Source: an uncultured Bacteroidales bacterium (lineage in GTDB: Bacteria > Bacteroidota > Bacteroidia > Bacteroidales > Muribaculaceae). From it: a DNA stretch of 64,000 nucleotides. Position numbers and translations under genes: made by a program. Below the pieces are notes generated by a model. The model did not search any database and was not told the DNA's origin. It saw only the letters and a program-made list of their open reading frames with translations. Shown piece by piece: positions 1 through 64,000 of this stretch (position 1 is the first letter of the stretch; each line of letters opens with the position of its first letter). The stretch covers positions 124,001-188,000 of the forward strand of contig CACZNH010000006.1 in assembly GCA_902782465.1 (NCBI GenBank), in the 5' to 3' direction.

Positions 1-80
1 GCAGGCTGGGCAGCAAGTATCGGCTGCGACAACATAAAGGCTACGAATATCCACAGCCTGATGTCTTTAAGAAAACCCAT
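1..80 (-). CDS. N-terminus of a secreted or membrane protein (partial)
   Basis: On the minus strand an ATG at 78-80 opens a frame that runs off the left edge of the window. The 26 visible residues start MGFLKDIRLWIFVAF and continue with a small-residue segment ending near AAQP, which looks like a signal peptide. The start lies 16 bases downstream of the STAS gene stop, so it is probably the third gene of the same operon. Too little is visible to name a family. The start and the secretion signal are seen; the operon membership is inferred. Confidence 0.5.
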   Translation of the reverse strand, partial: MGFLKDIRLWIFVAFMLSQPILAAQP

Positions 81-96
81 GCGCGTGTTGCTCAAA

Positions 97-399
97 TCAC
101 TCTACTTCGAACAGATTGATTAACCCAGTCATCTTAAAGACGTTCTTGATATCGTCATTCATGTTGCGCAGGGTCACCTTGTTACCGCCAGCCTTGGCGC
201 TCTTGAGGATGCCCAACAGGATACGCAAGCCACTGGATGCGATATACTCCAGCCCTTTGCACTCAATGATGATGTCACGGCCATTGCTGTTATACAGGGG
301 CTGCATTTCCTTTTCCACCTGCAATGCTGCAGCGGTATCCAGTTCACCTTCGAGGGTGGCAACAATCTTGCCTTCCAGTTCTTCAATACTTGTTTTCAT
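97..399 (-). CDS. STAS-domain anti-sigma factor antagonist
   Basis: A 100-residue protein that is a single STAS domain of the SpoIIAA/RsbV type. It has the usual beta-strand start with LEGELDTAAA and the helix-capping ASSGLRILLG segment, where Ser55 or Ser56 is the expected phosphorylation site. In the family, the unphosphorylated protein binds a HATPase-type kinase or anti-sigma factor, and a PP2C phosphatase reactivates it. Both partner activities are encoded in one polypeptide immediately upstream (411-2630), separated by 11 bases, so this is the likely substrate of that protein. Length is normal for the family. What output it controls is not visible here. Confidence 0.9.
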   Translation of the reverse strand: MKTSIEELEGKIVATLEGELDTAAALQVEKEMQPLYNSNGRDIIIECKGLEYIASSGLRILLGILKSAKAGGNKVTLRNMNDDIKNVFKMTGLINLFEVE

Positions 400-410
400 T
401 TATTTTCCAG

Positions 411-2630
411 TCATTTATGATTTATACTCTTTTTTAATGTCAATATATTCTTGCCATCAATGCGTTCGTAATTGATGGAATCCATCAATTCCCTTACAAG
501 AAAGATGCCAAGTCCGCCGATAGGCCTTTCCTCGGCCGGCAAGGTGGTGTCCACCCTACCCCCCTCGGTCGGGTCAAAGGGCTTACCCATGTCGGTGATG
601 ACGAATTTCAAGAAAGTCCCGTCGGTAGCGGCATCGACAGTAATTTCTCCTTGTGTCCCAACAGGATAAGCATAATCAATCACGTTAACCACGGCTTCCT
701 CTACAGCCAGCTTGATTTGGCCGCCAAGAGTCGTATCAACCTTCATGCGGCTCAAGAACGACATCACAAAATTGTTGAGAACAGGTACCTGGCTCAAGTC
801 GTTCTTCAACGTAATGGACTCTTGAGACACAAGGGTCTCCCCCTTGGGGGTGTAACGTATCGCGAGCAGCGTCAGGTCATCGCTCTGCTCGGCACCGTCA
901 ACAAAGACATCCACATCATCGCGCACCGTTGCCAGCATCTGCTCCAACGAGTAGTCTTCCTTCTCGCAATAGATTTGCAAGGCATCGTTGGCACGCTGCA
1001 GTCTGTACTGTTCATGATTCTCGTCCATGGCCTCGGTCAATCCGTCGGTATAGAGGAACAGTGACGTGTTGGGTTCAAGGATGGTTTCCTGACCTTCATA
1101 CATAAAGTCATCAATAATGCCGAGCGGGAGGTTGGGCTCGACAGGAAGCATCGAAATCTGCTTACCGATAATCATGGGGGCATCATGACCCGCATTGCAG
1201 TAACGCAGGCGACCTGTGGGCAAGTCCAGCACACCGATGAAGAAGGTGACAAACATGTTGCGGTCGTTGTTGCGGGATGCCGTCTCGTTGAGGGTGCGCA
1301 TGATGAGTGCAGGATTGCTCTCGTGGCTTGACGTGGAGAAGAACAGCGCATGGGCAATCGACATCACCAATGCCGAAGGAACGCCCTTGCCGCTCACGTC
1401 GCCGATGCAGAAGAACAGTTTCTCGTCACGGATGAAGAAGTCGTACAGGTCACCACCCACCTCCCTGGCAGGCATCAGCAAACCATGCACGTCGATATCG
1501 GTGCGTTCGGGGAAAGCCGGATATTTCACTGGCAGCATCGACATCTGCAGCTCGCGGGCGATGCGCAACTCGCCACCGATGCGTTCCTGCTCGACAGCCG
1601 CGGCTCTCAAGCGTCGTTCGCTGCGTGCAAACCTGAGTATAATGAGCCCCAGCAATCCCATCGCTACCAGCATCGACAGCATGAGAAGGTTGCGCAAACG
1701 CTTGAGGGAACCATAGGCTTCCTTCTCATAGCACACTGCGGCCAGTTGCCAGTGGGGCTTGCCCCTCATGTTGGCGTAGAAGATGTAGCCCTTTTCTCCA
1801 TCATGAACAGACCGGAAATCGACGATGGTGGAACGGCCGCTGTGACTCTTGCGCCTAGCCACCGTACTGTCATTAATCAATTGATGGACCAGTTCAACAT
1901 CAGTGGCATTGACATGAGAGGCCCTGGGTTTGCAGACCAGTTTCCCACCTTCGGTCAGCAGCAGGTCAAACGACGAGGGATAGGCATGGCGGGCATTGAG
2001 CGTGTCGCTAAGCCAATCCAACGAGAGATCGATGGCAAACACGCCCGCCATCTTGCCGCTCGGGTCATAGATGGGCATGCTATGGGTGGTAATGAGGGTA
2101 TCCTCTTGGTTAAAACTGGCAATATCAACATAGGGGTCAGTCCAGCATGGCTCTCCCATCTTGACGGCCAGATTGTAGAATTCCATTTGGGTATAGTTAT
2201 GAGAAGCACTGCCAAGCTGACGGCACGTTAGCTTTCCATCTTCCAGTTTGGAAAACGGTTCATACCAATAGCCCTTAGAGGGGTAATAATTGGGCACGAA
2301 TGCCATTCCGGTGCTGAGAACTTCGGGGTTATTCTTCACCAGCAGGCTCAACTCGCTAGCCACCGAGTCAGGATCACCTATGGCATCAATAATGTTCCAT
2401 GAATAGTCACGCAGCATCTGTCGGGTCTTGTTAAGCGTGCCCTTGATTATGATGGCCTTGAGTGTCAACTCGGTCTCAGCACGATGCTCCAGTTCTTTCT
2501 CCAGCACACTGTGCGTGTACAAGTACTGCCCAGTTGCGATTATTTCCAGCAACACTGCTGCAGTAATAATAAACGCAAGTCCACTCCTCAGTTTGGGTGA
2601 CTTAAGAACACTATTGAGCCATTTATTCAT
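411..2630 (-). CDS. Cache-sensor SpoIIE-type PP2C phosphatase with C-terminal anti-sigma kinase domain
   Basis: 739 residues with the ATG at 2630 (MNKWLNS). A longer frame starts at 2669, but it would begin upstream of the likely transcription start. Visible order: membrane segment about 17-37; extracytoplasmic Cache-like sensor about 40-310, with repeated aromatic and Asp-rich ligand-pocket motifs; second membrane segment about 313-334; short linker; SpoIIE-type PP2C domain about 375-592, with metal-binding Asp in GGDLYD (D394), DVSGKG (D411) and the SDDLT motif (584-585); then a RsbW-like HATPase about 620-735, with EEAVVN and GGLGIF boxes. Phosphatase and kinase for the same STAS switch are thus fused, and the STAS protein is the next gene. 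The sensor ligand is unknown. Confidence 0.92.
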   Translation of the reverse strand: MNKWLNSVLKSPKLRSGLAFIITAAVLLEIIATGQYLYTHSVLEKELEHRAETELTLKAIIIKGTLNKTRQMLRDYSWNIIDAIGDPDSVASELSLLVKNNPEVLSTGMAFVPNYYPSKGYWYEPFSKLEDGKLTCRQLGSASHNYTQMEFYNLAVKMGEPCWTDPYVDIASFNQEDTLITTHSMPIYDPSGKMAGVFAIDLSLDWLSDTLNARHAYPSSFDLLLTEGGKLVCKPRASHVNATDVELVHQLINDSTVARRKSHSGRSTIVDFRSVHDGEKGYIFYANMRGKPHWQLAAVCYEKEAYGSLKRLRNLLMLSMLVAMGLLGLIILRFARSERRLRAAAVEQERIGGELRIARELQMSMLPVKYPAFPERTDIDVHGLLMPAREVGGDLYDFFIRDEKLFFCIGDVSGKGVPSALVMSIAHALFFSTSSHESNPALIMRTLNETASRNNDRNMFVTFFIGVLDLPTGRLRYCNAGHDAPMIIGKQISMLPVEPNLPLGIIDDFMYEGQETILEPNTSLFLYTDGLTEAMDENHEQYRLQRANDALQIYCEKEDYSLEQMLATVRDDVDVFVDGAEQSDDLTLLAIRYTPKGETLVSQESITLKNDLSQVPVLNNFVMSFLSRMKVDTTLGGQIKLAVEEAVVNVIDYAYPVGTQGEITVDAATDGTFLKFVITDMGKPFDPTEGGRVDTTLPAEERPIGGLGIFLVRELMDSINYERIDGKNILTLKKSINHK

Positions 2631-2651
2631 CGTAGCTTTTCTGTTGTAGGC

Positions 2652-2674
2652 CAAATATATAATGTGCAAAATTA
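2652..2674 (-). promoter_or_regulatory. Two candidate -7 boxes for the STAS/PP2C operon
   Basis: Read on the minus strand, TAATTTTG (2674-2667) and TATATTTG (2659-2652) both match the Bacteroidota TAnnTTTG -7 element. Either would place the transcript start roughly 15-30 bases upstream of the ATG at 2630. This supports that start rather than the upstream in-frame one at 2669. Confidence 0.55.
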
Positions 2675-2813
2675 CAATTTAAATCTCTAACAACAATCAT
2701 TTTGTGCAAAATCTTAATATTCTTTATCATAATGGGCCCAGGCACTGCTAACATCGTGACAGGCAGCTGAGTTTTATCATTCATCCCGCTAGGTGATATT
2801 GAAGAAAAATCAT

Positions 2814-2821
2814 TACCTTTG
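2814..2821 (+). promoter_or_regulatory. -7 box of the nhaC promoter
   Basis: TACCTTTG matches TAnnTTTG exactly and lies 20 bases upstream of the chosen nhaC ATG at 2841. This excludes the upstream in-frame start at 2793. A clear -33 TTTG at the usual spacing is not seen. Confidence 0.6.
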
Positions 2822-2840
2822 CAGCATCAACAAGAACCTC

Positions 2841-4304
2841 ATGAGACAACCAAATATGAGCCAACATCCACTTCCACATCCTGCCGTCGCGATGATACCC
2901 GTCGTGGTGCTCATCGGCCTGTTGGGCATTGTCATTGCCCTGTTTGGCAGCGACGCACTGAATGGAGGCAGCCAAATTGCCCTGCTGCTGGGCCTTGCCG
3001 TGTGCGTCATGATTTCGATGACGGTGTATCACGTGCCATGGAAGACGTTTGAACAGCAGATGTGCAAGACCATCGGCGACGTGTCAGTCACGCTGCTCAT
3101 CCTGTTGACGGTGGGCATGCTGTCAGGATCCTGGATGATCAGCGGCGTGGTGCCCACGCTCATCTATTACGGTATCCAAGTGCTCTCGCCGCAGTTCTTC
3201 CTTGTGAGTGCCTGCTTCATTTGTGCTCTAGTCTCACTGCTGTCTGGCAGTTCCTGGACAACGATTGCCACCATTGGCGTGGCCCTGCTGGGCATCGGCA
3301 ATGCATTGGGCGTCTCAGAAGCATGGACGGCGGGCGCCATCATCTCGGGAGCTTACTTCGGCGACAAGATGTCGCCCCTGAGCGACACGACCATCCTGGC
3401 CTCGTCGTCGGTGCGTGTGGATATCTTTGCCCACATCCGCTACATGATGTTCACGACCATGCCGTCAATCATCATTTCGTTAATCATCTTTCTCATTGCC
3501 GGATTTGGGAACGGCAGCGAAGGGGCAATGCAGGTGGAACAGTACACCCAGGGGTTGAACTCGACTTTCAACATCTCGGCATGGACCTTACTGGTGCCCG
3601 TCATCACCGGTGTACTGATTGCCAAGAAGGTGCCATCACTGATTGTGCTTTTTGCCTCGTCGATTCTGGCAGGTATCACAGCCTTGATACTCCAACCGCA
3701 CATCTTGACGCAGATTGCCGGCGATGCCTCTTTGACGACGGCCGCTGCGCTGGCCAAGGGGTTGGCTATCACTTTTTCGGGTGCCACGGCCATTGAAACG
3801 GGATTTGAGTCGCTTAATGACCTGGTTTCGACGGGTGGCATGGCGGGGATGCTGAACACCATCTGGCTGATTCTCTGTGCCATGTGCTTTGGCGCCGCAA
3901 TGGTTGCCAGCCGCATGATTGAGAGCATCACCAGCGTCATCATCAGGTTTGTGCGCACCCGCACCACCCTTGTCAGCTCTACCGTCGGCACAGGCATTTT
4001 CCTGAATCTCACAACGGGCGACCAATTCATCAGCATCGTCCTCACCGCCGACATGTTCCGCGAGGTATTTGACAAGGAGGGCTACGAGGCACGCTTGCTG
4101 AGCCGCACCACCGAGGATGCCGCCACGGTGACGTCGGTACTCATCCCGTGGAACACCTGCGGCATGACACAGGCCACGGTGCTGGGTGTCCCCACCCTCA
4201 CTTATCTGCCCTACTGCTTCTTTAACATTATCAGTCCACTGATGTCCATCGCCGTCGCCGCAACAGGGTGGAAAATCGTTCGAAGAGTGAGGAGTGAGGA
4301 GTGA
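2841..4304 (+). CDS. nhaC: NhaC-family Na+/H+ antiporter
   Basis: 487 residues and about 11-12 hydrophobic segments, typical of NhaC antiporters, which exchange cytoplasmic Na+ for external protons at the inner membrane. Family hallmarks seen include the SGSSWTTIATIG and GAYFGDKMSPLSDTT segments in the first half and NLTTGDQFISIVL and WNTCGMTQATVLG in the second. The ATG at 2841 is chosen because a TAnnTTTG box sits 20 bases upstream; the ATG at 2856 is an alternative. The final residues RRVRSEE and the stop are encoded by a heptamer repeat array, so the C-terminus may differ from relatives. It faces dnaA convergently. Confidence 0.9.
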   Translation: MRQPNMSQHPLPHPAVAMIPVVVLIGLLGIVIALFGSDALNGGSQIALLLGLAVCVMISMTVYHVPWKTFEQQMCKTIGDVSVTLLILLTVGMLSGSWMISGVVPTLIYYGIQVLSPQFFLVSACFICALVSLLSGSSWTTIATIGVALLGIGNALGVSEAWTAGAIISGAYFGDKMSPLSDTTILASSSVRVDIFAHIRYMMFTTMPSIIISLIIFLIAGFGNGSEGAMQVEQYTQGLNSTFNISAWTLLVPVITGVLIAKKVPSLIVLFASSILAGITALILQPHILTQIAGDASLTTAAALAKGLAITFSGATAIETGFESLNDLVSTGGMAGMLNTIWLILCAMCFGAAMVASRMIESITSVIIRFVRTRTTLVSSTVGTGIFLNLTTGDQFISIVLTADMFREVFDKEGYEARLLSRTTEDAATVTSVLIPWNTCGMTQATVLGVPTLTYLPYCFFNIISPLMSIAVAATGWKIVRRVRSEE

Positions 4305-4312
4305 GGAGTGTA
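4285..4312. repeat. Heptamer array at the 3' end of nhaC
   Basis: Three perfect copies of GAGTGAG followed by GAGTGTA, period exactly 7. The array contains the last four codons and the TGA stop (4302-4304) of nhaC. It belongs to the set of 7-base-period arrays found at other gene ends in this window. Confidence 0.8.
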
Positions 4313-4362
4313 GGGCCTCGCCTTGGCGTGGCCGTATGGATGGATATAGGAGTGAAAAATAA

Positions 4363-4394
4363 AGTGTCTAGAGTGGTTAGCCATTCTAGACACT
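4363..4394. terminator. Bidirectional terminator between nhaC and dnaA
   Basis: AGTGTCTAGA (4363-4372) pairs perfectly with TCTAGACACT (4385-4394) around a 12-base loop. The plus strand continues TGTTTTAT and the minus strand continues TTTATTTTT, so the hairpin can end both converging transcripts. Confidence 0.8.
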
Positions 4395-4426
4395 TGTTTT
4401 ATGAATGCTTAAAGTATGAAATCTCC

Positions 4427-5830
4427 TTACTGGGTGAGGCTGGCGGTAATCGCCGCTACCTCGCGCGAGAAGTCTTTCTCGATGGACATGCGCTGTTCAA
4501 TCTGCGTGCAGGCATGAAGAACAGTTGCATGCGTGCGGTCCAGCTTGGCGCCGATGCTGGTCGATGACATCTGGGCCTCTTTCTTGGCCAGATACATGAC
4601 GAGCTGACGGGCGTCGCTGATTTCACGCTTGCGTGATTTACCGTAAATCAGGTCGGTAGGCATGTTGTAGTAGTCGGCTACCGTCTCGGTAATGGATTCA
4701 AAAGTCACCTGCTTTGGCGTCACCTTAACAGTGTTGCCGATGACACTGCGTGCCAGGTCGATGGTGATGTCCTGTCCCAGCATCGTGGCATGGGCAAGCA
4801 GGGCCACCATGACGCCCTCGAGCTCACGCACACTCTCTGTTACATTAGTAGCGATGAAGTCGAGCACATCGTCGGTGATACTGAGGCCGTCTTGAGCCGC
4901 CTTCATAGCAAGGAAGTTACGGCGCAGCTCGAAATCGGGCTTCTCCAACTCAACCGTCATACCCCACTTGAATCGGGAAATGAGCCTGGGTTCCATACCG
5001 TCGAGGTCGCTCGGGCGGCAGTCGCTGGACATCACCAGCTGGCGCTGGTGCTGGTGCAGGTGGTTGAAGATGTGGAAGAATGTATTCTGTGTGGCCGTCT
5101 TGCCCGCAAGGAACTGGATGTCATCGAGCAAGAGTACGTCTATACTCTGGTAGAAATTAATGAAGTCGTTGACTTTCTTGTGAATCACAGCAGTGGTGTA
5201 CTGGCTCTCAAAGACTCTGGAGGATACATACAGCACTCTCATGCGCGGGTTGTTCTCCTTGAGTTTGATACCGATGGCCTGCAGCAGATGGGTCTTGCCC
5301 ACACCTGTCGTACCGAATACGAACAAGGGATTGTAGGTCTTCACCTCGGGGTGGTCGGCAATTGCCTGACCGATGCTCACAGCGAGCTTGTTGCTCATGC
5401 TGCTGCAATAGTTCTCGAAGGTGTATCGCGGGTTGAGCTGCGGGTCAATATCCTCGAGCGTGTCTTCACGCTCAAATGGGTTAGCCACACGCGGCTTGCG
5501 TATCTTGAGGTCGTGCTGGAGCTTTACGCTGGAGTGGTCCTCGGTCTGCTCAACGGCACTGGCGTCATCACCGCTCACCACATTATATTTATAAGTGAGC
5601 TTGACGTTATCGCCAAATACCTTCTTCATGGCGGCCGACAAGAGGGGCAGGTAGCGGCCCTCAATCTGCTCAACAAAGAACTGAGAGGGTACTCGAAGCG
5701 TCACACGGCTGTTTTCATGGTCATAGTCAACGGCAACAATGGGAGCGAACCAAGCATCAAACTGCTCGGCCGGCAAGTTGGCCTTGATGGCGTCAAGGCA
5801 ACGGTTCCACTGTTGTGCAACGTTATACAT
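4427..5830 (-). CDS. dnaA: Chromosomal replication initiator DnaA
   Basis: 467 residues, normal length. DnaA is an AAA+ ATPase that binds DnaA boxes and melts oriC. Domain I is the start (MYNVAQQWNRCL), a variable acidic linker lies around 85-130, the AAA+ core has Walker A GTTGVGKT (173-180) and Walker B LLLDDIQF near 235, and domain IV carries the box-reading helix-turn-helix with GAKLDRTHATVLHA near 430-445. dnaN is not adjacent, which is common in Bacteroidota. The start at 5830 is the family start. The 5' region is described separately; no clear -7 box was found there. Confidence 0.98.
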   Translation of the reverse strand: MYNVAQQWNRCLDAIKANLPAEQFDAWFAPIVAVDYDHENSRVTLRVPSQFFVEQIEGRYLPLLSAAMKKVFGDNVKLTYKYNVVSGDDASAVEQTEDHSSVKLQHDLKIRKPRVANPFEREDTLEDIDPQLNPRYTFENYCSSMSNKLAVSIGQAIADHPEVKTYNPLFVFGTTGVGKTHLLQAIGIKLKENNPRMRVLYVSSRVFESQYTTAVIHKKVNDFINFYQSIDVLLLDDIQFLAGKTATQNTFFHIFNHLHQHQRQLVMSSDCRPSDLDGMEPRLISRFKWGMTVELEKPDFELRRNFLAMKAAQDGLSITDDVLDFIATNVTESVRELEGVMVALLAHATMLGQDITIDLARSVIGNTVKVTPKQVTFESITETVADYYNMPTDLIYGKSRKREISDARQLVMYLAKKEAQMSSTSIGAKLDRTHATVLHACTQIEQRMSIEKDFSREVAAITASLTQ

Positions 5831-6249
5831 TCTATAAATAAGTCGTTTAGTTTTTAGTCATCAGCCGCCAGTCGACAGTATTCTCTAGTTATTCGACCCT
5901 AGTAGGTATTCCGCTAGCTTTGCTCTTGCTAAAAAGCTAATCGCTAACAGCTGATTCCTAAAATAATTCTTCTAGTAATGGATGTTTTTTCAGTGCTTTT
6001 TGCTGTACAAATTTCGGTCAATATTTTCTTATAAAAAAGTGTCGAAAAAATTTGGAAATCTCATTCTAATTGTAACGTTATTGAAAAACAACAGGTTACA
6101 CCATTATTGCACTTTTTTTACAAATTCTGCCTCCCCACTTTACCATTTAATCTAATTGTCAGCACTTTAGCGATATGTGAATATTTATCTATTCCATATG
6201 TCAAACTCGCAAATGGCTGTTATTGCAAGGGTTTGATTTTGCAAATCCC
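5831..6249. other. AT-rich region upstream of dnaA, no gene
   Basis: About 420 bases between the dnaA start and the terminator of the next minus-strand gene. It must hold the dnaA promoter, but I found no good TAnnTTTG on the minus strand (closest TAGCTTTT at 5939-5932). No convincing TTATCCACA-type DnaA box is visible either, so I do not call it an origin. Two weak 7-period arrays are present: AGTCATC-type units at 5856-5883 and GCTAATC-type units at 5936-5956. Confidence 0.5.
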
Positions 6250-6270
6250 GAAAACAATAAAAAGAAAAAA

Positions 6271-6303
6271 AATCTCTATTTGGAACGAGTCCAAATAGAG
6301 ATT
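6271..6303 (-). terminator. Rho-independent terminator of the MlaD-type gene
   Basis: A 14-base perfect stem, AATCTCTATTTGGA (6271-6284) with its complement at 6290-6303 and a 5-base loop. On the minus strand it is followed by TTTTTTTCTTTTTATT. It lies about 70 bases past the stop at 6377. Confidence 0.9.
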
Positions 6304-6376
6304 TTGACGTTTTCAAGAGGTGATTTTTTGTCTCAAAAATTGATGTGCATCTATATGATTTCAGGTTCATCATCAT

Positions 6377-7279
6377 TTAGAACACTTTCACGTTGATGTA
6401 CCTCTTGGGGTGAGCCTTGACATCGGTCAGCAACGAGTCGAGGCTGGCGATGGCATGGTTAGCGTTGTCATAGAGTTCACGGTCGCTCATCAGCTTGCCC
6501 AGAGTCGAGTTCTTGTCATTGAGCTGCTCACTGAGCGCCTGCAGATTGGCAAGCGTGGTGTTGACCTTGTTGAGGGTCTCGTCGAGGGGCAACTGCTTCA
6601 GATTCTCGGACAGGTCAGAGATGTTGCTCGACGCACCCGTCAGGTTGCTGGTGATACCGTTCACATTGTTCATCACACCGGGAACACTGCGGTTAAGACC
6701 GCTCATCAGCTGCGTGAGCTGCTGCGCGCTGGCCTGCAGCTGACGCGTGATGGCGTCCAGTCTCGTCAACGATGCTGAGAGGGCGGGGTCGGCAGTCAGC
6801 ATGTTGACATTGCTGACGATAGAATCCACCTTGGGAAGCATGCCGCTCACCACGGGCATGACGTTATCGGTTACATTATCCATAAGACTGGGGACATCGG
6901 TGGTGGGAATCATGCTACCCATGGGCAAGGGGGCACCACCGCCCAGATTGAGCACGAGCGATGTGCCACCGATGAGACCCGACACCATATTGATAGTACT
7001 GCCTGCGGGCACCTTCATCTCCTTGTTCAAGGCGAGCATGACGGAAATCTTGTTCTTCTCGTAGTCATATTTGATTTCCCTGACCTGACCCACCTGGAAG
7101 CCATTGACCGTGACGGGAGTTGCCTCCAACAGGCCGTCAGCGCTAGTCACTTCGGTGTAGTAATGGTTGGCAGGAGTAAACAGGTTGACTCCTTTCAGGT
7201 AATTGATACCCCAATAGAGCAGCGCGAGTCCCAACAGGACTGTAAGCGCTATTTTTACGTTTTTAGTGAAAAACTTCAT
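6377..7279 (-). CDS. MlaD/MCE-domain lipid-transport protein
   Basis: 300 residues from the ATG at 7279 (MKFFTKNVKIAL); an in-frame ATG at 7300 is an alternative. One N-terminal membrane helix is followed by an MCE domain with the motif GLLEATPVTVNGFQVGQV, then a long helical C-terminal part (about 140-300) rich in Leu, Asn and Ser. Family members form hexameric rings that move phospholipids between the inner and outer membranes together with MlaE/MlaF. The permease and ATPase genes are not directly visible; upstream is the divergent GH92 gene. It has its own promoter and a strong terminator, so it is probably monocistronic. Confidence 0.88.
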   Translation of the reverse strand: MKFFTKNVKIALTVLLGLALLYWGINYLKGVNLFTPANHYYTEVTSADGLLEATPVTVNGFQVGQVREIKYDYEKNKISVMLALNKEMKVPAGSTINMVSGLIGGTSLVLNLGGGAPLPMGSMIPTTDVPSLMDNVTDNVMPVVSGMLPKVDSIVSNVNMLTADPALSASLTRLDAITRQLQASAQQLTQLMSGLNRSVPGVMNNVNGITSNLTGASSNISDLSENLKQLPLDETLNKVNTTLANLQALSEQLNDKNSTLGKLMSDRELYDNANHAIASLDSLLTDVKAHPKRYINVKVF

Positions 7280-7304
7280 CTTCTGTTTTTTTGATTTCAA
7301 ACGG

Positions 7305-7312
7305 CAAAGTTA
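7305..7312 (-). promoter_or_regulatory. -7 box of the MlaD-type gene
   Basis: Minus-strand TAACTTTG, 26 bases upstream of the ATG at 7279, with TTGACA slightly further upstream. The match is to the Bacteroidota -7 consensus. Confidence 0.55.
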
Positions 7313-7367
7313 CACAAAAAATTGTCAACATCAGCCAATAGTTGCAATAATTGTACCAATTTATAGC

Positions 7368-7375
7368 TATATTTG
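7368..7375 (+). promoter_or_regulatory. -7 box of the GH92 gene
   Basis: TATATTTG matches TAnnTTTG and lies 33 bases upstream of the ATG at 7409. Upstream TTG triplets are present, but their spacing is not canonical. Confidence 0.55.
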
Positions 7376-7408
7376 CAATCTCAAACCAATTGTTAACACT
7401 TGAACAAG

Positions 7409-9577
7409 ATGAAAAAACTGATATTTGTACTCCTGACAGTAGTAGGATGCATGACGGCAGCCGCAGTCAACAACGGACTGACCGAGTGGGTAAATCCGAC
7501 CATCGGCACGGGTGGTCACGGCCATGTGTTCCTGGGTGCCAATGTGCCCTTCGGCTATGTGCAGCTGGGACCTACCGAGCACACGCGCGGTTGGGACTGG
7601 TGCTCGGGCTACCACACGAGCGACTCGGTGCTTATCGGCTTCGGCCATCAGCACCTGAGCGGCACAGGCATCGGCGACCTGGGCGACGTGGCATTGCTGC
7701 CCGTCACTAGCCGTGACCAGCGTGAGGTGATATTCAGCCACAACGACGAGACGGTGCGCCCCGGCTACTATGCGGTGACGCTGCGTGAGGGCGACGCTCC
7801 CTACGTCAAAGTGGAACTGACAGCCACCCAGCGCACAGGTATGCACCGCTACACCTTCAATTCTGGAGAGGAGACTTTGCAGCTGATTCTTGACCTGGGT
7901 CAGGGTATCGGTTGGGACTCTCCCGAGATGGTGCGTGCCATGAGGGTAACGCCCCGCACGATTGAGGGCTTCCGCATCTCCAAGGGTTGGGCACAGCGGC
8001 AATACAGTTTCTTTGTCATGGAGTTCAATCAGGATGTCAGAATCGAGCACCTGAACGGTGACACCACCACACTCATCACCACCAAGAACACCGGCCAGCC
8101 GCTGCTGGTCAAGGTTGGCTTGAGTCCTTTGAACATCCTGAATGCTAGGAAGAACCTGAAACAGGAAAATCCTGGTTGGGACTTTGACAAAGTAGCCCGT
8201 GATGCTGATGCCGCTTGGGAAAAGGAATTGGGCAAAATCGCCATCACTACCGACAACGAAGATGATAAAACGGTGTTCTATACCGCCCTGTACCACACGA
8301 TGGTAGCTCCATCGGTATTCTGTGACGTTAACGGTGAGTACCTGGGTGCTGACGGCAAGTCACACCGTGGAGATTTCATCAACTACACTACCCTATCGCT
8401 GTGGGACACCTATCGCGCCGCCCATCCGCTGCAGACGCTTATCCACCGCGAGAAACAACGCGACATGGCGCAGACTTTCCTGCACATCTTTGAGCAGCAG
8501 GGCAAACTGCCCGTGTGGCACCTAATGGGCAATGAGACCGACTGCATGGTGGGCAATCCCGGCGTGCCCGTGCTGGCCGACCTGGTGCTGAAAGGCTTTG
8601 ACGTGGACAAGGAAGCGGCCCTCAAGGCGATGGTTGCCAGCGCAATGCTCGACGAGCGCTCGATGGGCCTGCTGAAACAGTACGGCTACATCCCCTACGA
8701 CCTGGAGGAGGACAAGGAGACCGTGGCTCGCGGCTTGGAATATGCCCTTGCCGACTGGTGCATTGCCCAAGTGGCTAAGCAGGTGGGCGACAAGGAGAAC
8801 TTCAACTATTTCGACAAGCGCAGCAGGTCCTATCAGCACTATTTTGACAAGCAGTCGCGTTTCATGCGCGGCAAGGACTCGAAGGGCAACTTCCGCGACC
8901 TCAAAGAGTTTGACCCATTATCGACCAAGCACCGCAACGACGACTATTGCGAGGGCAACGCCTGGCAATATACCTGGCTTGTACCCCACGATGTGCATGG
9001 GCTGGTGGACTTGTTCGGCAGTGAGAAAGCCTTTGTTTCCAAACTCGACTCGCTGTTCATCGTCGAGGGCGATATGGGCGAAGAAGCATCACCCGACGTG
9101 TCGGGCCTCATTGGCCAGTATGCCCACGGCAACGAGCCCAGCCACCATATTATATATATGTATAACTACGTGGGGCAACCGTGGAAGGCGGCACAACTCG
9201 TGCGCCGCGTGCTGCGCGAACAGTACCGCAACGACCTGGACGGCCTGTCGGGCAACGAGGACGTGGGTCAGATGTCGGCATGGTACATCCTGTCGTCCAT
9301 CGGCCTGTATCAGGAGGAACCTGCGGGCGGCAAGTATATTATCGGCTCGCCACTGTTTAACGAGGCCCGCATCAATGTGGGCGACCGCAAGACGTTCACC
9401 GTCAAGGCCATGAACAACAGCGACAAGAACATCTACGTCCAGAGCGCCAAGCTCAATGGCAAGCGCTACGACAAGAGCTATATCGACTACCGCGACATCA
9501 TCGCCGGCGGCACCCTGGAACTCACCATGGGCCCCAAACCCAGCAAATGGGGCACCAACAAGAAAAACCGCCCTTAA
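7409..9577 (+). CDS. GH92 family alpha-mannosidase, secreted
   Basis: 722 residues starting at ATG 7409 (MKKLIFVLLTVVGC), with a cleavable signal peptide ending near TAAAV. GH92 enzymes are calcium-dependent exo-alpha-mannosidases that trim mannose from N-glycans or yeast mannan. Conserved elements seen: VNPTIGTGGHGHVF near the N-terminus, the NEPSHH motif near 574, and GNEDVGQMSAWY at about 615-626, which carries the acidic residues that act as base and metal ligands. Length fits the family. No SusC/SusD pair or other PUL gene is adjacent, so it looks like a stand-alone enzyme. Linkage specificity cannot be read from the sequence. Confidence 0.93.
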   Translation: MKKLIFVLLTVVGCMTAAAVNNGLTEWVNPTIGTGGHGHVFLGANVPFGYVQLGPTEHTRGWDWCSGYHTSDSVLIGFGHQHLSGTGIGDLGDVALLPVTSRDQREVIFSHNDETVRPGYYAVTLREGDAPYVKVELTATQRTGMHRYTFNSGEETLQLILDLGQGIGWDSPEMVRAMRVTPRTIEGFRISKGWAQRQYSFFVMEFNQDVRIEHLNGDTTTLITTKNTGQPLLVKVGLSPLNILNARKNLKQENPGWDFDKVARDADAAWEKELGKIAITTDNEDDKTVFYTALYHTMVAPSVFCDVNGEYLGADGKSHRGDFINYTTLSLWDTYRAAHPLQTLIHREKQRDMAQTFLHIFEQQGKLPVWHLMGNETDCMVGNPGVPVLADLVLKGFDVDKEAALKAMVASAMLDERSMGLLKQYGYIPYDLEEDKETVARGLEYALADWCIAQVAKQVGDKENFNYFDKRSRSYQHYFDKQSRFMRGKDSKGNFRDLKEFDPLSTKHRNDDYCEGNAWQYTWLVPHDVHGLVDLFGSEKAFVSKLDSLFIVEGDMGEEASPDVSGLIGQYAHGNEPSHHIIYMYNYVGQPWKAAQLVRRVLREQYRNDLDGLSGNEDVGQMSAWYILSSIGLYQEEPAGGKYIIGSPLFNEARINVGDRKTFTVKAMNNSDKNIYVQSAKLNGKRYDKSYIDYRDIIAGGTLELTMGPKPSKWGTNKKNRP

Positions 9578-9622
9578 TGTGAATTTTTAGGCCAAAAATT
9601 CACCGATAATGTGATTTTGCAG

Positions 9623-9630
9623 TAAATTTG
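9623..9630 (+). promoter_or_regulatory. -7 box upstream of the small-protein/dxs operon
   Basis: TAAATTTG, a full TAnnTTTG match 28 bases upstream of the 58-residue open frame at 9659. It suggests that transcription of dxs begins here rather than in the GH92 gene. Confidence 0.6.
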
Positions 9631-9658
9631 CAGGTTAAACGTAATGATGTAGACCCTA

Positions 9659-9835
9659 ATGACGACTGGAAACTGGATACGTTTTGCGTGCATCCTGCTG
9701 CTATGGCTGGGATTGTGCTGGCTGCTGCTGACGCGGGCAGCTCGCATCGACTTCATGGTGATTTTCACCATCGTGGCGTCGGGCATCATCATTTTTGTCC
9801 CTCTCTACAAGAAATATGTGAGAAAAAAAGACTGA
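9659..9835 (+). CDS. Small two-helix membrane protein upstream of dxs
   Basis: A 58-residue frame, MTTGNWIRFACILL to KKYVRKKD. It has a very hydrophobic helix at about 8-25, a second at about 32-50, a short Arg-containing turn and a basic C-terminal tail. The stop at 9833-9835 is 2 bases before the dxs ATG, so the two are probably translationally coupled. A -7 box sits 28 bases upstream. I do not recognise the family. The length, coupling and promoter argue that it is real; it could be a membrane anchor or regulator for a neighbour, but nothing proves that. Confidence 0.7.
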   Translation: MTTGNWIRFACILLLWLGLCWLLLTRAARIDFMVIFTIVASGIIIFVPLYKKYVRKKD

Positions 9836-9837
9836 CC

Positions 9838-11757
9838 ATGACAACAAAACCATATATAAAAGAACACTGCCCGCTGCTGGCGCAAATCGACACGCCTGCA
9901 GACCTTAGGAAACTGGACATCGACCAGTTGCCACAGGTGTGCGACGAGCTGCGGCAATACATGATACACGAGCTGTCGAGTAATCCCGGACACTTCGCTT
10001 CGAGCATGGGTGCCGTGGAAATCATTGTGGCTCTGCACTACGTTTTCAACACGCCCGATGACCGTCTGGTGTGGGACGTGGGACATCAAGCATACGCCCA
10101 CAAGATATTGACGGGCCGTCGCGACCAGTTTGACGACAACCGCAAGCTGGATGGCCTAAGCGGTTTCCCCAACCCCGCCGAGAGCGAATATGACACCTTC
10201 ACGGCAGGCCATGCCTCCAACTCCATCTCGGCAGCCCTGGGCATGGCGATTGCCGCTGAACTGCAGGACAACAAGGACCGCAAAGTGGTCGCCGTCATCG
10301 GTGACGCAAGCATCAGCGGCGGCTTGGCGTTTGAAGGCATCAACAACGCCACCACCAACCCCAACAACCTGATTATCGTCCTCAACGACAACGATATGGC
10401 AATTGACGCCAATGTGGGAGCCTTGAGCCACTACATGAGCGACCTGCACACGTCGCGCCGCTACAACAAGCTGCGCTACAAGACCTACCAGTTCCTGCGT
10501 CGCCACAAGGTCATCAACGACAACCGCAAGGGCTTGATTATGCGTTTCAGCAATGCGTTGAAGTCGCTCTTCTCGGGTCAGCAGAACATCTTCGAGGGCC
10601 TGAATATCCGCTACTTCGGGCTGTATGACGGCCATGACGTGAAACGTCTGGTGAAGGTGTTCCGAGAGATTAAGGACATGACCGGTCCCAAGCTGGTGCA
10701 TGTGCGTACCGTCAAGGGCAAGGGCTTTGCCGCTGCCGAGGCTGACCCCGCCGTATGGCATGCCCCGGGCAAGTTTGACGAGGAGACCGGTGAACGCGCC
10801 AAGGGCGGCAAGGGCGGTCCCATCAAGTATCAGGACGTTTTCGGCAAGACCCTTGTGGAACTTGCCGAGAAGAACGATAAGATTGTGGGCATCACTGCAG
10901 CCATGCCCAGCGGCACCTCGATGTCGCTGATGCTGGCAGCTATGCCCCGGCGCGCCTTTGACGTGGGCATCAGCGAGGGCCACGCCGTGACCTTTGCCGG
11001 CGGCCTTGCCAAGGACGGTATGCGCCCCTACTGCGCCATCTACAGCACCTTCCTGCAGCGCGGCTACGACTCCATCATCCATGACGTTGCCATCCAGGGA
11101 CTGCCGGTGACCTTCTGCATCGACCGCGGCGGCATCGTCGGTGAGGACGGTGTGACACATCACGGCCTGTTTGACCTCGCCTACCTGCGTTGCATCCCCG
11201 GCATGACGGTGGCCTCGCCGCTCAACGAGCACGACCTGCGCAACCTCATGTACACCGCCCAAATGGACGACATGGGCCCCTTTGCCATCCGCTATCCGCG
11301 CGGCAAGGGCGTCATTGCCGACTGGCAAAACGAAATGAAGGTTTTGCCCGTGGGCAAGGGACGACGGCTGACCGAGGGCGAAGGCGTGGCAGTGCTGAGC
11401 ATCGGCCACATCGGTAACGAGGTCATCGACGTGGTGAACCGCCTGGCCGAACGCGGCATCAAGGTGGGCCACTACGACATGATTTACCTCAAGCCCATCG
11501 ATGAGCAGATTCTTGAGGAAGCCACCACCCGATACCACAGCATCATCACCATCGAGGACGGTACCGTGGTGGGCGGCCTGGGCTCGGCAGTCGCCGAGTG
11601 GATGTCGCGCCACGACAAGACCAACCGCCTGAGGATGCTGGGTGTGCAGGACGAGTTCGTGCATCAGGGCACTGTGGCCGAGCTTTATGAGCGGTGCGGC
11701 ATGGATGCCCAGTCGCTGGAAAAGACAATACTTCTGGAGTTAGGAGTTAGGGGTTAA
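9838..11757 (+). CDS. dxs: 1-deoxy-D-xylulose-5-phosphate synthase
   Basis: 639 residues from ATG 9838. DXS condenses pyruvate and glyceraldehyde-3-phosphate with thiamine diphosphate, the first step of the MEP isoprenoid pathway, in the cytosol. Seen: SSNPGHFASSMG, DVGHQAYAHKILTGR, the TPP/Mg motif GDASISGGLAFEG starting near residue 155, and the central and C-terminal transketolase-like domains with FCIDRGGIVGEDG. The frame could extend further upstream, but that part overlaps the small membrane-protein gene in another frame. The last residues LELGVRG and the stop lie in a heptamer array. dxs-trkA-trkH is a recurring order in this phylum. Confidence 0.97.
   Translation: MTTKPYIKEHCPLLAQIDTPADLRKLDIDQLPQVCDELRQYMIHELSSNPGHFASSMGAVEIIVALHYVFNTPDDRLVWDVGHQAYAHKILTGRRDQFDDNRKLDGLSGFPNPAESEYDTFTAGHASNSISAALGMAIAAELQDNKDRKVVAVIGDASISGGLAFEGINNATTNPNNLIIVLNDNDMAIDANVGALSHYMSDLHTSRRYNKLRYKTYQFLRRHKVINDNRKGLIMRFSNALKSLFSGQQNIFEGLNIRYFGLYDGHDVKRLVKVFREIKDMTGPKLVHVRTVKGKGFAAAEADPAVWHAPGKFDEETGERAKGGKGGPIKYQDVFGKTLVELAEKNDKIVGITAAMPSGTSMSLMLAAMPRRAFDVGISEGHAVTFAGGLAKDGMRPYCAIYSTFLQRGYDSIIHDVAIQGLPVTFCIDRGGIVGEDGVTHHGLFDLAYLRCIPGMTVASPLNEHDLRNLMYTAQMDDMGPFAIRYPRGKGVIADWQNEMKVLPVGKGRRLTEGEGVAVLSIGHIGNEVIDVVNRLAERGIKVGHYDMIYLKPIDEQILEEATTRYHSIITIEDGTVVGGLGSAVAEWMSRHDKTNRLRMLGVQDEFVHQGTVAELYERCGMDAQSLEKTILLELGVRG
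11736..11756. repeat. Heptamer array at the 3' end of dxs
   Basis: GGAGTTA, GGAGTTA, GGGGTTA: three units of exactly 7 bases. They encode most of the last six residues, and the dxs TAA stop begins in the last unit. The sequence resembles the units after gcvH. Confidence 0.7.
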
Positions 11758-11783
11758 ACCATAAACTGAAATAATATTTAACA

Positions 11784-13115
11784 ATGAAAATCGTTATTGC
11801 CGGTGCCGGAGAAGTCGGAACCCATCTAGCCAAGATGCTCAGCAATGAGGAGCAAGACATCATCGTCATGGACGTTGATAACAAGAAACTCGAGCCTCTC
11901 GAGAACTACAACCTGCTCACCCATCAGGGCAGTGCCATCTCGTTCAGTGACCTGAATGCCATCAAGACGGGGGCCTGTGACCTGTTCATTGCTGTGACCA
12001 AAAGCGAGGCGCGCAACATCTTAGCGAGTTCAATGGCCAAACGCCTGGGCGCCAAGAAGACTGTTGCCCGTGTTGACAATGACGAGTTCTTCAACCCCAA
12101 GTGGCGCGAACACATCAGCCAACTGGGCATCGACCACCTCATCTATCCCGAGATGCTCGCTGCCAAGGAAATTGCCAGTGCGCTGAAACGCACTTGGGCG
12201 AGAAACTGGTTCGAGCTGTTTGACGGAGAGCTGATTGTGGTGGGCGTGAAGATCCGCTCCAATGCCCGCATCGTGAACCAGATGCTCAAGGATGTGTCCA
12301 ACATCAGCCACTTCCTGCACGTGTCGGCCATCAAGCGCAACCGTGAAATCATCATCCCGCGTGGCGATGACCGCGTGCTGGAGAACGATATCATCTACGT
12401 GGCCACCACACTCGACCACATCGACGAGGTGCGCGACGTGTGCGGCAAGACGCAGACGCCAGTTGATAACGTCCTCGTTGTGGGCGGCAACGACATTGCC
12501 GAGCAGTTGATTAAAAAGCTGGGCAAGAGCGTTGACATCAAGATTATTGAGAATGACATGCAACGCTGTGATGAACTGTCGCAACGCTACCCCAACTGCA
12601 AAATTGTACAAGGCGACTTCCGCGACACGGAACTGAGCGAGGAAGAGAGTGTGAGCTACTATGACGCCTTTGTCGCGCTGGGTGATAACAGCGCCGTGAA
12701 CATGATGTCGTGCCTGATTGCCAAAACCAATGGTGTTCCCAAGACCATTGCCCAGGTCGAGGACATCCAGTTCATCAACGAGGCCGAAGCGCTCAACATC
12801 GGCACCATCGTCAACAAGAAGCTGCTGGCATCGAGCCGCATCTATCAGATTATGATTGACGCCGACGAGGACAACGCACGTTGCCTCGCCCTGGCCGATG
12901 CTGAGGTTGCCGAAATCATCGTCGAGGAAGGTGACCGCGTGACCAAGTCCGATGTCAAAGACCTGAAACTGAGCCGCGACTTTACCATTGCAGGACTAGT
13001 CCGCAACGGCAAGGGACAACTGGTTGACGGCAACACACGCATCATGGCGGGTGACCATGTAGTAGTCTTCTGCCTGCAAGGAGCACTCCACAAACTAGAC
13101 AAGTATTTCTCGTGA
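11784..13115 (+). CDS. trkA: Trk potassium uptake regulatory protein TrkA
   Basis: 443 residues, two tandem RCK units. The first Rossmann fold starts at MKIVIAGAGEVGTHLA with the NAD-binding glycines; the second starts near VLVVGGNDIAEQL at about 230. Each is followed by a TrkA-C domain. TrkA is the cytosolic ring that gates the TrkH channel in response to nucleotides. The stop overlaps the trkH start by one base (TGATG), so the pair is translationally coupled. Confidence 0.96.
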   Translation: MKIVIAGAGEVGTHLAKMLSNEEQDIIVMDVDNKKLEPLENYNLLTHQGSAISFSDLNAIKTGACDLFIAVTKSEARNILASSMAKRLGAKKTVARVDNDEFFNPKWREHISQLGIDHLIYPEMLAAKEIASALKRTWARNWFELFDGELIVVGVKIRSNARIVNQMLKDVSNISHFLHVSAIKRNREIIIPRGDDRVLENDIIYVATTLDHIDEVRDVCGKTQTPVDNVLVVGGNDIAEQLIKKLGKSVDIKIIENDMQRCDELSQRYPNCKIVQGDFRDTELSEEESVSYYDAFVALGDNSAVNMMSCLIAKTNGVPKTIAQVEDIQFINEAEALNIGTIVNKKLLASSRIYQIMIDADEDNARCLALADAEVAEIIVEEGDRVTKSDVKDLKLSRDFTIAGLVRNGKGQLVDGNTRIMAGDHVVVFCLQGALHKLDKYFS

Positions 13116-14596
13116 TGAGTAAACGGGCAAACCAACATATCAACTTCCCTATTGTACTGCGATTCCAGGGCTGGCTGCTGCTCATCGAGGCGGCATTCAT
13201 GCTGCTGCCCCTTGCTGTATCTTGGTGGTTTGACGAATCAATGGCGTTGCGTTCCTTCATCTTCAGCACATTAATTACTGCCGCTGCTGGTGCCGGCATG
13301 GCATTCGGCATCAAGCCACGCAGTACGTCTATGCACAAGCGTGAAGGTCTGATGCTCACCGCCATCATCTGGGTATTCTTCTCAATTTTCGGCATGTTGC
13401 CCTATCTGTTCAGCGGGACATTAAATAATGTGACCGACGCATTCTTTGAGACGATGGCGGGCTTCACGACAACCGGTTCGAGCGTCATTCCCAATGTCGA
13501 AGATATTCCGCGAGGTGTCCTGTTCTGGCGCGCGATGACACAATGGATTGGCGGTATGGGAATCATCCTGTTCACCCTTGCCGTCATTCCCATGTTGAAT
13601 CAGAAAGGCGGTATCGCGCTGTTCAATGCCGAGGTTACAGGCATTACCCATGAGCGTTTACGCCCCCGTATCAGCCAAACAGCCAAGGACTTGTGGCTCA
13701 TCTACATCGCCCTGACCGCATTATTGACAGTATTGCTTTATATCGGCCCGATGAACTGGTTTGACGCGGTGTGCCATGCGATGACAACCACCTCGACAGG
13801 TGGTTATTCCACCAAGAACATCGGACTGGACTACTGGCAGTCGCCTTACGTGTTTATCGTGGTCATCATCTTCATGTTCATCGGCGGTATCAGTTTCTCG
13901 CTTATCGCTGCCACGATGCGCGGGAACTTCAAACGAATCAGGCACAACAACACCCTGCGCTGGTATTGCATGACAACGCTGATTACAACCATTGCCATCT
14001 TCCTCTATATGATTTATATGGGGTTCCTTGACAACAATCAAGAGAGATTCATTTATGGCGCTTTTGACACCTTGTCGGCGATTACCTCGACCGGTTTCTC
14101 GACTTTTGACTACGAGAACAGCGGTGAGTTTGTTACCGTCATCCTGATGGTGATGATGTTCTTCGGCGGCATGGCGGGCTCCACCTCGGGCGGTGCCAAG
14201 ATGGACCGCCTCATCGTGCTGCTCAAGCACACCTCCAACGAGTTCTACCGTGTGCTGCACACCAACTCGGTGCGCGCCGTGCACATCGACGGCAAGCCCG
14301 TTCCCAATCACGTTGTGAGCAAGGTAAACACCTTTTTTACCGTATATGTCGGTCTTATCCTGGTCGTGGCACTGTACCTCACCTTCTATGGTGTGCCGGT
14401 ATTTGACGCAATGTATACGTCGATGTCGGCCATCAGCAACGTGGGCATCGGCCATGGTGTAACAGGTGCCAATGGCTCATGGGTATCGTTGCATCCCGGT
14501 GCCAAGTGGGTGCTGGCATTCGAGATGATGATTGGACGTCTGGAACTGTTCACCGTTCTGGTCATCTTCACGCGCTCCTTCTGGAAAAAGGACTGA
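13115..14596 (+). CDS. trkH: Trk potassium transporter TrkH
   Basis: 493 residues with about 10-12 membrane segments. It carries the repeated pore-loop selectivity motifs of the Trk/Ktr/HKT family: TMAGFTTTGSSV, TTTSTGGYST, ITSTGFST and SAISNVGIGHG. It conducts K+ across the inner membrane and is gated by TrkA, encoded just upstream with a 1-base overlap. The ATG at 13115 is used; the GTG at 13112 would overlap more. Full length. Confidence 0.96.
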   Translation: MSKRANQHINFPIVLRFQGWLLLIEAAFMLLPLAVSWWFDESMALRSFIFSTLITAAAGAGMAFGIKPRSTSMHKREGLMLTAIIWVFFSIFGMLPYLFSGTLNNVTDAFFETMAGFTTTGSSVIPNVEDIPRGVLFWRAMTQWIGGMGIILFTLAVIPMLNQKGGIALFNAEVTGITHERLRPRISQTAKDLWLIYIALTALLTVLLYIGPMNWFDAVCHAMTTTSTGGYSTKNIGLDYWQSPYVFIVVIIFMFIGGISFSLIAATMRGNFKRIRHNNTLRWYCMTTLITTIAIFLYMIYMGFLDNNQERFIYGAFDTLSAITSTGFSTFDYENSGEFVTVILMVMMFFGGMAGSTSGGAKMDRLIVLLKHTSNEFYRVLHTNSVRAVHIDGKPVPNHVVSKVNTFFTVYVGLILVVALYLTFYGVPVFDAMYTSMSAISNVGIGHGVTGANGSWVSLHPGAKWVLAFEMMIGRLELFTVLVIFTRSFWKKD

Positions 14597-14615
14597 TTCT
14601 AGTCCAATCCAGCCC

Positions 14616-14643
14616 AGTTGGCACCCGACCATTCCAACTTTTT
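14616..14643 (+). terminator. Weak hairpin terminator after trkH
   Basis: AGTTGG (14616-14621) pairs with CCAACT (14634-14639), followed by TTTTT. The stem is only 6 bp, so it may be a partial terminator. Confidence 0.4.
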
Positions 14644-14670
14644 AGACACTTACCAACAAATATACTTAAT

Positions 14671-17025
14671 ATGACGAAAAACAGAATGAGCTACAGTCTG
14701 ATAGCCCTTTCAGCTATATGCATCATCGCACTGCTGGCAGGATGCACCCAGTCTGTCGACATCGAAAAACGGGTAGATGAACTCTATGGCAAAATGTCTC
14801 AAGAAGAGCGCATTGCCCAGTTGAAGAGCATGTATATGGACGAGTTGTTCAACGAACAGGGACAGCTTGATACGGCAAAATGCCGTGAACTGATTCCAAA
14901 CGGCATCGGACATTTCTCACAGTTTGCCATGCAGGAGCCACGTGACCCCAACGTGTTGCGCGACCGGGTCGCCGCAATTCAAGACTGGCTGATGCATCAC
15001 ACCCCCAACGGCATTCCCGCCTTGTGTCACGAGGAAGCGCTAACAGGTATCAACACCCTGGGCGCAACCATCTATCCGCAGCAAATCGGACAAGCCTGCT
15101 CGTTCAACCCCGTCCTGGCCGAGCTGAAGACCCGTCAGACAGGCACTGCCATGCGTAAGATGGGCGCTGTGCTGGCGCTGTCACCGATGGTGGATGTGTG
15201 CCGCAATCCCAGTTTCAACCGTCTGGAAGAATCCTACGGTGAGGACGGCTATCTGTCGGCCGTGATGGGTACAGCGTTTGTCAAGGGCATGCAACAGAGC
15301 GACCTCAAGAAAGGTGTCGGTGCCTGCTCAAAGCATTACCTGGGCTACGGTGGCGGTGGCGACGCCAACGAGAAGGAGTTGATGGAGGAGATTCTGCTGC
15401 CTCATGAAGCCATTATCCGCCTTGCAGGCAGTCACGTGATTATGCCTGGCTATCATGCGATTCATGGCACCAACTGCGTGGCCAACAGCGAGATACTGCA
15501 GGACATCCTGCATGGCTATCTCGGTTTTGACGGCATGGTGGTCAGCGACTATAGTTCCATCGACCAGATTCCGGAATTGACTGACGACGTCCACAAGGCC
15601 GCTGCAGCCATCAACGCTGGTAATGATGTGGACTTCCCCACAGGCAACTGCTACCAGCACCTGCAAGATGCCATCGACCAAGGCCTGGTGCACCCCGACA
15701 CGCTGGAACGGGCAGTAAAAAACGTGCTGCGCCACAAGATGCTTGCAGGCCTTTTTGACAAGAATCCATACCTATATACCAAGGAACAAATCACCCTCGA
15801 CACACCCGAGGAGCGTCAGACGGCCTATGACATTGCCACACAATCGGTTGTACTGCTGGAAAACAACGGAGTCTTGCCGCTCAAGGAGGCCAAGAACATC
15901 CTCGTGACAGGACCTAACGCCAACACCATGTGGGCCCTGTGCGGCGACTACTCCTTCCCCGCTATGTCCTATTTCTGGAAAAAGATGGAAAGCGGCTATG
16001 AGCACCCCCACATGGTCACCCTGCTCGAGGGCATGCAAAACCGCAAGGCCGAGGGCGTAAATATCCTCTATTCGCGCGGCTGCGACTGGACCGAGGAGAT
16101 TGAGACCAAATATGACAAGAACGGTGACCCGCGTTCGTGGGAATACGGGCTGTTGCACCGCAAGGTGGATGCCGGCGAGAAGATTGACAAATCCGAAGCC
16201 CTGGATATGGCAAAACGATGCGATGTCATTGTTGCCGCCGTCGGTGAGAACGTGATGCTGTGCGGCGAGAACCGCGACCGTCAAGGGCTGCGCCTGCCGG
16301 GCAAGCAGGAGCAGTATGTTGAAGAGTTGCTGGCAACAGGCAAACCCGTCGTGCTGGTGGTCTTCGGCGGACGCGCTCAGGTCATCTCAGGCCTTGCCGA
16401 GCGTTGCGCGGCAGTCATCCAAGCCTGGTATCCTGGCGAGGAGGGCGGCAATGCCGTTGCCGACATTCTTTACGGCAAAGTGTCTCCATCGGCCAAATTA
16501 TCAGTCAGTTATCCCAATACCGAGGTTTACGAACCCCTGTGTTATAACTATAGCGCTGAGAAAGACCCGCGAGTACAGTGGCCCTTTGGCTACGGCCTGA
16601 GTTACACCACATTTGAATATGGCAACCTGAAAGTTGAGGGAGAGCACACTACCGCATCGCCGAGCTTCGACCTCACATTCACGGTAAAGAATACAGGCAA
16701 AATGGCTGCTGACGAGATTGCCCAAATTTACCTCTCGCCCACTTCCAGCAACCAGCACATCCGTCCCATCCAGTTGCAGGGTTTTGCGCGCGTGTCACTC
16801 CAGCCTGGGGAGGAAAAGACCGTCAAAGTCAAGCTCTATACCGAACAGTTTGGCTATTACAGCCACGATGGACAGCGCCAGTGGAATATCGCTCCCGGCA
16901 AGTTCATTGTGAAAGTAGGGGCTTCATCGACCGACATCAGGCTGCAAGAGCAGGTTGAGCTGAAAGGTGAGCAGATAATCAAGCCCCTAAGAGAGCATTA
17001 TCTTTCAGAGAGCACCATCCAATAA
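14671..17025 (+). CDS. GH3 family beta-glucosidase/beta-xylosidase-type lipoprotein
   Basis: 784 residues from ATG 14671. A lipobox LLAGC follows a hydrophobic segment, so the protein is a predicted outer-membrane or periplasmic lipoprotein. GH3 order is intact: N-terminal (beta/alpha)8 domain with the catalytic nucleophile Asp293 in VVSDYSS, the second alpha/beta domain (about 410-640) with NRDRQGLRLPGKQ, and a C-terminal fibronectin type III-like domain with VTVKNTG-like strands. GH3 enzymes release glucose, xylose or related sugars from non-reducing ends; substrate is not predictable here. It may form a small regulon with the GH92 enzyme 7 kb upstream, but the genes are not adjacent. Confidence 0.92.
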   Translation: MTKNRMSYSLIALSAICIIALLAGCTQSVDIEKRVDELYGKMSQEERIAQLKSMYMDELFNEQGQLDTAKCRELIPNGIGHFSQFAMQEPRDPNVLRDRVAAIQDWLMHHTPNGIPALCHEEALTGINTLGATIYPQQIGQACSFNPVLAELKTRQTGTAMRKMGAVLALSPMVDVCRNPSFNRLEESYGEDGYLSAVMGTAFVKGMQQSDLKKGVGACSKHYLGYGGGGDANEKELMEEILLPHEAIIRLAGSHVIMPGYHAIHGTNCVANSEILQDILHGYLGFDGMVVSDYSSIDQIPELTDDVHKAAAAINAGNDVDFPTGNCYQHLQDAIDQGLVHPDTLERAVKNVLRHKMLAGLFDKNPYLYTKEQITLDTPEERQTAYDIATQSVVLLENNGVLPLKEAKNILVTGPNANTMWALCGDYSFPAMSYFWKKMESGYEHPHMVTLLEGMQNRKAEGVNILYSRGCDWTEEIETKYDKNGDPRSWEYGLLHRKVDAGEKIDKSEALDMAKRCDVIVAAVGENVMLCGENRDRQGLRLPGKQEQYVEELLATGKPVVLVVFGGRAQVISGLAERCAAVIQAWYPGEEGGNAVADILYGKVSPSAKLSVSYPNTEVYEPLCYNYSAEKDPRVQWPFGYGLSYTTFEYGNLKVEGEHTTASPSFDLTFTVKNTGKMAADEIAQIYLSPTSSNQHIRPIQLQGFARVSLQPGEEKTVKVKLYTEQFGYYSHDGQRQWNIAPGKFIVKVGASSTDIRLQEQVELKGEQIIKPLREHYLSESTIQ

Positions 17026-17042
17026 CCGCAAGTTCTTGAAAG

Positions 17043-17912
17043 TCAAGCGAGTTTAAGTCTCAGCACTCTGATGGGCCTATCCTTGCCTTGATACTGGTTC
17101 TCGTCGATACAGGTCTCTCCTGTAGGGATAAATCCGCATTTCTCCATCACGCGACCCGATGCAGGATTGTCGATGAAATGTCCGCTGATGAGTGAAGGAA
17201 TATCGGTCGTCTGGCAGATGTAATCAAGCATCAGTCGGAGGGCCTCGGTGCAGATGCCTTGGTTCCAATAGGGCTTGGCAATCCAATAGCCCACAATGGG
17301 TTCTGCCTCACGGGCAGGCAGGTTGCAGTCACACGAGGGGCCGTAGCCGATAGCCCCGACAGCTTCGCCCGTTTCCTTGAGTTCGATAGCCCATGTCGTA
17401 TCGTTATGGAATACCGTACGAATGATTTCCAGGCTCTCTTCCACGCTCTTGTGTGGCGGCCAGCCGGCACGAGACCCGACATCGGGGTCTGAGGCATACT
17501 TGAAAAGCACCTCGGCATCAGTGTCATGCCAGGGACGCAACAGGATTCTATCCGTTTCCATCTGCTTTGTATATAATTGCCCAAATTTCAGATTCTTAAG
17601 CGCATCGGGATTGTTACGGATAATCATTCCCAGTTTATCACACGACTCCATCTCGCTGCAGACGCCGCAAGTATCAAAGCCTTTGCCCTTAACACACTGC
17701 CGAATCGGGCACAGTGATTCGCAGAATGGCGTTTTCACCCCGTCAATCCTGCATCCTGTACAATTAATCATCCCGGGAGTTATCTCCACGCCATTCAACT
17801 GCGACCAATGCTCGGCCACTTGCTTTCTCAATGCGTTGTCATCATTGATAGTAGCCAATCGTGCCTCACATAGCTCACAATCCAACCCACAACAGGCGAT
17901 AAAATCTTTCAT
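17043..17912 (-). CDS. DUF3795-GNAT acetyltransferase fusion protein
   Basis: 289 residues. The first 110 match the DUF3795 Cys-rich type: start MKDFIACCGLDCELCEA, followed by CTGCR, CESLCPIRQC and CGVCSEMESC, about 14 Cys in all, probably a zinc-binding module. From about residue 115 (METDRILLRPWHD) begins a full RimJ/RimL-type GNAT N-acetyltransferase, with the acetyl-CoA segment IVGYWIAKPYWNQGICTEAL. DUF3795 alone has no assigned role; GNAT domains of this class acetylate protein N-termini or small amines. The two halves are in one uninterrupted frame. The internal Met at the junction could also serve as a second start. It is transcribed alone and convergent with the GH3 gene. Confidence 0.85.
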   Translation of the reverse strand: MKDFIACCGLDCELCEARLATINDDNALRKQVAEHWSQLNGVEITPGMINCTGCRIDGVKTPFCESLCPIRQCVKGKGFDTCGVCSEMESCDKLGMIIRNNPDALKNLKFGQLYTKQMETDRILLRPWHDTDAEVLFKYASDPDVGSRAGWPPHKSVEESLEIIRTVFHNDTTWAIELKETGEAVGAIGYGPSCDCNLPAREAEPIVGYWIAKPYWNQGICTEALRLMLDYICQTTDIPSLISGHFIDNPASGRVMEKCGFIPTGETCIDENQYQGKDRPIRVLRLKLA

Positions 17913-17941
17913 ATTCTAATGTATATTTCGGTTTACTGGTG

Positions 17942-17949
17942 CAAATTTA
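17942..17949 (-). promoter_or_regulatory. -7 box of the DUF3795-GNAT gene
   Basis: Minus-strand TAAATTTG, 29 bases upstream of the ATG at 17912; a full TAnnTTTG match. Confidence 0.55.
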
Positions 17950-18201
17950 GGCATTATATTCTAATGCACCACATTTTTGGGATCATCTGCAGTTGAATGT
18001 GACGTATTACATGTCCAAAGCAGTATTTTCTCCCATTTTTAGGGCAAATGCGGGAAACGGAGAGAATGTGAAAAAAGGGGTGAAAAATTTTTTTTAGAAA
18101 AAAACGATGGATTTGCGTTTGTAAATCAATTTTATTTTGTAATTTTACACCCTCAAATTTTATCGATAGCAAACAACACAAGAATCCAACCAACGACCAA
18201 T

Positions 18202-20673
18202 ATGAAAACTAAAGATAATCAGGACTTTTTCCACCCTGACATTAGCGGTGTCCAGAAATCTGAGGACTACCGCAAACGGCAAGAAGTCGAGCAGGCCATC
18301 GACAAGGAGAACGTGACCAAGTGGCAACGTTTCCTGGCGTTTTTCCAGAACGGACGCCTGCGTTTTGTCACGGGCATCCTGATGCTGATGACAGGCATCT
18401 ACCTGCTCATCTCGTTCCTGTCGTTCTTCCTGTCGGCGGGAATGAGTGACCAGAACCGCATCACCAACTACTCGATGATAGAAAATGCACAGGTGCCGGA
18501 CCAAATCCGAAACGCCGGTGCTGCCGTTGGCGCGTCGTTGAGCGACTTCTTCATCGCCAGCGGCGTGGGTGTTGCCACATTCATCATCGTGGCATGGTTC
18601 CTGACGTTGGGCATGAGACTTGTCCGGAAAGGCAAGAAAGCGCATTTCTTCCAGTACACGTTTGTGTGTCTGTTCAGCATCCTCACCTTCTCAATGATGG
18701 TGGGCGCCGCAACCTATTTCATGAAGCCCATCACCTTCTTCCCGCTGGGTGGATATTTCGGTTTTTATGCCAACAAGTGGTTGCTGGGATTGTTGGGACT
18801 CTACGGAATGATTGCCGTCAACCTGGCGTTGTTCATGCTGTGGTGCTTCCTCACCTATCAGACGTTCAACGCCTTATACCAGCAGATACAGAAAGGTCTT
18901 GACAAGAAGCGCTCACGCAACAAGGAAGATGCCGAGAAGGTGGTCAGCCAACCCGGCCAACCCACATTTTTGGGCGAAGAGCAGAGAATTGCCGAAGAAT
19001 CCCCCAAAACAGACTCAGAGACAAAGGTATCGCCCGTGAACAGAATTAGACGTTCCAGAAACAGGAGTCAGCAGACAGATGTCACCAAGGGTGAAACGGC
19101 CCACCTGAAACCCATCGCCGCGAGTACCGACGTGAGCAATCCTCATGACCCGACAGGCGAATACCGTCACTACCGCTTCCCCTCCCTAGACCTGTTGCAG
19201 GACATCCGCATGAACCCCAACAGCGTGGACAAGCAGGAGCAAGACGAGAACAAGGAACGCATCCGCGACACCTTGAGCAAATATGGCATCGAAATCAAGG
19301 AGATTATGGTCCACGTAGGCCCCACGGTCACCCTGTTTGAGATTGTGCCGCAGGATGGTGTGCGCGTGAATAAAATCCGTGGACTGGAAGATGACATCGC
19401 CTTGAGCCTTGCGGCACTGGGCATCCGCATCATCGCGCCCATGCCCGGCAAGGGCACTATCGGCATCGAGGTTCCCAACCGCGACCCGCAAGTGGTTCCC
19501 ATGCGTGAGGTGCTGGGGTCCAGGGCATTCCAGGAAAGCCGCGCCAAACTGCCCATGTGCCTGGGTTGCACTGTGAGCAATGAAGTGTTTATCGCAGACC
19601 TGACCAAGATGCCGCACTTGCTGGTTGCCGGTGCCACCGGTAAAGGTAAATCTGTCGGTCTGAACGCCATCATCACCTCGCTGTTGTACAAGAAAGGTCC
19701 GTCGGAGCTGAAGTTTGTCCTTGTGGACCCCAAGCGCGTGGAATTCAGCGTATATGCCGACCTGGAGAAATACTACTTCGCCAAGGCTCCCGGCGAGGAG
19801 AAAGCCATCATCACCGACACCGACCGCGTTATCAAGACGCTGAACTGCCTGGTGCAGGAAATGGAAGACCGTTATCGCGTGTTTGAGGATGTGAGAGTGC
19901 GCAACGTCGCCGACTACAATGAGATGTGGCGCCGCGAGTTGCGAGAGGTGCGCGACGAGCATGGTGAGAAGAAATACCACTACATGCCCTACATTGTGGG
20001 TATCATCGACGAGTTCAGCGACATGATTATGACCGCTGGCAAGGAGGTCGAGACCCCGCTGGTTCGCATTGCCCAAAAGGCCCGTGCCGTGGGAATCCAC
20101 ATGATTATCGCAACCCAACGTCCGTCGTCCAAGGTCATCACCGGCCTGATTAAGGGTAATTTCCCCGGCCGCATCGCATTTGCCGTGGCACAGCGCATCG
20201 ACAGTCAGATCATCATCGACCGCACGGGTGCCCAGCAGCTCATCGGCCGCGGTGACATGCTCTTCCAGATTGACGGCGAATTGACACGCCTGCAGTGCCC
20301 GTTCGTTGACACGCCCGACATCGTGCGCATCTGCGACTTCATCAAGGACCAGGAGGACAAGGACCGCGACATCAGCCATGAGGAGCCTTACATGCTGCCC
20401 GAGTACGTCGGCAAGGACGAGGGTGGCGGCAGTGACGCCAATGTGGGCAATGTCAAGGACCGCGACCCGTTGTTTGAGGAAGCTGTGAAATTTGTCGTCA
20501 TGAGCAACACCGCCAGCACATCGTCGTTGCAACGCCGCTACGAAATCGGCTACAACCGTGCCGGACGACTGATGGACCAAATGGAACACGCCGGCATCGT
20601 GGGACCGGCCCAGGGCAGCAAGCCGCGCCAGGTACTTGTCAGCCCAATGGACATCGACCAATTATTCACTTAA
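18202..20673 (+). CDS. ftsK: DNA translocase FtsK/SpoIIIE
   Basis: 823 residues. Four N-terminal membrane helices lie between about 50 and 230; a polar linker (about 235-330) precedes the motor. The alpha/beta motor has Walker A GATGKGKS at 477-484 and Walker B IIDEFSD near 600, followed by ATQRPSSKVITG. A C-terminal winged-helix gamma domain (from SLQRRYEIGYNRAGR) would read polar KOPS-like sequences. FtsK pumps chromosome termini through the division septum and activates XerCD. The next genes (LolA-like, DUF445) follow on the same strand after a terminator. The 290-base upstream region is AT-rich with no perfect -7 box. Confidence 0.97.
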   Translation: MKTKDNQDFFHPDISGVQKSEDYRKRQEVEQAIDKENVTKWQRFLAFFQNGRLRFVTGILMLMTGIYLLISFLSFFLSAGMSDQNRITNYSMIENAQVPDQIRNAGAAVGASLSDFFIASGVGVATFIIVAWFLTLGMRLVRKGKKAHFFQYTFVCLFSILTFSMMVGAATYFMKPITFFPLGGYFGFYANKWLLGLLGLYGMIAVNLALFMLWCFLTYQTFNALYQQIQKGLDKKRSRNKEDAEKVVSQPGQPTFLGEEQRIAEESPKTDSETKVSPVNRIRRSRNRSQQTDVTKGETAHLKPIAASTDVSNPHDPTGEYRHYRFPSLDLLQDIRMNPNSVDKQEQDENKERIRDTLSKYGIEIKEIMVHVGPTVTLFEIVPQDGVRVNKIRGLEDDIALSLAALGIRIIAPMPGKGTIGIEVPNRDPQVVPMREVLGSRAFQESRAKLPMCLGCTVSNEVFIADLTKMPHLLVAGATGKGKSVGLNAIITSLLYKKGPSELKFVLVDPKRVEFSVYADLEKYYFAKAPGEEKAIITDTDRVIKTLNCLVQEMEDRYRVFEDVRVRNVADYNEMWRRELREVRDEHGEKKYHYMPYIVGIIDEFSDMIMTAGKEVETPLVRIAQKARAVGIHMIIATQRPSSKVITGLIKGNFPGRIAFAVAQRIDSQIIIDRTGAQQLIGRGDMLFQIDGELTRLQCPFVDTPDIVRICDFIKDQEDKDRDISHEEPYMLPEYVGKDEGGGSDANVGNVKDRDPLFEEAVKFVVMSNTASTSSLQRRYEIGYNRAGRLMDQMEHAGIVGPAQGSKPRQVLVSPMDIDQLFT

Positions 20674-20691
20674 AAAGAATAGACATCTACA

Positions 20692-20730
20692 AGAGTGCCA
20701 CCCTTGACTTCACAAGTTGGCACTCTTTTT
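20692..20730 (+). terminator. Terminator between ftsK and the LolA-like gene
   Basis: AGAGTGCCA (20692-20700) pairs with TGGCACTCT (20718-20726), then TTTTT. A 9-bp perfect stem with a 17-base loop. Confidence 0.8.
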
Positions 20731-20763
20731 GCACTACAATATCAGAGATAACATAACACAAAC

Positions 20764-21378
20764 ATGACTACAATGAAAAGATACTTCATCCTCATACTGT
20801 CTTATGTGGCAATGATGACCGCCGTGGCGCAGACTCCTGCTGCCGCCCTCGACAAATGTGCAGCCGCCATCAATGCCAGTGGCGGTGTTACCGCCAGTTA
20901 CAGCATCACGTCATCACAGGGCAACAGCAAGGGAACCATCGCCATGCAGGGCAATAAGTTCCGCATCAGTGCCAATGATGTCAAGTGCTGGTTTGACGGC
21001 AAGTCGCAATGGTCATGGTCTCCCCTCACTGGTGAGGTGAATATCACCACGCCCACACCCGAAGAGTTGCAGATGACCAACCCCATCGCCGCTGTGCAGC
21101 ACTTCAAGGCCGCCTTCAATATGAAGAAAGCCAAAGCCAAAACCGCCAACACCCTGGCGCTGAAGCTCACACCCAAGAAGAAGGACAGCATCAAGACGCT
21201 GTGGCTGTACTTTGACACCAAGACGTCGCTGCTGCGCACAGCCCGTTTTGAGATGAGTGACAAGTCGGTCTATGTCGTGCACATTACCGACTACAAGCAC
21301 AAGGCACTGCCCGCCTCGACGTTCACCTTTGACAAGTCGCAGGTTCCCGCTGGCACTCAGGTTGTTGACCTGAGATAA
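20764..21378 (+). CDS. LolA-like outer-membrane lipoprotein carrier
   Basis: 204 residues, signal peptide ending near AVAQTPAAA. The rest has LolA-like features: an N-terminal helix LDKCAAAINA, strands such as GTIAMQGNKFRISA and WFDGKSQWSWSP, and an AVQHFKAAFN segment. LolA chaperones lipoproteins through the periplasm; Bacteroidota proteins of this class are divergent and some are described only as LolA-like. The position directly after ftsK is common in Bacteroidales. The start at 20764 is used; the ATG at 20773 is also possible. Confidence 0.82.
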   Translation: MTTMKRYFILILSYVAMMTAVAQTPAAALDKCAAAINASGGVTASYSITSSQGNSKGTIAMQGNKFRISANDVKCWFDGKSQWSWSPLTGEVNITTPTPEELQMTNPIAAVQHFKAAFNMKKAKAKTANTLALKLTPKKKDSIKTLWLYFDTKTSLLRTARFEMSDKSVYVVHITDYKHKALPASTFTFDKSQVPAGTQVVDLR

Positions 21379-21412
21379 CCAATTTATACATTTAGACTTA
21401 GCATTCATCATA

Positions 21413-22318
21413 ATGTACCACTATTTTGTAGGTCCTCTCGTCGGTGCCGCCATTGGTTTCTTCACCAATTACATCGCCATCCGCATGTTGTTCAGGCCCC
21501 ACCAACCCAAATACCTGATGGGATTTCACATTCCCTTCACCCCTGGCATCATCCCCAAGGAGAAGAGCCGTATCGCTTCATCCATCGGCAAGGCCGTGAG
21601 TGAGAACCTCATGAATCGTGAGGTGCTGGAAAAGAGCCTGTTGAGCGAAGAGATGCTCACCAAGATGAATGCTGCTATCGACGAGTTTGTCGCCACTCAG
21701 AGCCAAAACGACGAAACCATCGAGCAGTTTGCCCGCCACTACCTGAATGAGGAAGACATTGACGCCATGCGCCACGATGTGACCAGCGGTATTGTCAAGA
21801 TGATTACAGGCAAATTGCAGGACAGCCGCATGGGCGACAACATCGCCCACATGGCGACCGAGCATGCGCTGGAAAAAACGCGCAACTCACTTGCCGGACG
21901 CCTGGGTGCCGACTTGCTGATACAGCCTCTCGCCCAGCCCATTGAGAAACTCATGGCCAAGCACATCAATGAGATTCTGCAAAACAACTCGCAGCAGATG
22001 ATACAAAACCTCGTCAACGAGGAATCGGGCCACCTGATGGGCATGACGATGAGCCAAGTGGTCACCAGCCACTCCGAGCAGTTGGAAAAGGTCAAAAACA
22101 GCATCTTCAATGCCTACCGGGTCATCATCACCGAGCATCTGCCCCGAATCCTGCAGGACATCGATATCAGTGCCATCATCGAACAGAGAATCAACGAGAT
22201 GGACATGGCCGAAGCCGAAGCCATCATCCTTGATGTGATGAAAAAGGAACTGCGTGCCATCGTTTGGCTGGGAGGGTTGTTGGGCGGCATTATGGGAATA
22301 CTGTCGGTGCTGGCTTAA
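21413..22318 (+). CDS. DUF445 family membrane protein
   Basis: 301 residues. The N-terminal hydrophobic segment with GPLVGAAIGFFTNYIAIRML and the following FIPFTPGIIPKEK-like stretch (here HIPFTPGIIPKEKSRIA) are the DUF445/YheB signature, and a C-terminal hydrophobic helix (IVWLGGLLGGIMGILSVL) closes the protein. The middle is predicted long helices. It is probably anchored in the inner membrane at both ends; the biochemical role is not established. Start is 34 bases after the LolA-like stop, so they may be co-transcribed. Confidence 0.9.
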   Translation: MYHYFVGPLVGAAIGFFTNYIAIRMLFRPHQPKYLMGFHIPFTPGIIPKEKSRIASSIGKAVSENLMNREVLEKSLLSEEMLTKMNAAIDEFVATQSQNDETIEQFARHYLNEEDIDAMRHDVTSGIVKMITGKLQDSRMGDNIAHMATEHALEKTRNSLAGRLGADLLIQPLAQPIEKLMAKHINEILQNNSQQMIQNLVNEESGHLMGMTMSQVVTSHSEQLEKVKNSIFNAYRVIITEHLPRILQDIDISAIIEQRINEMDMAEAEAIILDVMKKELRAIVWLGGLLGGIMGILSVLA

Positions 22319-22415
22319 CGGATATGGAATTACGACCTCGGCAGGATAACGACCTTGTTTAATAATTTTTTTGATATTTTTTTCTCAAAAAAAAGTTCAT
22401 ATTAAAAAAATATAG

Positions 22416-22423
22416 TAATTTTG
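22416..22423 (+). promoter_or_regulatory. -7 box and long leader of the 22.6 kb secreted-protein gene
   Basis: TAATTTTG fits TAnnTTTG. Transcription from here would give an untranslated leader of about 190 bases (22430-22617), which is AT-rich and carries no open frame that I trust. Long AT-rich leaders precede both tail-bearing secreted proteins. Confidence 0.6.
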
Positions 22424-22617
22424 CAGAATAAAATATTTGTCAAATGTTTTAATGGTTTGATTTTCATTTCGATACATGGAAATAACAGAATTCAAGAACA
22501 AGCATGTTCAAGAGATTGCGGTTTCAGGTGGATTTCGGTAATGAAAAGAGAATAAAAAAACAGACATAAAAGCGATTGAATTATTAACTTTATTATTTTC
22601 TAATTTTTTGTTTTATT

Positions 22618-23247
22618 ATGAAGAAATTACTTTCTATTCTTGCAACTGCATTTGTAGCTGTTTCGGCTTGGGCTTGGGAAATTCCCGAGACCGGTTTTTG
22701 GCTGTGCATCTGGGACCAGTATGGTGTCGAGCACGACATGCAGCTGTTCATGGGTGCTGACGGTAACTACGTTACTACCCTCACGCTGACCTACAACCCT
22801 TGGGGTGAGTTCTACTGGGATCCCAACAAGAGCGATGCCGAGAACGAGGCTAACCGTCCCCAGGTGCCCTACTGCTTCGTTGTAGACGGAGTTCGTTATG
22901 GTGCTCCCGTTAACCTGCAGCCGACTCTGATGGGTGAGGCTCACAACACCACTTCGAATCCCCTCATTTCGGGTGACAACCTGTACACTGTTCCCGTTGG
23001 CTTTGCCTACGTACTCGGTGTTTACATGGGCGGCTCCGAGGAGTGGGGCGGTGAGAACGGTTTCTATGTTTACTGCGCTCAGGCCGTTATGACCACTGGC
23101 ATCGATGAGATGAACGCCAACAAGACTGTAGCTAACGTACGCTACTTCAACATGGCTGGCCAGGAGATGCAGCAGGCTGATGGCATGACCATCGTTGTTA
23201 CCACCTACACCGACGGTACCACCAACGCCGTTAAGGTTGTGAAGTAA
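22618..23247 (+). CDS. Secreted protein with Bacteroidales-type C-terminal tail
   Basis: 209 residues. Signal peptide MKKLLSILATAFVAVSAWA; then an aromatic-rich domain (about 20-160) that I do not recognise; then a 49-residue tail from GIDEMNANKTVANVRYFNM to NAVKVVK. The tail is nearly the same as that of the 1029-residue protein downstream. It has the shape of a short type IX secretion sorting domain (VRYFNMAGQEM, then a beta strand and a Val/Lys-rich end), although it does not match the classic tail closely. Codon use favours GCT, GTT and ACC, unlike the GCC/GTG/CTG-rich neighbours, which suggests high expression. It has its own promoter and a strong terminator. Confidence 0.85.
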   Translation: MKKLLSILATAFVAVSAWAWEIPETGFWLCIWDQYGVEHDMQLFMGADGNYVTTLTLTYNPWGEFYWDPNKSDAENEANRPQVPYCFVVDGVRYGAPVNLQPTLMGEAHNTTSNPLISGDNLYTVPVGFAYVLGVYMGGSEEWGGENGFYVYCAQAVMTTGIDEMNANKTVANVRYFNMAGQEMQQADGMTIVVTTYTDGTTNAVKVVK

Positions 23248-23263
23248 TCATCACTACAAGACA

Positions 23264-23320
23264 CAATCCCTCAACGGGATTGAATCTTGGAGACGCAACA
23301 ATGTTGCGTCTCTTTTTTTT
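23264..23320 (+). terminator. Double hairpin terminator
   Basis: A first small hairpin, CAATCCC (23264-23270) with GGGATTG (23276-23282), is followed by a strong one, GAGACGCAACA (23290-23300) with TGTTGCGTCTC (23302-23312), then eight T. Confidence 0.9.
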
Positions 23321-23401
23321 CATTATAGCCCGCCAAGAGCCCCCTATTGTTTTTTGGCACTTTTTTTTGTTAACATGACATAAAAAATCTTTTGATTTTG
23401 G

Positions 23402-23432
23402 TTTGTTCTTTGTGATATTTTATTTATCTTTG
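23402..23432 (+). promoter_or_regulatory. Canonical Bacteroidota promoter
   Basis: TTTG at 23402-23405, 19 bases of spacer, then TATCTTTG at 23425-23432. This is the consensus -33/-7 arrangement. The transcript would carry a leader of about 130 bases before the ATG at 23569. Confidence 0.8.
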
Positions 23433-23568
23433 CAGCGTTGACAATTTCGGATTGTCACAAGAACCGTGTTTACGCAAACATCATTGATAGAGTCAGACCC
23501 AAAGCCCTTCAACAATCACAATTGACTATTCATATTACAGTATTTATTAACCATAAACTTTAACAAAC

Positions 23569-26500
23569 ATGAAGAAATTATTATCTTTACTTCTAACATT
23601 GACATTGGCAACATCAGCCTTTGCCGAATGTGCTTTCTACATGGATGACTTTGTGGTGAATAGGGACCAAATCGGAAACAATACCGAGATTACCCTTCCC
23701 ATCAAAGCCACGTTCTCCGGCCGTCTGAACGGTTGGGAACTGAAATTTGTGTATCCGGAGCACCTGATTCCTACTTACATTGAGCCAGGAGCTGACATGA
23801 CGGTAACCTACTACAATGCCCGTGGTAAAGAGCAGACGCTGGATGCCCCGCTTTCTGGTGCAAGAGAGCCTTGGGATCACCTCCTGTGTGCAATTGCCAC
23901 CCAGGGTTTCTATCAGGATCCCAACGGTGAAGACCCCACCGCATGGGTATCCTATGGTGCCGTGAAATGGGAAGGTGGAGTCTATGAGGAGATGCTTCTG
24001 CTCAGCTTCATTGTCGAGGAAGGCTTTGAAGGTGGCGACATCATCATCAAGACCTGCTGTGGTTCTGGCCTTGACCCGCGTGAAGGCGGTTCAATCTATA
24101 ATAACGGTGACCACAAGCAGTGGTTTGAAAGAACTGTTCACGCTAGCCTGCAGGCCATCACCGAGGCTCCCGAAATCACCTATACCATGGATGAGGACGA
24201 GGCCATCGTCACCGCTACCGGTAATGGCGAGGTTCTGCTCTATGTGAACGGCGAACTCGTTACCAACCCCTACACCATCGCTCGTGGTGCCGAGGATGTT
24301 GAGTACACCATCACTGCTACCGCTCAGGGCGAGGGTGAGGTTATCAGCGAACCCGCTGAGCTCAAGCTGCTCGTTCCCGCCAAGCCCGAGGCCGTCTATG
24401 GCTTTGGCTTGAGGAAAGTTTGGTCAGTGGATTTGCCCGCTCAGATGCCTGAGGGTCTTGTTACCAATGATATGCGTCAGGGCTTCGGTATGAACGGCAA
24501 GTTCTACGTTAACAGCAAGAAGTCTGTTCTTGACTCTGCAACGATGACCTACACTACCGTTCCCACCGTCTATGTATTTGACCAGACCGGTCGTGTTGAG
24601 AAGACCTATCCCGGCGGTCTGAACTGCGGTATCACCCGCGACGAAGCCGGCAACCTGGTAATCAGCGACGCCCAGTTCCCCAACAACTGGAACGAGACCG
24701 CTACTATCAAGGTTATCAACCCCGAGACCGACGTTACTAAGGTTTACACCGTTCCCACTGAATGTGGTATCGCTGGCCGCTGCGACTTCATTGGCTTCGC
24801 TAAGGGCGACCTCATGCAGGACGGTCAACTCTATCTCGTTAGCAACACCTCTGGCACCGGTGTTTCGATTATGACTATCACCGACGGTGAGGTAAACACC
24901 GACGAGAGCTATCTTGCTAACTGCGACGGCGTGACCCCCACGACCAACACGGTTGTCAACTATTACAAGAATCTGGCTGGCGAGGATGCTATGCTGTATG
25001 TAACCCGCAACGCAGCTCCCGTCATCATGCAATTTGATGGCAGCGACCTGGTTGGTCAAGCCATCACTCTGCCCAACAAGGGTGCTTGCAACGGTGTATT
25101 CCCCTTCATTTATGACGGTAAGGAGTATTTCCTCTATCCTACTCTGCCCAACTATCTTGACGGCTTTGCAATTGCCGAGGCTGGTGTAAAGGATCCCTAT
25201 GTCACAAACGATCCCAACTACAAAACCAACCCCAACGGCATCCAAGCCAACTGGCTCAATGCCGAGGTTGACGATGAAGGCGTAACCATCTATCAGTATG
25301 TTCCCGGTGGACATGTAGCTGTTTACCGCCTTGGTGACGGCGAGCGCACTCAGATGCCTGTAATTACCTACGAGACCAATGACGAGGCCGTTGTTATCAC
25401 TGCTACTGGCAGCGCCAACGTGAAGATGTATGTTGACGGTGTTCTGGTTGACAATCCCTACACCATCGCTCGTGGCGAGGAGGATGTTACCGTTACCGTT
25501 ACCGCTACCGCTCAGAAAGACGGCAAGATCATCAGCGAGACCGCTGAGGAGCAGATTCTGATTCCCGCTCTGCCCGCTAAGACTGCAATGCCCGTTATCA
25601 CCTTCAACACCACCGACGAGGCTGTTGAAATCACCGCTACCGGTGATGGTGAGGTTCTGCTCTATGTCAACGGTGAGTTGGTTGACAATCCTTACACCAT
25701 CGCTCGTGGCGAAGAGGATGTAACCATTTCCATTGTAGCTACCGCTCAGGAAGAGGGCAAGCGCATCAGCGATCCTGCTGAGCTCGAGCTCGTAATTCCC
25801 AAATACATCCCGCAGACCGAGATGCCTGTCATCACCTTCAACACCACCGACGATGCCGTTATCATCACTGCCGAGGGTGAGGGTGAGGTTCTGCTCTACG
25901 TGAACGGTGAACTCGTTGAGAATCCCTACACCATCATGCGTGGTGAGGAGGATGTAACCGTTACCGTTACCGCCACCGCTCAGGGTGAGGGCAAGCGCAT
26001 CAGCGATGTTGCTACTCAGGAGCTGGTAATTCCCGCTCTGCCTGCTAAGACCGAGATGCCCGTCATCACGTTCGAGACCCTCGACGACGCTGTTGTCATC
26101 ACCGCTACCGGTGAGGGCGAGGTTCTGCTCTATGTGAACGGCGAACTCGTTGAGAATCCCTACACCATCGCTCGTGGTGAGGAGGATGTAACCGTTACCA
26201 TTGTAGCTACCGCTCAGGAAGAGGGCAAGCGCATCAGCGATGCTGCCGAGATGACTCTCGTCATCCCCGCTTATCAGGTTACCGCTACTCCCACTATCAG
26301 TGTTGAGGTTACCGATGACTATGTTATCATTACCGCTACCGGTGATGGCGACGTTCAGCTCTATGTAAACGGTGAGCCCGTTGAGAATCCTTACACCATC
26401 GTTCGCGGTGAGGAGGATGTTGACATCGAGGTTTATGCTACCGCTAAGGAGGATGGCAAGATCATGAGCACCACCGAGGTTACCGTGGTTACCATTCCCA

Positions 26501-26658
26501 AGCACAGTGGCATCGACGAGCTGATTGGCAACAAGACCGTTGCTAACGTTCGCTACTTCAACATGGCTGGTCAGGAGATGACCGAGGTGAACGGTGCTAC
26601 CATCATCGTTACCACCTACACTGACGGCACCCGCAGCACTGTTAAGGTGATCAAGTAA
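23569..26658 (+). CDS. Large secreted repeat protein with C-terminal tail
   Basis: 1029 residues. Signal peptide to about 19; an N-terminal beta-rich domain (about 20-195) resembling cohesin-like carrier domains; one repeat unit (200-275); a unique region (about 276-595) with blade-like strands such as VYVFDQTGRVEKTYPGG that could be a small beta-propeller; then five more units of about 78 residues; then the same tail as the 209-residue protein upstream (GIDELIGNKTVANVRYFNM to STVKVIK). Each unit has the core LLYVNGELVENPYTI, then RGEEDVTVT and TATAQ. The architecture suggests a cell-surface or exported scaffold or adhesin. Codon use is biased to GTT/GCT/ACC as in the upstream gene. Ligand unknown. 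Confidence 0.85.
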   Translation: MKKLLSLLLTLTLATSAFAECAFYMDDFVVNRDQIGNNTEITLPIKATFSGRLNGWELKFVYPEHLIPTYIEPGADMTVTYYNARGKEQTLDAPLSGAREPWDHLLCAIATQGFYQDPNGEDPTAWVSYGAVKWEGGVYEEMLLLSFIVEEGFEGGDIIIKTCCGSGLDPREGGSIYNNGDHKQWFERTVHASLQAITEAPEITYTMDEDEAIVTATGNGEVLLYVNGELVTNPYTIARGAEDVEYTITATAQGEGEVISEPAELKLLVPAKPEAVYGFGLRKVWSVDLPAQMPEGLVTNDMRQGFGMNGKFYVNSKKSVLDSATMTYTTVPTVYVFDQTGRVEKTYPGGLNCGITRDEAGNLVISDAQFPNNWNETATIKVINPETDVTKVYTVPTECGIAGRCDFIGFAKGDLMQDGQLYLVSNTSGTGVSIMTITDGEVNTDESYLANCDGVTPTTNTVVNYYKNLAGEDAMLYVTRNAAPVIMQFDGSDLVGQAITLPNKGACNGVFPFIYDGKEYFLYPTLPNYLDGFAIAEAGVKDPYVTNDPNYKTNPNGIQANWLNAEVDDEGVTIYQYVPGGHVAVYRLGDGERTQMPVITYETNDEAVVITATGSANVKMYVDGVLVDNPYTIARGEEDVTVTVTATAQKDGKIISETAEEQILIPALPAKTAMPVITFNTTDEAVEITATGDGEVLLYVNGELVDNPYTIARGEEDVTISIVATAQEEGKRISDPAELELVIPKYIPQTEMPVITFNTTDDAVIITAEGEGEVLLYVNGELVENPYTIMRGEEDVTVTVTATAQGEGKRISDVATQELVIPALPAKTEMPVITFETLDDAVVITATGEGEVLLYVNGELVENPYTIARGEEDVTVTIVATAQEEGKRISDAAEMTLVIPAYQVTATPTISVEVTDDYVIITATGDGDVQLYVNGEPVENPYTIVRGEEDVDIEVYATAKEDGKIMSTTEVTVVTIPKHSGIDELIGNKTVANVRYFNMAGQEMTEVNGATIIVTTYTDGTRSTVKVIK
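24166..26500 (+). repeat. 234-bp intragenic repeats (six units)
   Basis: Unit 1 lies at about 24166-24393, separate from the rest. Units 2-5 start at 25354, 25588, 25822 and 26056, exactly 234 bases (78 codons) apart; the sixth starts at 26287, 231 bases after the fifth. DNA identity between central units is high enough for recombination, especially around the LYVNGELVENPYTI core. Confidence 0.92.
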
Positions 26659-26672
26659 AGAAGTAAAGCCTT

Positions 26673-26744
26673 GTGATGTGCGGCCAGTGCCGCACATCAC
26701 TCTATACAACAAACAGGCGGCCTCGACATTGAGGCCGCCTGTTT
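26673..26744. terminator. Two strong hairpins between converging genes
   Basis: GTGATGTGCGGC (26673-26684) pairs with GCCGCACATCAC (26689-26700). A second stem has CAGGCGGCCTC (26714-26724) with GAGGCCGCCTG (26731-26741) and short T runs on both strands. They separate the repeat-protein gene from korB, which converges on it. Confidence 0.8.
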
Positions 26745-26792
26745 AGTTATTGCGGTTGAGGGATTGTCCCCCATCTGTAGCAGGACTATGGT

Positions 26793-27824
26793 TTACTCCA
26801 CATTCCAGGTGTCACCAGCCATGATGACGTCGTGCAGGCAGGTGAAGCCGTGCTTGGCGCAAGCCTCGTCGACCTGTTCGGCAACGGCGGTTTCATAAGT
26901 GGGAGCCTCCACGGCGCGGATGACGCCGAGAGCCACGGGCAAGTCGGTGCCGTCCATCATCGCCAGCATCTGGTGCAGGAATGAGCTCTGGCAGTGGGCG
27001 TCATGGACGAGCACATCGTCGATGGTGTAGCCGTCCTCACCGATGGTCACGGCCTTGAGGCCGAAACCGTCCTGAACCAGACCGCGGTTCATATCCTTGC
27101 CGAAAATCATCTTCTCGCCATGCACGAGGTGGATGGTGCGGTCGGCGCGATGCTCACGGTCGGTGATATAGTTGTGGATTCCGTTGTTGAAAATCATGCA
27201 GTTCTGCAGAATCTCAACCACCGAGCAGCCCTTGTGCTTGGCAGCTGCCATCATCACCTCCTGGCTGATGTTCAACTCAACGTCCAGGCTGCGGGCAAAG
27301 AAGGTGCCACGGGCGCCAAACGCCAGTTCGGCGGGCACGAAGGGGTCCTCGGTCGTGCCATAAGGCGACGACTTGGACTTGAAACCGCGTGCACTGGTGG
27401 GCGAGAACTGACCCTTAGTCAAACCGTAGATGCGGTTGTTGAGCAACAGCAGGTTGAGGTCGACATTGCGGCGCACCTCGTGGATGAAGTGGTTACCGCC
27501 GATGGCAAGGCAGTCACCGTCGCCCGAAATCTGCCAAACGGTCATGTCGGGGTTGGCGGTCTTGAAACCCGTTGCCACAGCACCGCCACGGCCATGGATG
27601 GTGTGGAAGGCGTAGGTGCGGGTGTAATAAGGCAGACGTGAACTGCAACCGATACCCGAAATCACACAGATCTTCTCGGGCGGGATGCCCAGTTGCGCCA
27701 TGGCCTTGAGCAGGACATTGAGCACAGCGTGGTCACCGCAACCGGGGCACCAACGCACGGGCTGGTTATTCTTGTAATCGAGTGGCTTGTGGGCTACGGG
27801 CTGGATATTTTCGTTCTTTTCCAT
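26793..27824 (-). CDS. korB: 2-oxoglutarate:ferredoxin oxidoreductase, beta subunit
   Basis: 343 residues. TPP-binding motif GDGDCLAIGGN from 101 with the closing NN at 129-130 (NNRIYGLTKGQ). CPGCG at 26-30 plus Cys60 and a later Cys fit the [4Fe-4S] ligands of OFOR beta subunits. With the alpha subunit it oxidatively decarboxylates a 2-oxoacid, most likely 2-oxoglutarate, to acyl-CoA using ferredoxin. The start overlaps the alpha-subunit stop by one base. Other 2-oxoacids cannot be excluded from sequence alone. Confidence 0.93.
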   Translation of the reverse strand: MEKNENIQPVAHKPLDYKNNQPVRWCPGCGDHAVLNVLLKAMAQLGIPPEKICVISGIGCSSRLPYYTRTYAFHTIHGRGGAVATGFKTANPDMTVWQISGDGDCLAIGGNHFIHEVRRNVDLNLLLLNNRIYGLTKGQFSPTSARGFKSKSSPYGTTEDPFVPAELAFGARGTFFARSLDVELNISQEVMMAAAKHKGCSVVEILQNCMIFNNGIHNYITDREHRADRTIHLVHGEKMIFGKDMNRGLVQDGFGLKAVTIGEDGYTIDDVLVHDAHCQSSFLHQMLAMMDGTDLPVALGVIRAVEAPTYETAVAEQVDEACAKHGFTCLHDVIMAGDTWNVE

Positions 27825-29674
27825 TACAATTCCTCCTCCATCATGATGTTCTTAACTCCGTCAACAATCTCCTGAACCAGGAACGGCTGTCCCTGTACCT
27901 TGTTAATGTGGCAGATGTTCAGGTTAGGAATCTTGCTCTGCAGATAAGCGGCAAGCTGTCCGGTGTTCAACTCGGCGACAATCACCGTCTTGAAGCGGCT
28001 GAGCAGTTCGGCGGTGTTCTTGGGCAGCGGGCTGATATAGCGGATGTGGGTCATCGCAATCCTGATGCCCTCGGCATTCAGGCGGTTGACGGCATCCAGG
28101 ATGTGGCCGTAGGTACTACCCCATCCCAGGATAATGGTGTCGGCACCCGAATCGCCCTTGAGCTTGAGCTCGGGGATGTCGTTGGCGACATTGGCAATCT
28201 TCATGCGGCGGGTCTCCACCATGTGGGCATGGTTGATGGGATCATTGCTGAGCACACCCAGGTTGTAGTCCTTCTCCAGACCACCAACGACGTGCTCGAG
28301 TCCGGGAGTGCCGGGAATAGCCCAGTAGCGGATGCCCAGCGCATTGCGCATGAACGGCGTCCAGGTGGGTTTCAGGGCCTCGGGGACATAGTTGGGCTTA
28401 ATGACGGGATATTCACCCTCCTCGGGGACGCGCCATGCCGACGAACCGTTGGCAATGAAGGCGTCGGTGAGCAGGATGACGGGGGTCATGTGCTCGATGG
28501 CGAGGCGTGCTGCCTGGAAGGCCATCTTGAAGCAGTCGGTGGGCGATGCTGCGGCGAGCACTACCAGAGGGCTCTCGCCACTGCGGCCGTACAGTGCCTG
28601 ATTCAAGTCGGTCTGCTCAGTCTTGGTGGGCAGGCCGGTCGAGGGACCGCCACGCTGCACGTCAACCAGCACGAGAGGCAACTCGGCCATGACGGCAAGT
28701 CCCAGAGCCTCACTCTTGAGGGCGAGACCGGGTCCTGAGGTCGTGGTTACTGCCAGATGTCCGGCATAAGCGGCACCGATAGCCGAGCAGATGCCGCCAA
28801 TCTCATCCTCCATCTGGATGGCCTTGACACCGAGGTCACGGCGCTTGGCGAGTTCGTGCAGGATGTCGGTTGCTGGAGTGATGGGATAGGAACCGAGGAA
28901 CAGGGGGCGCCCGCTCATCTCGGATGCCATAATCAGACCCCAAGCCGTGGCCTTGTTGCCACTGACGTCGGTATAAACACCAGGTCGCACATCGTCGCTC
29001 TGGATTCGGTAGGTCGAAACCGTGGCGTGGATATTGTGGCCATAGTTGTAACCGCCCTTGATAACCAACTCATTGGCTGCATAGACCTCGGGCTTCTCGG
29101 CAAACTTGGCCTTGAGGAACTTCAACGGTGCCTCCATGGGACGGTTGAACAGCCAGCACACCAGACCCAGGGCGAACATGTTGCGGCACTTGAGCTGTGC
29201 CTTCAGGTCCATGCCTGTGTCCTTGAGGGCTTCCTTGACCATCGTGGTGATGGGAGCCTCGATGACCTGTGCCTTGAGGTTCAACTCCTCGTAGGGGTCA
29301 TCGGTGGTGTAGAGCGCCTTGTCAAGGCCTGCCTGGGTAAAGGTGTCGATGTCAACAATCGCGGCACCGCCCTTGCGCAGGAACTGAGCGTTCATCTTGA
29401 GGGCTGCGGGATTCATTGCCACGAGAACGTCGCACTCGTCACCGGGCGTGTGTACACCGTGACCGATGTGAACCTGGAAACCGGAAACGCCACCCAGCGA
29501 ACCCTGCGGTGCGCGCACTTCGGCGGGATAATCAGGGAATGTGGAAATGCGGTCTCCCAACCCTGCACTCACATTAGAGAAAATGTTGCCAGCCAACTGC
29601 ATACCATCGCCGCTGTCGCCTGAAAAGCGCACGACGATGCTCTGACGAAACTGGACTTTTGCTTTTTCTGCCAT
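27824..29674 (-). CDS. korA: 2-oxoglutarate:ferredoxin oxidoreductase, alpha subunit
   Basis: 616 residues. The gamma-type domain is fused at the N-terminus (about 1-190, starting with FSGDSGDGMQLAGNI), followed by the alpha pyrimidine-binding domain with GSYPITPATDILHELA and a C-terminal transketolase-like domain with ILGWGSTYGHILDAV. This gamma-alpha fusion is the usual form in Bacteroidota. It partners with KorB, encoded next with a 1-base overlap. A full TAnnTTTG box lies 45-52 bases upstream on the minus strand. Confidence 0.94.
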   Translation of the reverse strand: MAEKAKVQFRQSIVVRFSGDSGDGMQLAGNIFSNVSAGLGDRISTFPDYPAEVRAPQGSLGGVSGFQVHIGHGVHTPGDECDVLVAMNPAALKMNAQFLRKGGAAIVDIDTFTQAGLDKALYTTDDPYEELNLKAQVIEAPITTMVKEALKDTGMDLKAQLKCRNMFALGLVCWLFNRPMEAPLKFLKAKFAEKPEVYAANELVIKGGYNYGHNIHATVSTYRIQSDDVRPGVYTDVSGNKATAWGLIMASEMSGRPLFLGSYPITPATDILHELAKRRDLGVKAIQMEDEIGGICSAIGAAYAGHLAVTTTSGPGLALKSEALGLAVMAELPLVLVDVQRGGPSTGLPTKTEQTDLNQALYGRSGESPLVVLAAASPTDCFKMAFQAARLAIEHMTPVILLTDAFIANGSSAWRVPEEGEYPVIKPNYVPEALKPTWTPFMRNALGIRYWAIPGTPGLEHVVGGLEKDYNLGVLSNDPINHAHMVETRRMKIANVANDIPELKLKGDSGADTIILGWGSTYGHILDAVNRLNAEGIRIAMTHIRYISPLPKNTAELLSRFKTVIVAELNTGQLAAYLQSKIPNLNICHINKVQGQPFLVQEIVDGVKNIMMEEEL

Positions 29675-29718
29675 GTCTTAAAAAATCTCTATTCTTTAGT
29701 TGAATTTGAAATCCGCTG

Positions 29719-29726
29719 CAAAATTA
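29719..29726 (-). promoter_or_regulatory. -7 box of korAB
   Basis: Minus-strand TAATTTTG, 44 bases upstream of the korA ATG. Confidence 0.55.
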
Positions 29727-29818
29727 CTACTTATTTTATGTATGCCGAATGAACTTCAGAATATAATTGCACACTTATTTGCTTTTAGCCCTCTACAATG
29801 GGCCACAACAGGGAAAAA

Positions 29819-31738
29819 TCAGCGTTTTGACGTGCTATAGGTGTCATCATCGAGATGCTCGACAAAACCCTCGTCAACGAGGAACGAGAGCATGGAAATC
29901 ACCTCATCGTGAGGGAAGGACAACGTGTTGAGGAATTCTTCGAGACGGCGAGGACGCAAGCCTGCCATGTAGAGGATACCCTGCTGCACATCGGCTGGCT
30001 CATGGTCTTGACGCTTGCGGCGGTCAATGCACAAGTCGCAATGGCAACAGTCATCGGCGGCAGTCTCCCCGAAATAGCCCAGAAGCATCCGCTCGCGGCA
30101 TCCGGCATCACAGTAGGCATAGTTAATCATGGCCTCGATGCGGTCGGTCATGCGCTGGCGCAGGTCCTGATAGACTGCCTTGGGAATCAGGACATGCTTG
30201 GGTTCTTCGCGAGAAGTGGTATATATAATATAAGGTGTGCGTTTGCGCGGCACATAGTGCAGGATGTGCATCCTTGTGAGTTCCAGCAATGACTTGTAGA
30301 TGGTTTCCTGGTCCAGTCCTGTTCGGAAGGCGATGACGTCCTCGTTGATAAAGACATAGTCGGCAAACAGGCCCGTGTAGAGGCGCAGGATGGCCTGCAG
30401 CACCTGATCGGCGCCCGGCGTAGTCGTATCCAGGTCATACAGTTCCTCCTTGCGGGCAAGAATCATCACGCGCGACTGGGTCTCTATCTCCTCTACAAAC
30501 TCGATATAGCCCGACTGGGTGAGAATCCTCAAGGCGTTGTGGGTGGGCAGCACAGGCAGATCAAATGTGCGGCAGAACAGATTAAAATTGAAATCAAACA
30601 TCTGTTGGAAGCCCTCGCCGACACTCACACCCAAGAAGTTACCCACACGTTCATAGACCTTGCGGATGAAGTCCTTTTCGGGGAAGGCTTCGGTCACATG
30701 GCGGCGCAGGATGCGTTGGTCGGTGTGCTTGACCAGCAACACCGCATAGGAGCGCTTGCCGTCACGGCCTGCCCTACCCGCCTCCTGATAATACTCCTCG
30801 AGCGAGTTGGGAACATCCACATGCACCACAAGCCGCACATCAGGCTTGTCGATGCCCATGCCGAAGGCGTTAGTTGCCACCATCACGCGGCACTCATCGT
30901 TGGTCCACTTATCCTGCTTGTCCTCCTTGTCCTCGACATACAGGCCTGCATGATAAAAGTCAGCGCTGATGCCCGCCCTGTTGAGTTCGTCACTGATCTG
31001 CTTGGTGCGCTGTCGGGAACGCACATAGACAATCGCTGTGCCCGGTACAGAACGCAGGATGTGAATCAGTTCAGAGACTTTTTCTTCAGTATGACGCACA
31101 ACGTAGGACAAATTGCCGCGGGCAAAGCTCATCGAGAGCACGTTGGGAGCCCTGAAATTGAGGCAACGCTGGATATCCTCGACCACAATGGGTGTTGCAG
31201 TAGCGGTCAATGCCAGCACCGGTACGTCAGGGAAAAGTTTGCGCACCTGGACGATTCGCAGGAATGAAGGTCTGAAATCATATCCCCATTGGGAGATACA
31301 GTGCGCCTCATCGACAACAATGAGCCTCACGGGCATCTGCCGCAGGCGCTCCAGGAAGGACCGCGACTGCAGCCTCTCTGGCGACACATACAGGAACTTG
31401 CAGTTGCCATAAAGGCACTTCTCATAGGTTCGATTCACCTCAGCTCGCGTCAGTCCGGCATAAAGGTATGTCGCCTTGATATGCAAGGCATTAAGCCGGT
31501 CCACCTGGTCCTTCATCAGCGAGATGATGGGCGTGACGACAAGAGCCATGCCGTCGATGGCCAGAGTAGGTACCTGAAAAGTGATGGATTTGCCTCCGCC
31601 CGTAGGCATCAGCCCCAGGGTATCCCTGCCGTCAAGCACACTCTCGATGATGTCTTGCTGCAAGGGCCTGAAGGCGTCATACCCCCAATATTTCTTGAGG
31701 ATGTCAAGAATCGGCTTGGGCTGGCTCGGCATCATCAT
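29819..31738 (-). CDS. recQ: RecQ family ATP-dependent DNA helicase
   Basis: 639 residues. Walker A TGGGKS at 46-51, DEAH at 143-146 followed by CISQWGYDFRPSF, helicase C domain with MGIDKPDVR and the arginine finger in QEAGRAGRDGKRS, then the RecQ zinc site (C-x..CCHCDLC near 560-585). A full HRDC domain is not evident; the protein ends in a short winged-helix-like tail. RecQ unwinds 3'-tailed DNA in recombinational repair. The start overlaps the end of recJ by 35 bases (three consecutive ATGs, 31730-31738), so translation is coupled and RecJ/RecQ act on the same ends. Confidence 0.95.
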   Translation of the reverse strand: MMMPSQPKPILDILKKYWGYDAFRPLQQDIIESVLDGRDTLGLMPTGGGKSITFQVPTLAIDGMALVVTPIISLMKDQVDRLNALHIKATYLYAGLTRAEVNRTYEKCLYGNCKFLYVSPERLQSRSFLERLRQMPVRLIVVDEAHCISQWGYDFRPSFLRIVQVRKLFPDVPVLALTATATPIVVEDIQRCLNFRAPNVLSMSFARGNLSYVVRHTEEKVSELIHILRSVPGTAIVYVRSRQRTKQISDELNRAGISADFYHAGLYVEDKEDKQDKWTNDECRVMVATNAFGMGIDKPDVRLVVHVDVPNSLEEYYQEAGRAGRDGKRSYAVLLVKHTDQRILRRHVTEAFPEKDFIRKVYERVGNFLGVSVGEGFQQMFDFNFNLFCRTFDLPVLPTHNALRILTQSGYIEFVEEIETQSRVMILARKEELYDLDTTTPGADQVLQAILRLYTGLFADYVFINEDVIAFRTGLDQETIYKSLLELTRMHILHYVPRKRTPYIIYTTSREEPKHVLIPKAVYQDLRQRMTDRIEAMINYAYCDAGCRERMLLGYFGETAADDCCHCDLCIDRRKRQDHEPADVQQGILYMAGLRPRRLEEFLNTLSFPHDEVISMLSFLVDEGFVEHLDDDTYSTSKR

Positions 31739-33461
31739 GCAGTTTTATCGCTTTCACCATGAGCTGAACCGAGGTTGTCATGCGGTGGCGGGTTTCCTCG
31801 ATGGTATAGCAGATATCCACCGGTTTACCAGCCTTGAGCGCATCGTTGAATCCCGCCATGCCAAAGGCGATGGCGTTAGTGACCGTGTTGCCCTCCTCGT
31901 CCTTAAGGTCGAGTTTGATGTGCTCCATCTTCTTGCCGACCACTTTGCTCGAGCCCGCATCATAAACCTTGCGGGTTACGAACAACGGCTTGCTGTTGCC
32001 AGGTCCGTAGGGATTAAGCATACGCAGATATCGCAGCAAGGCGCCATTGATTTCACTGAACTTAATTTCGCAATCCACATCCATGGCAGGCGTAACCTGC
32101 TCATCGTGAATGTGTTCCTCGACATATTCAGTCAGGCGACGACGGAACTCGGGAATATTCTCTTCCTTGATGGAGAGGCCCACCGCATTGGTGTGGCCGC
32201 CGAAGGTTTCCAACAGGTCACGGCAGGACTTGATGGCGGTATAAACATCAAAACCGCGAACCGACCTCGATGAACCGGTAGCGATGCCATCGGCATAATA
32301 GGTCAGCACCACCGAGGGACGGAAGTACAACTCGGCCAGACGTGCAGCAACGATACCGATGACTCCCTTGTGCCAGTTGCGGTCATAGATGACAATCGGC
32401 TTCTTGCCGTCGAGCACCTGTGCATGGCGGTCAATGATTTCGTTGGCCTCGACAGTCACCTGGCTGTCAAGCTCCTTGCGGTTGCTGTTATACTGGTCGA
32501 TGCGCTTGGATATCTCCATGGCGCTCTGCATGTTGCGGGATACCAGCAGCTCAACGGACTCCTGTCCCGACTCCATGCGGCCCGATGCGTTGATGCGCGG
32601 TCCGATTTTAAAGATGATGTCGTTGATGGTCAGTTCATGACGATTCAGGCCACAGGTGCGGATGATGCTGCGCAGACCCACGTTGGGGTTATTGTTCAGA
32701 CGGCGCAGGCCGTAGAACATCATCACCCTGTTCTCGCCGGTCAGCGGCACGATGTCGGCAGCAATGCTCACCGCCACCAGGTCCAGCATAGCCTCCAGAT
32801 TGTACATCGTCCCAAGGCCATTGCTCTTGGAGAATGCCTGCATGAACTTGAATCCCACACCGCAGCCCGACAACCCCTTGTAAGGATAGGTGTCGTCGAC
32901 CAGCTTGGGATTAAGGATAGCGGCAGCATCAGGCAAGACATCATCGGGGACATGATGGTCACACACGATGAAATCTATGCCCTTCTCCTTGGCATACGCG
33001 ATTTCGTCAACTGCCTTGATACCGCAGTCGAGCACTATGACTAGACTCACTCCGATTGATGCAGCATAATCTATGCTTTGCAATGAGATGCCATATCCGT
33101 CGTCATCACGCGTCGGGATATAGTACACCAAATCGGAGTAAATGTTCTGAAGATACTTATACACGAGCGCTACGGCCGTGGTTCCATCCACGTCGTAGTC
33201 CCCGTAAATCATGATCTTCTCTTTTGCCCCTAACGCCTGGTTCAGCCTTGCCACGGCAGTATCCATGTTCTTCATCAAGAACGGATCGTGCAGTTGCTGG
33301 AGCGACGGGTACAGAAAGTCGTGGACCTCGTCCGCGGTCTTCAAGCCCCTGAGCACCAACAACCGAGCGATCGCGGGGCAGTTGGGGAACTGGGCCGCCA
33401 GCTGCTCCTCGGCAATGCGTTCTTCGGATGTTAGAGGTAAGTAATTCCATTTACTTATCAT
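31704..33461 (-). CDS. recJ: Single-stranded-DNA exonuclease RecJ
   Basis: 585 residues, normal length. DHH-family motifs: GDYDVDG at 87-93, DCG at 145-147, CDHH at 167-170; the DHHA1 domain has GHTNAVGLS; a C-terminal OB-like domain follows. RecJ digests single-stranded DNA 5' to 3' in recombination and mismatch repair, often with RecQ, whose gene overlaps its 3' end. A possible promoter at 33632-33639 would give a long leader of about 160 bases with a hairpin. Confidence 0.96.
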   Translation of the reverse strand: MISKWNYLPLTSEERIAEEQLAAQFPNCPAIARLLVLRGLKTADEVHDFLYPSLQQLHDPFLMKNMDTAVARLNQALGAKEKIMIYGDYDVDGTTAVALVYKYLQNIYSDLVYYIPTRDDDGYGISLQSIDYAASIGVSLVIVLDCGIKAVDEIAYAKEKGIDFIVCDHHVPDDVLPDAAAILNPKLVDDTYPYKGLSGCGVGFKFMQAFSKSNGLGTMYNLEAMLDLVAVSIAADIVPLTGENRVMMFYGLRRLNNNPNVGLRSIIRTCGLNRHELTINDIIFKIGPRINASGRMESGQESVELLVSRNMQSAMEISKRIDQYNSNRKELDSQVTVEANEIIDRHAQVLDGKKPIVIYDRNWHKGVIGIVAARLAELYFRPSVVLTYYADGIATGSSRSVRGFDVYTAIKSCRDLLETFGGHTNAVGLSIKEENIPEFRRRLTEYVEEHIHDEQVTPAMDVDCEIKFSEINGALLRYLRMLNPYGPGNSKPLFVTRKVYDAGSSKVVGKKMEHIKLDLKDEEGNTVTNAIAFGMAGFNDALKAGKPVDICYTIEETRHRMTTSVQLMVKAIKLHDDAEPAQADS

Positions 33462-33802
33462 TTATGTTAGTTTTTTTAATATACAATGACAGGGGCTCAT
33501 TACCGCAGAGCAATGAGCTAGTGGAGAAAATATAATATTCGGTTGAGGTTCAATAAGTTAAAGACTCGGTTTTCAAGAAGCTCCGTCGATAGGCAGCCAC
33601 CAATGTCTTCTTACCCCACCATTTTGTGCCACAAAATTACTCTTTATTATCAATTTTTCAAAGAAACGCAGCGACAAAAAAACAGTGTTTTCATGCTTTT
33701 TATGTTATTTTAACAACTTATCCCGCCTAATCCGTGACACAATGCTAAATGAGCAATCATCGGCATCGTTAAAGTATCACTTGAACTTTTGCCGCGTTGC
33801 AC
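33462..33802. other. recJ leader and intergenic region
   Basis: No credible gene. On the minus strand TAATTTTG (33639-33632) is a -7 box that would start a leader of about 160 bases for recJ. The leader contains a stem, GCTCATT (33495-33501) with AATGAGC (33512-33518), without a T run, so it looks like a structured leader rather than a terminator. The rest (33640-33802) lies downstream of the tRNA terminator and shows nothing else. Confidence 0.4.
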
Positions 33803-33834
33803 GAAAAAAAATCGCCAACCATGCGGTTGACGAT
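33803..33834 (-). terminator. Terminator of tRNA-Cys
   Basis: Minus strand: ATCGTCAACC pairs with GGTTGGCGAT (one G-T pair) around a 4-base loop, then at least seven T. It starts 9 bases after the encoded CCA. Confidence 0.88.
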
Positions 33835-33842
33835 TCATTTGC

Positions 33843-33917
33843 TGGAGGTCGCTAGCGGACTCGAACCGCTGTGCCCGGTTTTGCAGACCGGTGACTAAAC
33901 CACTCATCCAAGCGACC
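33843..33917 (-). tRNA. tRNA-Cys (anticodon GCA)
   Basis: Minus strand. Acceptor strands GGTCGCT and AGCGACC pair perfectly, the anticodon stem CCGGT/ACCGG encloses CTGCAAA with anticodon GCA, the T arm contains GGTTCGAGTCC, the discriminator base is U, and CCA is encoded (33843-33845). About 75 bases with CCA. A -7 box (33944-33937) and a T-run terminator flank it. No integrase or repeated attachment half is visible around it. Confidence 0.96.
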
Positions 33918-33936
33918 ATTTTTGCGAAATGCGGTG

Positions 33937-33944
33937 CAAAATTA
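33937..33944 (-). promoter_or_regulatory. -7 box of tRNA-Cys
   Basis: Minus-strand TAATTTTG, 19 bases upstream of the mature tRNA 5' end and just past the stop of the Cys-rich small protein gene. Confidence 0.6.
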
Positions 33945-33950
33945 GTGCGA

Positions 33951-34154
33951 TTATTTGACCTGTGCAACTTTATCGGCACATTTTTTAGCAGAATTTTTCT
34001 CCGGCTTTTGACAAACGTCCTTCAATTTACATGAGCCACAGGCTGTTAGCGCAGTTTTCTTGTTCTGTGCAGCCCGAGCCAAAGCCCTTACAGTATAGAC
34101 CCCGGCAGCCGCCACGATGAGCACTACAAGCACATATTGAAAGATATCATACAT
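33951..34154 (-). CDS. Small Cys-rich single-helix membrane protein
   Basis: 67 residues from ATG 34154 (a GTG precedes it). One N-terminal membrane helix (about 5-24), then a basic tail with CGSCKLKDVC and one further Cys. This resembles FeoB-associated Cys-rich small membrane proteins, but no feoAB is in the window. The ATG overlaps the topB stop by one base (TGATG), so it is translated with topB. The four-Cys arrangement could bind a metal; that is inference. Confidence 0.75.
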   Translation of the reverse strand: MYDIFQYVLVVLIVAAAGVYTVRALARAAQNKKTALTACGSCKLKDVCQKPEKNSAKKCADKVAQVK

Positions 34155-36244
34155 CACTGATCTGAGGGCTTAAAGTTCTTTTTTACCATTTTAGACAGTT
34201 TAGCGGGCGTCAAATCGGCAGGATACTCGCTAAAGGGCAGCACGGTGTGGCATCCGCTCCTGAACTCGCTGCAACCGAATGCCGTTTTGCCTTTCACCAG
34301 ATGGCCCTTGCCACAGACCGGGCACGGGATATCCTCAATGCTCTTGAGGCGTGGGGCACGTGGTTTCCTGGGCTTCTCCTCCCCTGCTGCCGCCGTTGGC
34401 GACTTGGGTTTTGCAGGCTTTCCCTGCTCTATAGCGATGCTGCCGCTGCTGTTGTCCCTGAGAACGTTCAGCACAATCTCACCAATCATCGTTTTGATTT
34501 CCTCAATGAATTGAGCGGCACTATACTCTCCTCGTTCTATTTCACGCAACTTTTTCTCCCACAGACCAGTCAACGATGCACTTTTAAGTAAAGGTTCATG
34601 TATAGTATCAATCAACTGGATACCCGCCAGCGTGGGCGAAATGCTTTTGCGTTCCTTGCGGATGTAACGGCGCTTGAACAGGGTCTCGATGATGGCGGCA
34701 CGTGTCGAGGGACGTCCGATGCCGTTTTCCTTCATAGCGTCACGCAACTCCTCGTCGTCGACGGTCTTACCGGCGGTTTCCATGGCGCGCAACAGGGTGC
34801 CCTCGGTGTAAGGTTTAGGCGGCTGCGTTGTGCGTTTGAGCACCGAAGGTTCGTGGGGTCCGCTCTCCCCTTTCTCGAAGTGCGGCATCACGCCATTATC
34901 CTCATCTTCAGCCTTTTCCTTGCCGTCATCATCATTATTCCTGTCGCCGGGCTTGTTGAACAAATCACGCCATCCAGGCTTGAGAATTTCCTTACCCGTT
35001 GCCTTGAAGCCATATTCTCCCACTTGAGCCATCACGGTCGTAGTATTGAACTCACAATCAGGGTAAAACGCGGCGATAAAGCGCATGGCGATGAGATGAT
35101 AGACGCGTTTCTCGTCGGGGCTCATCGCCACAGTGGCAGGGTTGACATTGGTGGGGATAATCGCATGGTGGTCAGTCACTTTGCTATTGTCAAAGACCTT
35201 CTTGGTCTTGGGCAGCTTGCTCAGGGCGAGTAACGGCGCTGTCATGTTGGCATAGGGCACCATCGCCTTGAGGATGCCGGGCACCTGGGGGTAAATATCG
35301 TCGCTCAAGAAGGTGGTGTCAACACGCGGATAAGTCGTCGCCTTCTTCTCGTAAAGCGACTGGATGGTCTTCAGCGCTTCGTCGGCCGACATGCCGAACT
35401 TCTTGTTACACTCCACCTGCAGGCTCGTCAAGTCGAACAGACGTGGTGGCGCCTCACGGCCTTTCTTGGTTTCAACAGCAATCACCTCAAGCGGCAACTG
35501 CTTGATATTCTCAACGATAGCACTTGCCTCTCCCTCGGTCTTGAACTTGCCGCGTGTGCTGTTGAAAGTCACACCACGGTACTTGGTCTTCAACTCCCAA
35601 TAATCCTCGGGGACGAAATTCTCGATTTCGCGGTAACGGGCGACAATCATCGCCAGCGTGGGCGTCTGGACCCTGCCCACTGAGAGGACGTCACGCGAAC
35701 GCGAGTATTTTAATGTGTAAAGGCGCGTTGCGTTCATCCCAAGCACCCAATCTCCGATGGCCCGGCAAAGTCCTGCAAAGTACAGGTTATCAAACTCTTT
35801 AGAGTCTTTCAGCTCTTGAAAACCTTTGCGGATGCTCTCGTCGGTCAATGAGGAAATCCACAGTCGCTTGACCGGCTTGTTGCATTCCGCCTTCTGATAC
35901 ACCCAGCGCTGAATGAGCTCTCCCTCCTGTCCGGCATCACCGCAGTTGATGACCTCATCGGCGCCAGCAATCAGGCTCTGAATCACCTTAAACTGTTGCT
36001 CGATACCTTTATCGTTTTTCAGCTTAATACCAAATCGTTGCGGTATCATGGGGAGTTGGCCGAGGCTCCACCATTTCCACTGATCGGTGTAGTCATTCGG
36101 CTCCTTGAGCTCGCACAGGTGTCCGAAGGTCCACGTCACCTGATAACCATTGCCCTCAAAATAGCCCTCATGCCTGTCGTTGGCACCGAGCAATCGGGCA
36201 ATATCACGTGCCACACTGGGTTTCTCTGTTACGCAGACCTTCAT
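34154..36244 (-). CDS. topB: DNA topoisomerase III (type IA)
   Basis: 696 residues. N-terminal Toprim domain with TEKPSVARDIA and the acidic GDAGQEGEL (102-110), SVGRVQTPTLAM, the active-site Tyr305 in TTYPRVDTTF, and one C-terminal zinc ribbon (CPVCGKGHLV then two further Cys). It relaxes and decatenates DNA through single-strand passage; linkage to recQ/recJ a few kilobases away fits a recombination role. A very similar enzyme is also found on conjugative elements in this phylum, but no transfer genes are nearby here. It is followed by the coupled Cys-rich small protein. Confidence 0.94.
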   Translation of the reverse strand: MKVCVTEKPSVARDIARLLGANDRHEGYFEGNGYQVTWTFGHLCELKEPNDYTDQWKWWSLGQLPMIPQRFGIKLKNDKGIEQQFKVIQSLIAGADEVINCGDAGQEGELIQRWVYQKAECNKPVKRLWISSLTDESIRKGFQELKDSKEFDNLYFAGLCRAIGDWVLGMNATRLYTLKYSRSRDVLSVGRVQTPTLAMIVARYREIENFVPEDYWELKTKYRGVTFNSTRGKFKTEGEASAIVENIKQLPLEVIAVETKKGREAPPRLFDLTSLQVECNKKFGMSADEALKTIQSLYEKKATTYPRVDTTFLSDDIYPQVPGILKAMVPYANMTAPLLALSKLPKTKKVFDNSKVTDHHAIIPTNVNPATVAMSPDEKRVYHLIAMRFIAAFYPDCEFNTTTVMAQVGEYGFKATGKEILKPGWRDLFNKPGDRNNDDDGKEKAEDEDNGVMPHFEKGESGPHEPSVLKRTTQPPKPYTEGTLLRAMETAGKTVDDEELRDAMKENGIGRPSTRAAIIETLFKRRYIRKERKSISPTLAGIQLIDTIHEPLLKSASLTGLWEKKLREIERGEYSAAQFIEEIKTMIGEIVLNVLRDNSSGSIAIEQGKPAKPKSPTAAAGEEKPRKPRAPRLKSIEDIPCPVCGKGHLVKGKTAFGCSEFRSGCHTVLPFSEYPADLTPAKLSKMVKKNFKPSDQ

Positions 36245-36252
36245 TTTTATTT

Positions 36253-36280
36253 AGAAGTTATATATTAGGTGTTAGGAGTT
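36253..36280. repeat. Heptamer array between mazG and topB
   Basis: AGAAGTT, ATATATT, AGGTGTT, AGGAGTT: four 7-base units, degenerate. The array lies in the 63-base gap 3' of mazG and 5' of topB (both minus strand). Confidence 0.6.
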
Positions 36281-36307
36281 GATTATCTAAAGTGATACTT
36301 TAAATCG

Positions 36308-37105
36308 TTATTCGCCTAAATGTTGCGCTTTGGCTTCGTTCCAGAGTTCATCCATTTCGGCAAGGGTCAACTCATTGACATGGCGACCCTGCTCGTTGGC
36401 TTTTTGCTCAATGTAGTTGAAGCGGGCGATAAATTTGCGGTTGGTACGTTCAAGGGCGTTGTCGGGGCGCACGTCATAGAGACGAGCGGCATTGATGAGT
36501 GAGAAAAACAGATCACCGAATTCCTTCTCGCGGTCCACGTCACTACCTTTCTTCAACTCGGCCTCCACTTCGTTGAATTCCTCGCGCACCTTGTCCCATA
36601 CGTCCTCGCGCTTTTGCCAGTCAAAGCCCACGTTAGCGGCTTTTTCCTGAACTCGTTCGGCCTTGATGAGCGACGGCAGGCTGCGGGGCACCCCGCTGAG
36701 AACCATCTTGTTACCATCTTTCTCGCTCATCTTGAGCACTTCCCAGTTTTGGAGCACCTGGGCTGCGGTTTCGGCCTTTTCCTCACCGAAGACGTGCGGA
36801 TGACGGTAAACCAGCTTGTCACACAGCGCGTCGCACACGTCGGCGATGTCAAACTTGCCTTTTTCGTCACCGATTTTGGCATAGAAGACGATGTGCAACA
36901 GCACGTCACCCAGTTCCTTGCGGATGGTATCGTCGTCATCAGCCATGATGGCGTCGGCAAGTTCCATGGTTTCCTCGATGGTGTTGGGGCGCAGGCTCTC
37001 GTTGGTCTGCTTGCGGTCCCACGGGCACTTCACGCGCAGCTCATCCAGGATGTCGAGCAATCGTCCGAATGCCTCCAGTTTCTTTTCTCTGCTGTTGTTA
37101 GGCAT
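36308..37105 (-). CDS. mazG: Nucleoside triphosphate pyrophosphohydrolase MazG
   Basis: 265 residues with two MazG helical units. The first has CPWDRKQTNESLRPNTIEE and the metal-binding ExxE...ExxD pattern ending in LGDVLLHIVFYAKIG; the second has REEFNEVEAELKKG and EFGDLFFSLINAARL. MazG hydrolyses non-canonical or excess NTPs to NMP and pyrophosphate. Full-length, housekeeping form. A clear TAnnTTTG box lies about 40 bases upstream and faces the divergent lplA promoter. Confidence 0.95.
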   Translation of the reverse strand: MPNNSREKKLEAFGRLLDILDELRVKCPWDRKQTNESLRPNTIEETMELADAIMADDDDTIRKELGDVLLHIVFYAKIGDEKGKFDIADVCDALCDKLVYRHPHVFGEEKAETAAQVLQNWEVLKMSEKDGNKMVLSGVPRSLPSLIKAERVQEKAANVGFDWQKREDVWDKVREEFNEVEAELKKGSDVDREKEFGDLFFSLINAARLYDVRPDNALERTNRKFIARFNYIEQKANEQGRHVNELTLAEMDELWNEAKAQHLGE

Positions 37106-37144
37106 GATTATTTTGATAATATAGATGTTTTGTCTTTAAAGGTG

Positions 37145-37152
37145 CAAAGGTA
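37145..37152 (-). promoter_or_regulatory. -7 box of mazG
   Basis: Minus-strand TACCTTTG, 39 bases upstream of the mazG ATG. Confidence 0.6.
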
Positions 37153-37324
37153 ATGATTTTTCGGGAGTCTTTGTACTAATATTGGAAAATGGTGTTATTT
37201 TGCTGCCGATTTTAAAGTAGTTGATAGCTGCAGAACCGGCGCCCACTGGACTGATCCCCAGAACAGAAAAAGTGGATTTAATAATTATTATTAATTATTA
37301 TTTCACTATTCGGGGAAATTACAC

Positions 37325-37332
37325 TACCTTTG
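37325..37332 (+). promoter_or_regulatory. -7 box of lplA and the glycine cleavage locus
   Basis: TACCTTTG, 18 bases upstream of the ATG at 37351. It rules out the in-frame GTG at 37330. No glycine riboswitch-like fold was recognised between here and gcvT. Confidence 0.6.
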
Positions 37333-37350
37333 TGGGTAGATTATAGAAAC

Positions 37351-38337
37351 ATGATGAAATACCTGAGTCTGCCTGACCACGCGACACGCATTCTTCCGTT
37401 CTATCTAGCAATGGAAGAGTTTGCTGCACGTATTATTGAAGAGGATGACATCTTCTTCATGTGGCAGGTGGATCCCACGGTCATCTTCGGAAGAAATCAG
37501 CTGATTGCCAACGAGGTGAACGTGGACTATTGTCGTGAGCACGGTATTGCGTTCTATCGTCGCCGCAGCGGTGGCGGCTGTGTGTATGCCGACCGCGACA
37601 ACATCATGTTCAGCTACATCACGCGTAGCGACGAGGTGCAGACGACTTTCACCCGTTACACCAGCGCTGTAGCTGATATGTTGCGCGGATTGGGGCTGAA
37701 CGCCAGCGCCAGCGACCGCAACGACGTGCACATCGACGGCCGCAAGGTGAGCGGTAACGCGTTCTATCACATCCCCGGGCGCAGCATCGTTCACGGCACC
37801 ATGCTGTTTGACACCAACATGGAGCACATGCTCAATGCCATCACGCCATCACGCGAGAAGCTGACGAGCAAGGGCGTGGAGTCGGTGCGCAGCCACATTA
37901 CCACATTGCGTGAGCACCTGGCGATGGATATCGAAGACTTCAAGCGCCATGTGCGCGAGACGCTGTGTGACGGCGAGATACAGCTCACTGCCGATGATGT
38001 TGCCGAGATTGAGCGCATCACGCAGGCCTACCTTGAGCCGTCATTCCTGTGGGGCAACGACCCGCAGTGCGAAGTCAAGCGTGGGGGTCGCATCGAGGGC
38101 GTGGGCAGCATCTACATCAATGTAGCGCTCAATCACGACACAATCCAGGACCTGCACCTGATGGGCGACTTCTTGCCGTTGTGCAACGATGTGGGCGAAA
38201 AGCTGCTCGACACGTTGCGAGGTGCGAAACTCGAAGCCAATGACCTGCACAAAGCCCTTGATGGCTGCGATGCGGGACAATGGATACTGAATTTAACAAA
38301 CGAACAATTAATAGAGCTTTTAGCAATTAGCCATTAG
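37351..38337 (+). CDS. lplA: Lipoate-protein ligase A
   Basis: 328 residues. The BPL/LPL catalytic domain has the RRRSGGGCVYAD segment and the conserved Lys in HIDGRKVSGNAFYHIPGR, followed by HGTMLFD; a C-terminal accessory domain completes the bacterial-type ligase. It activates lipoate with ATP and attaches it to a Lys of GcvH or an E2 protein. Placement just before gcvT-gcvH-gcvPA-gcvPB-lpd implies GcvH as the main target. The last residues LLAISH and the stop are written in a heptamer array. Start ATG 37351; ATG 37354 is equally possible. Confidence 0.94.
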   Translation: MMKYLSLPDHATRILPFYLAMEEFAARIIEEDDIFFMWQVDPTVIFGRNQLIANEVNVDYCREHGIAFYRRRSGGGCVYADRDNIMFSYITRSDEVQTTFTRYTSAVADMLRGLGLNASASDRNDVHIDGRKVSGNAFYHIPGRSIVHGTMLFDTNMEHMLNAITPSREKLTSKGVESVRSHITTLREHLAMDIEDFKRHVRETLCDGEIQLTADDVAEIERITQAYLEPSFLWGNDPQCEVKRGGRIEGVGSIYINVALNHDTIQDLHLMGDFLPLCNDVGEKLLDTLRGAKLEANDLHKALDGCDAGQWILNLTNEQLIELLAISH

Positions 38338-38354
38338 CTTTTAGCAATTAGAAT
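38320..38354. repeat. Heptamer array at the 3' end of lplA
   Basis: TTAGCAA, TTAGCCA, TTAGCTT, TTAGCAA, TTAGAAT: five units with a 7-base period. The lplA TAG stop (38335-38337) is inside the third unit. Confidence 0.8.
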
Positions 38355-38399
38355 CATTTTTGAACTTAAATATTAACTGCTTTTAAACCATTTTAAACC

Positions 38400-39497
38400 G
38401 TGAGTGAAGAAATCAAAGTAACCTGTCTGCACGACAGGCACGTAGCGCAAGGCGCTCTCATGTCACCCTTTGCCGGTTACGACATGCCCATCCAGTATGT
38501 AGATATTACCACCGAGCACAACGCCGTTCGCAATAAGGTGGGTGTTTTTGACGTATCGCACATGGGCGAGGTGGAAATCACCGGTCCTGACGCCGCCAAG
38601 TTCACCAACTACATCTTTACCAATGACATCAACACCATCAAGGCCGGCCAGATTCTGTACGGCATGATGCTGTACCCCGACGGCGGCACTGTTGACGACC
38701 TGCTGGTTTACCGCGTTGACGACAACGACTTTTTCCTGGTCATCAATGCTGCCAACATCGACAAGGACGTGGCTTGGATTATGGAGCAGGCCAAGAACTT
38801 TGACGTGAAGGTTGACCACCAGAGCGCACTGTACGGCCAGATTGCCGTCCAGGGTCCCGAGGCCGAGAAGACCATGGGAGAGGTGCTGGGCATCGACACC
38901 ACCGACCTGACGTTCTATACCTTCAAGAAAATGGAATATGACGGCAAGACCATCATCGTGAGCCGCACCGGTTACACCGGCGAGGACGGCTTTGAGGTAT
39001 ATGCCGACCCCGCTATCATCTGCAAGATGTGGGATATGCTCATGAAGGCCGGCGTACAGCCCTGCGGCCTGGGTTGCCGTGACACCCTGCGCTTTGAGGC
39101 TGGTCTGCCCCTGTACGGCGACGAGCTGACTGCCGAGATTTCACCCATCGCTGCCACCTTTGGCATGTTTGTGAAACTCGACAAGGAAGGCGGCTTCATC
39201 GGTCGCGATGCCTGCGCCCAGCAGAAGGCTGAAGGCACCCCCAAGAAACTTGTGGGTCTGGAGCTTGAAGGCAAGGCTATCCCCCGCCACGGCTATGAGG
39301 TGCTCGACGGCGAGAACGTCGTGGGTTACATCACCACCGGCTACCACAGCATCACGCTGGACAAGAGCGTAGCATTTGCCCTGGTTGACCGTGCCGTGGG
39401 CGCCCTGGGCAACACCCTGAACGTGCGCATCCGCAAGAAAGTGTTCCCCGCTGTTGTGGTGAAGAAACGTTTCTATACTCCCAATTACAAGAAATAA
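38400..39497 (+). CDS. gcvT: Glycine cleavage system T protein (aminomethyltransferase)
   Basis: 365 residues. The folate-binding family marks are present: GVFDVSHMGEVEITG near the N-terminus, RTGYTGEDGFEVY, CGLGCRDTLRFEAGLPLYG, and the C-terminal barrel with IRKKVFPAVVVKKRFY. GcvT transfers the methylene group from the lipoyl arm of GcvH to tetrahydrofolate and releases ammonia. The start is GTG at 38400; no ATG in a reasonable position gives the full N-terminus. It follows lplA by 62 bases. Confidence 0.96.
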   Translation: MSEEIKVTCLHDRHVAQGALMSPFAGYDMPIQYVDITTEHNAVRNKVGVFDVSHMGEVEITGPDAAKFTNYIFTNDINTIKAGQILYGMMLYPDGGTVDDLLVYRVDDNDFFLVINAANIDKDVAWIMEQAKNFDVKVDHQSALYGQIAVQGPEAEKTMGEVLGIDTTDLTFYTFKKMEYDGKTIIVSRTGYTGEDGFEVYADPAIICKMWDMLMKAGVQPCGLGCRDTLRFEAGLPLYGDELTAEISPIAATFGMFVKLDKEGGFIGRDACAQQKAEGTPKKLVGLELEGKAIPRHGYEVLDGENVVGYITTGYHSITLDKSVAFALVDRAVGALGNTLNVRIRKKVFPAVVVKKRFYTPNYKK

Positions 39498-39598
39498 TGC
39501 ACCTATAGAAGCTATAGATACAATAGATGCTATAGGTTTTTCTATTCATGATTTTTAAAAGCAAACAAAATATTAACTAATTAATTTTTTATAAAACA

Positions 39599-39979
39599 AT
39601 GAGTAAGATTATCGACGGACTCTATTACAGCGAGTCACATGAGTATGTAAAGGTAGAAGGCGACTTCGGTTTCATTGGTATCACCGACTATGCACAGCAC
39701 GAGCTGGGCAACGTGGTTTATGTTGACATGCCCGAGGTTGACGATGAGGTAACCGCAGGTGAGGACTTTGGCGCCGTTGAGAGCGTGAAGGCCGCCAGCG
39801 ACCTGATGTCACCCGTGAGCGGCACCGTTGTCGAGGTTAACGAAGCCCTCGAGGACGAGCCCGGCCTGATCAACAAGGACGCCTTTGAGAACTGGATCAT
39901 CAAGGTTGAGCTGAGCGACAAGAGCGAACTCGACAACCTGATGGACGCTGCTGCCTACAAGGCCATGATCGGCGAGTAA
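39599..39979 (+). CDS. gcvH: Glycine cleavage system H protein
   Basis: 126 residues, a single lipoyl domain with the modified Lys64 in FGAVESVKAASDLMSPVSG. It shuttles the aminomethyl group between GcvP, GcvT and Lpd, all encoded around it. The LplA at the start of the locus is the probable lipoylating enzyme. A 101-base gap separates it from gcvT; it contains AT-rich DNA without an obvious -7 box. Confidence 0.97.
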   Translation: MSKIIDGLYYSESHEYVKVEGDFGFIGITDYAQHELGNVVYVDMPEVDDEVTAGEDFGAVESVKAASDLMSPVSGTVVEVNEALEDEPGLINKDAFENWIIKVELSDKSELDNLMDAAAYKAMIGE

Positions 39980-39982
39980 TTT

Positions 39983-40017
39983 AGAGTTAGGAGTTAAAAG
40001 TTAGAAGTTAAGCATTA
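39983..40017. repeat. Heptamer array between gcvH and gcvPA
   Basis: AGAGTTA, GGAGTTA, AAAGTTA, GAAGTTA, AGCATTA: five 7-base units starting 4 bases after the gcvH stop. Confidence 0.8.
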
Positions 40018-40042
40018 ACCGACAACTGTATACTGATTAACA

Positions 40043-41389
40043 ATGAGTTATAAATTTTTTCCGCACACCAGTGACGAATTGCAGGCCATGTTGAACACGG
40101 CAGGCGTCAAGTCGCTGGACGACCTCTATCAGGACGTGCCTCAGGAGCTGCAGCTCAAGAAGGAGTATGAGCTTCCCGAGTCGATGAGCGAGATTGAAGT
40201 GCGCCGCTTCTTTGACCAGCTGGGCATGGGCAACATCACCATGCGCACCTTCCTGGGTGCCGGTTACTATGACCACTACAGCCCCGCCGTTGTTCAAGAC
40301 ATCCTGAAGCGCAGCGAGTTCTTGACCGCTTACACACCCTACCAGGCCGAGATTTCACAGGGTACCCTGCAATACATCTTTGAATACCAGAGCATGATGG
40401 CCGAGCTGACCGGCATGGAAGTGTCCAACGCTTCGATGTACGACGGCACGACCGCCACTGCCGAGGCCATGATGATGGCTGTCTCTAACGCCAAGAAGCG
40501 CAACCGCGTGCTGGTAAGCGAGACCATCAGCCCCTATGTACTGCGCGTGTTGAATACCTACGCCAAGTACCAGGGCATCCAGATTGACATGGTTCCCGCC
40601 AAGGGTGGCGTGATGGACCATGAGGCCCTAAAGGTGGAGCTGGAGAAGGACGATGTGGCCGGCGTTATCGTTGCCACGCCCAACTTCTACGGTATCCTCG
40701 AGGACTATAGCGGTGTTGCCGACATGTGCCACGAGCACAAGGCCCTGCTGATTATGAACTGCGTTGCCACCGCCCTGAGCGTTGTCAAGACTCCCGCCGA
40801 GTGGGGTGCCGACATCGCTTGTGGTGACGGCCAGAGCCTGGGTATTCCCCTGAACTATGGCGGTCCCTATGTGGGCTTCCTGTGCACGACCAAGAAGCTG
40901 ATCCGCAAGATGCCGGGCCGCATCGTTGGTGCCACCAAGGATGCTGACGGCAAGCGCGCCTTTGTTCTCACCCTGCAAGCCCGCGAGCAGCACATCCGCC
41001 GCGAGAAGGCCACGAGCAACATCTGCTCCAACCAGAGCCTGATGGCGCTGTATGTGACCATCTACATGGGTCTGATGGGTGCCAAGGGTCTGAAGGAGGT
41101 CAACTCCATTAGCTACAGCAATGCCCACTACCTGGCCGAGAGCCTGGTGAAGACCTGTCTGTTCGAGATGGCTTATCCCGACAAGCCCTTCCTCAACGAG
41201 TTTGCCGTGAAGACCAAACTCAACATCGACGAGTTGCAGGAGTACTGCGGTGACGAATACCTGCAGTGCGGTCTCAAGATTGCCGACGACACGTTGCTGA
41301 TCGCCGTGACCGAGACCTACAGCCGTGAGGATTGTGACGACCTTGTTGACGCATGTGTAACCTTTAACGAAGAAAAGGAGGGCAAGTAA
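40043..41389 (+). CDS. gcvPA: Glycine dehydrogenase (decarboxylating) subunit 1
   Basis: 448 residues, the N-terminal half of the P protein in the split form. Seen: FLGAGYYDHYSPAVV, the SMYDGTTATAEAMMMAVS segment and GDGQSLGIPLNYGGPYVG. It forms a heterotetramer with GcvPB (next gene, 3 bases later) and contributes to the PLP site. Together they decarboxylate glycine and load the aminomethyl group onto GcvH. Confidence 0.96.
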   Translation: MSYKFFPHTSDELQAMLNTAGVKSLDDLYQDVPQELQLKKEYELPESMSEIEVRRFFDQLGMGNITMRTFLGAGYYDHYSPAVVQDILKRSEFLTAYTPYQAEISQGTLQYIFEYQSMMAELTGMEVSNASMYDGTTATAEAMMMAVSNAKKRNRVLVSETISPYVLRVLNTYAKYQGIQIDMVPAKGGVMDHEALKVELEKDDVAGVIVATPNFYGILEDYSGVADMCHEHKALLIMNCVATALSVVKTPAEWGADIACGDGQSLGIPLNYGGPYVGFLCTTKKLIRKMPGRIVGATKDADGKRAFVLTLQAREQHIRREKATSNICSNQSLMALYVTIYMGLMGAKGLKEVNSISYSNAHYLAESLVKTCLFEMAYPDKPFLNEFAVKTKLNIDELQEYCGDEYLQCGLKIADDTLLIAVTETYSREDCDDLVDACVTFNEEKEGK

Positions 41390-41392
41390 GTT

Positions 41393-42886
41393 ATGAATAA
41401 CACTTTTTACGGTAAACTCATATTTGAGTTGTCACAGAATGGCCGTCAGGGTTATTCCCTGCCCGAGAACAGGTGTGCCGAGTACAAGATGAGCGATCTG
41501 CCCAAGGGTCTGATGCGTGAAAACGCACCGCTGCTGCCCGAGGTCGATGAGCTGAGCGTTGTGCGCCACTACACCAACATGAGCAACAACAACTTCGGTG
41601 TGGACACGGGCTTCTATCCCCTGGGTTCCTGCACCATGAAGTACAATCCCAAAATCAACGAGGAAATCGCTGCCCACCGTGAGTTCACGGGCCTGCACCC
41701 CCTGCAGAACCCCGAGACCACCCAGGGTGCCCTCGCCGTTTACTACTTCCTGCAGACCAGCCTCGCCGAGATTTCGGGCCTGAAGGAGTTCACCCTGAAC
41801 CCCTATGCCGGTGCCCATGGTGAGTTAACAGGCCTGATGATCATGCGCGGCTACCACATGGAGCGCGGCGACATGAAGCGCACCAAGGTGATTATCCCCG
41901 ACAGCGCCCATGGCACCAACCCAGCCAGCTCGGCAGTCTGCGGCATGGATGTTGTGGTTGTCAAGAGCCGTCCCGACGGCACCGTCGATGTGGACGACCT
42001 GCGTCCCCTGCTCGACGACACCGTTGCCGGCATGATGATGACCAACCCCAACACGCTGGGTATCTTTGAGCAGAACATCGCTGTGATTGCCAAGGCTGTG
42101 CACGACTGCGGCGGTCTGATGTACTATGACGGCGCCAACCTCAACCCCATGCTGGGTAAGGTGCGTCCCGGTGACATCGGCTTCGACATTATGCACATCA
42201 ACCTGCACAAGACCTTCTCAACGCCTCACGGCGGTGGTGGTCCTGGCAGTGGTCCCGTCGGCGTGCGTGAGGGTCTGGAGCACCTGCTCCCCAACCCCCG
42301 CGTCGTGAAAGTCGAGGAGGAGGACTACGACTACTTCAAGGTAGAGTGCAGCGACAAGTCCATCGGCAGCATCAGCGGTCATCTGGGCAACTTTGGCGTG
42401 ATGATGCGCGCCCTTGCCTACATCCTGACCCTGGGCCGTGACCAGCTCAAGTGGGTCGGCCCGCTGGCAACCCTCAACGCCAACTACATCAAGGAGTCGT
42501 TGAAGGATGTCTATGAACTGCCCATCGGCGGTGTGTGCAAGCACGAGTTCGTGTATGACGGTCTGAAGGACAAGTCCACCGGCGTGACCACGCTCGACGT
42601 TGCCAAGCGCCTGCTGGACTACGGTTTCCATGCTCCCACCATCTACTTCCCCTTGCTGTTCCACGAGGCCCTCATGGTAGAGCCCACCGAGAACGAGAGC
42701 AAGCAGACGCTGGACGAGTTCATCCGCATCATGCGCATCATTGCCCAGGAGGCTAAAGATGACCCCGAGATGGTAAAGACCGCTCCGCACAACACGCCCG
42801 TACGTCGTCTCGACGACACCCAGGCCGCCTTGCATCCCATCGTGACCTGGCGCGAGCTTGTTGCTGATAGTCAAGTTGCTGAATAA
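41393..42886 (+). CDS. gcvPB: Glycine dehydrogenase (decarboxylating) subunit 2
   Basis: 497 residues, the PLP-binding half of the split P protein. The Schiff-base Lys273 lies in HINLHKTFSTPHGGGGPG, with the preceding YYDGANLNPMLG and the earlier GSCTMKYNPKINE. It works with GcvPA, 3 bases upstream. The stop TAA sits in the loop of a small hairpin, and a large inverted heptamer array follows before lpd. Confidence 0.97.
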   Translation: MNNTFYGKLIFELSQNGRQGYSLPENRCAEYKMSDLPKGLMRENAPLLPEVDELSVVRHYTNMSNNNFGVDTGFYPLGSCTMKYNPKINEEIAAHREFTGLHPLQNPETTQGALAVYYFLQTSLAEISGLKEFTLNPYAGAHGELTGLMIMRGYHMERGDMKRTKVIIPDSAHGTNPASSAVCGMDVVVVKSRPDGTVDVDDLRPLLDDTVAGMMMTNPNTLGIFEQNIAVIAKAVHDCGGLMYYDGANLNPMLGKVRPGDIGFDIMHINLHKTFSTPHGGGGPGSGPVGVREGLEHLLPNPRVVKVEEEDYDYFKVECSDKSIGSISGHLGNFGVMMRALAYILTLGRDQLKWVGPLATLNANYIKESLKDVYELPIGGVCKHEFVYDGLKDKSTGVTTLDVAKRLLDYGFHAPTIYFPLLFHEALMVEPTENESKQTLDEFIRIMRIIAQEAKDDPEMVKTAPHNTPVRRLDDTQAALHPIVTWRELVADSQVAE

Positions 42887-42894
42887 TCAGCAAC
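42875..42894 (+). terminator. Hairpin spanning the gcvPB stop codon
   Basis: GTTGCTGA (42875-42882) pairs perfectly with TCAGCAAC (42887-42894); the 4-base loop contains the TAA stop. A weak TTTCCT follows. It may attenuate transcription into lpd or protect the upstream mRNA end. Confidence 0.5.
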
Positions 42895-42900
42895 TTTCCT

Positions 42901-42997
42901 GATTAGTGATTAGAGATGAGAGATTAGCGAGGTGACACCTCCAGCCAATCAACTAATCTCTAATCACTAATCTCTAATCGTTAATCACTAATCTTTT
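42901..42997. repeat. Inverted heptamer array between gcvPB and lpd
   Basis: Four plus-sense units (GATTAGT, GATTAGA, GATGAGA, GATTAGC, 42901-42928), a small palindrome GAGGTGACACCTC (42929-42941), then six complementary-sense units of the CTAATCT/CTAATCA type (about 42953-42997). The two arms are largely complementary and could form a stem of about 25-28 bases. The array ends 8 bases before the lpd ATG. Confidence 0.85.
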
Positions 42998-43004
42998 ATC
43001 TAGT

Positions 43005-44342
43005 ATGTTTGACATTATTATAATAGGTGCTGGTCCTGGCGGCTATGAGACCGCTGCCGATGCTGCTGCACATGGACTGAACGTTGCCATCGTGGAACGT
43101 GACCAGATGGGCGGTACCTGCCTGAACCGCGGTTGCATCCCCACCAAGGCCCTGTGCCGCAATGCCGAGGTCATCAACCTGATGCGTGAGGCCGAGGTCT
43201 GGGGCGTGAAGACCGGTGAGATGGCATTTGACTATGCGCCTGTGTTTGAGCGCAAAGAGGCTGTCGTCAAGCAGTTGCGCGAGGGTGTTGAGTCGCTTAT
43301 GGGCGCTCCCGGCATCACCGCCATCAAGGGCGAGGCCAGCCTCAAGGACGCCAACACCGTAGTGGTCAACGGCGAGGAGTACCAAGCCAAGAACATCATC
43401 ATTGCCACCGGTTCCGCTCCGCGCGGCCTGCCCATCGAGGGCGCCGACCTGGCAATGACCAGCGACGATATCCTGGCGATGGAAACGCTGCCCAAGAGCC
43501 TGTGCATCGTGGGCGGTGGCGTCATCGGTATGGAATTTGCCGCCGTGTTCAGCACGTTTGGCGTCGAGGTGACCGTCATCGAGTACTGCAAGGAAATCCT
43601 GCCGCCGTTTGACAAGGACGTGGCCAAGCGCCTGAAGACCGTACTGAGCAAGCGCGGTATCAAGATTATCACCAGCGCCGCCGTCAACGGCATCAGCCAG
43701 GGCGAGGACGGCATGACCGTGACCTATGAGCTCAAGAGCAAGCCCCAGAGCGTAACCTGCGAGAAGGTGCTCATGTCCGTTGGTCGCCAGCCCGTTTTGC
43801 CGCAGGGTCTTGACGCTGTGGGCGTTACCGTAGGCCGCCGTGGCATCGAGGTGGACGATAACATGATGACCAACGTGCCTGGTGTATATGCCATCGGTGA
43901 CGTGAACGGTCGCATGATGCTCGCCCATGCCGCCAGCGCACAGGGACAGCGTGCCCTGCATGCCATCCTGGGCAAGGCCGACGACATCAAGCTCGACATC
44001 GTGCCCAGTGCCGTATTCACCGTGCCCGAGCTGGCCATGGTGGGCCTCACCGAGGAACAGTGTGCCGAGCGTGGCCTTGACGTGACCGTGAAGAAGGCAT
44101 TCTTCCGCAGCAACGGCAAGGCAGTCGCCATGAACGAGACCGACGGTCTGCTGAAGATGATTGTTGACAATGCAACGCGCCAGATTGTGGGTTGCCACAT
44201 CTGCGGTGCCCATGCTGCCGACCTCATCCAAGAAGTTGTCACCGCCATGAACGCCGGTGCCACCGTCGACCTGCTGGCCCGCAGCATCCACGGCCACCCC
44301 ACCCTGAGCGAGGTGATGCTGACCGCAGCACGCCAGTTCTAA
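43005..44342 (+). CDS. lpd: Dihydrolipoyl dehydrogenase
   Basis: 445 residues. FAD site IIIGAGPGGYETA, redox disulfide Cys39/Cys44 in GGTCLNRGCIPTK, NAD site VGGGVIGMEFAAVF, and the C-terminal active-site His-Glu pair in IHGHPTLSE. It reoxidises dihydrolipoyl-GcvH with NAD+, completing the glycine cleavage cycle; it could also serve 2-oxoacid dehydrogenases. Co-directional with gcvPB after a 118-base gap filled by a repeat array. Confidence 0.96.
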   Translation: MFDIIIIGAGPGGYETAADAAAHGLNVAIVERDQMGGTCLNRGCIPTKALCRNAEVINLMREAEVWGVKTGEMAFDYAPVFERKEAVVKQLREGVESLMGAPGITAIKGEASLKDANTVVVNGEEYQAKNIIIATGSAPRGLPIEGADLAMTSDDILAMETLPKSLCIVGGGVIGMEFAAVFSTFGVEVTVIEYCKEILPPFDKDVAKRLKTVLSKRGIKIITSAAVNGISQGEDGMTVTYELKSKPQSVTCEKVLMSVGRQPVLPQGLDAVGVTVGRRGIEVDDNMMTNVPGVYAIGDVNGRMMLAHAASAQGQRALHAILGKADDIKLDIVPSAVFTVPELAMVGLTEEQCAERGLDVTVKKAFFRSNGKAVAMNETDGLLKMIVDNATRQIVGCHICGAHAADLIQEVVTAMNAGATVDLLARSIHGHPTLSEVMLTAARQF

Positions 44343-44347
44343 CGAAT

Positions 44348-44418
44348 CAGTTGTCAGTTTTCAGTTGTCAGTCTTCAGCATCATCCGCATCCATCTGACA
44401 ACTGAAAACTGAAAACTT
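44348..44418. repeat. Inverted heptamer array between lpd and the YigZ gene
   Basis: Plus-sense CAGTTGT, CAGTTTT, CAGTTGT, CAGTCTT (44348-44375) and, after about 19 bases, complementary CTGACAA, CTGAAAA, CTGAAAA (44395-44415). The arms can pair over about 20 bases. The unit is the same as that overlapping the aguA end at 52.2 kb. Confidence 0.85.
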
Positions 44419-44429
44419 CACATTAGCCA

Positions 44430-45026
44430 ATGAGTGATTTCTACAAAACCGTGAAGGGCGTCTCGCAGGGAATCTACCGCGAGAAGATGTCCCGTTTCCT
44501 GGCGTTTGCCGAACCCGTGTCGAGCGCCGAGGAGGCACGTGCCGTCATCAAGCGATATGCCAACGAGTACCATGATGCCCGTCACTGCTGCTGGGCCTAC
44601 ATGATAGGGACCGAGCGTAATGAGTACCTGAGCAGCGACAACGGCGAGCCCAGCGGTACTGCCGGCAAGCCCATCTTGGGGCAAATCAACTCATTTGAGC
44701 TGACCAATATCGTCATCGTGGTCATCCGCTACTTTGGCGGTATTAAACTGGGGACTTCGGGGCTGATTGTCGCCTATCGTGAAGCCGCCAAACTCGCCAT
44801 CGAGGCAGGCGAAATCCTCGAGTGTCATGAGCAGGCACGGCTGTCGTTCACTTTCCCCTACCTGAGCATGAACGACGTGATGAAAGTCGTGAAAAAGAGT
44901 GACTTGAAGGTGATTGAGCAGTCGTTTGACAACGTATGCTCGATGACCATCGAGGCCGATGCCGATAAAGTGCCAGGACTGCGTGAGCAGTTCGCGGGTA
45001 TCGACGGCACCAGCATCATCGACTGA
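44430..45026 (+). CDS. YigZ/IMPACT family protein
   Basis: 198 residues. The UPF0029 N-terminal domain has the signature DNGEPSGTAGKPILGQI and VVIRYFGGIKLGTSGLI; a C-terminal ferredoxin-like domain completes the YigZ form. Members bind RNA or ribosome-associated factors, and the eukaryotic homologue IMPACT controls translation. The bacterial role is not settled. It is the last gene of the glycine cleavage cluster, but the link may be only positional. Confidence 0.9.
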   Translation: MSDFYKTVKGVSQGIYREKMSRFLAFAEPVSSAEEARAVIKRYANEYHDARHCCWAYMIGTERNEYLSSDNGEPSGTAGKPILGQINSFELTNIVIVVIRYFGGIKLGTSGLIVAYREAAKLAIEAGEILECHEQARLSFTFPYLSMNDVMKVVKKSDLKVIEQSFDNVCSMTIEADADKVPGLREQFAGIDGTSIID

Positions 45027-45075
45027 TTTCTCAGACAACTTGGACAATCTTCATTGACAAATAAGACCACTAGAA

Positions 45076-45120
45076 ATATTAATGCTAATTGTTTGTATGT
45101 CAAATAATTAGCATTAATAT
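45076..45120. terminator. Terminator between converging genes
   Basis: ATATTAATGCTAATT (45076-45090) pairs perfectly with AATTAGCATTAATAT (45106-45120), loop 15 bases. It is an AT-rich 15-bp stem; T runs are short on both sides. Confidence 0.65.
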
Positions 45121-45138
45121 ATTTATGACAAGTCTCTA

Positions 45139-45675
45139 TTATTCGTACATGTCAAGTTCTTCTACATCATTATAGAAATCCTTGTCGATGTAAACATCAG
45201 GCTTAAAATACAGCGCGAACAGTTCTACGATAATAAAGAAACTAAAGGCACAAATTGCACCGCCGATTTCATCATCTTTGATTGCATCAATAGCGATAAG
45301 CGGGAGAAGAGTCAACAGGAAACAGCCCCATTGTATCGTTTTTATGTATCGTTTCGCTGCCTGATATTGTTGTGACGCACTATAAGCATTTTTCATTTTT
45401 TTGAGAAAATGCTTTAACAACAGGACAACAATAAATGTAAATAATACTATAATGAGTGTTTCTATGGCAAAAACCGTCCAATCTGTCTCAATCCATTTAA
45501 TCCAGTGATTCAAGACCGGGAAGACAAAAACCAAAACAATAACCACCAGAGAAGCCAAGACTCCCTCAAAACTTGACACAAACCAAGTCTTTATCATTTT
45601 CTCGGCTCTTGTATTGACCCGCATTCTCAAATCCTTCACATTCACCTCTTTGTGTTGTTGCAGTTCTTCTTCCAT
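45139..45675 (-). CDS. Four-helix membrane protein, unknown function
   Basis: 178 residues. A charged N-terminus (MEEELQQHKEVNVKDL) precedes hydrophobic segments at about 33-58, 68-88, 115-132 and 138-155, and an acidic C-terminus ends DVEELDMYE. I do not recognise the family. AT content is higher than in neighbouring genes. A single gene between a terminator and the thioesterase operon; no partner is suggested by position. Confidence 0.65.
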   Translation of the reverse strand: MEEELQQHKEVNVKDLRMRVNTRAEKMIKTWFVSSFEGVLASLVVIVLVFVFPVLNHWIKWIETDWTVFAIETLIIVLFTFIVVLLLKHFLKKMKNAYSASQQYQAAKRYIKTIQWGCFLLTLLPLIAIDAIKDDEIGGAICAFSFFIIVELFALYFKPDVYIDKDFYNDVEELDMYE

Positions 45676-45776
45676 AAAATCTCCACATTAATCTTATTTG
45701 TCTATTAGACGCAGCAAGCCTGGCAAAAACTACACAAAAACAACAAAAATATAATGTTGTATTTGTTGTTTTCCTT

Positions 45777-46529
45777 TTAGGGTTGGCGTTCTTGCCAGTG
45801 GAAGCGGGCACGGACGTGGTCGTTGCCGTCAACGGTGACGCTCATGTTGGTAATCATCGCATCAGCATCGTCGATGACTAACTGGGCAGTCTCGCCGTAA
45901 CGGGTCTCTTTGATGAAGGATATTTCCATGCGACGGATGAAGAAGTGGTCATAGCAGTCCATGTCGAAGATGTTCATCAGGTGCGAGAGGTAGCGCACGG
46001 TGTTGACATGGCGATTGAAGTCGCAATCCATATATCCAAAGACGTAGTCCACGGCATGGCCGTCCTCGATGGGACGCAGACGACTCATCGGCTCGATGGG
46101 GCAAGGCAGGTCTGAGACATTTTTGCCAATGTAGTCCAACTGGGAAATATCGACACTTGCCCTCGTTTTCATGTCAATCACCATCCAGATGGTGCGGACA
46201 TAACCCAAAGGATTGCCGTTACCATCGTCGAGCCGCATGTTGCGCTGCGAGAAGTGGCGGTTGTAGTCCTCAATCCATGTGGTAAGGGTATAGTTCTCGT
46301 TGACCTTGGGATAATGGTCCAGTTCGATAGTCACACGTGAGAGCACCCACACCTGGTTGTCCTGGATAAGGCGGGCATAGCCTGCACCCCACGCATTGGC
46401 ATGGAAAGTGGCGACCTCGATGATGCGGGTCATCAACAGCGTCAAGGGCATTTCGCCCTGAGGATTGCACTCGCCCGCAGCGAGGTAGTAAGTCTTGGAA
46501 AACTGTTTAAGGTTCTTATCAGAGCACAT
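45777..46529 (-). CDS. Acyl-ACP thioesterase
   Basis: 250 residues with two hot-dog halves of the FatA/FatB class found in bacteria: N-terminal NAWGAGYARLIQDNQVWVLSR-type segment and C-terminal DCDFNRHVNTVRYLSH, where Asn and His are the catalytic pair. It hydrolyses acyl-ACP to free fatty acid. The 5' end overlaps the aroC 3' end by 11 bases, so the two are co-translated despite unrelated pathways. Confidence 0.9.
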   Translation of the reverse strand: MCSDKNLKQFSKTYYLAAGECNPQGEMPLTLLMTRIIEVATFHANAWGAGYARLIQDNQVWVLSRVTIELDHYPKVNENYTLTTWIEDYNRHFSQRNMRLDDGNGNPLGYVRTIWMVIDMKTRASVDISQLDYIGKNVSDLPCPIEPMSRLRPIEDGHAVDYVFGYMDCDFNRHVNTVRYLSHLMNIFDMDCYDHFFIRRMEISFIKETRYGETAQLVIDDADAMITNMSVTVDGNDHVRARFHWQERQP

Positions 46530-47505
46530 TGGTTTTCTTTATCAAGTAGTTATCTAATATCACAAGTGCCGCCATAGCCTCAACGATGGGCAAGGCTCGC
46601 GGCAACACGCATGCATCGTGACGGCCACGGGGGTGCAAAGTCACAGGGTTGCCACTACGGTCAACCGTGGGTAAATCACGCATGAGGGTAGGCACAGGCT
46701 TAAAAGCGATGCGCATGACGATGTCCTCACCATTGCTGATACCGCCCTGGATGCCGCCGGAATGGTTGGTTGCGGTGCCGATGGTGCCGTCCTTGCGCTT
46801 AACGAAGAGATCCATCACCTCGCTGCCGCGCTTGGATGCCATCTCGAAGCCGTCACCGTACTCAAAACCGTGTACCGACGGAATGCTCATCATGGCAGCC
46901 GCCAGCTGGGCATGGAGTTTGCCGAAGAGCGGTTCGCCCAGTCCAGCGGGCACGCCCTTGACCATACACTCGATGATGCCGCCCAGGGTATCGCCATCCT
47001 TTGCGGCCTCTTGGATTTCGGCCACGCCAAGGCGAGGTCCTACGATAGACGACTCAATGGTGATTCCTAAATGATTCAGTGCCTGCAGGGCGATGCCGCC
47101 AGCAATGACGCGGGCCACGGTCTCGCGAGCCGAGGCACGTCCGCCGCCTCGCGGGTCACGGATGCCGTATTTAGCCTCCCAGGTGTAATCGGCGTGGTTG
47201 GGACGGTAACAACGGGCGATTTCCTCATAATCCTCGCTACGGGCATCGGTATTACGCACAATGAAGCCGATGGGCGTGCCCAGCGTCTTGCCTTGCCAGA
47301 TGCCCGAAAGCACCTCTACCCTATCCCGCTCGTCGCGCTGGCTGCTGCCCATGGCCTGCCCCGTGCGACGCTGGTCCACAAAGCGCTGCAAGGCGTCCAA
47401 ATCGATGTCCACGCCTGCGGGTATACCATCCAGCACACCGCCCATAGCGGGGCCGTGCGATTCACCGAAGGTGGTGAGTGTCAATATCTTGCCTATAGTA
47501 TTCAT
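46519..47505 (-). CDS. aroC: Chorismate synthase
   Basis: 328 residues. Signature motifs: FGESHGPAMGGVLDGIPAG, the RRTGQAMGSSQRDERD segment, DPRGGGRASARETVARV, and NHSGGIQGGISNG. It converts EPSP to chorismate with reduced FMN, the last step of the shikimate pathway. It is slightly shorter than many homologues at the C-terminus, where it overlaps the thioesterase start. Its ATG overlaps the ybaK stop by 4 bases (ATGA). Confidence 0.97.
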   Translation of the reverse strand: MNTIGKILTLTTFGESHGPAMGGVLDGIPAGVDIDLDALQRFVDQRRTGQAMGSSQRDERDRVEVLSGIWQGKTLGTPIGFIVRNTDARSEDYEEIARCYRPNHADYTWEAKYGIRDPRGGGRASARETVARVIAGGIALQALNHLGITIESSIVGPRLGVAEIQEAAKDGDTLGGIIECMVKGVPAGLGEPLFGKLHAQLAAAMMSIPSVHGFEYGDGFEMASKRGSEVMDLFVKRKDGTIGTATNHSGGIQGGISNGEDIVMRIAFKPVPTLMRDLPTVDRSGNPVTLHPRGRHDACVLPRALPIVEAMAALVILDNYLIKKTNVL

Positions 47506-47993
47506 TCGGTTTTCTCAGCAATCAGGTCAACAGTCTCGGCTCCCACAAACTCAACAAGTGTTTCGGGATTAATCTTGAACTGTAGTCCGCGCACCCCCGC
47601 GCTGACATAGATGTAGTCATACAAGATGCAGGACTCGTCGATAAAGGTGGGAAACGGCTTTTTCATGCCCACGGGCGAGCAGCCTCCGCGGATGTAGCCC
47701 GTGGTTGCCAGCAGTTCCTTCATGGGAATGAGGTCCACCTTCTTGTTACCCGATACCTTGGCAGCCTTTTTCAGGTCCACCGCCTCGGCACCAGGGATGA
47801 CGCAGACAAAATGCCCCGTCTTGTCGCCCTGTAGCACCAGCGTCTTGAACACCTGCTCGATGTTCTCGCCCAACTGGTCAGCAATGTGCTGCGCACCGAG
47901 GTCGGTCTCATCGACCTCATAGGGTATCAGTTCATACTCTACTGATGCGGCATCCAAGAGGCGCGCAGCATTGGTTTTTTGGATTTTTTTCAT
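47502..47993 (-). CDS. ybaK: YbaK/EbsC-type Cys-tRNA(Pro) deacylase
   Basis: 163 residues. YbaK domain with KTNAARLLDAASVEYEL, LVLQGDKTGHFVCVIPG, and the GYIRGGCSPVGMKK loop close to the catalytic Lys and Gly residues. It clears cysteine misloaded onto tRNA-Pro. First gene of the ybaK-aroC-thioesterase overlap group; -7 box TATCTTTG on the minus strand at 48021-48014. Confidence 0.93.
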   Translation of the reverse strand: MKKIQKTNAARLLDAASVEYELIPYEVDETDLGAQHIADQLGENIEQVFKTLVLQGDKTGHFVCVIPGAEAVDLKKAAKVSGNKKVDLIPMKELLATTGYIRGGCSPVGMKKPFPTFIDESCILYDYIYVSAGVRGLQFKINPETLVEFVGAETVDLIAEKTE

Positions 47994-48013
47994 CGTTTCT
48001 TGTCTTAATTGCG

Positions 48014-48031
48014 CAAAGATAGCTATATTTG
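48014..48031. promoter_or_regulatory. Overlapping divergent promoters
   Basis: Minus-strand TATCTTTG (48021-48014) for ybaK and plus-strand TATATTTG (48024-48031) for the thioredoxin-like gene are only 2 bases apart, back to back. The plus promoter has TTG at 48000-48002, 21 bases upstream. RNA polymerase cannot occupy both at once. Confidence 0.65.
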
Positions 48032-48077
48032 CCGAGAATTAGACGTATAAACACCAATTAAATAAGATATACAAAAA

Positions 48078-49271
48078 ATGAAAAAGCTTATTCTCGCTGC
48101 AACCATCGCTATCGCAGGATGGCTTAACCTGCAAGCACAGTCGATGCCAACACCCGAAAGGTATAACGCATTTCTTGAGCAAGTCGCAAAACTGGAACAG
48201 ACGCATGCTGAATTCCTGATGACAGCGACAATGGAAACTCTCGCCAAAGACCCCAAAGGCTACCGCCAGATGATGGAACTCGCAGAACGCCGCTTCAGCG
48301 ATGCCGCCGACTCGTTGCACAACGAGGGCCTGTACATGGCAGTGCTCAAACATGCCACCGAGAAATTTGTGCTGAGTGGCAGCGAGAAAGAAAAACAGCG
48401 TCTGTTGCTGGAAGGCGCCAAGAAAAACATGATTGGCACTGTCGCAGCCGACTTTGACTACGTCACCCCCAACGACAAGACCGTTCACCGTTTGAGTGAA
48501 CTCAATGCCGATTATATCCTCGTTTATTTCAACAACCCCGACTGTGAGTCGTGCGAGAGAGTCAAGGAGCGCCTCGCCACCAACGAGACCATCAACCGGA
48601 TGGTGAAGGATAAACAACTCGTTGTGCTCGGCATCTATCCCTATAACGACGGCAAACTGTGGAAAAAGACCAAATATCCGTCGATGATGATTAACGGCTG
48701 GAACCAGAGCGGACAGATTGAATATGCCGAGTTATATGACCTGCCCACCCTGCCCTGTTTCTATCTGCTCGACAAGAGCCACACGGTGCTCATGAAGAAC
48801 GAGGGCAGCCTCAACAAGGTGGAAGCTGCGTTGAACAACCCCGAAACATTGCAAACCGCCGGTCCGATGCCTGACCTCGATGAAATCAAGACCATCAAGC
48901 CCAGTAAGCCTCAGGCACCTACAAAAATTATCGCATCGCCCACCGAAAAGAACGTCATAATAAGCGAGCTGATTTTCAAGTACATTCTTGAAAACAAGAG
49001 CAAAGAGTTGTATGATAATCTTGCCGATAACATCAAGTCGCAGACCACTGTCGAAACGTTCGATAACATCCTGACCCAGCTGGAGAGCCAGGCTGGCAAA
49101 TACATTGACCACGGGCCCTGGGAGAAACAGCAGATCCAAGGCATGGATGCTTATATGTCGGTCATGAACTTTGAAAAACAACCGTTGAGGCTGATGATTG
49201 TTTATGGCAAGGACGGTAAGATTGCAGGTTTCAACTTCTCACCTATACAGCCAGTTCCTCAAAAAGACTAA
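48078..49271 (+). CDS. Secreted thioredoxin-like protein with DUF5106 and DUF3887-like domains
   Basis: 397 residues. Signal peptide ending near LQAQS; a helical DUF5106-like segment (about 22-140); a thioredoxin-like fold (about 140-255) with the redox motif CESC in FNNPDCESCERVK and the cis-Pro LPTLPCFY; a Pro-rich linker (about 262-290); and a C-terminal domain (about 300-397) like DUF3887, with the pattern KELYDNL then GKIAGFNFSP. It is probably periplasmic or outer-membrane facing and may reduce or isomerise disulfides; the active motif is seen, the target is not. The stop overlaps the convergent TPR gene by 4 bases. Confidence 0.82.
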   Translation: MKKLILAATIAIAGWLNLQAQSMPTPERYNAFLEQVAKLEQTHAEFLMTATMETLAKDPKGYRQMMELAERRFSDAADSLHNEGLYMAVLKHATEKFVLSGSEKEKQRLLLEGAKKNMIGTVAADFDYVTPNDKTVHRLSELNADYILVYFNNPDCESCERVKERLATNETINRMVKDKQLVVLGIYPYNDGKLWKKTKYPSMMINGWNQSGQIEYAELYDLPTLPCFYLLDKSHTVLMKNEGSLNKVEAALNNPETLQTAGPMPDLDEIKTIKPSKPQAPTKIIASPTEKNVIISELIFKYILENKSKELYDNLADNIKSQTTVETFDNILTQLESQAGKYIDHGPWEKQQIQGMDAYMSVMNFEKQPLRLMIVYGKDGKIAGFNFSPIQPVPQKD

Positions 49272-51343
49272 CGGGTCATACGTTTCAGGACATTGTAACT
49301 CGGGAGGATACCTAATTCTCCCGCTTTGCTCAGGTCGTTGATGCCCGATGTCTTGTTACCCAATCTCAAATACATCAAGCCACGGTTGTAATAGGCTTCA
49401 GCCAGGTCGGGCTTCAGTTCGATTGCTGTCGTGTAGCAGCTGATGGCGCTGGTATAGTCCCCTTGCAGCATATAGACATTGCCCTTATTGAAATGGGCAT
49501 ATACGTTCTTGGGCGACAGCTTGATCGCCTGGTCCAGGTCTTTCCTCACCAGGTCCAGCATCATCTCATCCATGTGCTGGCGAGCCTTGGCATCAAGTTC
49601 ATTGCCGCTCGCGCTATTCTTGTCACGGGCCTGTGCCATGCGGTACTGCATGTAATGCGCATCGGCACGCAACAAGAACGCCAACATGAAGTTCGGACTC
49701 AAGACAATCGCCGAATCGGCATCCTCGATGGCTGACTCAGGATTCTTGACCAACAGATAATCCAGTCCACGGGCAAAAAGGTCGATGCTGCGCGGCTTGG
49801 CGGAGCCCAACAACGAATTATAATACTCGATGTCATTGAAATGGCGTTGAATCTCCTCGGCCTGCAACTGCGGGACACCAGGAATGATAGTCAATGTTCC
49901 AGGCAGCAATTTCAAGTCGTTGATATCCCCCAATTCACGGATGTAGTGTGTCTTGCCGTTCAGTTTATTGTCCTGAGCGTAGTAGGACAACGAGAACATG
50001 GGCATCGGCTCCACCTCGATGTTGTCGTTCTGGACGTGACCACGTTGACGGTTAGCATACTCGGGCTTCACCGGGTCATTGTCGTTCACGGTGAGCAGGG
50101 TGTTGAAGCGGTTGATGATTTCCTCGGCGGTTTCGGGCTCGTCAACGCCACCCTCGAGGGCGCGTTGCTCAGCCTTCTTGATGGCTGCCGTGGCCTCAAT
50201 CTCGGCAGGATTAAAAGTCGAGACGTGTGTCTTGTTGCGGCGGAAAATCGACATGGCCTTCTCCATGTCGGCCTCGCTGCCGCGGATGTCACCCATGCGG
50301 CGTTTGGCCTCGCCACGCGCCATGTATCCCGCCTCAAACTCCGGGTATTTCTTCAAGATGGCCGTAAAGTCATTGACAGCATTACGGAATTGCCCTGTGC
50401 GCATGTGCAACAGCGCGCGGTTGTAGAGCGCCATGAAGTTGGAGGGGTTGCTCTTGAGCACGAAATCAAAGTCACTGATGGCCTTGTTGTTGTCACCGAC
50501 CTCGGCACGCAACAGTCCGCGGTTGAAGTGAGCCTCCTGACTGGCAGGGTCCAAACCGATGGCATAGTCATAGTCGGCCATCGCACCGAAATAGTCGTCG
50601 AGGTTGTACTTCATGTAGGCACGGTTGATGAAAAATCCTGAATAGTGCGGTTCCAACATGATGGCACTGTCCATATCGGCAAGGGCGCGCTCAAAGTCAT
50701 GATGGCTGCGTGTGTAAATTTCGGATCGCATGACATAGGCACTCGCATTCTTTTTACTCAGCGCTATGCCACGGTTCAGGTTATCAAGAGCTGCGGTCGT
50801 ATCCTTGCGGGCCAGGTTCATCTGAGCCAGGCCGATGTAGGCGCGGTCGTTGCGACGGTCAAGTTGCATCAGGCGGTCGAACGATTCCTGAGCCTCGTCA
50901 TAGTTCTTAAGAGCCGTCTGGCATACGGCACGGTTGAGCAGCATATTCTTGTCCTCGGGCATGAGCTTGAGGCCCTCGTTATAATCCTCGACAGCGCCCT
51001 TGAAGTTTCCCATATTTTGACGTGAAACGCCACGCACCTGATAGGCATCGACGATGAACGGGTTACGCTCAATCGCCATGCCCGCGTCCTGTTCAGCGCC
51101 GCGATAGTCCTCCAGGCTGATCTTTGCCACCGAGCGATAGAAATAGGGCTCAGCCAAGAACGGCTTAGCCTTAATCGCCTGGTTAAAATACTGGATGGCC
51201 AGGATATAGTCCTCAAAGTACAAGGCATTACGCCCGATGGTCACCACCTGGTCAGTGTTGATTTGGGCAAAACACCCCATCGAGGTACAAAACACAGCCA
51301 ATGCCAGCACCATGCGTCGATATATCGCACTAAATCTCATCAT
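49268..51343 (-). CDS. Secreted TPR-repeat protein
   Basis: 691 residues from the ATG pair at 51338-51343 (a longer frame reaches 51412 but overlaps aguB). Signal peptide ending near GCFAQ; then about ten or more tetratricopeptide units with repeated DYRGAEQDAG-, AVEDYNEGL- and YYNRGLMYLRLG-type helices; a middle linker (about 380-480) with acidic and Pro-rich stretches. It is likely a periplasmic protein-protein scaffold. It starts 2 bases after the aguB stop, so it is co-transcribed with aguA-aguB although no metabolic link is evident. Confidence 0.88.
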   Translation of the reverse strand: MMRFSAIYRRMVLALAVFCTSMGCFAQINTDQVVTIGRNALYFEDYILAIQYFNQAIKAKPFLAEPYFYRSVAKISLEDYRGAEQDAGMAIERNPFIVDAYQVRGVSRQNMGNFKGAVEDYNEGLKLMPEDKNMLLNRAVCQTALKNYDEAQESFDRLMQLDRRNDRAYIGLAQMNLARKDTTAALDNLNRGIALSKKNASAYVMRSEIYTRSHHDFERALADMDSAIMLEPHYSGFFINRAYMKYNLDDYFGAMADYDYAIGLDPASQEAHFNRGLLRAEVGDNNKAISDFDFVLKSNPSNFMALYNRALLHMRTGQFRNAVNDFTAILKKYPEFEAGYMARGEAKRRMGDIRGSEADMEKAMSIFRRNKTHVSTFNPAEIEATAAIKKAEQRALEGGVDEPETAEEIINRFNTLLTVNDNDPVKPEYANRQRGHVQNDNIEVEPMPMFSLSYYAQDNKLNGKTHYIRELGDINDLKLLPGTLTIIPGVPQLQAEEIQRHFNDIEYYNSLLGSAKPRSIDLFARGLDYLLVKNPESAIEDADSAIVLSPNFMLAFLLRADAHYMQYRMAQARDKNSASGNELDAKARQHMDEMMLDLVRKDLDQAIKLSPKNVYAHFNKGNVYMLQGDYTSAISCYTTAIELKPDLAEAYYNRGLMYLRLGNKTSGINDLSKAGELGILPSYNVLKRMTR

Positions 51344-51345
51344 TG

Positions 51346-52221
51346 TCAATCCAGGAAGCGCTGGTTGAGGTCGGCATAGTGGTCGATGCGGCGGTCGCGC
51401 AGGAAGGGCCACCAGCGGCGTACCTGCTCGCTGCGCTGCATGTCGATGTCGATGACCTGCAGGTCCTCGGCATCGTTGGGGGCACGGTAAATGAGTTCGC
51501 CTTGGGGGCCGGCGACGAAGCTGCTGCCCCAGAACTGGATGCCGCGAGTCTGTCCCGAGGGGTCAGGCTCGTGCCCTACCCTGTTGACGGTGATGACGGG
51601 CAGGCCGTTGGCAACGGCATGACCGCGCTGCACGGTGGTCCATGCCTCGCGCTGGCGTTCCTGTTCGTCGGGGGTGTCGCTGCTCTCGTAGCCGATGGCC
51701 GTGGGATAAATCAGCATTTGTGCCCCGCGCATCGCCATAAGGCGTGCGCCCTCGGGGTACCACTGGTCCCAGCACACCATCACGCCAAGGCGTCCCAGCG
51801 AGGTGTCGATAGGAATAAAACCCTGGTCACCCGGGGTGAAATAGAATTTCTCGTAATAGGCGGGGTCGTCGGGGATGTGCATCTTGCGGTACTGGCCTGC
51901 CACGCTGCCGTCGGTGTCATAGACCACTGCGGTGTTGTGGTAGAGACCCGTGGCGCGTTTCTCGAACATCGAGGTAACGAGTACGATGCCGCACTCGCGG
52001 GCCACGGCGGCATACTCTGCAGTCTCGCTGCCGGGGATTTCCACGGCGAGGTCGAAGTTGTCCACGCTCTCCACCTGGCAGAAGTAGAGCGAGTCGTGCA
52101 GCTCTGGCAGGACGACGAGTTGCGCGCCCATGGCTGCGAGCTGCTTGATTTTATTGATGAGCGACTGGCGGTTGCCCTTGACGTCGCTGGTGTTGCGTTG
52201 TTGTATGATACCGATTTTCAT
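51346..52221 (-). CDS. aguB: N-carbamoylputrescine amidase
   Basis: 291 residues of the nitrilase superfamily with the catalytic triad Glu40 (VVLPE), Lys113 (YRKMHIPDD) and Cys150 (VMVCWDQWYPE). It hydrolyses N-carbamoylputrescine to putrescine, carbon dioxide and ammonia. The agmatine deiminase that makes its substrate is the preceding gene, 15 bases upstream, which supports the specific name over a generic nitrilase. Confidence 0.95.
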   Translation of the reverse strand: MKIGIIQQRNTSDVKGNRQSLINKIKQLAAMGAQLVVLPELHDSLYFCQVESVDNFDLAVEIPGSETAEYAAVARECGIVLVTSMFEKRATGLYHNTAVVYDTDGSVAGQYRKMHIPDDPAYYEKFYFTPGDQGFIPIDTSLGRLGVMVCWDQWYPEGARLMAMRGAQMLIYPTAIGYESSDTPDEQERQREAWTTVQRGHAVANGLPVITVNRVGHEPDPSGQTRGIQFWGSSFVAGPQGELIYRAPNDAEDLQVIDIDMQRSEQVRRWWPFLRDRRIDHYADLNQRFLD

Positions 52222-52247
52222 TTCAGTTTTCAGTTTTCAGTTTTCAG
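52220..52247. repeat. Heptamer array between aguA and aguB
   Basis: On the plus strand ATTTCAG then three perfect TTTTCAG units, period 7. It covers the aguA stop, the last codons of aguA and the aguB ribosome-entry region up to the ATG. The unit matches that after lpd. Confidence 0.85.
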
Positions 52248-53283
52248 TTAGGGAACCCGTGGGGAGTTGCATGGTAGCGCAGTGCAGGGAGCCATGCTGG
52301 CAGATGAGGGCGCGGCAATCGACAGCGACCACCTTGCGTCCAGGGAAGGCTTGACCAATGAGTTCACATGCCTTGACGTCATTCTCGGGCTGACCATAGA
52401 CGGGCACCAGCACCTGATGATTGGTAATCAGGAAGTTGGCGTAGGTTGCCGGCAGGCGGGAGATTTCGTCATAGATGGCATCGGGTAGCGGCAGCTTGAT
52501 GAGGTGGTAATGGTTGCCGTCCACGTCGGTGAATTGCTTGAGTTGCTCTTCCATCTTCATCAGCGGCTCGAAATGCTCATCGCTGGGGTCATCGCATCCC
52601 GTGTAGAGGATAACGCCTCCAGGGGCAAAACGCGCCAGCGTGTCGATGTGGCCGTCTGTGTCGTCACCGGCCAGACTGCCGTGATCCAGCCACAGCATCT
52701 TGAGGCATCCCAGGCGGGACAGCAACACTTGCTCGAGCTGTTCGCGCGTCAGGGCATCGTTGCGGTTGGGCGCCGTCAGGCAGCAAGTGGTCGTCATGAC
52801 GGTGCCGTTGCCGTCGGTCTCGATGGCACCACCTTCCAGCACCAGGTCGCGGCTGTTGATCAGCGGCAGCTTGAAGACGCCTTGCTCGTTCAGGCGTGAG
52901 GTGACGAGGTTGTCGCAGTCGGCGGCGAACTTCATGCCCCAAGCGTTGAAGGTGAAATCAGAAAGCGACAACTTGCCATCATAATAGACGGTAATGGGGC
53001 CATAGTCGCGCACCCAGGTGTCGTTAGTGGGCAGCTCGATGATGTCGATGCGGTTCCAATCCACATCCTGCCCCAGTGCAGTGCGCACGTCATCAGCATC
53101 GCTGGCAACAATGACCAGCCGCTCGTCATCATTGAGGATTGCCCGTGCCATCTCAACGTAACACGCCGTCACCTCGTCGAGCATATAGGCCCAATCGGTG
53201 CCGGCATGAGGCCAAGAAATGATTACGCCGTCTTGCTTGTCCCATTCAGCAGCAAAACTGCGGTTGCGTTTTGTGGATTGCAT
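52237..53283 (-). CDS. aguA: Agmatine deiminase
   Basis: 348 residues from ATG 53283. PAD-like fold: WPHAGTDWAYMLDEV, NDTWVRDYGPITVY with acidic ligands, LEGGAIETDGNG, DDTDGHIDTLARF with the catalytic His and Asp, and the nucleophile Cys335 in GSLHCATMQLP. It converts agmatine to N-carbamoylputrescine. With aguB next, the pair makes putrescine. The last residues LTEN are encoded by the heptamer array, so the extreme C-terminus may be variable. Confidence 0.95.
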   Translation of the reverse strand: MQSTKRNRSFAAEWDKQDGVIISWPHAGTDWAYMLDEVTACYVEMARAILNDDERLVIVASDADDVRTALGQDVDWNRIDIIELPTNDTWVRDYGPITVYYDGKLSLSDFTFNAWGMKFAADCDNLVTSRLNEQGVFKLPLINSRDLVLEGGAIETDGNGTVMTTTCCLTAPNRNDALTREQLEQVLLSRLGCLKMLWLDHGSLAGDDTDGHIDTLARFAPGGVILYTGCDDPSDEHFEPLMKMEEQLKQFTDVDGNHYHLIKLPLPDAIYDEISRLPATYANFLITNHQVLVPVYGQPENDVKACELIGQAFPGRKVVAVDCRALICQHGSLHCATMQLPTGSLTEN

Positions 53284-53323
53284 CAATAATTTAATCTATA
53301 TGTGTGATTCAGTAATTCCAGAT

Positions 53324-53563
53324 TTAAATATTGTTACCAAACTCCTGATAGTTGTCCCAATAGGAGTCTTGAGACTCGATAATCTCATTGATAAAATCGC
53401 GATAACCGTCCTTGACGTTGTAACCGTTCTCCTCGCACCAGATGGCATAATCCTTACTAAACTCCTCGTCGGTGCGCACCACACGGTCAAACTCCTCGTC
53501 CAGTTCAGGCGTGTTACTGAAACGGTCCAGCAGCTCACGCAAATAATCTGAAATATCGTTCAT
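53324..53563 (-). CDS. Small acidic protein, unknown function
   Basis: 79 residues, strongly acidic, start MNDISDYLRELLDRFSN; the centre has WCEENGYNVKDGYRDF and the end NYQEFGNNI. Predicted all-helical, no signal peptide, no membrane segment. I do not recognise the family. It lies 40 bases upstream of aguA on the same strand and may head that operon; a -7 box TAAATTTG sits at 53648-53641. Function unknown. Confidence 0.72.
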   Translation of the reverse strand: MNDISDYLRELLDRFSNTPELDEEFDRVVRTDEEFSKDYAIWCEENGYNVKDGYRDFINEIIESQDSYWDNYQEFGNNI

Positions 53564-53888
53564 ATCTTGTTTTTCAATTAGTTACAAAACTCCATTGCCG
53601 AGTTCTGATGGTTTATACTTGTTTCTATGGTTTTGATGTTCAAATTTAGCACTATTTTTTGACATAACACACAATCAAAAGTTAAAAAAACTATATACTA
53701 TTATTATTGGTGGTGGGCGTTCGGCTTTAGGCATTAGGGAGTGAGAATATTATAAGGTGTTAAAATATTGATGGACTTTGAAACGTTTATCTCATAAAGA
53801 AGTATTACCTTTGCGTCACAATTAGGGGGAACACGCATTCCCCTGCCAATAAACAACTGACAGCATCAAAAAAGAAAACCTCACAACC
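53564..53888. other. Divergent promoter region
   Basis: About 325 bases without a gene. Minus-strand TAAATTTG (53648-53641) serves the small acidic protein and aguAB; plus-strand TACCTTTG (53806-53813) serves the DUF4836-like lipoprotein. Between them is AT-rich DNA with no other recognisable element. Confidence 0.55.
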
Positions 53889-55430
53889 ATGCAGATTGAG
53901 ACATTGAAAAAATGGTTGAAAAACGTGCTGATGGCGTTCATCCTGCTACACCTTGTGGGATGTAGCAGCGACAGCCTGGAGAAAATGATTCCTGCCGACG
54001 CCACTGGCGTCGTGTGCATCGACATGCCCGGAATCCTGAAGCATGCCGGCATGCTGGACGACGGCAAAATCGTGTTGCCCCAGTCGTTGAAGCAAGCCAT
54101 TGACGAGAACGACACGTCACCCCTGTGCGTGCTGCTCGCCGACCTGCCGCAGCTGGGTCTCGACACCGATAGTAAGGCCTACGCCTACTTCACCTCCAAG
54201 ACCTTTGGCCGCGTGCTGCTGACGCAGCTCGACGACCCCGCCAAGGCCCGCAAGACGCTGGCCATACGCGTGGGCGGCGACTTTGAGAAGGTCGAGGGTC
54301 TGGACTGCATGTACGTGGGCGACAACCTGTATGCCATCGAGGGCGATGTACTGCTCGTGGGCACGGTGAACAAGGCCATGGAAATTGCCCGTGCCGCCAA
54401 GGCTGCCAAGAACATCCTCAACAAGACCGCTGCCAGCATCGTTGACAACAAGGCCGTCAAGGAGGTGCTGCACAACGATGATGCCGAGGTGAGCGCCTGG
54501 ATTCAGGGCAAGGGCCTGAAGTATATCCTCAACAAGAGTGAGGTCTATCGGGAACTGTCGCGCAAGATGCCGCTCATCGAGATTTTCACCGAGAGCGACA
54601 TCGATGCCGTGACCTGCCATATTGACCTGGAGAAGGACGAGGTGAATATGGACTCGCGCATCCTTGCTGCCGAGAATAGCGAGTATGCCCAGCTGCTCAA
54701 CTCCACCCTGGGCAAACCCAGCGACGACGTCCTAAAGGCCATTCCCAACTCGATGGACTACATCTTCACGATGAGCGTCAAAGGTGACAACTTCGTGAAA
54801 CTCAAGCAAATCCAGCAGTTGCTGAACATGTTCGGCAAGATACCTTATATCGGGCGCATCGACCTGGCGAGCATCCTTGCCACCGTTGACGGTCCGTTCA
54901 CCATCGGCCTCGCCCGCGACCCGCACCTGGAGGGTGAGTGGAACATGGTGCTGGCCACACGTTCCAATGACCCCGACGGCGTGGTGAAGCAAATCAGCAC
55001 CTTTGCCAACGCGATGGGCCAGGCACCTGAGTTGTATGACGGCGAGTACATCTACCAGTACGAAAACAAGATGATACGCATCGGCGTGATCGACGGCATC
55101 CTGTACATGAAGATGCTGGATTATGAGCAGACCGAGGGCTATGCTTACGAGATGAAACCCGTGCGCGAGTTCTTTGACAACGCCTTAATCGGTATCTTTG
55201 CCCAGACCCTCAACGATAGCGTGCAAGGCTTCTTTGACTTCGGTCTGGAGAGCATCTTCGACGGCAAGGGCCATTTCTACACCAGCCAGCCCAAAGCCAA
55301 CGCCACGCTGGAACTGCTGCGTGCCCTGTGCTCCATCAAGACGCACGACACCTTTGGCAACGAGACCGAGGACGACAACGGCATCTCGTCGTTCGTCTCA
55401 GGCGCTATCGACAAACTCCAACCGATGTAA
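53889..55430 (+). CDS. DUF4836-like lipoprotein
   Basis: 513 residues. The N-terminal hydrophobic stretch ends in a lipobox LHLVGC, so it is a predicted lipoprotein. The sequence after it (KMIPADATGVVCIDMPGIL) and the later GPFTIGLARDPHLEGEWN resemble the DUF4836 family of Bacteroidota lipoproteins. The body is a repeated alpha/beta arrangement without catalytic motifs that I recognise. Function unknown. It is monocistronic: promoter at 53806 and a strong terminator at 55581. Confidence 0.72.
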   Translation: MQIETLKKWLKNVLMAFILLHLVGCSSDSLEKMIPADATGVVCIDMPGILKHAGMLDDGKIVLPQSLKQAIDENDTSPLCVLLADLPQLGLDTDSKAYAYFTSKTFGRVLLTQLDDPAKARKTLAIRVGGDFEKVEGLDCMYVGDNLYAIEGDVLLVGTVNKAMEIARAAKAAKNILNKTAASIVDNKAVKEVLHNDDAEVSAWIQGKGLKYILNKSEVYRELSRKMPLIEIFTESDIDAVTCHIDLEKDEVNMDSRILAAENSEYAQLLNSTLGKPSDDVLKAIPNSMDYIFTMSVKGDNFVKLKQIQQLLNMFGKIPYIGRIDLASILATVDGPFTIGLARDPHLEGEWNMVLATRSNDPDGVVKQISTFANAMGQAPELYDGEYIYQYENKMIRIGVIDGILYMKMLDYEQTEGYAYEMKPVREFFDNALIGIFAQTLNDSVQGFFDFGLESIFDGKGHFYTSQPKANATLELLRALCSIKTHDTFGNETEDDNGISSFVSGAIDKLQPM

Positions 55431-55580
55431 ATCGCTTTTAAGCGCTGCACAAGGGATAATGGTTAATGTTTAAGGAGGGCATCCGCATACTTTACCCCAC
55501 GCCAAGGCGCTAAGGCGCAAAGTTTTTTAAGGTCGCACTAAAGCGCGAGAAATTAAGAAAAAATCAAGCATGACAACAAA

Positions 55581-55613
55581 AACACATCCGCGTCGCTGTG
55601 GCGCGGATGTGTT
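55581..55613. terminator. Bidirectional terminator
   Basis: AACACATCCGCG (55581-55592) pairs with CGCGGATGTGTT (55602-55613), with A run before and TTTT after. It lies between the DUF4836-like gene and the converging beta-barrel gene. Just before it, at 55499-55525, short 8-base near-repeats (CCAAGGCG, CTAAGGCG) occur. Confidence 0.8.
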
Positions 55614-55690
55614 TTAACTCATCGGCTTAACGTTGGGGCAGCTGTCAGAAATATCAGAATTCTCTGCTGTTCTTTCTTTTAGGGGTCGAA

Positions 55691-56164
55691 TCAGAACTTG
55701 TAGTTCAGGCCGAGGCCGATGACACCCTGGTCCACCTTGCGGATGATGGTGTGGCGGTACTCAAGGTTCACGCCCCAGTGGTCGGAGATTTCATATTCAA
55801 CGCCGGCACCCAGGTTGAGGCCAATGTGGTTCTTCTCGACACCCTCGAACTTGGCCATCGTGTAATTGAGACCGGCAAGAGGATAAATGAAGAAGTTCTC
55901 ATTGAACAGGTTGACGAGGTAGTGGGCGTTGATGTTCACATCCCACCAGGAGGTGTGGTTGTGCTCAAAGAAGTAGTTGAAGCCCACCTCGCCGCGCAGA
56001 TGGTCGATGATGCCATACTGGAAGCGTGCTCCGAGGCCCAGGCTCTCAATCTCACTGCCGTAAACCAGGTTAACACCCACGGCGGTCTCACCTTGACCCA
56101 CTTGTGCCTGTGAAACGCCAATGCCGAGCATGAGGGCACAGACGAGCGTAAAAATCTTTTTCAT
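55691..56164 (-). CDS. Small outer-membrane beta-barrel protein
   Basis: 157 residues. Signal peptide ending at SQAQV; then about eight amphipathic strands alternating hydrophobic and polar residues, with a typical last strand ending in Phe (IGLGLNYKF). This is the OmpX/OmpA-like eight-stranded barrel class (outer membrane protein beta-barrel). No ligand is evident. A palindrome GTTGTAAAATTACAAC at 56219-56234 lies upstream and contains a -7-like TAATTTTA. Confidence 0.85.
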   Translation of the reverse strand: MKKIFTLVCALMLGIGVSQAQVGQGETAVGVNLVYGSEIESLGLGARFQYGIIDHLRGEVGFNYFFEHNHTSWWDVNINAHYLVNLFNENFFIYPLAGLNYTMAKFEGVEKNHIGLNLGAGVEYEISDHWGVNLEYRHTIIRKVDQGVIGLGLNYKF

Positions 56165-56273
56165 TGTAGTTCTCAGTTTAAATTGTTTATTGATAAAAGT
56201 TATTGCCGCAATTATTCAAGTTGTAAAATTACAACAATTTTTCTAAACCCACAACATTTGGGCGTATTTTCGA

Positions 56274-56301
56274 CAAAAAAAGCTGCCCTTGTGAGGCAGC
56301 C
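56274..56301 (-). terminator. Terminator of the primary sigma factor gene
   Basis: Minus strand: GGCTGCC pairs with GGCAGC around a 7-base loop, followed by seven or more T. It lies 34 bases after the stop. Confidence 0.85.
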
Positions 56302-56334
56302 CTAATCTTTTTATCCATCATGTAATGCTCCCGT

Positions 56335-57192
56335 TTAGCCCAAATAGGCCTTGAGGAGCTTGCTTTTTTGGCCCTTGAGACGGCGGATGGCCTTCTCCTT
56401 GATTTGACGCACGCGCTCGCGCGTGAGGTCGAACTTGGCGCCGATTTCCTCCAGCGTCATCTCCTGGCAACCGATACCGAAGAACATCTTCAGGATATCA
56501 CGCTCACGCGGATTGAGCTGGTCCAGGGCACGGTTCACCTCCTTGGCCAGCGACTCCTGGTTCAAGGTCGAGTCCGCCATGGGCGAATCATTGTTGGGCA
56601 AGACATCGAGCAGACTGTTGTCCTCACCCTCGACAAACGGTGCATCGACCGAGACGTGACGACCCGACACCTTCATGGTGTCGCTGATCTTGTCCACGGG
56701 GATGTCGAGGCGCTCGGCGAGTTCCTCGGCCGAGGGACGACGCTCGTGCTCTTGCTCAAACCGCGACTGCGCCTTGCTGATCTTGTTGATGGAGCCCACC
56801 TGGTTCAGCGGCAGCCTGACGATGCGGGACTGCTCGGCCAGGGCTTGGAGGATGGATTGACGAATCCACCAAACGGCATAGGAGATAAACTTGAAGCCAC
56901 GCGTCTCGTCGAACTTCTGCGCTGCCTTGATGAGGCCCAGATTACCCTCGTCGATCAAGTCGGGCAGACTCAATCCCTGGTTCTGGTACTGTTTTGCGAC
57001 AGAAACGACAAAGCGCAAGTTGGCACTGACAAGTTTGTCAAGAGCCGCTTGATCGCCCTGGCGAATGCGCTGAGCCAACTCGACTTCCTCATCGACCGTA
57101 ATCAATTCCTTGCGGCCGATTTCCTGAAGATATTTGTCAAGTGACGCGCTTTCGCGGTTAGTAATGGATTTTGTAATTTTAAGTTGTCTCAT
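56335..57192 (-). CDS. rpoD: RNA polymerase primary sigma factor (RpoD, Bacteroidota type)
   Basis: 285 residues. Region 1.2 ([16 protein letters not shown]), region 2 with [17 protein letters not shown], region 3, and region 4 with the recognition helix [21 protein letters not shown]. The acidic region 1.1 and the long spacer of proteobacterial sigma-70 are absent, which is standard for the primary sigma of this phylum, and explains the TAnnTTTG boxes seen throughout the window. A -7 box lies 26 bases upstream. Confidence 0.97.
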
Positions 57193-57217
57193 CTAACTTA
57201 TGTAGAGTTTAAGCGTG

Positions 57218-57225
57218 CAAAATTA
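57218..57225 (-). promoter_or_regulatory. -7 box of rpoD
   Basis: Minus-strand TAATTTTG, 25 bases upstream of the ATG at 57192. The leader would be short. Confidence 0.55.
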
Positions 57226-57624
57226 CTACATTTTTTTCGTTATTCCAAAGAAACAAGCAAAAATCGCACCAAAAACAGTCAAATCATCAAAAAAGAAGGG
57301 AAAAAGCGTTAAAAATGCCCACCCGATCCCTCATGTGGGAAAAATATTACTGACAAAGGGGCTGTTGCATGGTGTTTCCCGTTGAAGTCGGCTCAACGAG
57401 CCACCAGCCGCCATCGATGCAACACTTGCGTGTCCCATTAAAAAGAACAGGAGGAATGACAAATGTTTTCTATGGTATGATATATATCTTCTTGTCGGGA
57501 ACGATTTTGTTAAAAGTGTCCCTGACGTGGCTGTGGTGTCCTGAAAAGAAATGGTGGCAGTGACAGATTGTCACCACCACCATTACGATTATGAAAAATC
57601 GCTATCGCATGTGCGTGTGCCGAT
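57226..57624. other. Intergenic region with a doubtful 35-residue frame
   Basis: About 400 bases between rpoD and degP. The only candidate gene is a plus-strand frame at 57456-57563 (MTNVFYGMIYIFL to KKWWQ), 35 residues with one membrane helix. It is preceded by AGGAGG, a strong Shine-Dalgarno that is unusual for this phylum. No -7 box was found, and nothing else is recognisable. I regard the small frame as possible but unproven. Confidence 0.3.
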
Positions 57625-59166
57625 TTAGTCCTCGTCGTCGCTCAGGTCAACGGCATAGTAAACCTTCTTGCCCGTGGGATAGAAGCCGGTGATGAACATC
57701 ACCTTGTCGCTGTCGCCACTGCGCATAATCTGGTTGTAGATGCTCTCCACATCATCGCGCGAGTCAACGGGCATGTTGTTGATGTCGGTGATGATGAAGC
57801 CGTCGCGGATGCCTGCGTTCTTGAACTTGCCGGCCTTGATGCCGACCACCTTCAGACCCTTGGAGATGGCCAGGTCTTCCTTCTCGTCAGCACTCAGCTC
57901 GGTGAAGGCGCAGCCCAGTGACATGACATCGCTCTGCTTGGTCATCTTGGTGTTACCCTGGTCGTTCTTGAAGGTGACGGTGGTGCGCTTGAGCTTGTTG
58001 TCACGGTAGTACTCAATCTCGGCCTTGTCGCCAGGACGCAGCTTGTTCATCTCCTCCTGCATCTCGCCGCTGTCCTTGACGCGGGCGCCATTGAGCTTGA
58101 CGATGACGTCGCCCTCCTGCAGACCTGCCTCCTTGGCAGCACCGCGGTCGGTCACCTTGGCCACATAGAGGCCCTCGTTGGTAGCGGTAATCTTCTCTTC
58201 CTTGGCCTTCTCGGCGGTCAGTTCACTGTACTGGATGCCGAGCACAGCACGCTGCACGGTACCATACTGCTTGATGTCGGTAATCACCTTCTTGACGGTG
58301 TTGCTGGGCACGGCGAACGAGCAGCCACTGTAGTTACCCGTCTGGGAATAAATCATGGTGTTGATGCCTATGAGCTCGCCGGCGGTGTTCACGAGCGCGC
58401 CACCCGAGTTGCCAGGGTTAACGGCGGCGTCATGCTGGATAAACGCCTTGATGCCACTGTTGTCGCTGGTGTTCATGCCACGAGCCTTGGCACTGATGAT
58501 GCCGGCGGTGACGGTGGAGTTGAAACCGAAGGGGTTGCCCACGGCCACACACCACTGCCCCACTTTGACAGCGTCGCTGTTGCCGAAGGTGATGGTGTGC
58601 AGGTCCTTGGCGTTGATCTTGATGAGGGCGATATCGGTCTTCTCGTCGGCACCAACAACTGTTGCGTTAAAGGTGCGGTTGTCGTTGAGGGTCACCTCAA
58701 GCTTCTCGGCACCATCGATGACGTGATTGTTGGTCACGATGTAGCCGTCAGGGCTGATAATAACGCCCGAGCCCATGCCACGGGGTTGGGGCTCACTCTT
58801 CTGTTGCTGCTGCTGTTGCTGCTTGCGGCCACGCTGACCGCTGCCATAACCGGGGCCAAAGAAGAACTCGAACGGGTCGAAGAAGTCGCCCCCGTACATG
58901 CTCTGCTGCGGTGTGGCGTAACTCTTGATGCTCACGACGGTGTTGATGGTGTTCTCGGCGACATCGGTGAAGTCGCGGCTCATGTCCACCGTGCGGGTCG
59001 ATGTGCGCACAAAGCCGTCGCTGGAGGGCTCACACTCCTGATTCAGCACATAACCGTCAGTAATGACGCCTATTTTCTGTAACTCGGTTGTTGTCATCAT
59101 GGTTGCTGCCGAGCCCATGACCGACGCAGCCACTAACATCAAAGCTAATTTCAAATTCTTTTTCAT
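57625..59166 (-). CDS. degP: HtrA/DegP family periplasmic serine protease
   Basis: 513 residues from ATG 59166 (MKKNLKLALM), signal peptide or anchor at the start. Trypsin-like domain with triad His148 (NNHVIDGA), Asp178 (KTDIALIKI) and Ser254 (PGNSGGALV), followed by two PDZ domains (about 310-400 and 420-505). Between the signal and the protease lies a loop rich in Phe/Gly and a run of seven Gln (116-122). Family members degrade or refold damaged envelope proteins. A TACATTTG box lies upstream on the minus strand. Monocistronic. Confidence 0.95.
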   Translation of the reverse strand: MKKNLKLALMLVAASVMGSAATMMTTTELQKIGVITDGYVLNQECEPSSDGFVRTSTRTVDMSRDFTDVAENTINTVVSIKSYATPQQSMYGGDFFDPFEFFFGPGYGSGQRGRKQQQQQQQKSEPQPRGMGSGVIISPDGYIVTNNHVIDGAEKLEVTLNDNRTFNATVVGADEKTDIALIKINAKDLHTITFGNSDAVKVGQWCVAVGNPFGFNSTVTAGIISAKARGMNTSDNSGIKAFIQHDAAVNPGNSGGALVNTAGELIGINTMIYSQTGNYSGCSFAVPSNTVKKVITDIKQYGTVQRAVLGIQYSELTAEKAKEEKITATNEGLYVAKVTDRGAAKEAGLQEGDVIVKLNGARVKDSGEMQEEMNKLRPGDKAEIEYYRDNKLKRTTVTFKNDQGNTKMTKQSDVMSLGCAFTELSADEKEDLAISKGLKVVGIKAGKFKNAGIRDGFIITDINNMPVDSRDDVESIYNQIMRSGDSDKVMFITGFYPTGKKVYYAVDLSDDED

Positions 59167-59241
59167 GTGTCTTTTGAATGTTAATTTATTGTTGTTTTTA
59201 AATTTTTCAAATGTTAAATTTAACGATTTCAAATCTTGTGC

Positions 59242-59249
59242 CAAATGTA
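59242..59249 (-). promoter_or_regulatory. -7 box of degP
   Basis: Minus-strand TACATTTG, 75 bases upstream of the ATG at 59166, which implies a leader of about 65-70 bases. It excludes the longer frame that reaches 59283. Confidence 0.5.
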
Positions 59250-59409
59250 CAACGAAAAATGACAATGGCAATAATTGTGCCATAGTTTTTAAAAATAATT
59301 AATAGCGATGACGTGGGTTTTTAATTTGTTTTACATTGGAAGCCCATCTTATAACAATTTATGACACACTGTCGCCCGTACTGGCCATAATGGCAGGACC
59401 CGCACAACA

Positions 59410-59448
59410 AATCCCGCCCGACAACAAAGCGAGTCGTCGGGCGGGATT
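59410..59448 (-). terminator. Terminator of folC
   Basis: AATCCCGCCCGAC (59410-59422) pairs perfectly with GTCGGGCGGGATT (59436-59448), 13 bp GC-rich. On the minus strand it is followed by TGTTGTG, so the T run is weak. Confidence 0.7.
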
Positions 59449-59465
59449 GCTGTATCGCGACGGCA

Positions 59466-60806
59466 TCAATCGAGCCGATCCTCTCCGTAACCTAATGCCT
59501 TGAGCAGTTCGGCAAGCACATACATGCTGCCGCCCACATAGATGAGGTCATCGGGGGCAGCATCGGCACGTGCCGCTTCCAGGGCCTCCTTTACGTTGGC
59601 GAATGCCTTGGCCTGCTTGATACCCGCCTGAACGGCAAGTTCCATTACCTTGTCGGCAGTCATGCTGCGCGAGGTTGAAGCCTGGGTGAAATAGAAGGCA
59701 GCGTCCAGGGGCAACAAATCCAGGATTCCAGCCACATTCTTGTCGGCCATGAAGCCCATCACCATGCGCAGCTTGTTGCGGCGCAGCAATCGTAGCTGCC
59801 TGACCACGACCTGGAATCCCGGCACGTTATGCGCCGAGTCACAGATGGTCATGGGATTGTCGTCCAGCTTCATCCACCGTCCCATCAGTCCAGTATTCTC
59901 GGTAACGTGGGCGAATCCCTCACACAGGGCATCAATTTTGATACGGTATTTGAGGCGCTTGAGGATATTCATGGAGGTGAGAACCGTGTTGACGTTCTCG
60001 ACCTGGTAATCTCCTGTCAGTTCACAATCGATGACGCCGTAGTTGTTTGTCGTCATCCTCAATACATTGCCCACGTGCTTTGCCGAGAGCACCTCGGGCT
60101 TGTCTTGGGCAAAACGGATTTCGGAATAGAGTCGCTTGGCCTCGCTTTCCAGCACGTCACGCACCACGCCTTCGGCACGACCCACAACCACGGGCTTTCC
60201 ATGCTTGATGATGCCGGCCTTCTCCCTGGTGATGTCCTCGAGCGTGTCTCCCAAGAACTGCTGATGCTCCAGGCCGATGTTGGTGATGATGCTCAACTCG
60301 GGAGTGACGATATTGGAACTGTCCAGCCTGCCGCCCAGCCCTGTCTCGATGACGGCCACATTGACATTGCGCGTGGCGAAATAGTCAAATGCCATTGTCG
60401 AAACCAACTCAAAGAACGACGGCTCATAGACATAGTCGTCAAAGTCACGCTTCTGGTAGTCTGCCACCCATTGCATCACAAAGTTGCGGCTCACCATCTT
60501 GCCATCGACACGGATGCGCTCCCTGAAGTCCACCAGGTGGGGCGAGGTGAACAGGCCCACCTTATAGCCGCAGCACTGCAGGCACGAAGCCAGCATGTGG
60601 GCTACCGACCCCTTGCCATTGGTTCCAGCGATGTGAATGATTCGATAGCGACGGTGCGGGTCATTGTACAGTTTGCTGAGGGCTATACTGGTATCAAGGC
60701 CAGGCTTGTATCCTGATGCACCCTGGCGCTCAAAAGCAGGACGCTGATTGAACAGGTAATCTTGTGTACGCTCCCACAATCGAGCCAGTTCTTCTTTTCT
60801 TGCCAT
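59466..60806 (-). CDS. folC: Folylpolyglutamate/dihydrofolate synthase
   Basis: 446 residues from ATG 60806 (MARKEELARLW). Mur-ligase-like fold: P-loop HIAGTNGKGSVAHML, the omega-loop region FFELVSTMAFDYFA, the GLGGRLDSSN segment, and the C-terminal domain with DSAHNVPGFQVVV. It adds glutamate to folates (and to dihydropteroate). It lies downstream of the RNase P RNA on the same strand. The longer frame to 60935 overlaps that RNA and is rejected. Confidence 0.95.
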   Translation of the reverse strand: MARKEELARLWERTQDYLFNQRPAFERQGASGYKPGLDTSIALSKLYNDPHRRYRIIHIAGTNGKGSVAHMLASCLQCCGYKVGLFTSPHLVDFRERIRVDGKMVSRNFVMQWVADYQKRDFDDYVYEPSFFELVSTMAFDYFATRNVNVAVIETGLGGRLDSSNIVTPELSIITNIGLEHQQFLGDTLEDITREKAGIIKHGKPVVVGRAEGVVRDVLESEAKRLYSEIRFAQDKPEVLSAKHVGNVLRMTTNNYGVIDCELTGDYQVENVNTVLTSMNILKRLKYRIKIDALCEGFAHVTENTGLMGRWMKLDDNPMTICDSAHNVPGFQVVVRQLRLLRRNKLRMVMGFMADKNVAGILDLLPLDAAFYFTQASTSRSMTADKVMELAVQAGIKQAKAFANVKEALEAARADAAPDDLIYVGGSMYVLAELLKALGYGEDRLD

Positions 60807-60879
60807 AATATCGGTCTTTCGGTTATGAATGCATGTCACCAAAGTGACTCTTGACGACATCAATTTTTTTTTAAAAAAA

Positions 60880-61239
60880 GCAGTATGGCTATAAGCCGGG
60901 TTTTGTGCCTGCCACAAGTGGCAGGTGCCTGTCATTTATCTGTCCGACGCATTGCTGCGCCGGTATAGCGTTCTACCCCCCGGCAATGGACGAGCAGCCC
61001 TTGAATGCCGGTATACATGAACTTGCAACTCACAGGTGGTGCGGCACACCGTGTCGCCACGGCGCCCGGTGGGCTCTTACCCCACCTTTTCACCCTTACC
61101 GCTCACGCGGCGGTTATTCTCTGTCACCTTAACCCTACGGTCACCCGTAGCTTCCCGTTAAGAAATGTGATGCTCTGCGTTGCCCGGACTTTCCTCTCGC
61201 AACCATTAGACGTTAACGAGCGACAAGCCGCCATACTGC
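60880..61239 (-). ncRNA. rnpB: RNase P RNA (class A)
   Basis: Minus strand, about 360 bases. The 5' part contains GAGGAAAGTCCGGGC, the conserved P4/J region of bacterial RNase P RNA, and the 3' part carries the matching ACCCGGCTTATAG end. The termini GCAGTATGGC (61239-61230) and GCCATACTGC (60889-60880) pair as helix P1 and are followed by seven T on the minus strand, so P1 also acts as the terminator. A -7 box lies at 61262-61255. It cleaves tRNA 5' leaders with RnpA. Confidence 0.95.
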
Positions 61240-61254
61240 ACGTTTTTGCGGGCA

Positions 61255-61262
61255 CAAAATTA
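61255..61262 (-). promoter_or_regulatory. -7 box of rnpB
   Basis: Minus-strand TAATTTTG, 16 bases upstream of the mature 5' end. Confidence 0.65.
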
Positions 61263-61438
61263 CAATGAATTATCAAAGTGTGCAATTTTTTTTATAGTTT
61301 TACACTACCTTTCTATTAATTTTAGTGTTTTTATAGAGAAAAAACCAATAATAATGAATACCGCATGGATGTTGCAATTTTTTGCACATCTTTCCGTTAA
61401 AAACATAGCACACCTATCAATTCCCAATTGTACAAGTT

Positions 61439-63202
61439 ATGGCTATACTCAAAAAGTTGTCTCTCAGCGGTCTGGTCGAGCGTTTCGGCCAAAGTTTCAG
61501 ACGTTTTCCGTTGGCAATGCTGCTCATGGTGTTCCTGGCGTGTTTTCTCATCTACCTGAACCACGGCGGCAAACCAGGAGCCAAATGGGAGTTTTTCCTC
61601 ATTTTCTACCCAGCGACGAGCGCCTTGCTGGCAGTAGCCCTCTCGCTGCTCACCGAGGACTTCAAGAGCCGCCTGCTGGCGATTGCGACCCAAGTGGTCG
61701 TGCATGGCATGTGGCTGGCAGCATCACTCTACCTGTCGCAATTCGACCGTTTTTCCATACCACAGCTGTTAGCAGTAAGTGCCACGGTGGTTGCCATCGG
61801 CCTTGCCGTCTTCCTCATCTGTTTCTACCGCAATGGCTATGACTTGAGATTCTGGAATTTCTCAATCCGCACGGTGTTGTCGGTGGCGGCATCTGTGGCC
61901 ATCGGCGGCATCCTGACGCTGGGCCTGTTTGCCCTGGTTGAGTCCTTGAAACTGCTGTTCAGCCTTCACATCCCAGACACGGTTTTTGCCGACATCGCCT
62001 CGGTGTGCATGGTAATGCTGGCACCAGCGCTATTTATGAACCTGATTCCCAAAGGCGAAGACAAATACCTTGATGCAGCACCCGAGTTCTCGGGATTCAG
62101 CAAGGGTGTCGTCCAATACCTGTTCCTGCCATTGTTGGGCTTGTATATGATTACCCTCTATGCCTACGCGGCCAAGATTCTGATGGAGTGGTCGCTACCC
62201 GTGGGCGGTGTGAGCTACCTGGTGACAGGCAGCATGGTGCTGATGGTATTGCTTATCTACATCACCTACCCTATCCAGCACCAAGAGGGCAACAAACTGT
62301 TCAAGCTGGTGACCTGTTTGGCTCCGGTATTGATGTTACCGCTACTGGCGCTGATGACTGTTGCCATCCAGCGCCGTCTGGGCGATTACGGCATCACAGT
62401 GAGCCGCCTCTACCTGCTGGTGTTCAACCTGTGGTGCTATGCGGTGTGCCTGTGGCTGATTTTCACCCGCAACAAGCGCATCTGGCTCATCCCCGCCTCA
62501 TTTGCCGCCATCCTGCTGTTCATCTCTGTCGGGCCACAGAGCATCGCCAATGTGACCCAACGCCAACTGCTGAAAGAGGCCCGCACCGCCTTTGAATCAT
62601 CGGGCATCAAGCGATTTCCGCTATCGGGCGAGCAGTATGACCAATGGCTCAAGAAAGCCGACCCCAAAACGGCTGCTGCCATTGACTCCAAACTGGATTA
62701 CCTGCAAACGGATTTCGGTTTCAACAGCATTAGGAACCTAGTGGGCAAGGATGTCATCACGGGCACCTATGTCAAAACGGGGCAGGGGGATATCATTGTA
62801 ACAACCAACAGCAACTTCTTTAATAGTGAATTAATCCATGACGTTGAGATGCCTCAGGGTTATCACAAGATGTCCTTAGTCGACTTCTATATTGAGGGTG
62901 TAATGGCTAATCATTCCATGGTACCTATCCATTTCAAGGTCGCAAACCGAGTTGAACCCAATGAGGCCATCGAGAACGACGACCCCGTGGTGTCCCCTCT
63001 TGATGCGGTAGAGTACCAGTTTGAGGTGGCAGCCAAAGAGTTGATTGAACGGGACGAGGAGCGTAATCCCGGCGTCAACGTCCAGCCCCTGCTGGTTGAA
63101 AACGGCCAGGCGATGCTGATGATTGACCGCTATTCATTCCATCTATGGCATGACAGATCCCGTTATGACCTTAGCGTCAGCGGTATTTTGTTTACCAAAT
63201 AG
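61439..63202 (+). CDS. DUF4153 family multi-pass membrane protein
   Basis: 587 residues. About 11-12 membrane helices in the first 400 residues, then a soluble C-terminal part (about 400-587) with a predicted beta-rich fold ending in YDLSVSGILFTK. The pattern fits DUF4153 proteins. Function unknown. A weak -7-like TACCTTTC at 61306-61313 lies upstream. The gene has a strong terminator. Confidence 0.8.
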   Translation: MAILKKLSLSGLVERFGQSFRRFPLAMLLMVFLACFLIYLNHGGKPGAKWEFFLIFYPATSALLAVALSLLTEDFKSRLLAIATQVVVHGMWLAASLYLSQFDRFSIPQLLAVSATVVAIGLAVFLICFYRNGYDLRFWNFSIRTVLSVAASVAIGGILTLGLFALVESLKLLFSLHIPDTVFADIASVCMVMLAPALFMNLIPKGEDKYLDAAPEFSGFSKGVVQYLFLPLLGLYMITLYAYAAKILMEWSLPVGGVSYLVTGSMVLMVLLIYITYPIQHQEGNKLFKLVTCLAPVLMLPLLALMTVAIQRRLGDYGITVSRLYLLVFNLWCYAVCLWLIFTRNKRIWLIPASFAAILLFISVGPQSIANVTQRQLLKEARTAFESSGIKRFPLSGEQYDQWLKKADPKTAAAIDSKLDYLQTDFGFNSIRNLVGKDVITGTYVKTGQGDIIVTTNSNFFNSELIHDVEMPQGYHKMSLVDFYIEGVMANHSMVPIHFKVANRVEPNEAIENDDPVVSPLDAVEYQFEVAAKELIERDEERNPGVNVQPLLVENGQAMLMIDRYSFHLWHDRSRYDLSVSGILFTK

Positions 63203-63255
63203 ACGTCACCGTGGCTGTCGCTAAGCGACGGCACAGGGAACCTGGCAATAGCACT

Positions 63256-63299
63256 TATCAACACCTCCAATCGGGATTGGGGGTGTTGATAACTTTTTT
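63256..63299 (+). terminator. Terminator of the DUF4153 gene
   Basis: The stem TTATCAACACC plus CCAATC (63256-63273) pairs with GATTGG plus GGTGTTGATAA (63275-63292), with one mismatch or bulge, followed by six T at 63294-63299. A long stem. Confidence 0.88.
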
Positions 63300-63334
63300 C
63301 TAGCCAATATGGGTTTTGTTATAGTAAATGGCAG

Positions 63335-63342
63335 TACCTTTG
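63335..63342 (+). promoter_or_regulatory. -7 box of the last gene
   Basis: TACCTTTG, with TTTTG at 63314-63318 upstream, 25 bases before the ATG at 63367. Confidence 0.6.
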
Positions 63343-63366
63343 TACCATTAAATTATTAATGTGCAA

Positions 63367-64000
63367 ATGAACCGTTTTTTCTCGATTTTCTCTTTGGCCA
63401 TTATGGCCTTTTTATCGTTGCAGGCAGGCGAAGTGACGTTTGACTTCTCGACTGCCGAGGGTATTACAGCTATGGGCTACGCCCTGCCTGAGCCGAGTGC
63501 AGGAACCAACCTGACCCAAGCAGGTCCCAAGACTGTGGACGGAGTGACCCTGTCGGCTACCGACGGAGCCACCCAGACCCGCATCTGGAACTCGCAGGGC
63601 AGTTACACGCTACGCATCTACGTTGACGGCTCCATCACCCTGAGTGTTGCCGAGGGTAGCATCACGGGCATCACCGTCAATGCCGCCAATGTCAACAACT
63701 TTGACCTGATTGCTGACGTGGGCGACTACACTGCCGACGGCACTGTGGGTACATGGACAGGCAGCGAGACCTCGGTGACCCTGACTCATGTGGGCAGCAA
63801 GAACGCCCAAGTGGCCAGCCTAGTGGTGACCACCAGCAGCGAGGGTCCCGTCAATCCTGACCCTGACGGCCCCATCGACCCCAACATCCACAAACTCGAC
63901 TCATTGCAGCACCTGGCCGATTTGGAGGATGGCACCGCCTTCCAATTCACCAGCGACGTGTATGTCAACTACCAGTGGAATGACCACCTGTGGGTGATGC
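63367..64000 (+). CDS. Secreted protein (C-terminus cut off by the window)
   Basis: 211 residues are visible before the edge. Signal peptide MNRFFSIFSLAIMAFLSLQAG; then a beta-rich domain (about 22-160) with repeated Thr/Val strands, starting VTFDFSTAEGI; then a Pro/Asp linker (PVNPDPDGPIDPN); then the beginning of a second domain with FTSDVYVNYQWNDHLWVM, which looks like an OB-fold-like module often seen in exported Bacteroidales proteins. The rest is outside the window. It could end in the same sorting tail as the 22.6 kb protein, but that cannot be seen. Confidence 0.75.
   Translation, partial: MNRFFSIFSLAIMAFLSLQAGEVTFDFSTAEGITAMGYALPEPSAGTNLTQAGPKTVDGVTLSATDGATQTRIWNSQGSYTLRIYVDGSITLSVAEGSITGITVNAANVNNFDLIADVGDYTADGTVGTWTGSETSVTLTHVGSKNAQVASLVVTTSSEGPVNPDPDGPIDPNIHKLDSLQHLADLEDGTAFQFTSDVYVNYQWNDHLWVM

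Follow-up and report, generated by a model that had tools for sequence, protein, structure and literature searches.

Heptamer repeats have been known in bacteria for decades, and the portions of the literature cited here offer no accepted account of their origin and role (PMC2670836, PMC4679880, PMC4692102). In a 64,000-nt stretch of the genome of an uncultured Muribaculaceae bacterium (the window), degenerate arrays with a strict 7-base period had been predicted from the letters at ten sites, nearly always just 3' of a gene. This raises the question of whether these arrays are real and, if so, what kind of object they belong to.

For every listed site we compared the period-7 score with those of 300 dinucleotide shuffles of that site. 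Seven of the ten sites (4285, 11736, 38320, 39983, 42901, 44348, and 52220) scored above all 300 shuffles, and the same seven were also listed by Tandem Repeats Finder. The other three (36253, 5856, and 5936) were matched by 6-7% of their own shuffles and are not distinct singly. For counts of periods, we used the window plus 400 kb of its own genome sampled as 20 stretches (464 kb in all): ten C1 stretches that were not chosen in this way, and ten C2/C3 stretches chosen after repeats had been seen on those contigs. As predicted, period 7 exceeded both the shuffled intergenic control and periods 6 and 8, with 64 intergenic runs compared with 0.8 per shuffle, and 0, 4, 10, 5, and 7 runs at periods 6, 8, 9, 10, and 11, respectively. 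The C1 stretches alone contained 30 period-7 runs (0.25 in shuffles) and the window alone contained 5 intergenic runs (0.06 in shuffles). The 64 runs were found across 70 kb of intergenic DNA, compared with 4 across approximately 393 kb of coding DNA. This intergenic location, and a 7-nt unit with period 7 well above the others, are the features by which heptamer tandem repeats (STRRs or heptameric SSRs) are recognized. None of the 129 seed arrays was inside a called gene, which carries little weight; the intergenic location of CTAA arrays is partly forced because CTAA runs carry stops in every frame.

The shuffles rule out chance or composition as the source of the arrays. Codon periodicity and CRISPR had been dismissed from the outset, and we agree: the runs are intergenic with a period that is not a multiple of 3, and the 7-nt units lie head to tail with no unique spacers (CRISPR being judged on anatomy). 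Known RNA families do not identify the repeats either. At gathering score, the only Rfam matches in the window were RNase P and a tRNA, with none for the repeats, and the sub-threshold hits at 44352-44414 were to microRNA models. We conclude that the 7-base intergenic repeats of this genome are real. The period is not always 7, as had been claimed, since the window also contains 9-mers at 39503 and 8-mers at 55500 (Table 1).

Table 1 Repeat arrays, two-armed elements, and related features in the window.
Feature	Position	Strand	Anatomy	Observations
Two-armed element, lpd / UPF0029 gene spacer	44347..44417	+	TCAGTTG-type left arm 44347-44378; CTGAAAA-type right arm 44395-44417	Loop core-like, CATCCGC (7/9 core bases); RNA fold of 44343-44429, -32.3 kcal/mol, z -8.45
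Two-armed element, gcvP2 / lpd	42900..42993	+	GATTAGT left arm, inner hairpin GAGGTGACACCTC, CTAATCA right arm	Without GGCATCCGC core; RNA fold z -5.64; also in G024, G078, G081, G082; 8-mer or 9-mer hairpins instead at this site in eight other species
GGAGTTA-type array, 4 nt past gcvH	39983..40017	+	Degenerate right part CAACTGTATACTGATTAA	RNA fold ordinary (z -0.34); orthologous arrays at 9/17 loci, several lengths 7 nt apart
TTAGCAA array overlapping lipoate ligase gene end	38320..38354	+	Single arm	Called gene end 38337
CTGAAAA array (TTTTCAG on +) between two - genes	52221..52249	-	Single arm	Overlaps called stop of 52237-53283; abuts called start of 51346-52221
GGAGTTA array over dxs 3' end	11736..11756	+	Single arm	dxs ends 11757
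GAGTGAG array over Na+/H+ antiporter gene 3' end	4285..4310	+		Gene ends 4304; does not fit CTRA
Weak period-7 stretch	36253..36280	+		Indistinguishable from shuffles
Weak inverted pair	5847..5961	+	TTAGTTT..CTAATCG, 65-nt loop	Each half singly within shuffles; adjoins gene 4427-5830 (dnaA in the original prediction)
Exact core GGCATCCGC without heptamer array	55478..55486	+		8-mer repeat (CGCAAAGG type) on its right
Period-9 array, gcvT / gcvH spacer	39503..39535	+	CTATAGATG	

We then placed the arrays relative to genes, which were called with a simple codon-score script that can misplace starts by tens of bases. The tandem intergenic regions contained 54 arrays, of which 30 began within 20 nt after a stop and 21 finished within 20 nt before a start, with 24.6 expected by random placement in each case. 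The median distances were 11 nt on the stop side and 35.5 nt on the start side. The arrays are therefore found near stops, as proposed, and near starts as well, with no special preference for gene 3' ends. Read away from the closest gene boundary, most of them show TYAG. Divergent spacers were poor in arrays (5 of 69), though they make up 15.8 of 57.4 kb of spacer.

The resemblance among the heptamers noted at the start is real and is best written CTRA (TYAG on the other strand). Most units obey a 4+3 rule, CTRA+NNN or TYAGNNN. Across 218 pairs of adjacent units, identity at C, T, R, and A was 0.97, 1.00, 0.97, and 0.96 and at NNN was 0.70, 0.72, and 0.85, a contrast that is partly by construction since the phase was fixed on the core itself. 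At least two in-phase cores were found in 55 of 71 arrays detected by period alone. The CTRA pattern was present in 211 of 395 Bacteroidota genomes, and CTRA-type arrays occurred in many phyla among the matches listed, which were selected for CTAA units and may include misbinned MAG contigs. The reversed pattern, with an ARTC core, was also common in some Bacteroidota and locally above CTRA (e.g., G325, G455, and G052), so CTRA is not the sole heptamer core.

A C followed by a stop codon every 7 nt places stops in three frames, and such all-frame translation stops could be the purpose of the units. A stop codon was formed by the T after the C and the next two bases in 261 of 265 units (AA 179, GA 73, AG 9), largely by construction because the phase was set on exactly those three cores, and four window arrays overlap called gene ends. 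The pattern does not support stop codons as the cause: CTGG units occur in relatives, inspection of GGGAATC repeats shows both strands free of stops, and the arm order, core, and hairpins described below are left unexplained. We consider this explanation very improbable.

Going beyond the original prediction, we found that roughly one array in two has an inverted partner, with the two arms in a fixed order, and that a 9-base centre is common to many of the pairs. A partner was visible for 29 of the 56 CTRA arrays in the genome of the window, located only on the TYAG..CTRA side in 28, only on the other side in 0, and on both sides in 1. Among the matches listed from many phyla (129 arrays at 118 named loci, some holding two arrays that are not independent), the corresponding numbers were 32, 5, and 2. 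The order is not universal, as 3 of 9 places inspected in G376 had the reverse order and 2 of 9 the usual one. Within pairs, the two arms share TTAG or TCAG type (p 0.003), and the match between their NNN bases, tested twice, was not beyond chance. Because NNN is unmatched, the arms are not plain inverted copies and their pairing is not tightly kept, leaving exact inverted duplicates held by base pairing unsupported. Set against the terminal inverted repeats of MITEs, the arms face each other in a fixed order but are not exact inverted copies. On balance, we think that many arrays are probably the arms of dispersed intergenic elements that are short (~70-170 bp), form hairpins, and have the layout (TYAGNNN)n - centre - (NNNCTRA)m. 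We hold this reading with moderate confidence because a partner is visible for no more than about half of the arrays.

Plain replication slippage would need no element. The heptamer would be the preferred slip length of the polymerase, as proposed by Mrazek et al. 2007 (as cited in the portions of PMC4679880 and PMC4692102 used here), and would arise wherever it is tolerated. Lengths of orthologues 7 nt apart are consistent with slippage: gcvH-gcvP1 spacers had a length of 6 mod 7 in 5 of 9 array-bearing cases (55, 62, 76, 83, and 83), and those of G036 and G035 differed by 14 nt. So are the very wide, patchy spread of the pattern, the many single arrays, and the 140 period-7 runs (24 at period 6 and 14 at period 8) found at the 118 named loci outside the seed arrays, which include many heptamers other than CTRA. 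However, slippage does not predict a single arm order, a 9-mer kept between arms, or similar 80-bp units on several contigs, and we regard it as an unlikely explanation.

To characterize the centre, we examined 19 pairs. The exact 9-mer GGCATCCGC/GCGGATGCC was located between the arms in 8, a near copy in 5, and neither in 6, among them 42900-42993 in the window. In the genome of the window, GCGGATGCC followed by two CTRR units within 8 nt gave 74 matches (reversed-pattern control 0) and the equivalent pattern for GGCATCCGC gave 51 (control 0), counts that overlap because a two-armed element is scored by both; the first 30 loci fetched for the GGCATCCGC count were picked for having a right arm. 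Core-plus-array was found in 29 of 61 same-genus genomes, with up to 74 matches in one genome and a total of 3 in controls. The 9-mer GGCATCCGC is the centre of many such elements in the clade of the window. The coreless pairs count against the element reading, as do the unmatched NNN bases, the reverse order in G376, and further observations. Intergenic copies of the core numbered 16 in the 464-kb sample, and only 9 of them adjoined a CTRR/YYAG array, 8 with both arms; by the same rule, both arms were present at 13 of 45 array-bearing cores in loci of relatives (own copies removed); and within the window no exact core lies beside any array.

One orthologous site carries the core in six species, in three arm combinations, and is without the element in seven species. 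The TCAG/CTGA unit of locus L046 (~80 bp) had matches of 83-94% at several contigs each in G000, G031, G032, G035, G036, G076, and G078. No target-site duplication was seen by eye at the five sites compared, a further point against the element reading. Literature searches found no core-anchored heptamer element in print (most subscription journals were outside the search), no title that looked related among the 10 listed of 231 matches for the core letters, and nothing on palindromic repeat elements from rumen Bacteroidales.

The units are short, palindromic, and intergenic and occur at many places, and could also be REPIN-like elements moved by a Y1 (RAYT) transposase. This candidate was raised by a broken Y1 gene at G000:C13 that has a TTAG arm on one side and a CTAA arm on the other. 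Genus-wide counts disfavoured it. Y1 and core-array counts were not correlated over 61 genomes (rho 0.06, p 0.62), and G076 and G081 (83% and 91% complete) had 18 and 8 core-array matches yet no Y1 match. Of 33 Y1 loci (up to 1.5 kb per side), 28 had no period-7, 8, or 9 run, and among the five with runs, L221 and L222 are the same place. A RAYT gene flanked by the repeats was thus not the pattern in these same-genus genomes and loci. Nor did we find two conserved REP ends with a variable spacer, as conservation lies in the centre and variation in the arms, unlike the REPIN expectation. Y1 mobilization therefore appears highly doubtful. No mobilizing enzyme was identified; a parent transposon was sought among Y1 transposases only.

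Hairpin folding, reported for some cyanobacterial STRRs, was found for four TCAG/CTGA elements and for 42887-43004 (z -4.1 to -8.7). The two TTAG/CTAA core elements that were folded (z -1.0 and -1.6) were no better than shuffles, and the single gcvH array was also weak. The arrays might instead be selected intercistronic RNA hairpins, acting in processing, stability, or attenuation and reinvented repeatedly, with heptamers as an easy stem. In line with this, the gcvP2-lpd spacer folded better than shuffles in 15 of 15 loci including our own (z -3.3 to -6.9), although in 4 of these the gcvP2 end was misjudged and coding sequence was included, and the fold persists while the sequence switches among 7-mer, 8-mer, and 9-mer types. 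The strongly folding TCAG/CTGA elements were in sense at 16 of 17 tandem sites in the same genome and at 8 of 10 sites in relatives (three own copies removed), and the scarcity of arrays between divergent genes also fits. However, the L075 gcvP2-lpd spacer is only 10 nt, a hairpin or any array is often missing from the gcvT-gcvH and gcvH-gcvP1 spacers, NNN is unmatched between arms, and the TTAG/CTAA core elements show no orientation bias (4:6) besides their weak folds. We view this explanation as possible, if somewhat doubtful.

The reading of dispersed elements builds on the observed period of 7, 4+3 grammar, fixed arm order, and core-array linkage, together with similar units at several genome places, orthologous presence or absence, and lengths 7 nt apart. 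Whole units would have spread by some copying process, transposition or ectopic conversion, after which the arms may lengthen, shorten, and turn over through replication slippage. Single arrays would be elements that lost or never acquired one arm. In read-through transcripts, the TCAG/CTGA subfamily would make a strong intercistronic hairpin. A more speculative and rather unlikely variant is a class of dispersed element in which nothing but a tiny centre is inherited (GGCATCCGC here, different ones in other lineages). A sequence-specific process would then re-synthesize the heptamers to its left and right, with CTRANNN leading away from the centre on each 3' strand, four of seven bases dictated and three free. 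If so, the same grammar and arm order across many phyla would stem from an enzymatic process that they share, not from passive slippage, and some DNA-synthesis process would lie behind the arms. With its grammar, an arm order found across many phyla, and, in one clade, a kept centre whose presence, absence, and arm replacement are countable, the heptamer repeat becomes a defined object. How it is gained and lost, how its arms grow, and what it does to transcripts are all measurable, and a poorly understood kind of bacterial repeat gains a testable anatomy.

Our best reading is that the dispersed elements are a structured variant of known heptamer repeats. The resemblance to cyanobacterial STRRs, suggested originally, is borne out: these are tandem intergenic 7-nt units, some reported as hairpin-capable upstream of hoxW and between hupS and hupL, while a conserved centre, fixed arm order, and 4+3 grammar are absent from their description in the portion cited (PMC2670836). 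The original prediction knew of no named equivalent in Bacteroidales; heptamer repeats had already been published for Bacteroidetes. As described in the cited portion of MacGregor 2015 (PMC4679880), TAACTGA repeats occur in Beggiatoaceae, Cyanobacteria, and five Bacteroidetes and were interpreted as a possible translational control site. Rotated, TAACTGA is CTGATAA, a CTRANNN unit. In the Guaymas genome and in Flexibacter most of the repeats are forward and directly precede starts, and one Flexibacter set is reversed after a stop, in both cases with the polarity found here; 7-nt indels separate two Cyanothece strains. Unlike our arrays, they are one heptamer, with related ones seldom repeated in the Guaymas genome and no core described, and Microcystis breaks the polarity (6 forward and 8 reverse to a start). 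The GGGNATC repeats of Xanthomonas and Nostoc (Rehm 2015, PMC4692102, portion cited) share the outward polarity, since they are mostly found on the coding strand in the 50 bp that follow stops and on the non-coding strand in the 50 bp that precede starts, and paired repeats occur in Xanthomonas. They differ in being another heptamer that forms G-quadruplexes, in a description without a core, and in having most places conserved between two Xanthomonas species. The class 3 sites of Geobacter metallireducens carry five tandem MTYCTGA heptamers (CTGANNN) and are drawn as looping on both strands, but comprise 16 sequences, 15 with heptamers, and are regulator binding sites according to their authors (PMC2700814, portion cited). 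REPINs are likewise short dispersed hairpin-forming inverted pairs in extragenic DNA, but as described in the cited portion of PMC3116915 their ends are conserved, their spacer is variable, and they are linked to RAYTs, whereas in our elements it is the centre that is conserved and the arms that differ.

The window, bases 124001-188000 of contig C6 in a genome of 3.13 Mb and 45 contigs, 53% G+C, was sampled together with 400 kb more of its own genome; of the 20 additional stretches, ten (C2, C3) were picked after GGAGTTA repeats had been seen on those contigs and ten (C1) were not so picked. A simple codon-score script called 319 genes, and 259 intergenic segments (70.4 kb) were searched. We found 64 intergenic runs with a period of 7, compared with 0.8 per shuffle, while period 6 gave none and period 8 gave four, bearing out the expected excess over shuffled sequence and over both neighbouring periods. 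The C1 stretches alone held 30 such runs (0.25 in shuffles). In a shuffle test of the ten array sites originally listed in the window, seven were far beyond chance and three were not. Periods 8, 9, 10 and 11 were raised too (4, 10, 5 and 7 runs, against 0.5 to 0.9 in shuffles). The repeat system is therefore not purely heptameric, and the original description of the period as always 7 fails, the window itself holding 9-mer and 8-mer arrays. Elsewhere in the window, a 234-bp unit is repeated in tandem 4.3 times (25429-26420) inside an open reading frame (23641-26658) for a repeat-rich protein.

Two or more CTAA or CTGA cores in the same phase were present in 55 of 71 merged sample arrays, giving a unit CTRANNN, or TYAG on the other strand. 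Between neighbouring units of fitting arrays (218 comparisons), the four core bases were kept in 96-100% and the other three in 70-85%, a result that is partly by construction, the core having been used to fix the phase. The GAGTGAG array at window 4285 is among those outside this grammar. Independently of the sample, we analyzed 118 stretches of named genomes holding a CTAAx5 pattern among the matches listed (129 arrays), which by record title came from Bacteroidota, Cyanobacteria, planctomycetes, clostridia, Verrucomicrobia, Acidobacteria, Patescibacteria and others. Heptamers other than CTRA are used by other bacteria too: these loci held at least 140 non-seed period-7 runs, many of them non-CTRA, and the reversed control pattern was frequent in some Bacteroidota.

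Many arrays are one arm of an inverted pair. A TYAG pair lay within 150 nt upstream of 29 of the 56 sample CTRA arrays with at least three units, one of the 29 having one downstream as well; the shuffled intergenic control gave an inverted partner in 1 of 382 windows. Among the matches listed for the named loci, the partner was upstream in 34 of 129 arrays and downstream in 7, two arrays being counted in both groups. The relatives compared were species of one genus (36 in one search, 60 in another) and, beyond them, members of further families within the order. Their DNA, of which 351 kb was examined, had the partner upstream of 3 of 17 arrays and downstream of none. Two of the seven confirmed window sites were clearly two-armed. 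The order TYAG..CTRA is not a law, as three of nine places inspected in genome G376 had the reverse order and two the usual one. These reverse pairs (CTAA..TTAG; L354, L355, L357), two with a 6-nt loop, are unlike the window's clade.

Co-directional gene pairs flanked 56 of 69 sample arrays and divergent pairs five. The arrays had been described as nearly always 3' of genes; they do lie near stops, but near starts too. The outward-reading strand carried TYAG in 44 of 54 sample arrays (stop 23:7, start 21:3). Of the 129 arrays among the matches listed for the named loci, 16 lacked a called neighbour gene; TTAG read outward in 54 of the 63 that lay no more than 50 nt from a called gene boundary, and in 25 of the 50 at greater distances. 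Such a polarity is to be expected if each array is half of an inverted pair whose arms come in a fixed order. The same rule has been described for GGGNATC repeats (Rehm 2015, PMC4692102) and for the TAACTGA repeats of Flexibacter and of the Guaymas Beggiatoaceae genome, though those of Microcystis do not follow it (MacGregor 2015, PMC4679880). Four window arrays overlap called gene ends, which places the stop codon within the repeat or at its edge.

Features of the window and arm units at locus L046 (G, genome handles).
Feature	Location	Strand	Left arm	Right arm
9-mer array	window 39503			
8-mer array	window 55500			
Array overlapping called gene end	window 38320-38354			
Array overlapping called gene end	window 11736-11756			
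Array overlapping called gene end	window 4285-4310			
Array overlapping called gene end	window 52221-52249			
Near-copy core in loop	window 44347-44417			
Inverted pair without core	window 42900-42993			
Inverted pair without core	window 5847-5961			
RNase P RNA	window 60876-61239	minus		
tRNA	window 33846-33917	minus		
Arms, window's genome	L046:2460-2640		TTAGGCN	CTAAAGC
Arms, G078	L046:2460-2640		TTAGACN	CTAGGGA
Arms, G023, G024, G072, G075	L046:2460-2640		AACAGTN	CTAGGGA

A 9-mer core was present in the loops of eight of the 19 sample pairs, as GCGGATGCC or as the complementary GGCATCCGC; five loops had a copy differing at one or two positions, and six had neither. The sample held 16 core copies between genes and 13 within, although intergenic DNA makes up 15% of it; nine of the 16 were flanked by a CTRR/YYAG array, eight on both sides. 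Across the own genome, GCGGATGCC followed by two CTRR units within 8 nt gave 74 matches and the same test on the complement 51 (50 distinct cores), with no match to either reversed-pattern control. Core-plus-array matches occurred in 29 of 61 genomes of the genus, mainly the species that, judged by the gcv operon, lie nearest the window's genome; controls totalled three, in G073 and G080. Of 33 array-bearing own elements examined, 30 had both arms; the 33 came from the sample and from the first 30 loci of the complement search, loci selected because they have a right arm. With own copies removed, 13 of 45 relatives' array-bearing cores had both arms, and at least four one-armed ones (L285, L287, L298, L314) carry another type of heptamer arm on the opposite side. 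A GCTCGC/GCGAGC motif, which may be another module, often lies at the outer end of arrays that have the GGCATCCGC core at their inner end (L313, L320, L322, L325, L328 and others). In other phyla, similar loops recur inside one and the same contig (L121, L125, L128) and are read as putative other cores.

The elements varied among species. At L046:2460-2640, six species have the core and two arms and seven others share an array-free spacer; at an own element (L043:2285-2370), G007 has a gap of ~4 nt. The ~80-bp TCAG/CTGA unit of L046 has 83-94% matches on several contigs each in seven genomes. Between gcvP2 and lpd, a GATTAGT hairpin is nearly unchanged in the window's genome, G024, G078 (right arm longer), G081 and G082, even though the genes are 86-93% identical. 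The same spacer holds 9-mer hairpins (AAGACAAGA) in G016, G023 and G075 (loci L055, L059, L061) and 8-mer hairpins (CGCTAAGT) in G007, G018, G035, G036 and G067 (loci L057, L058, L063, L069, L071). The CGCTAAG/CGCAAAG type also turned up at window 55500 and, in several relatives, close to cores. Nine of 17 loci had a gcvH-gcvP1 heptamer array, and in five of these the lengths were 55, 62, 76, 83 and 83; G036 and G035 differ there by 14 nt.

Strong RNA folds were predicted for four TCAG/CTGA elements (z -4.1, -5.2, -8.5, -8.7) and window 42887-43004 (z -5.6), and none for two TTAG/CTAA core elements (z -1.6, -1.0) or the gcvH array (z -0.3). At 16 of 17 own sites and 8 of 10 relatives' sites (11:2 before three own copies were taken out), the TCAG/CTGA core was in sense with the tandem genes on either side; the TTAG/CTAA subfamily had no orientation bias (4:6). 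An RNA role may keep the TCAG/CTGA subfamily between operon genes. Variable bases in the two arms agreed no better than chance (0.63 vs 0.56, p 0.08; by subfamily, 0.55 vs 0.63 and 0.47 vs 0.43), and we therefore make no claim of selection for perfect pairing.

Changes in arm length would arise by replication slippage. Slippage alone falls short, since it leaves the fixed order, the core and the similar units on several contigs unexplained. RAYT transposases, the movers proposed for REPINs (PMC3116915), do not track the heptamer elements, and RAYT-driven mobility is disfavoured. On these grounds we lean slightly towards a dispersed element with slippage-prone heptamer arms. Elsewhere in the own genome (G000:C13:111362-111702; L222 1302-2108), a TTAG arm and a CTAA arm flank a broken Y1 (IS200-like) transposase element, as though it had inserted into the loop of a heptamer element.

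The searchable literature yielded no description of the core-anchored two-armed anatomy, of arm replacement around a kept core or of arm order as a cross-phylum rule. Heptamer repeats of this kind are already known as cyanobacterial STRRs, TAACTGA, GGGNATC and Geobacter MTYCTGA sites; of these, TAACTGA and MTYCTGA, when rotated, fit the same CTRANNN rule as the arrays here.
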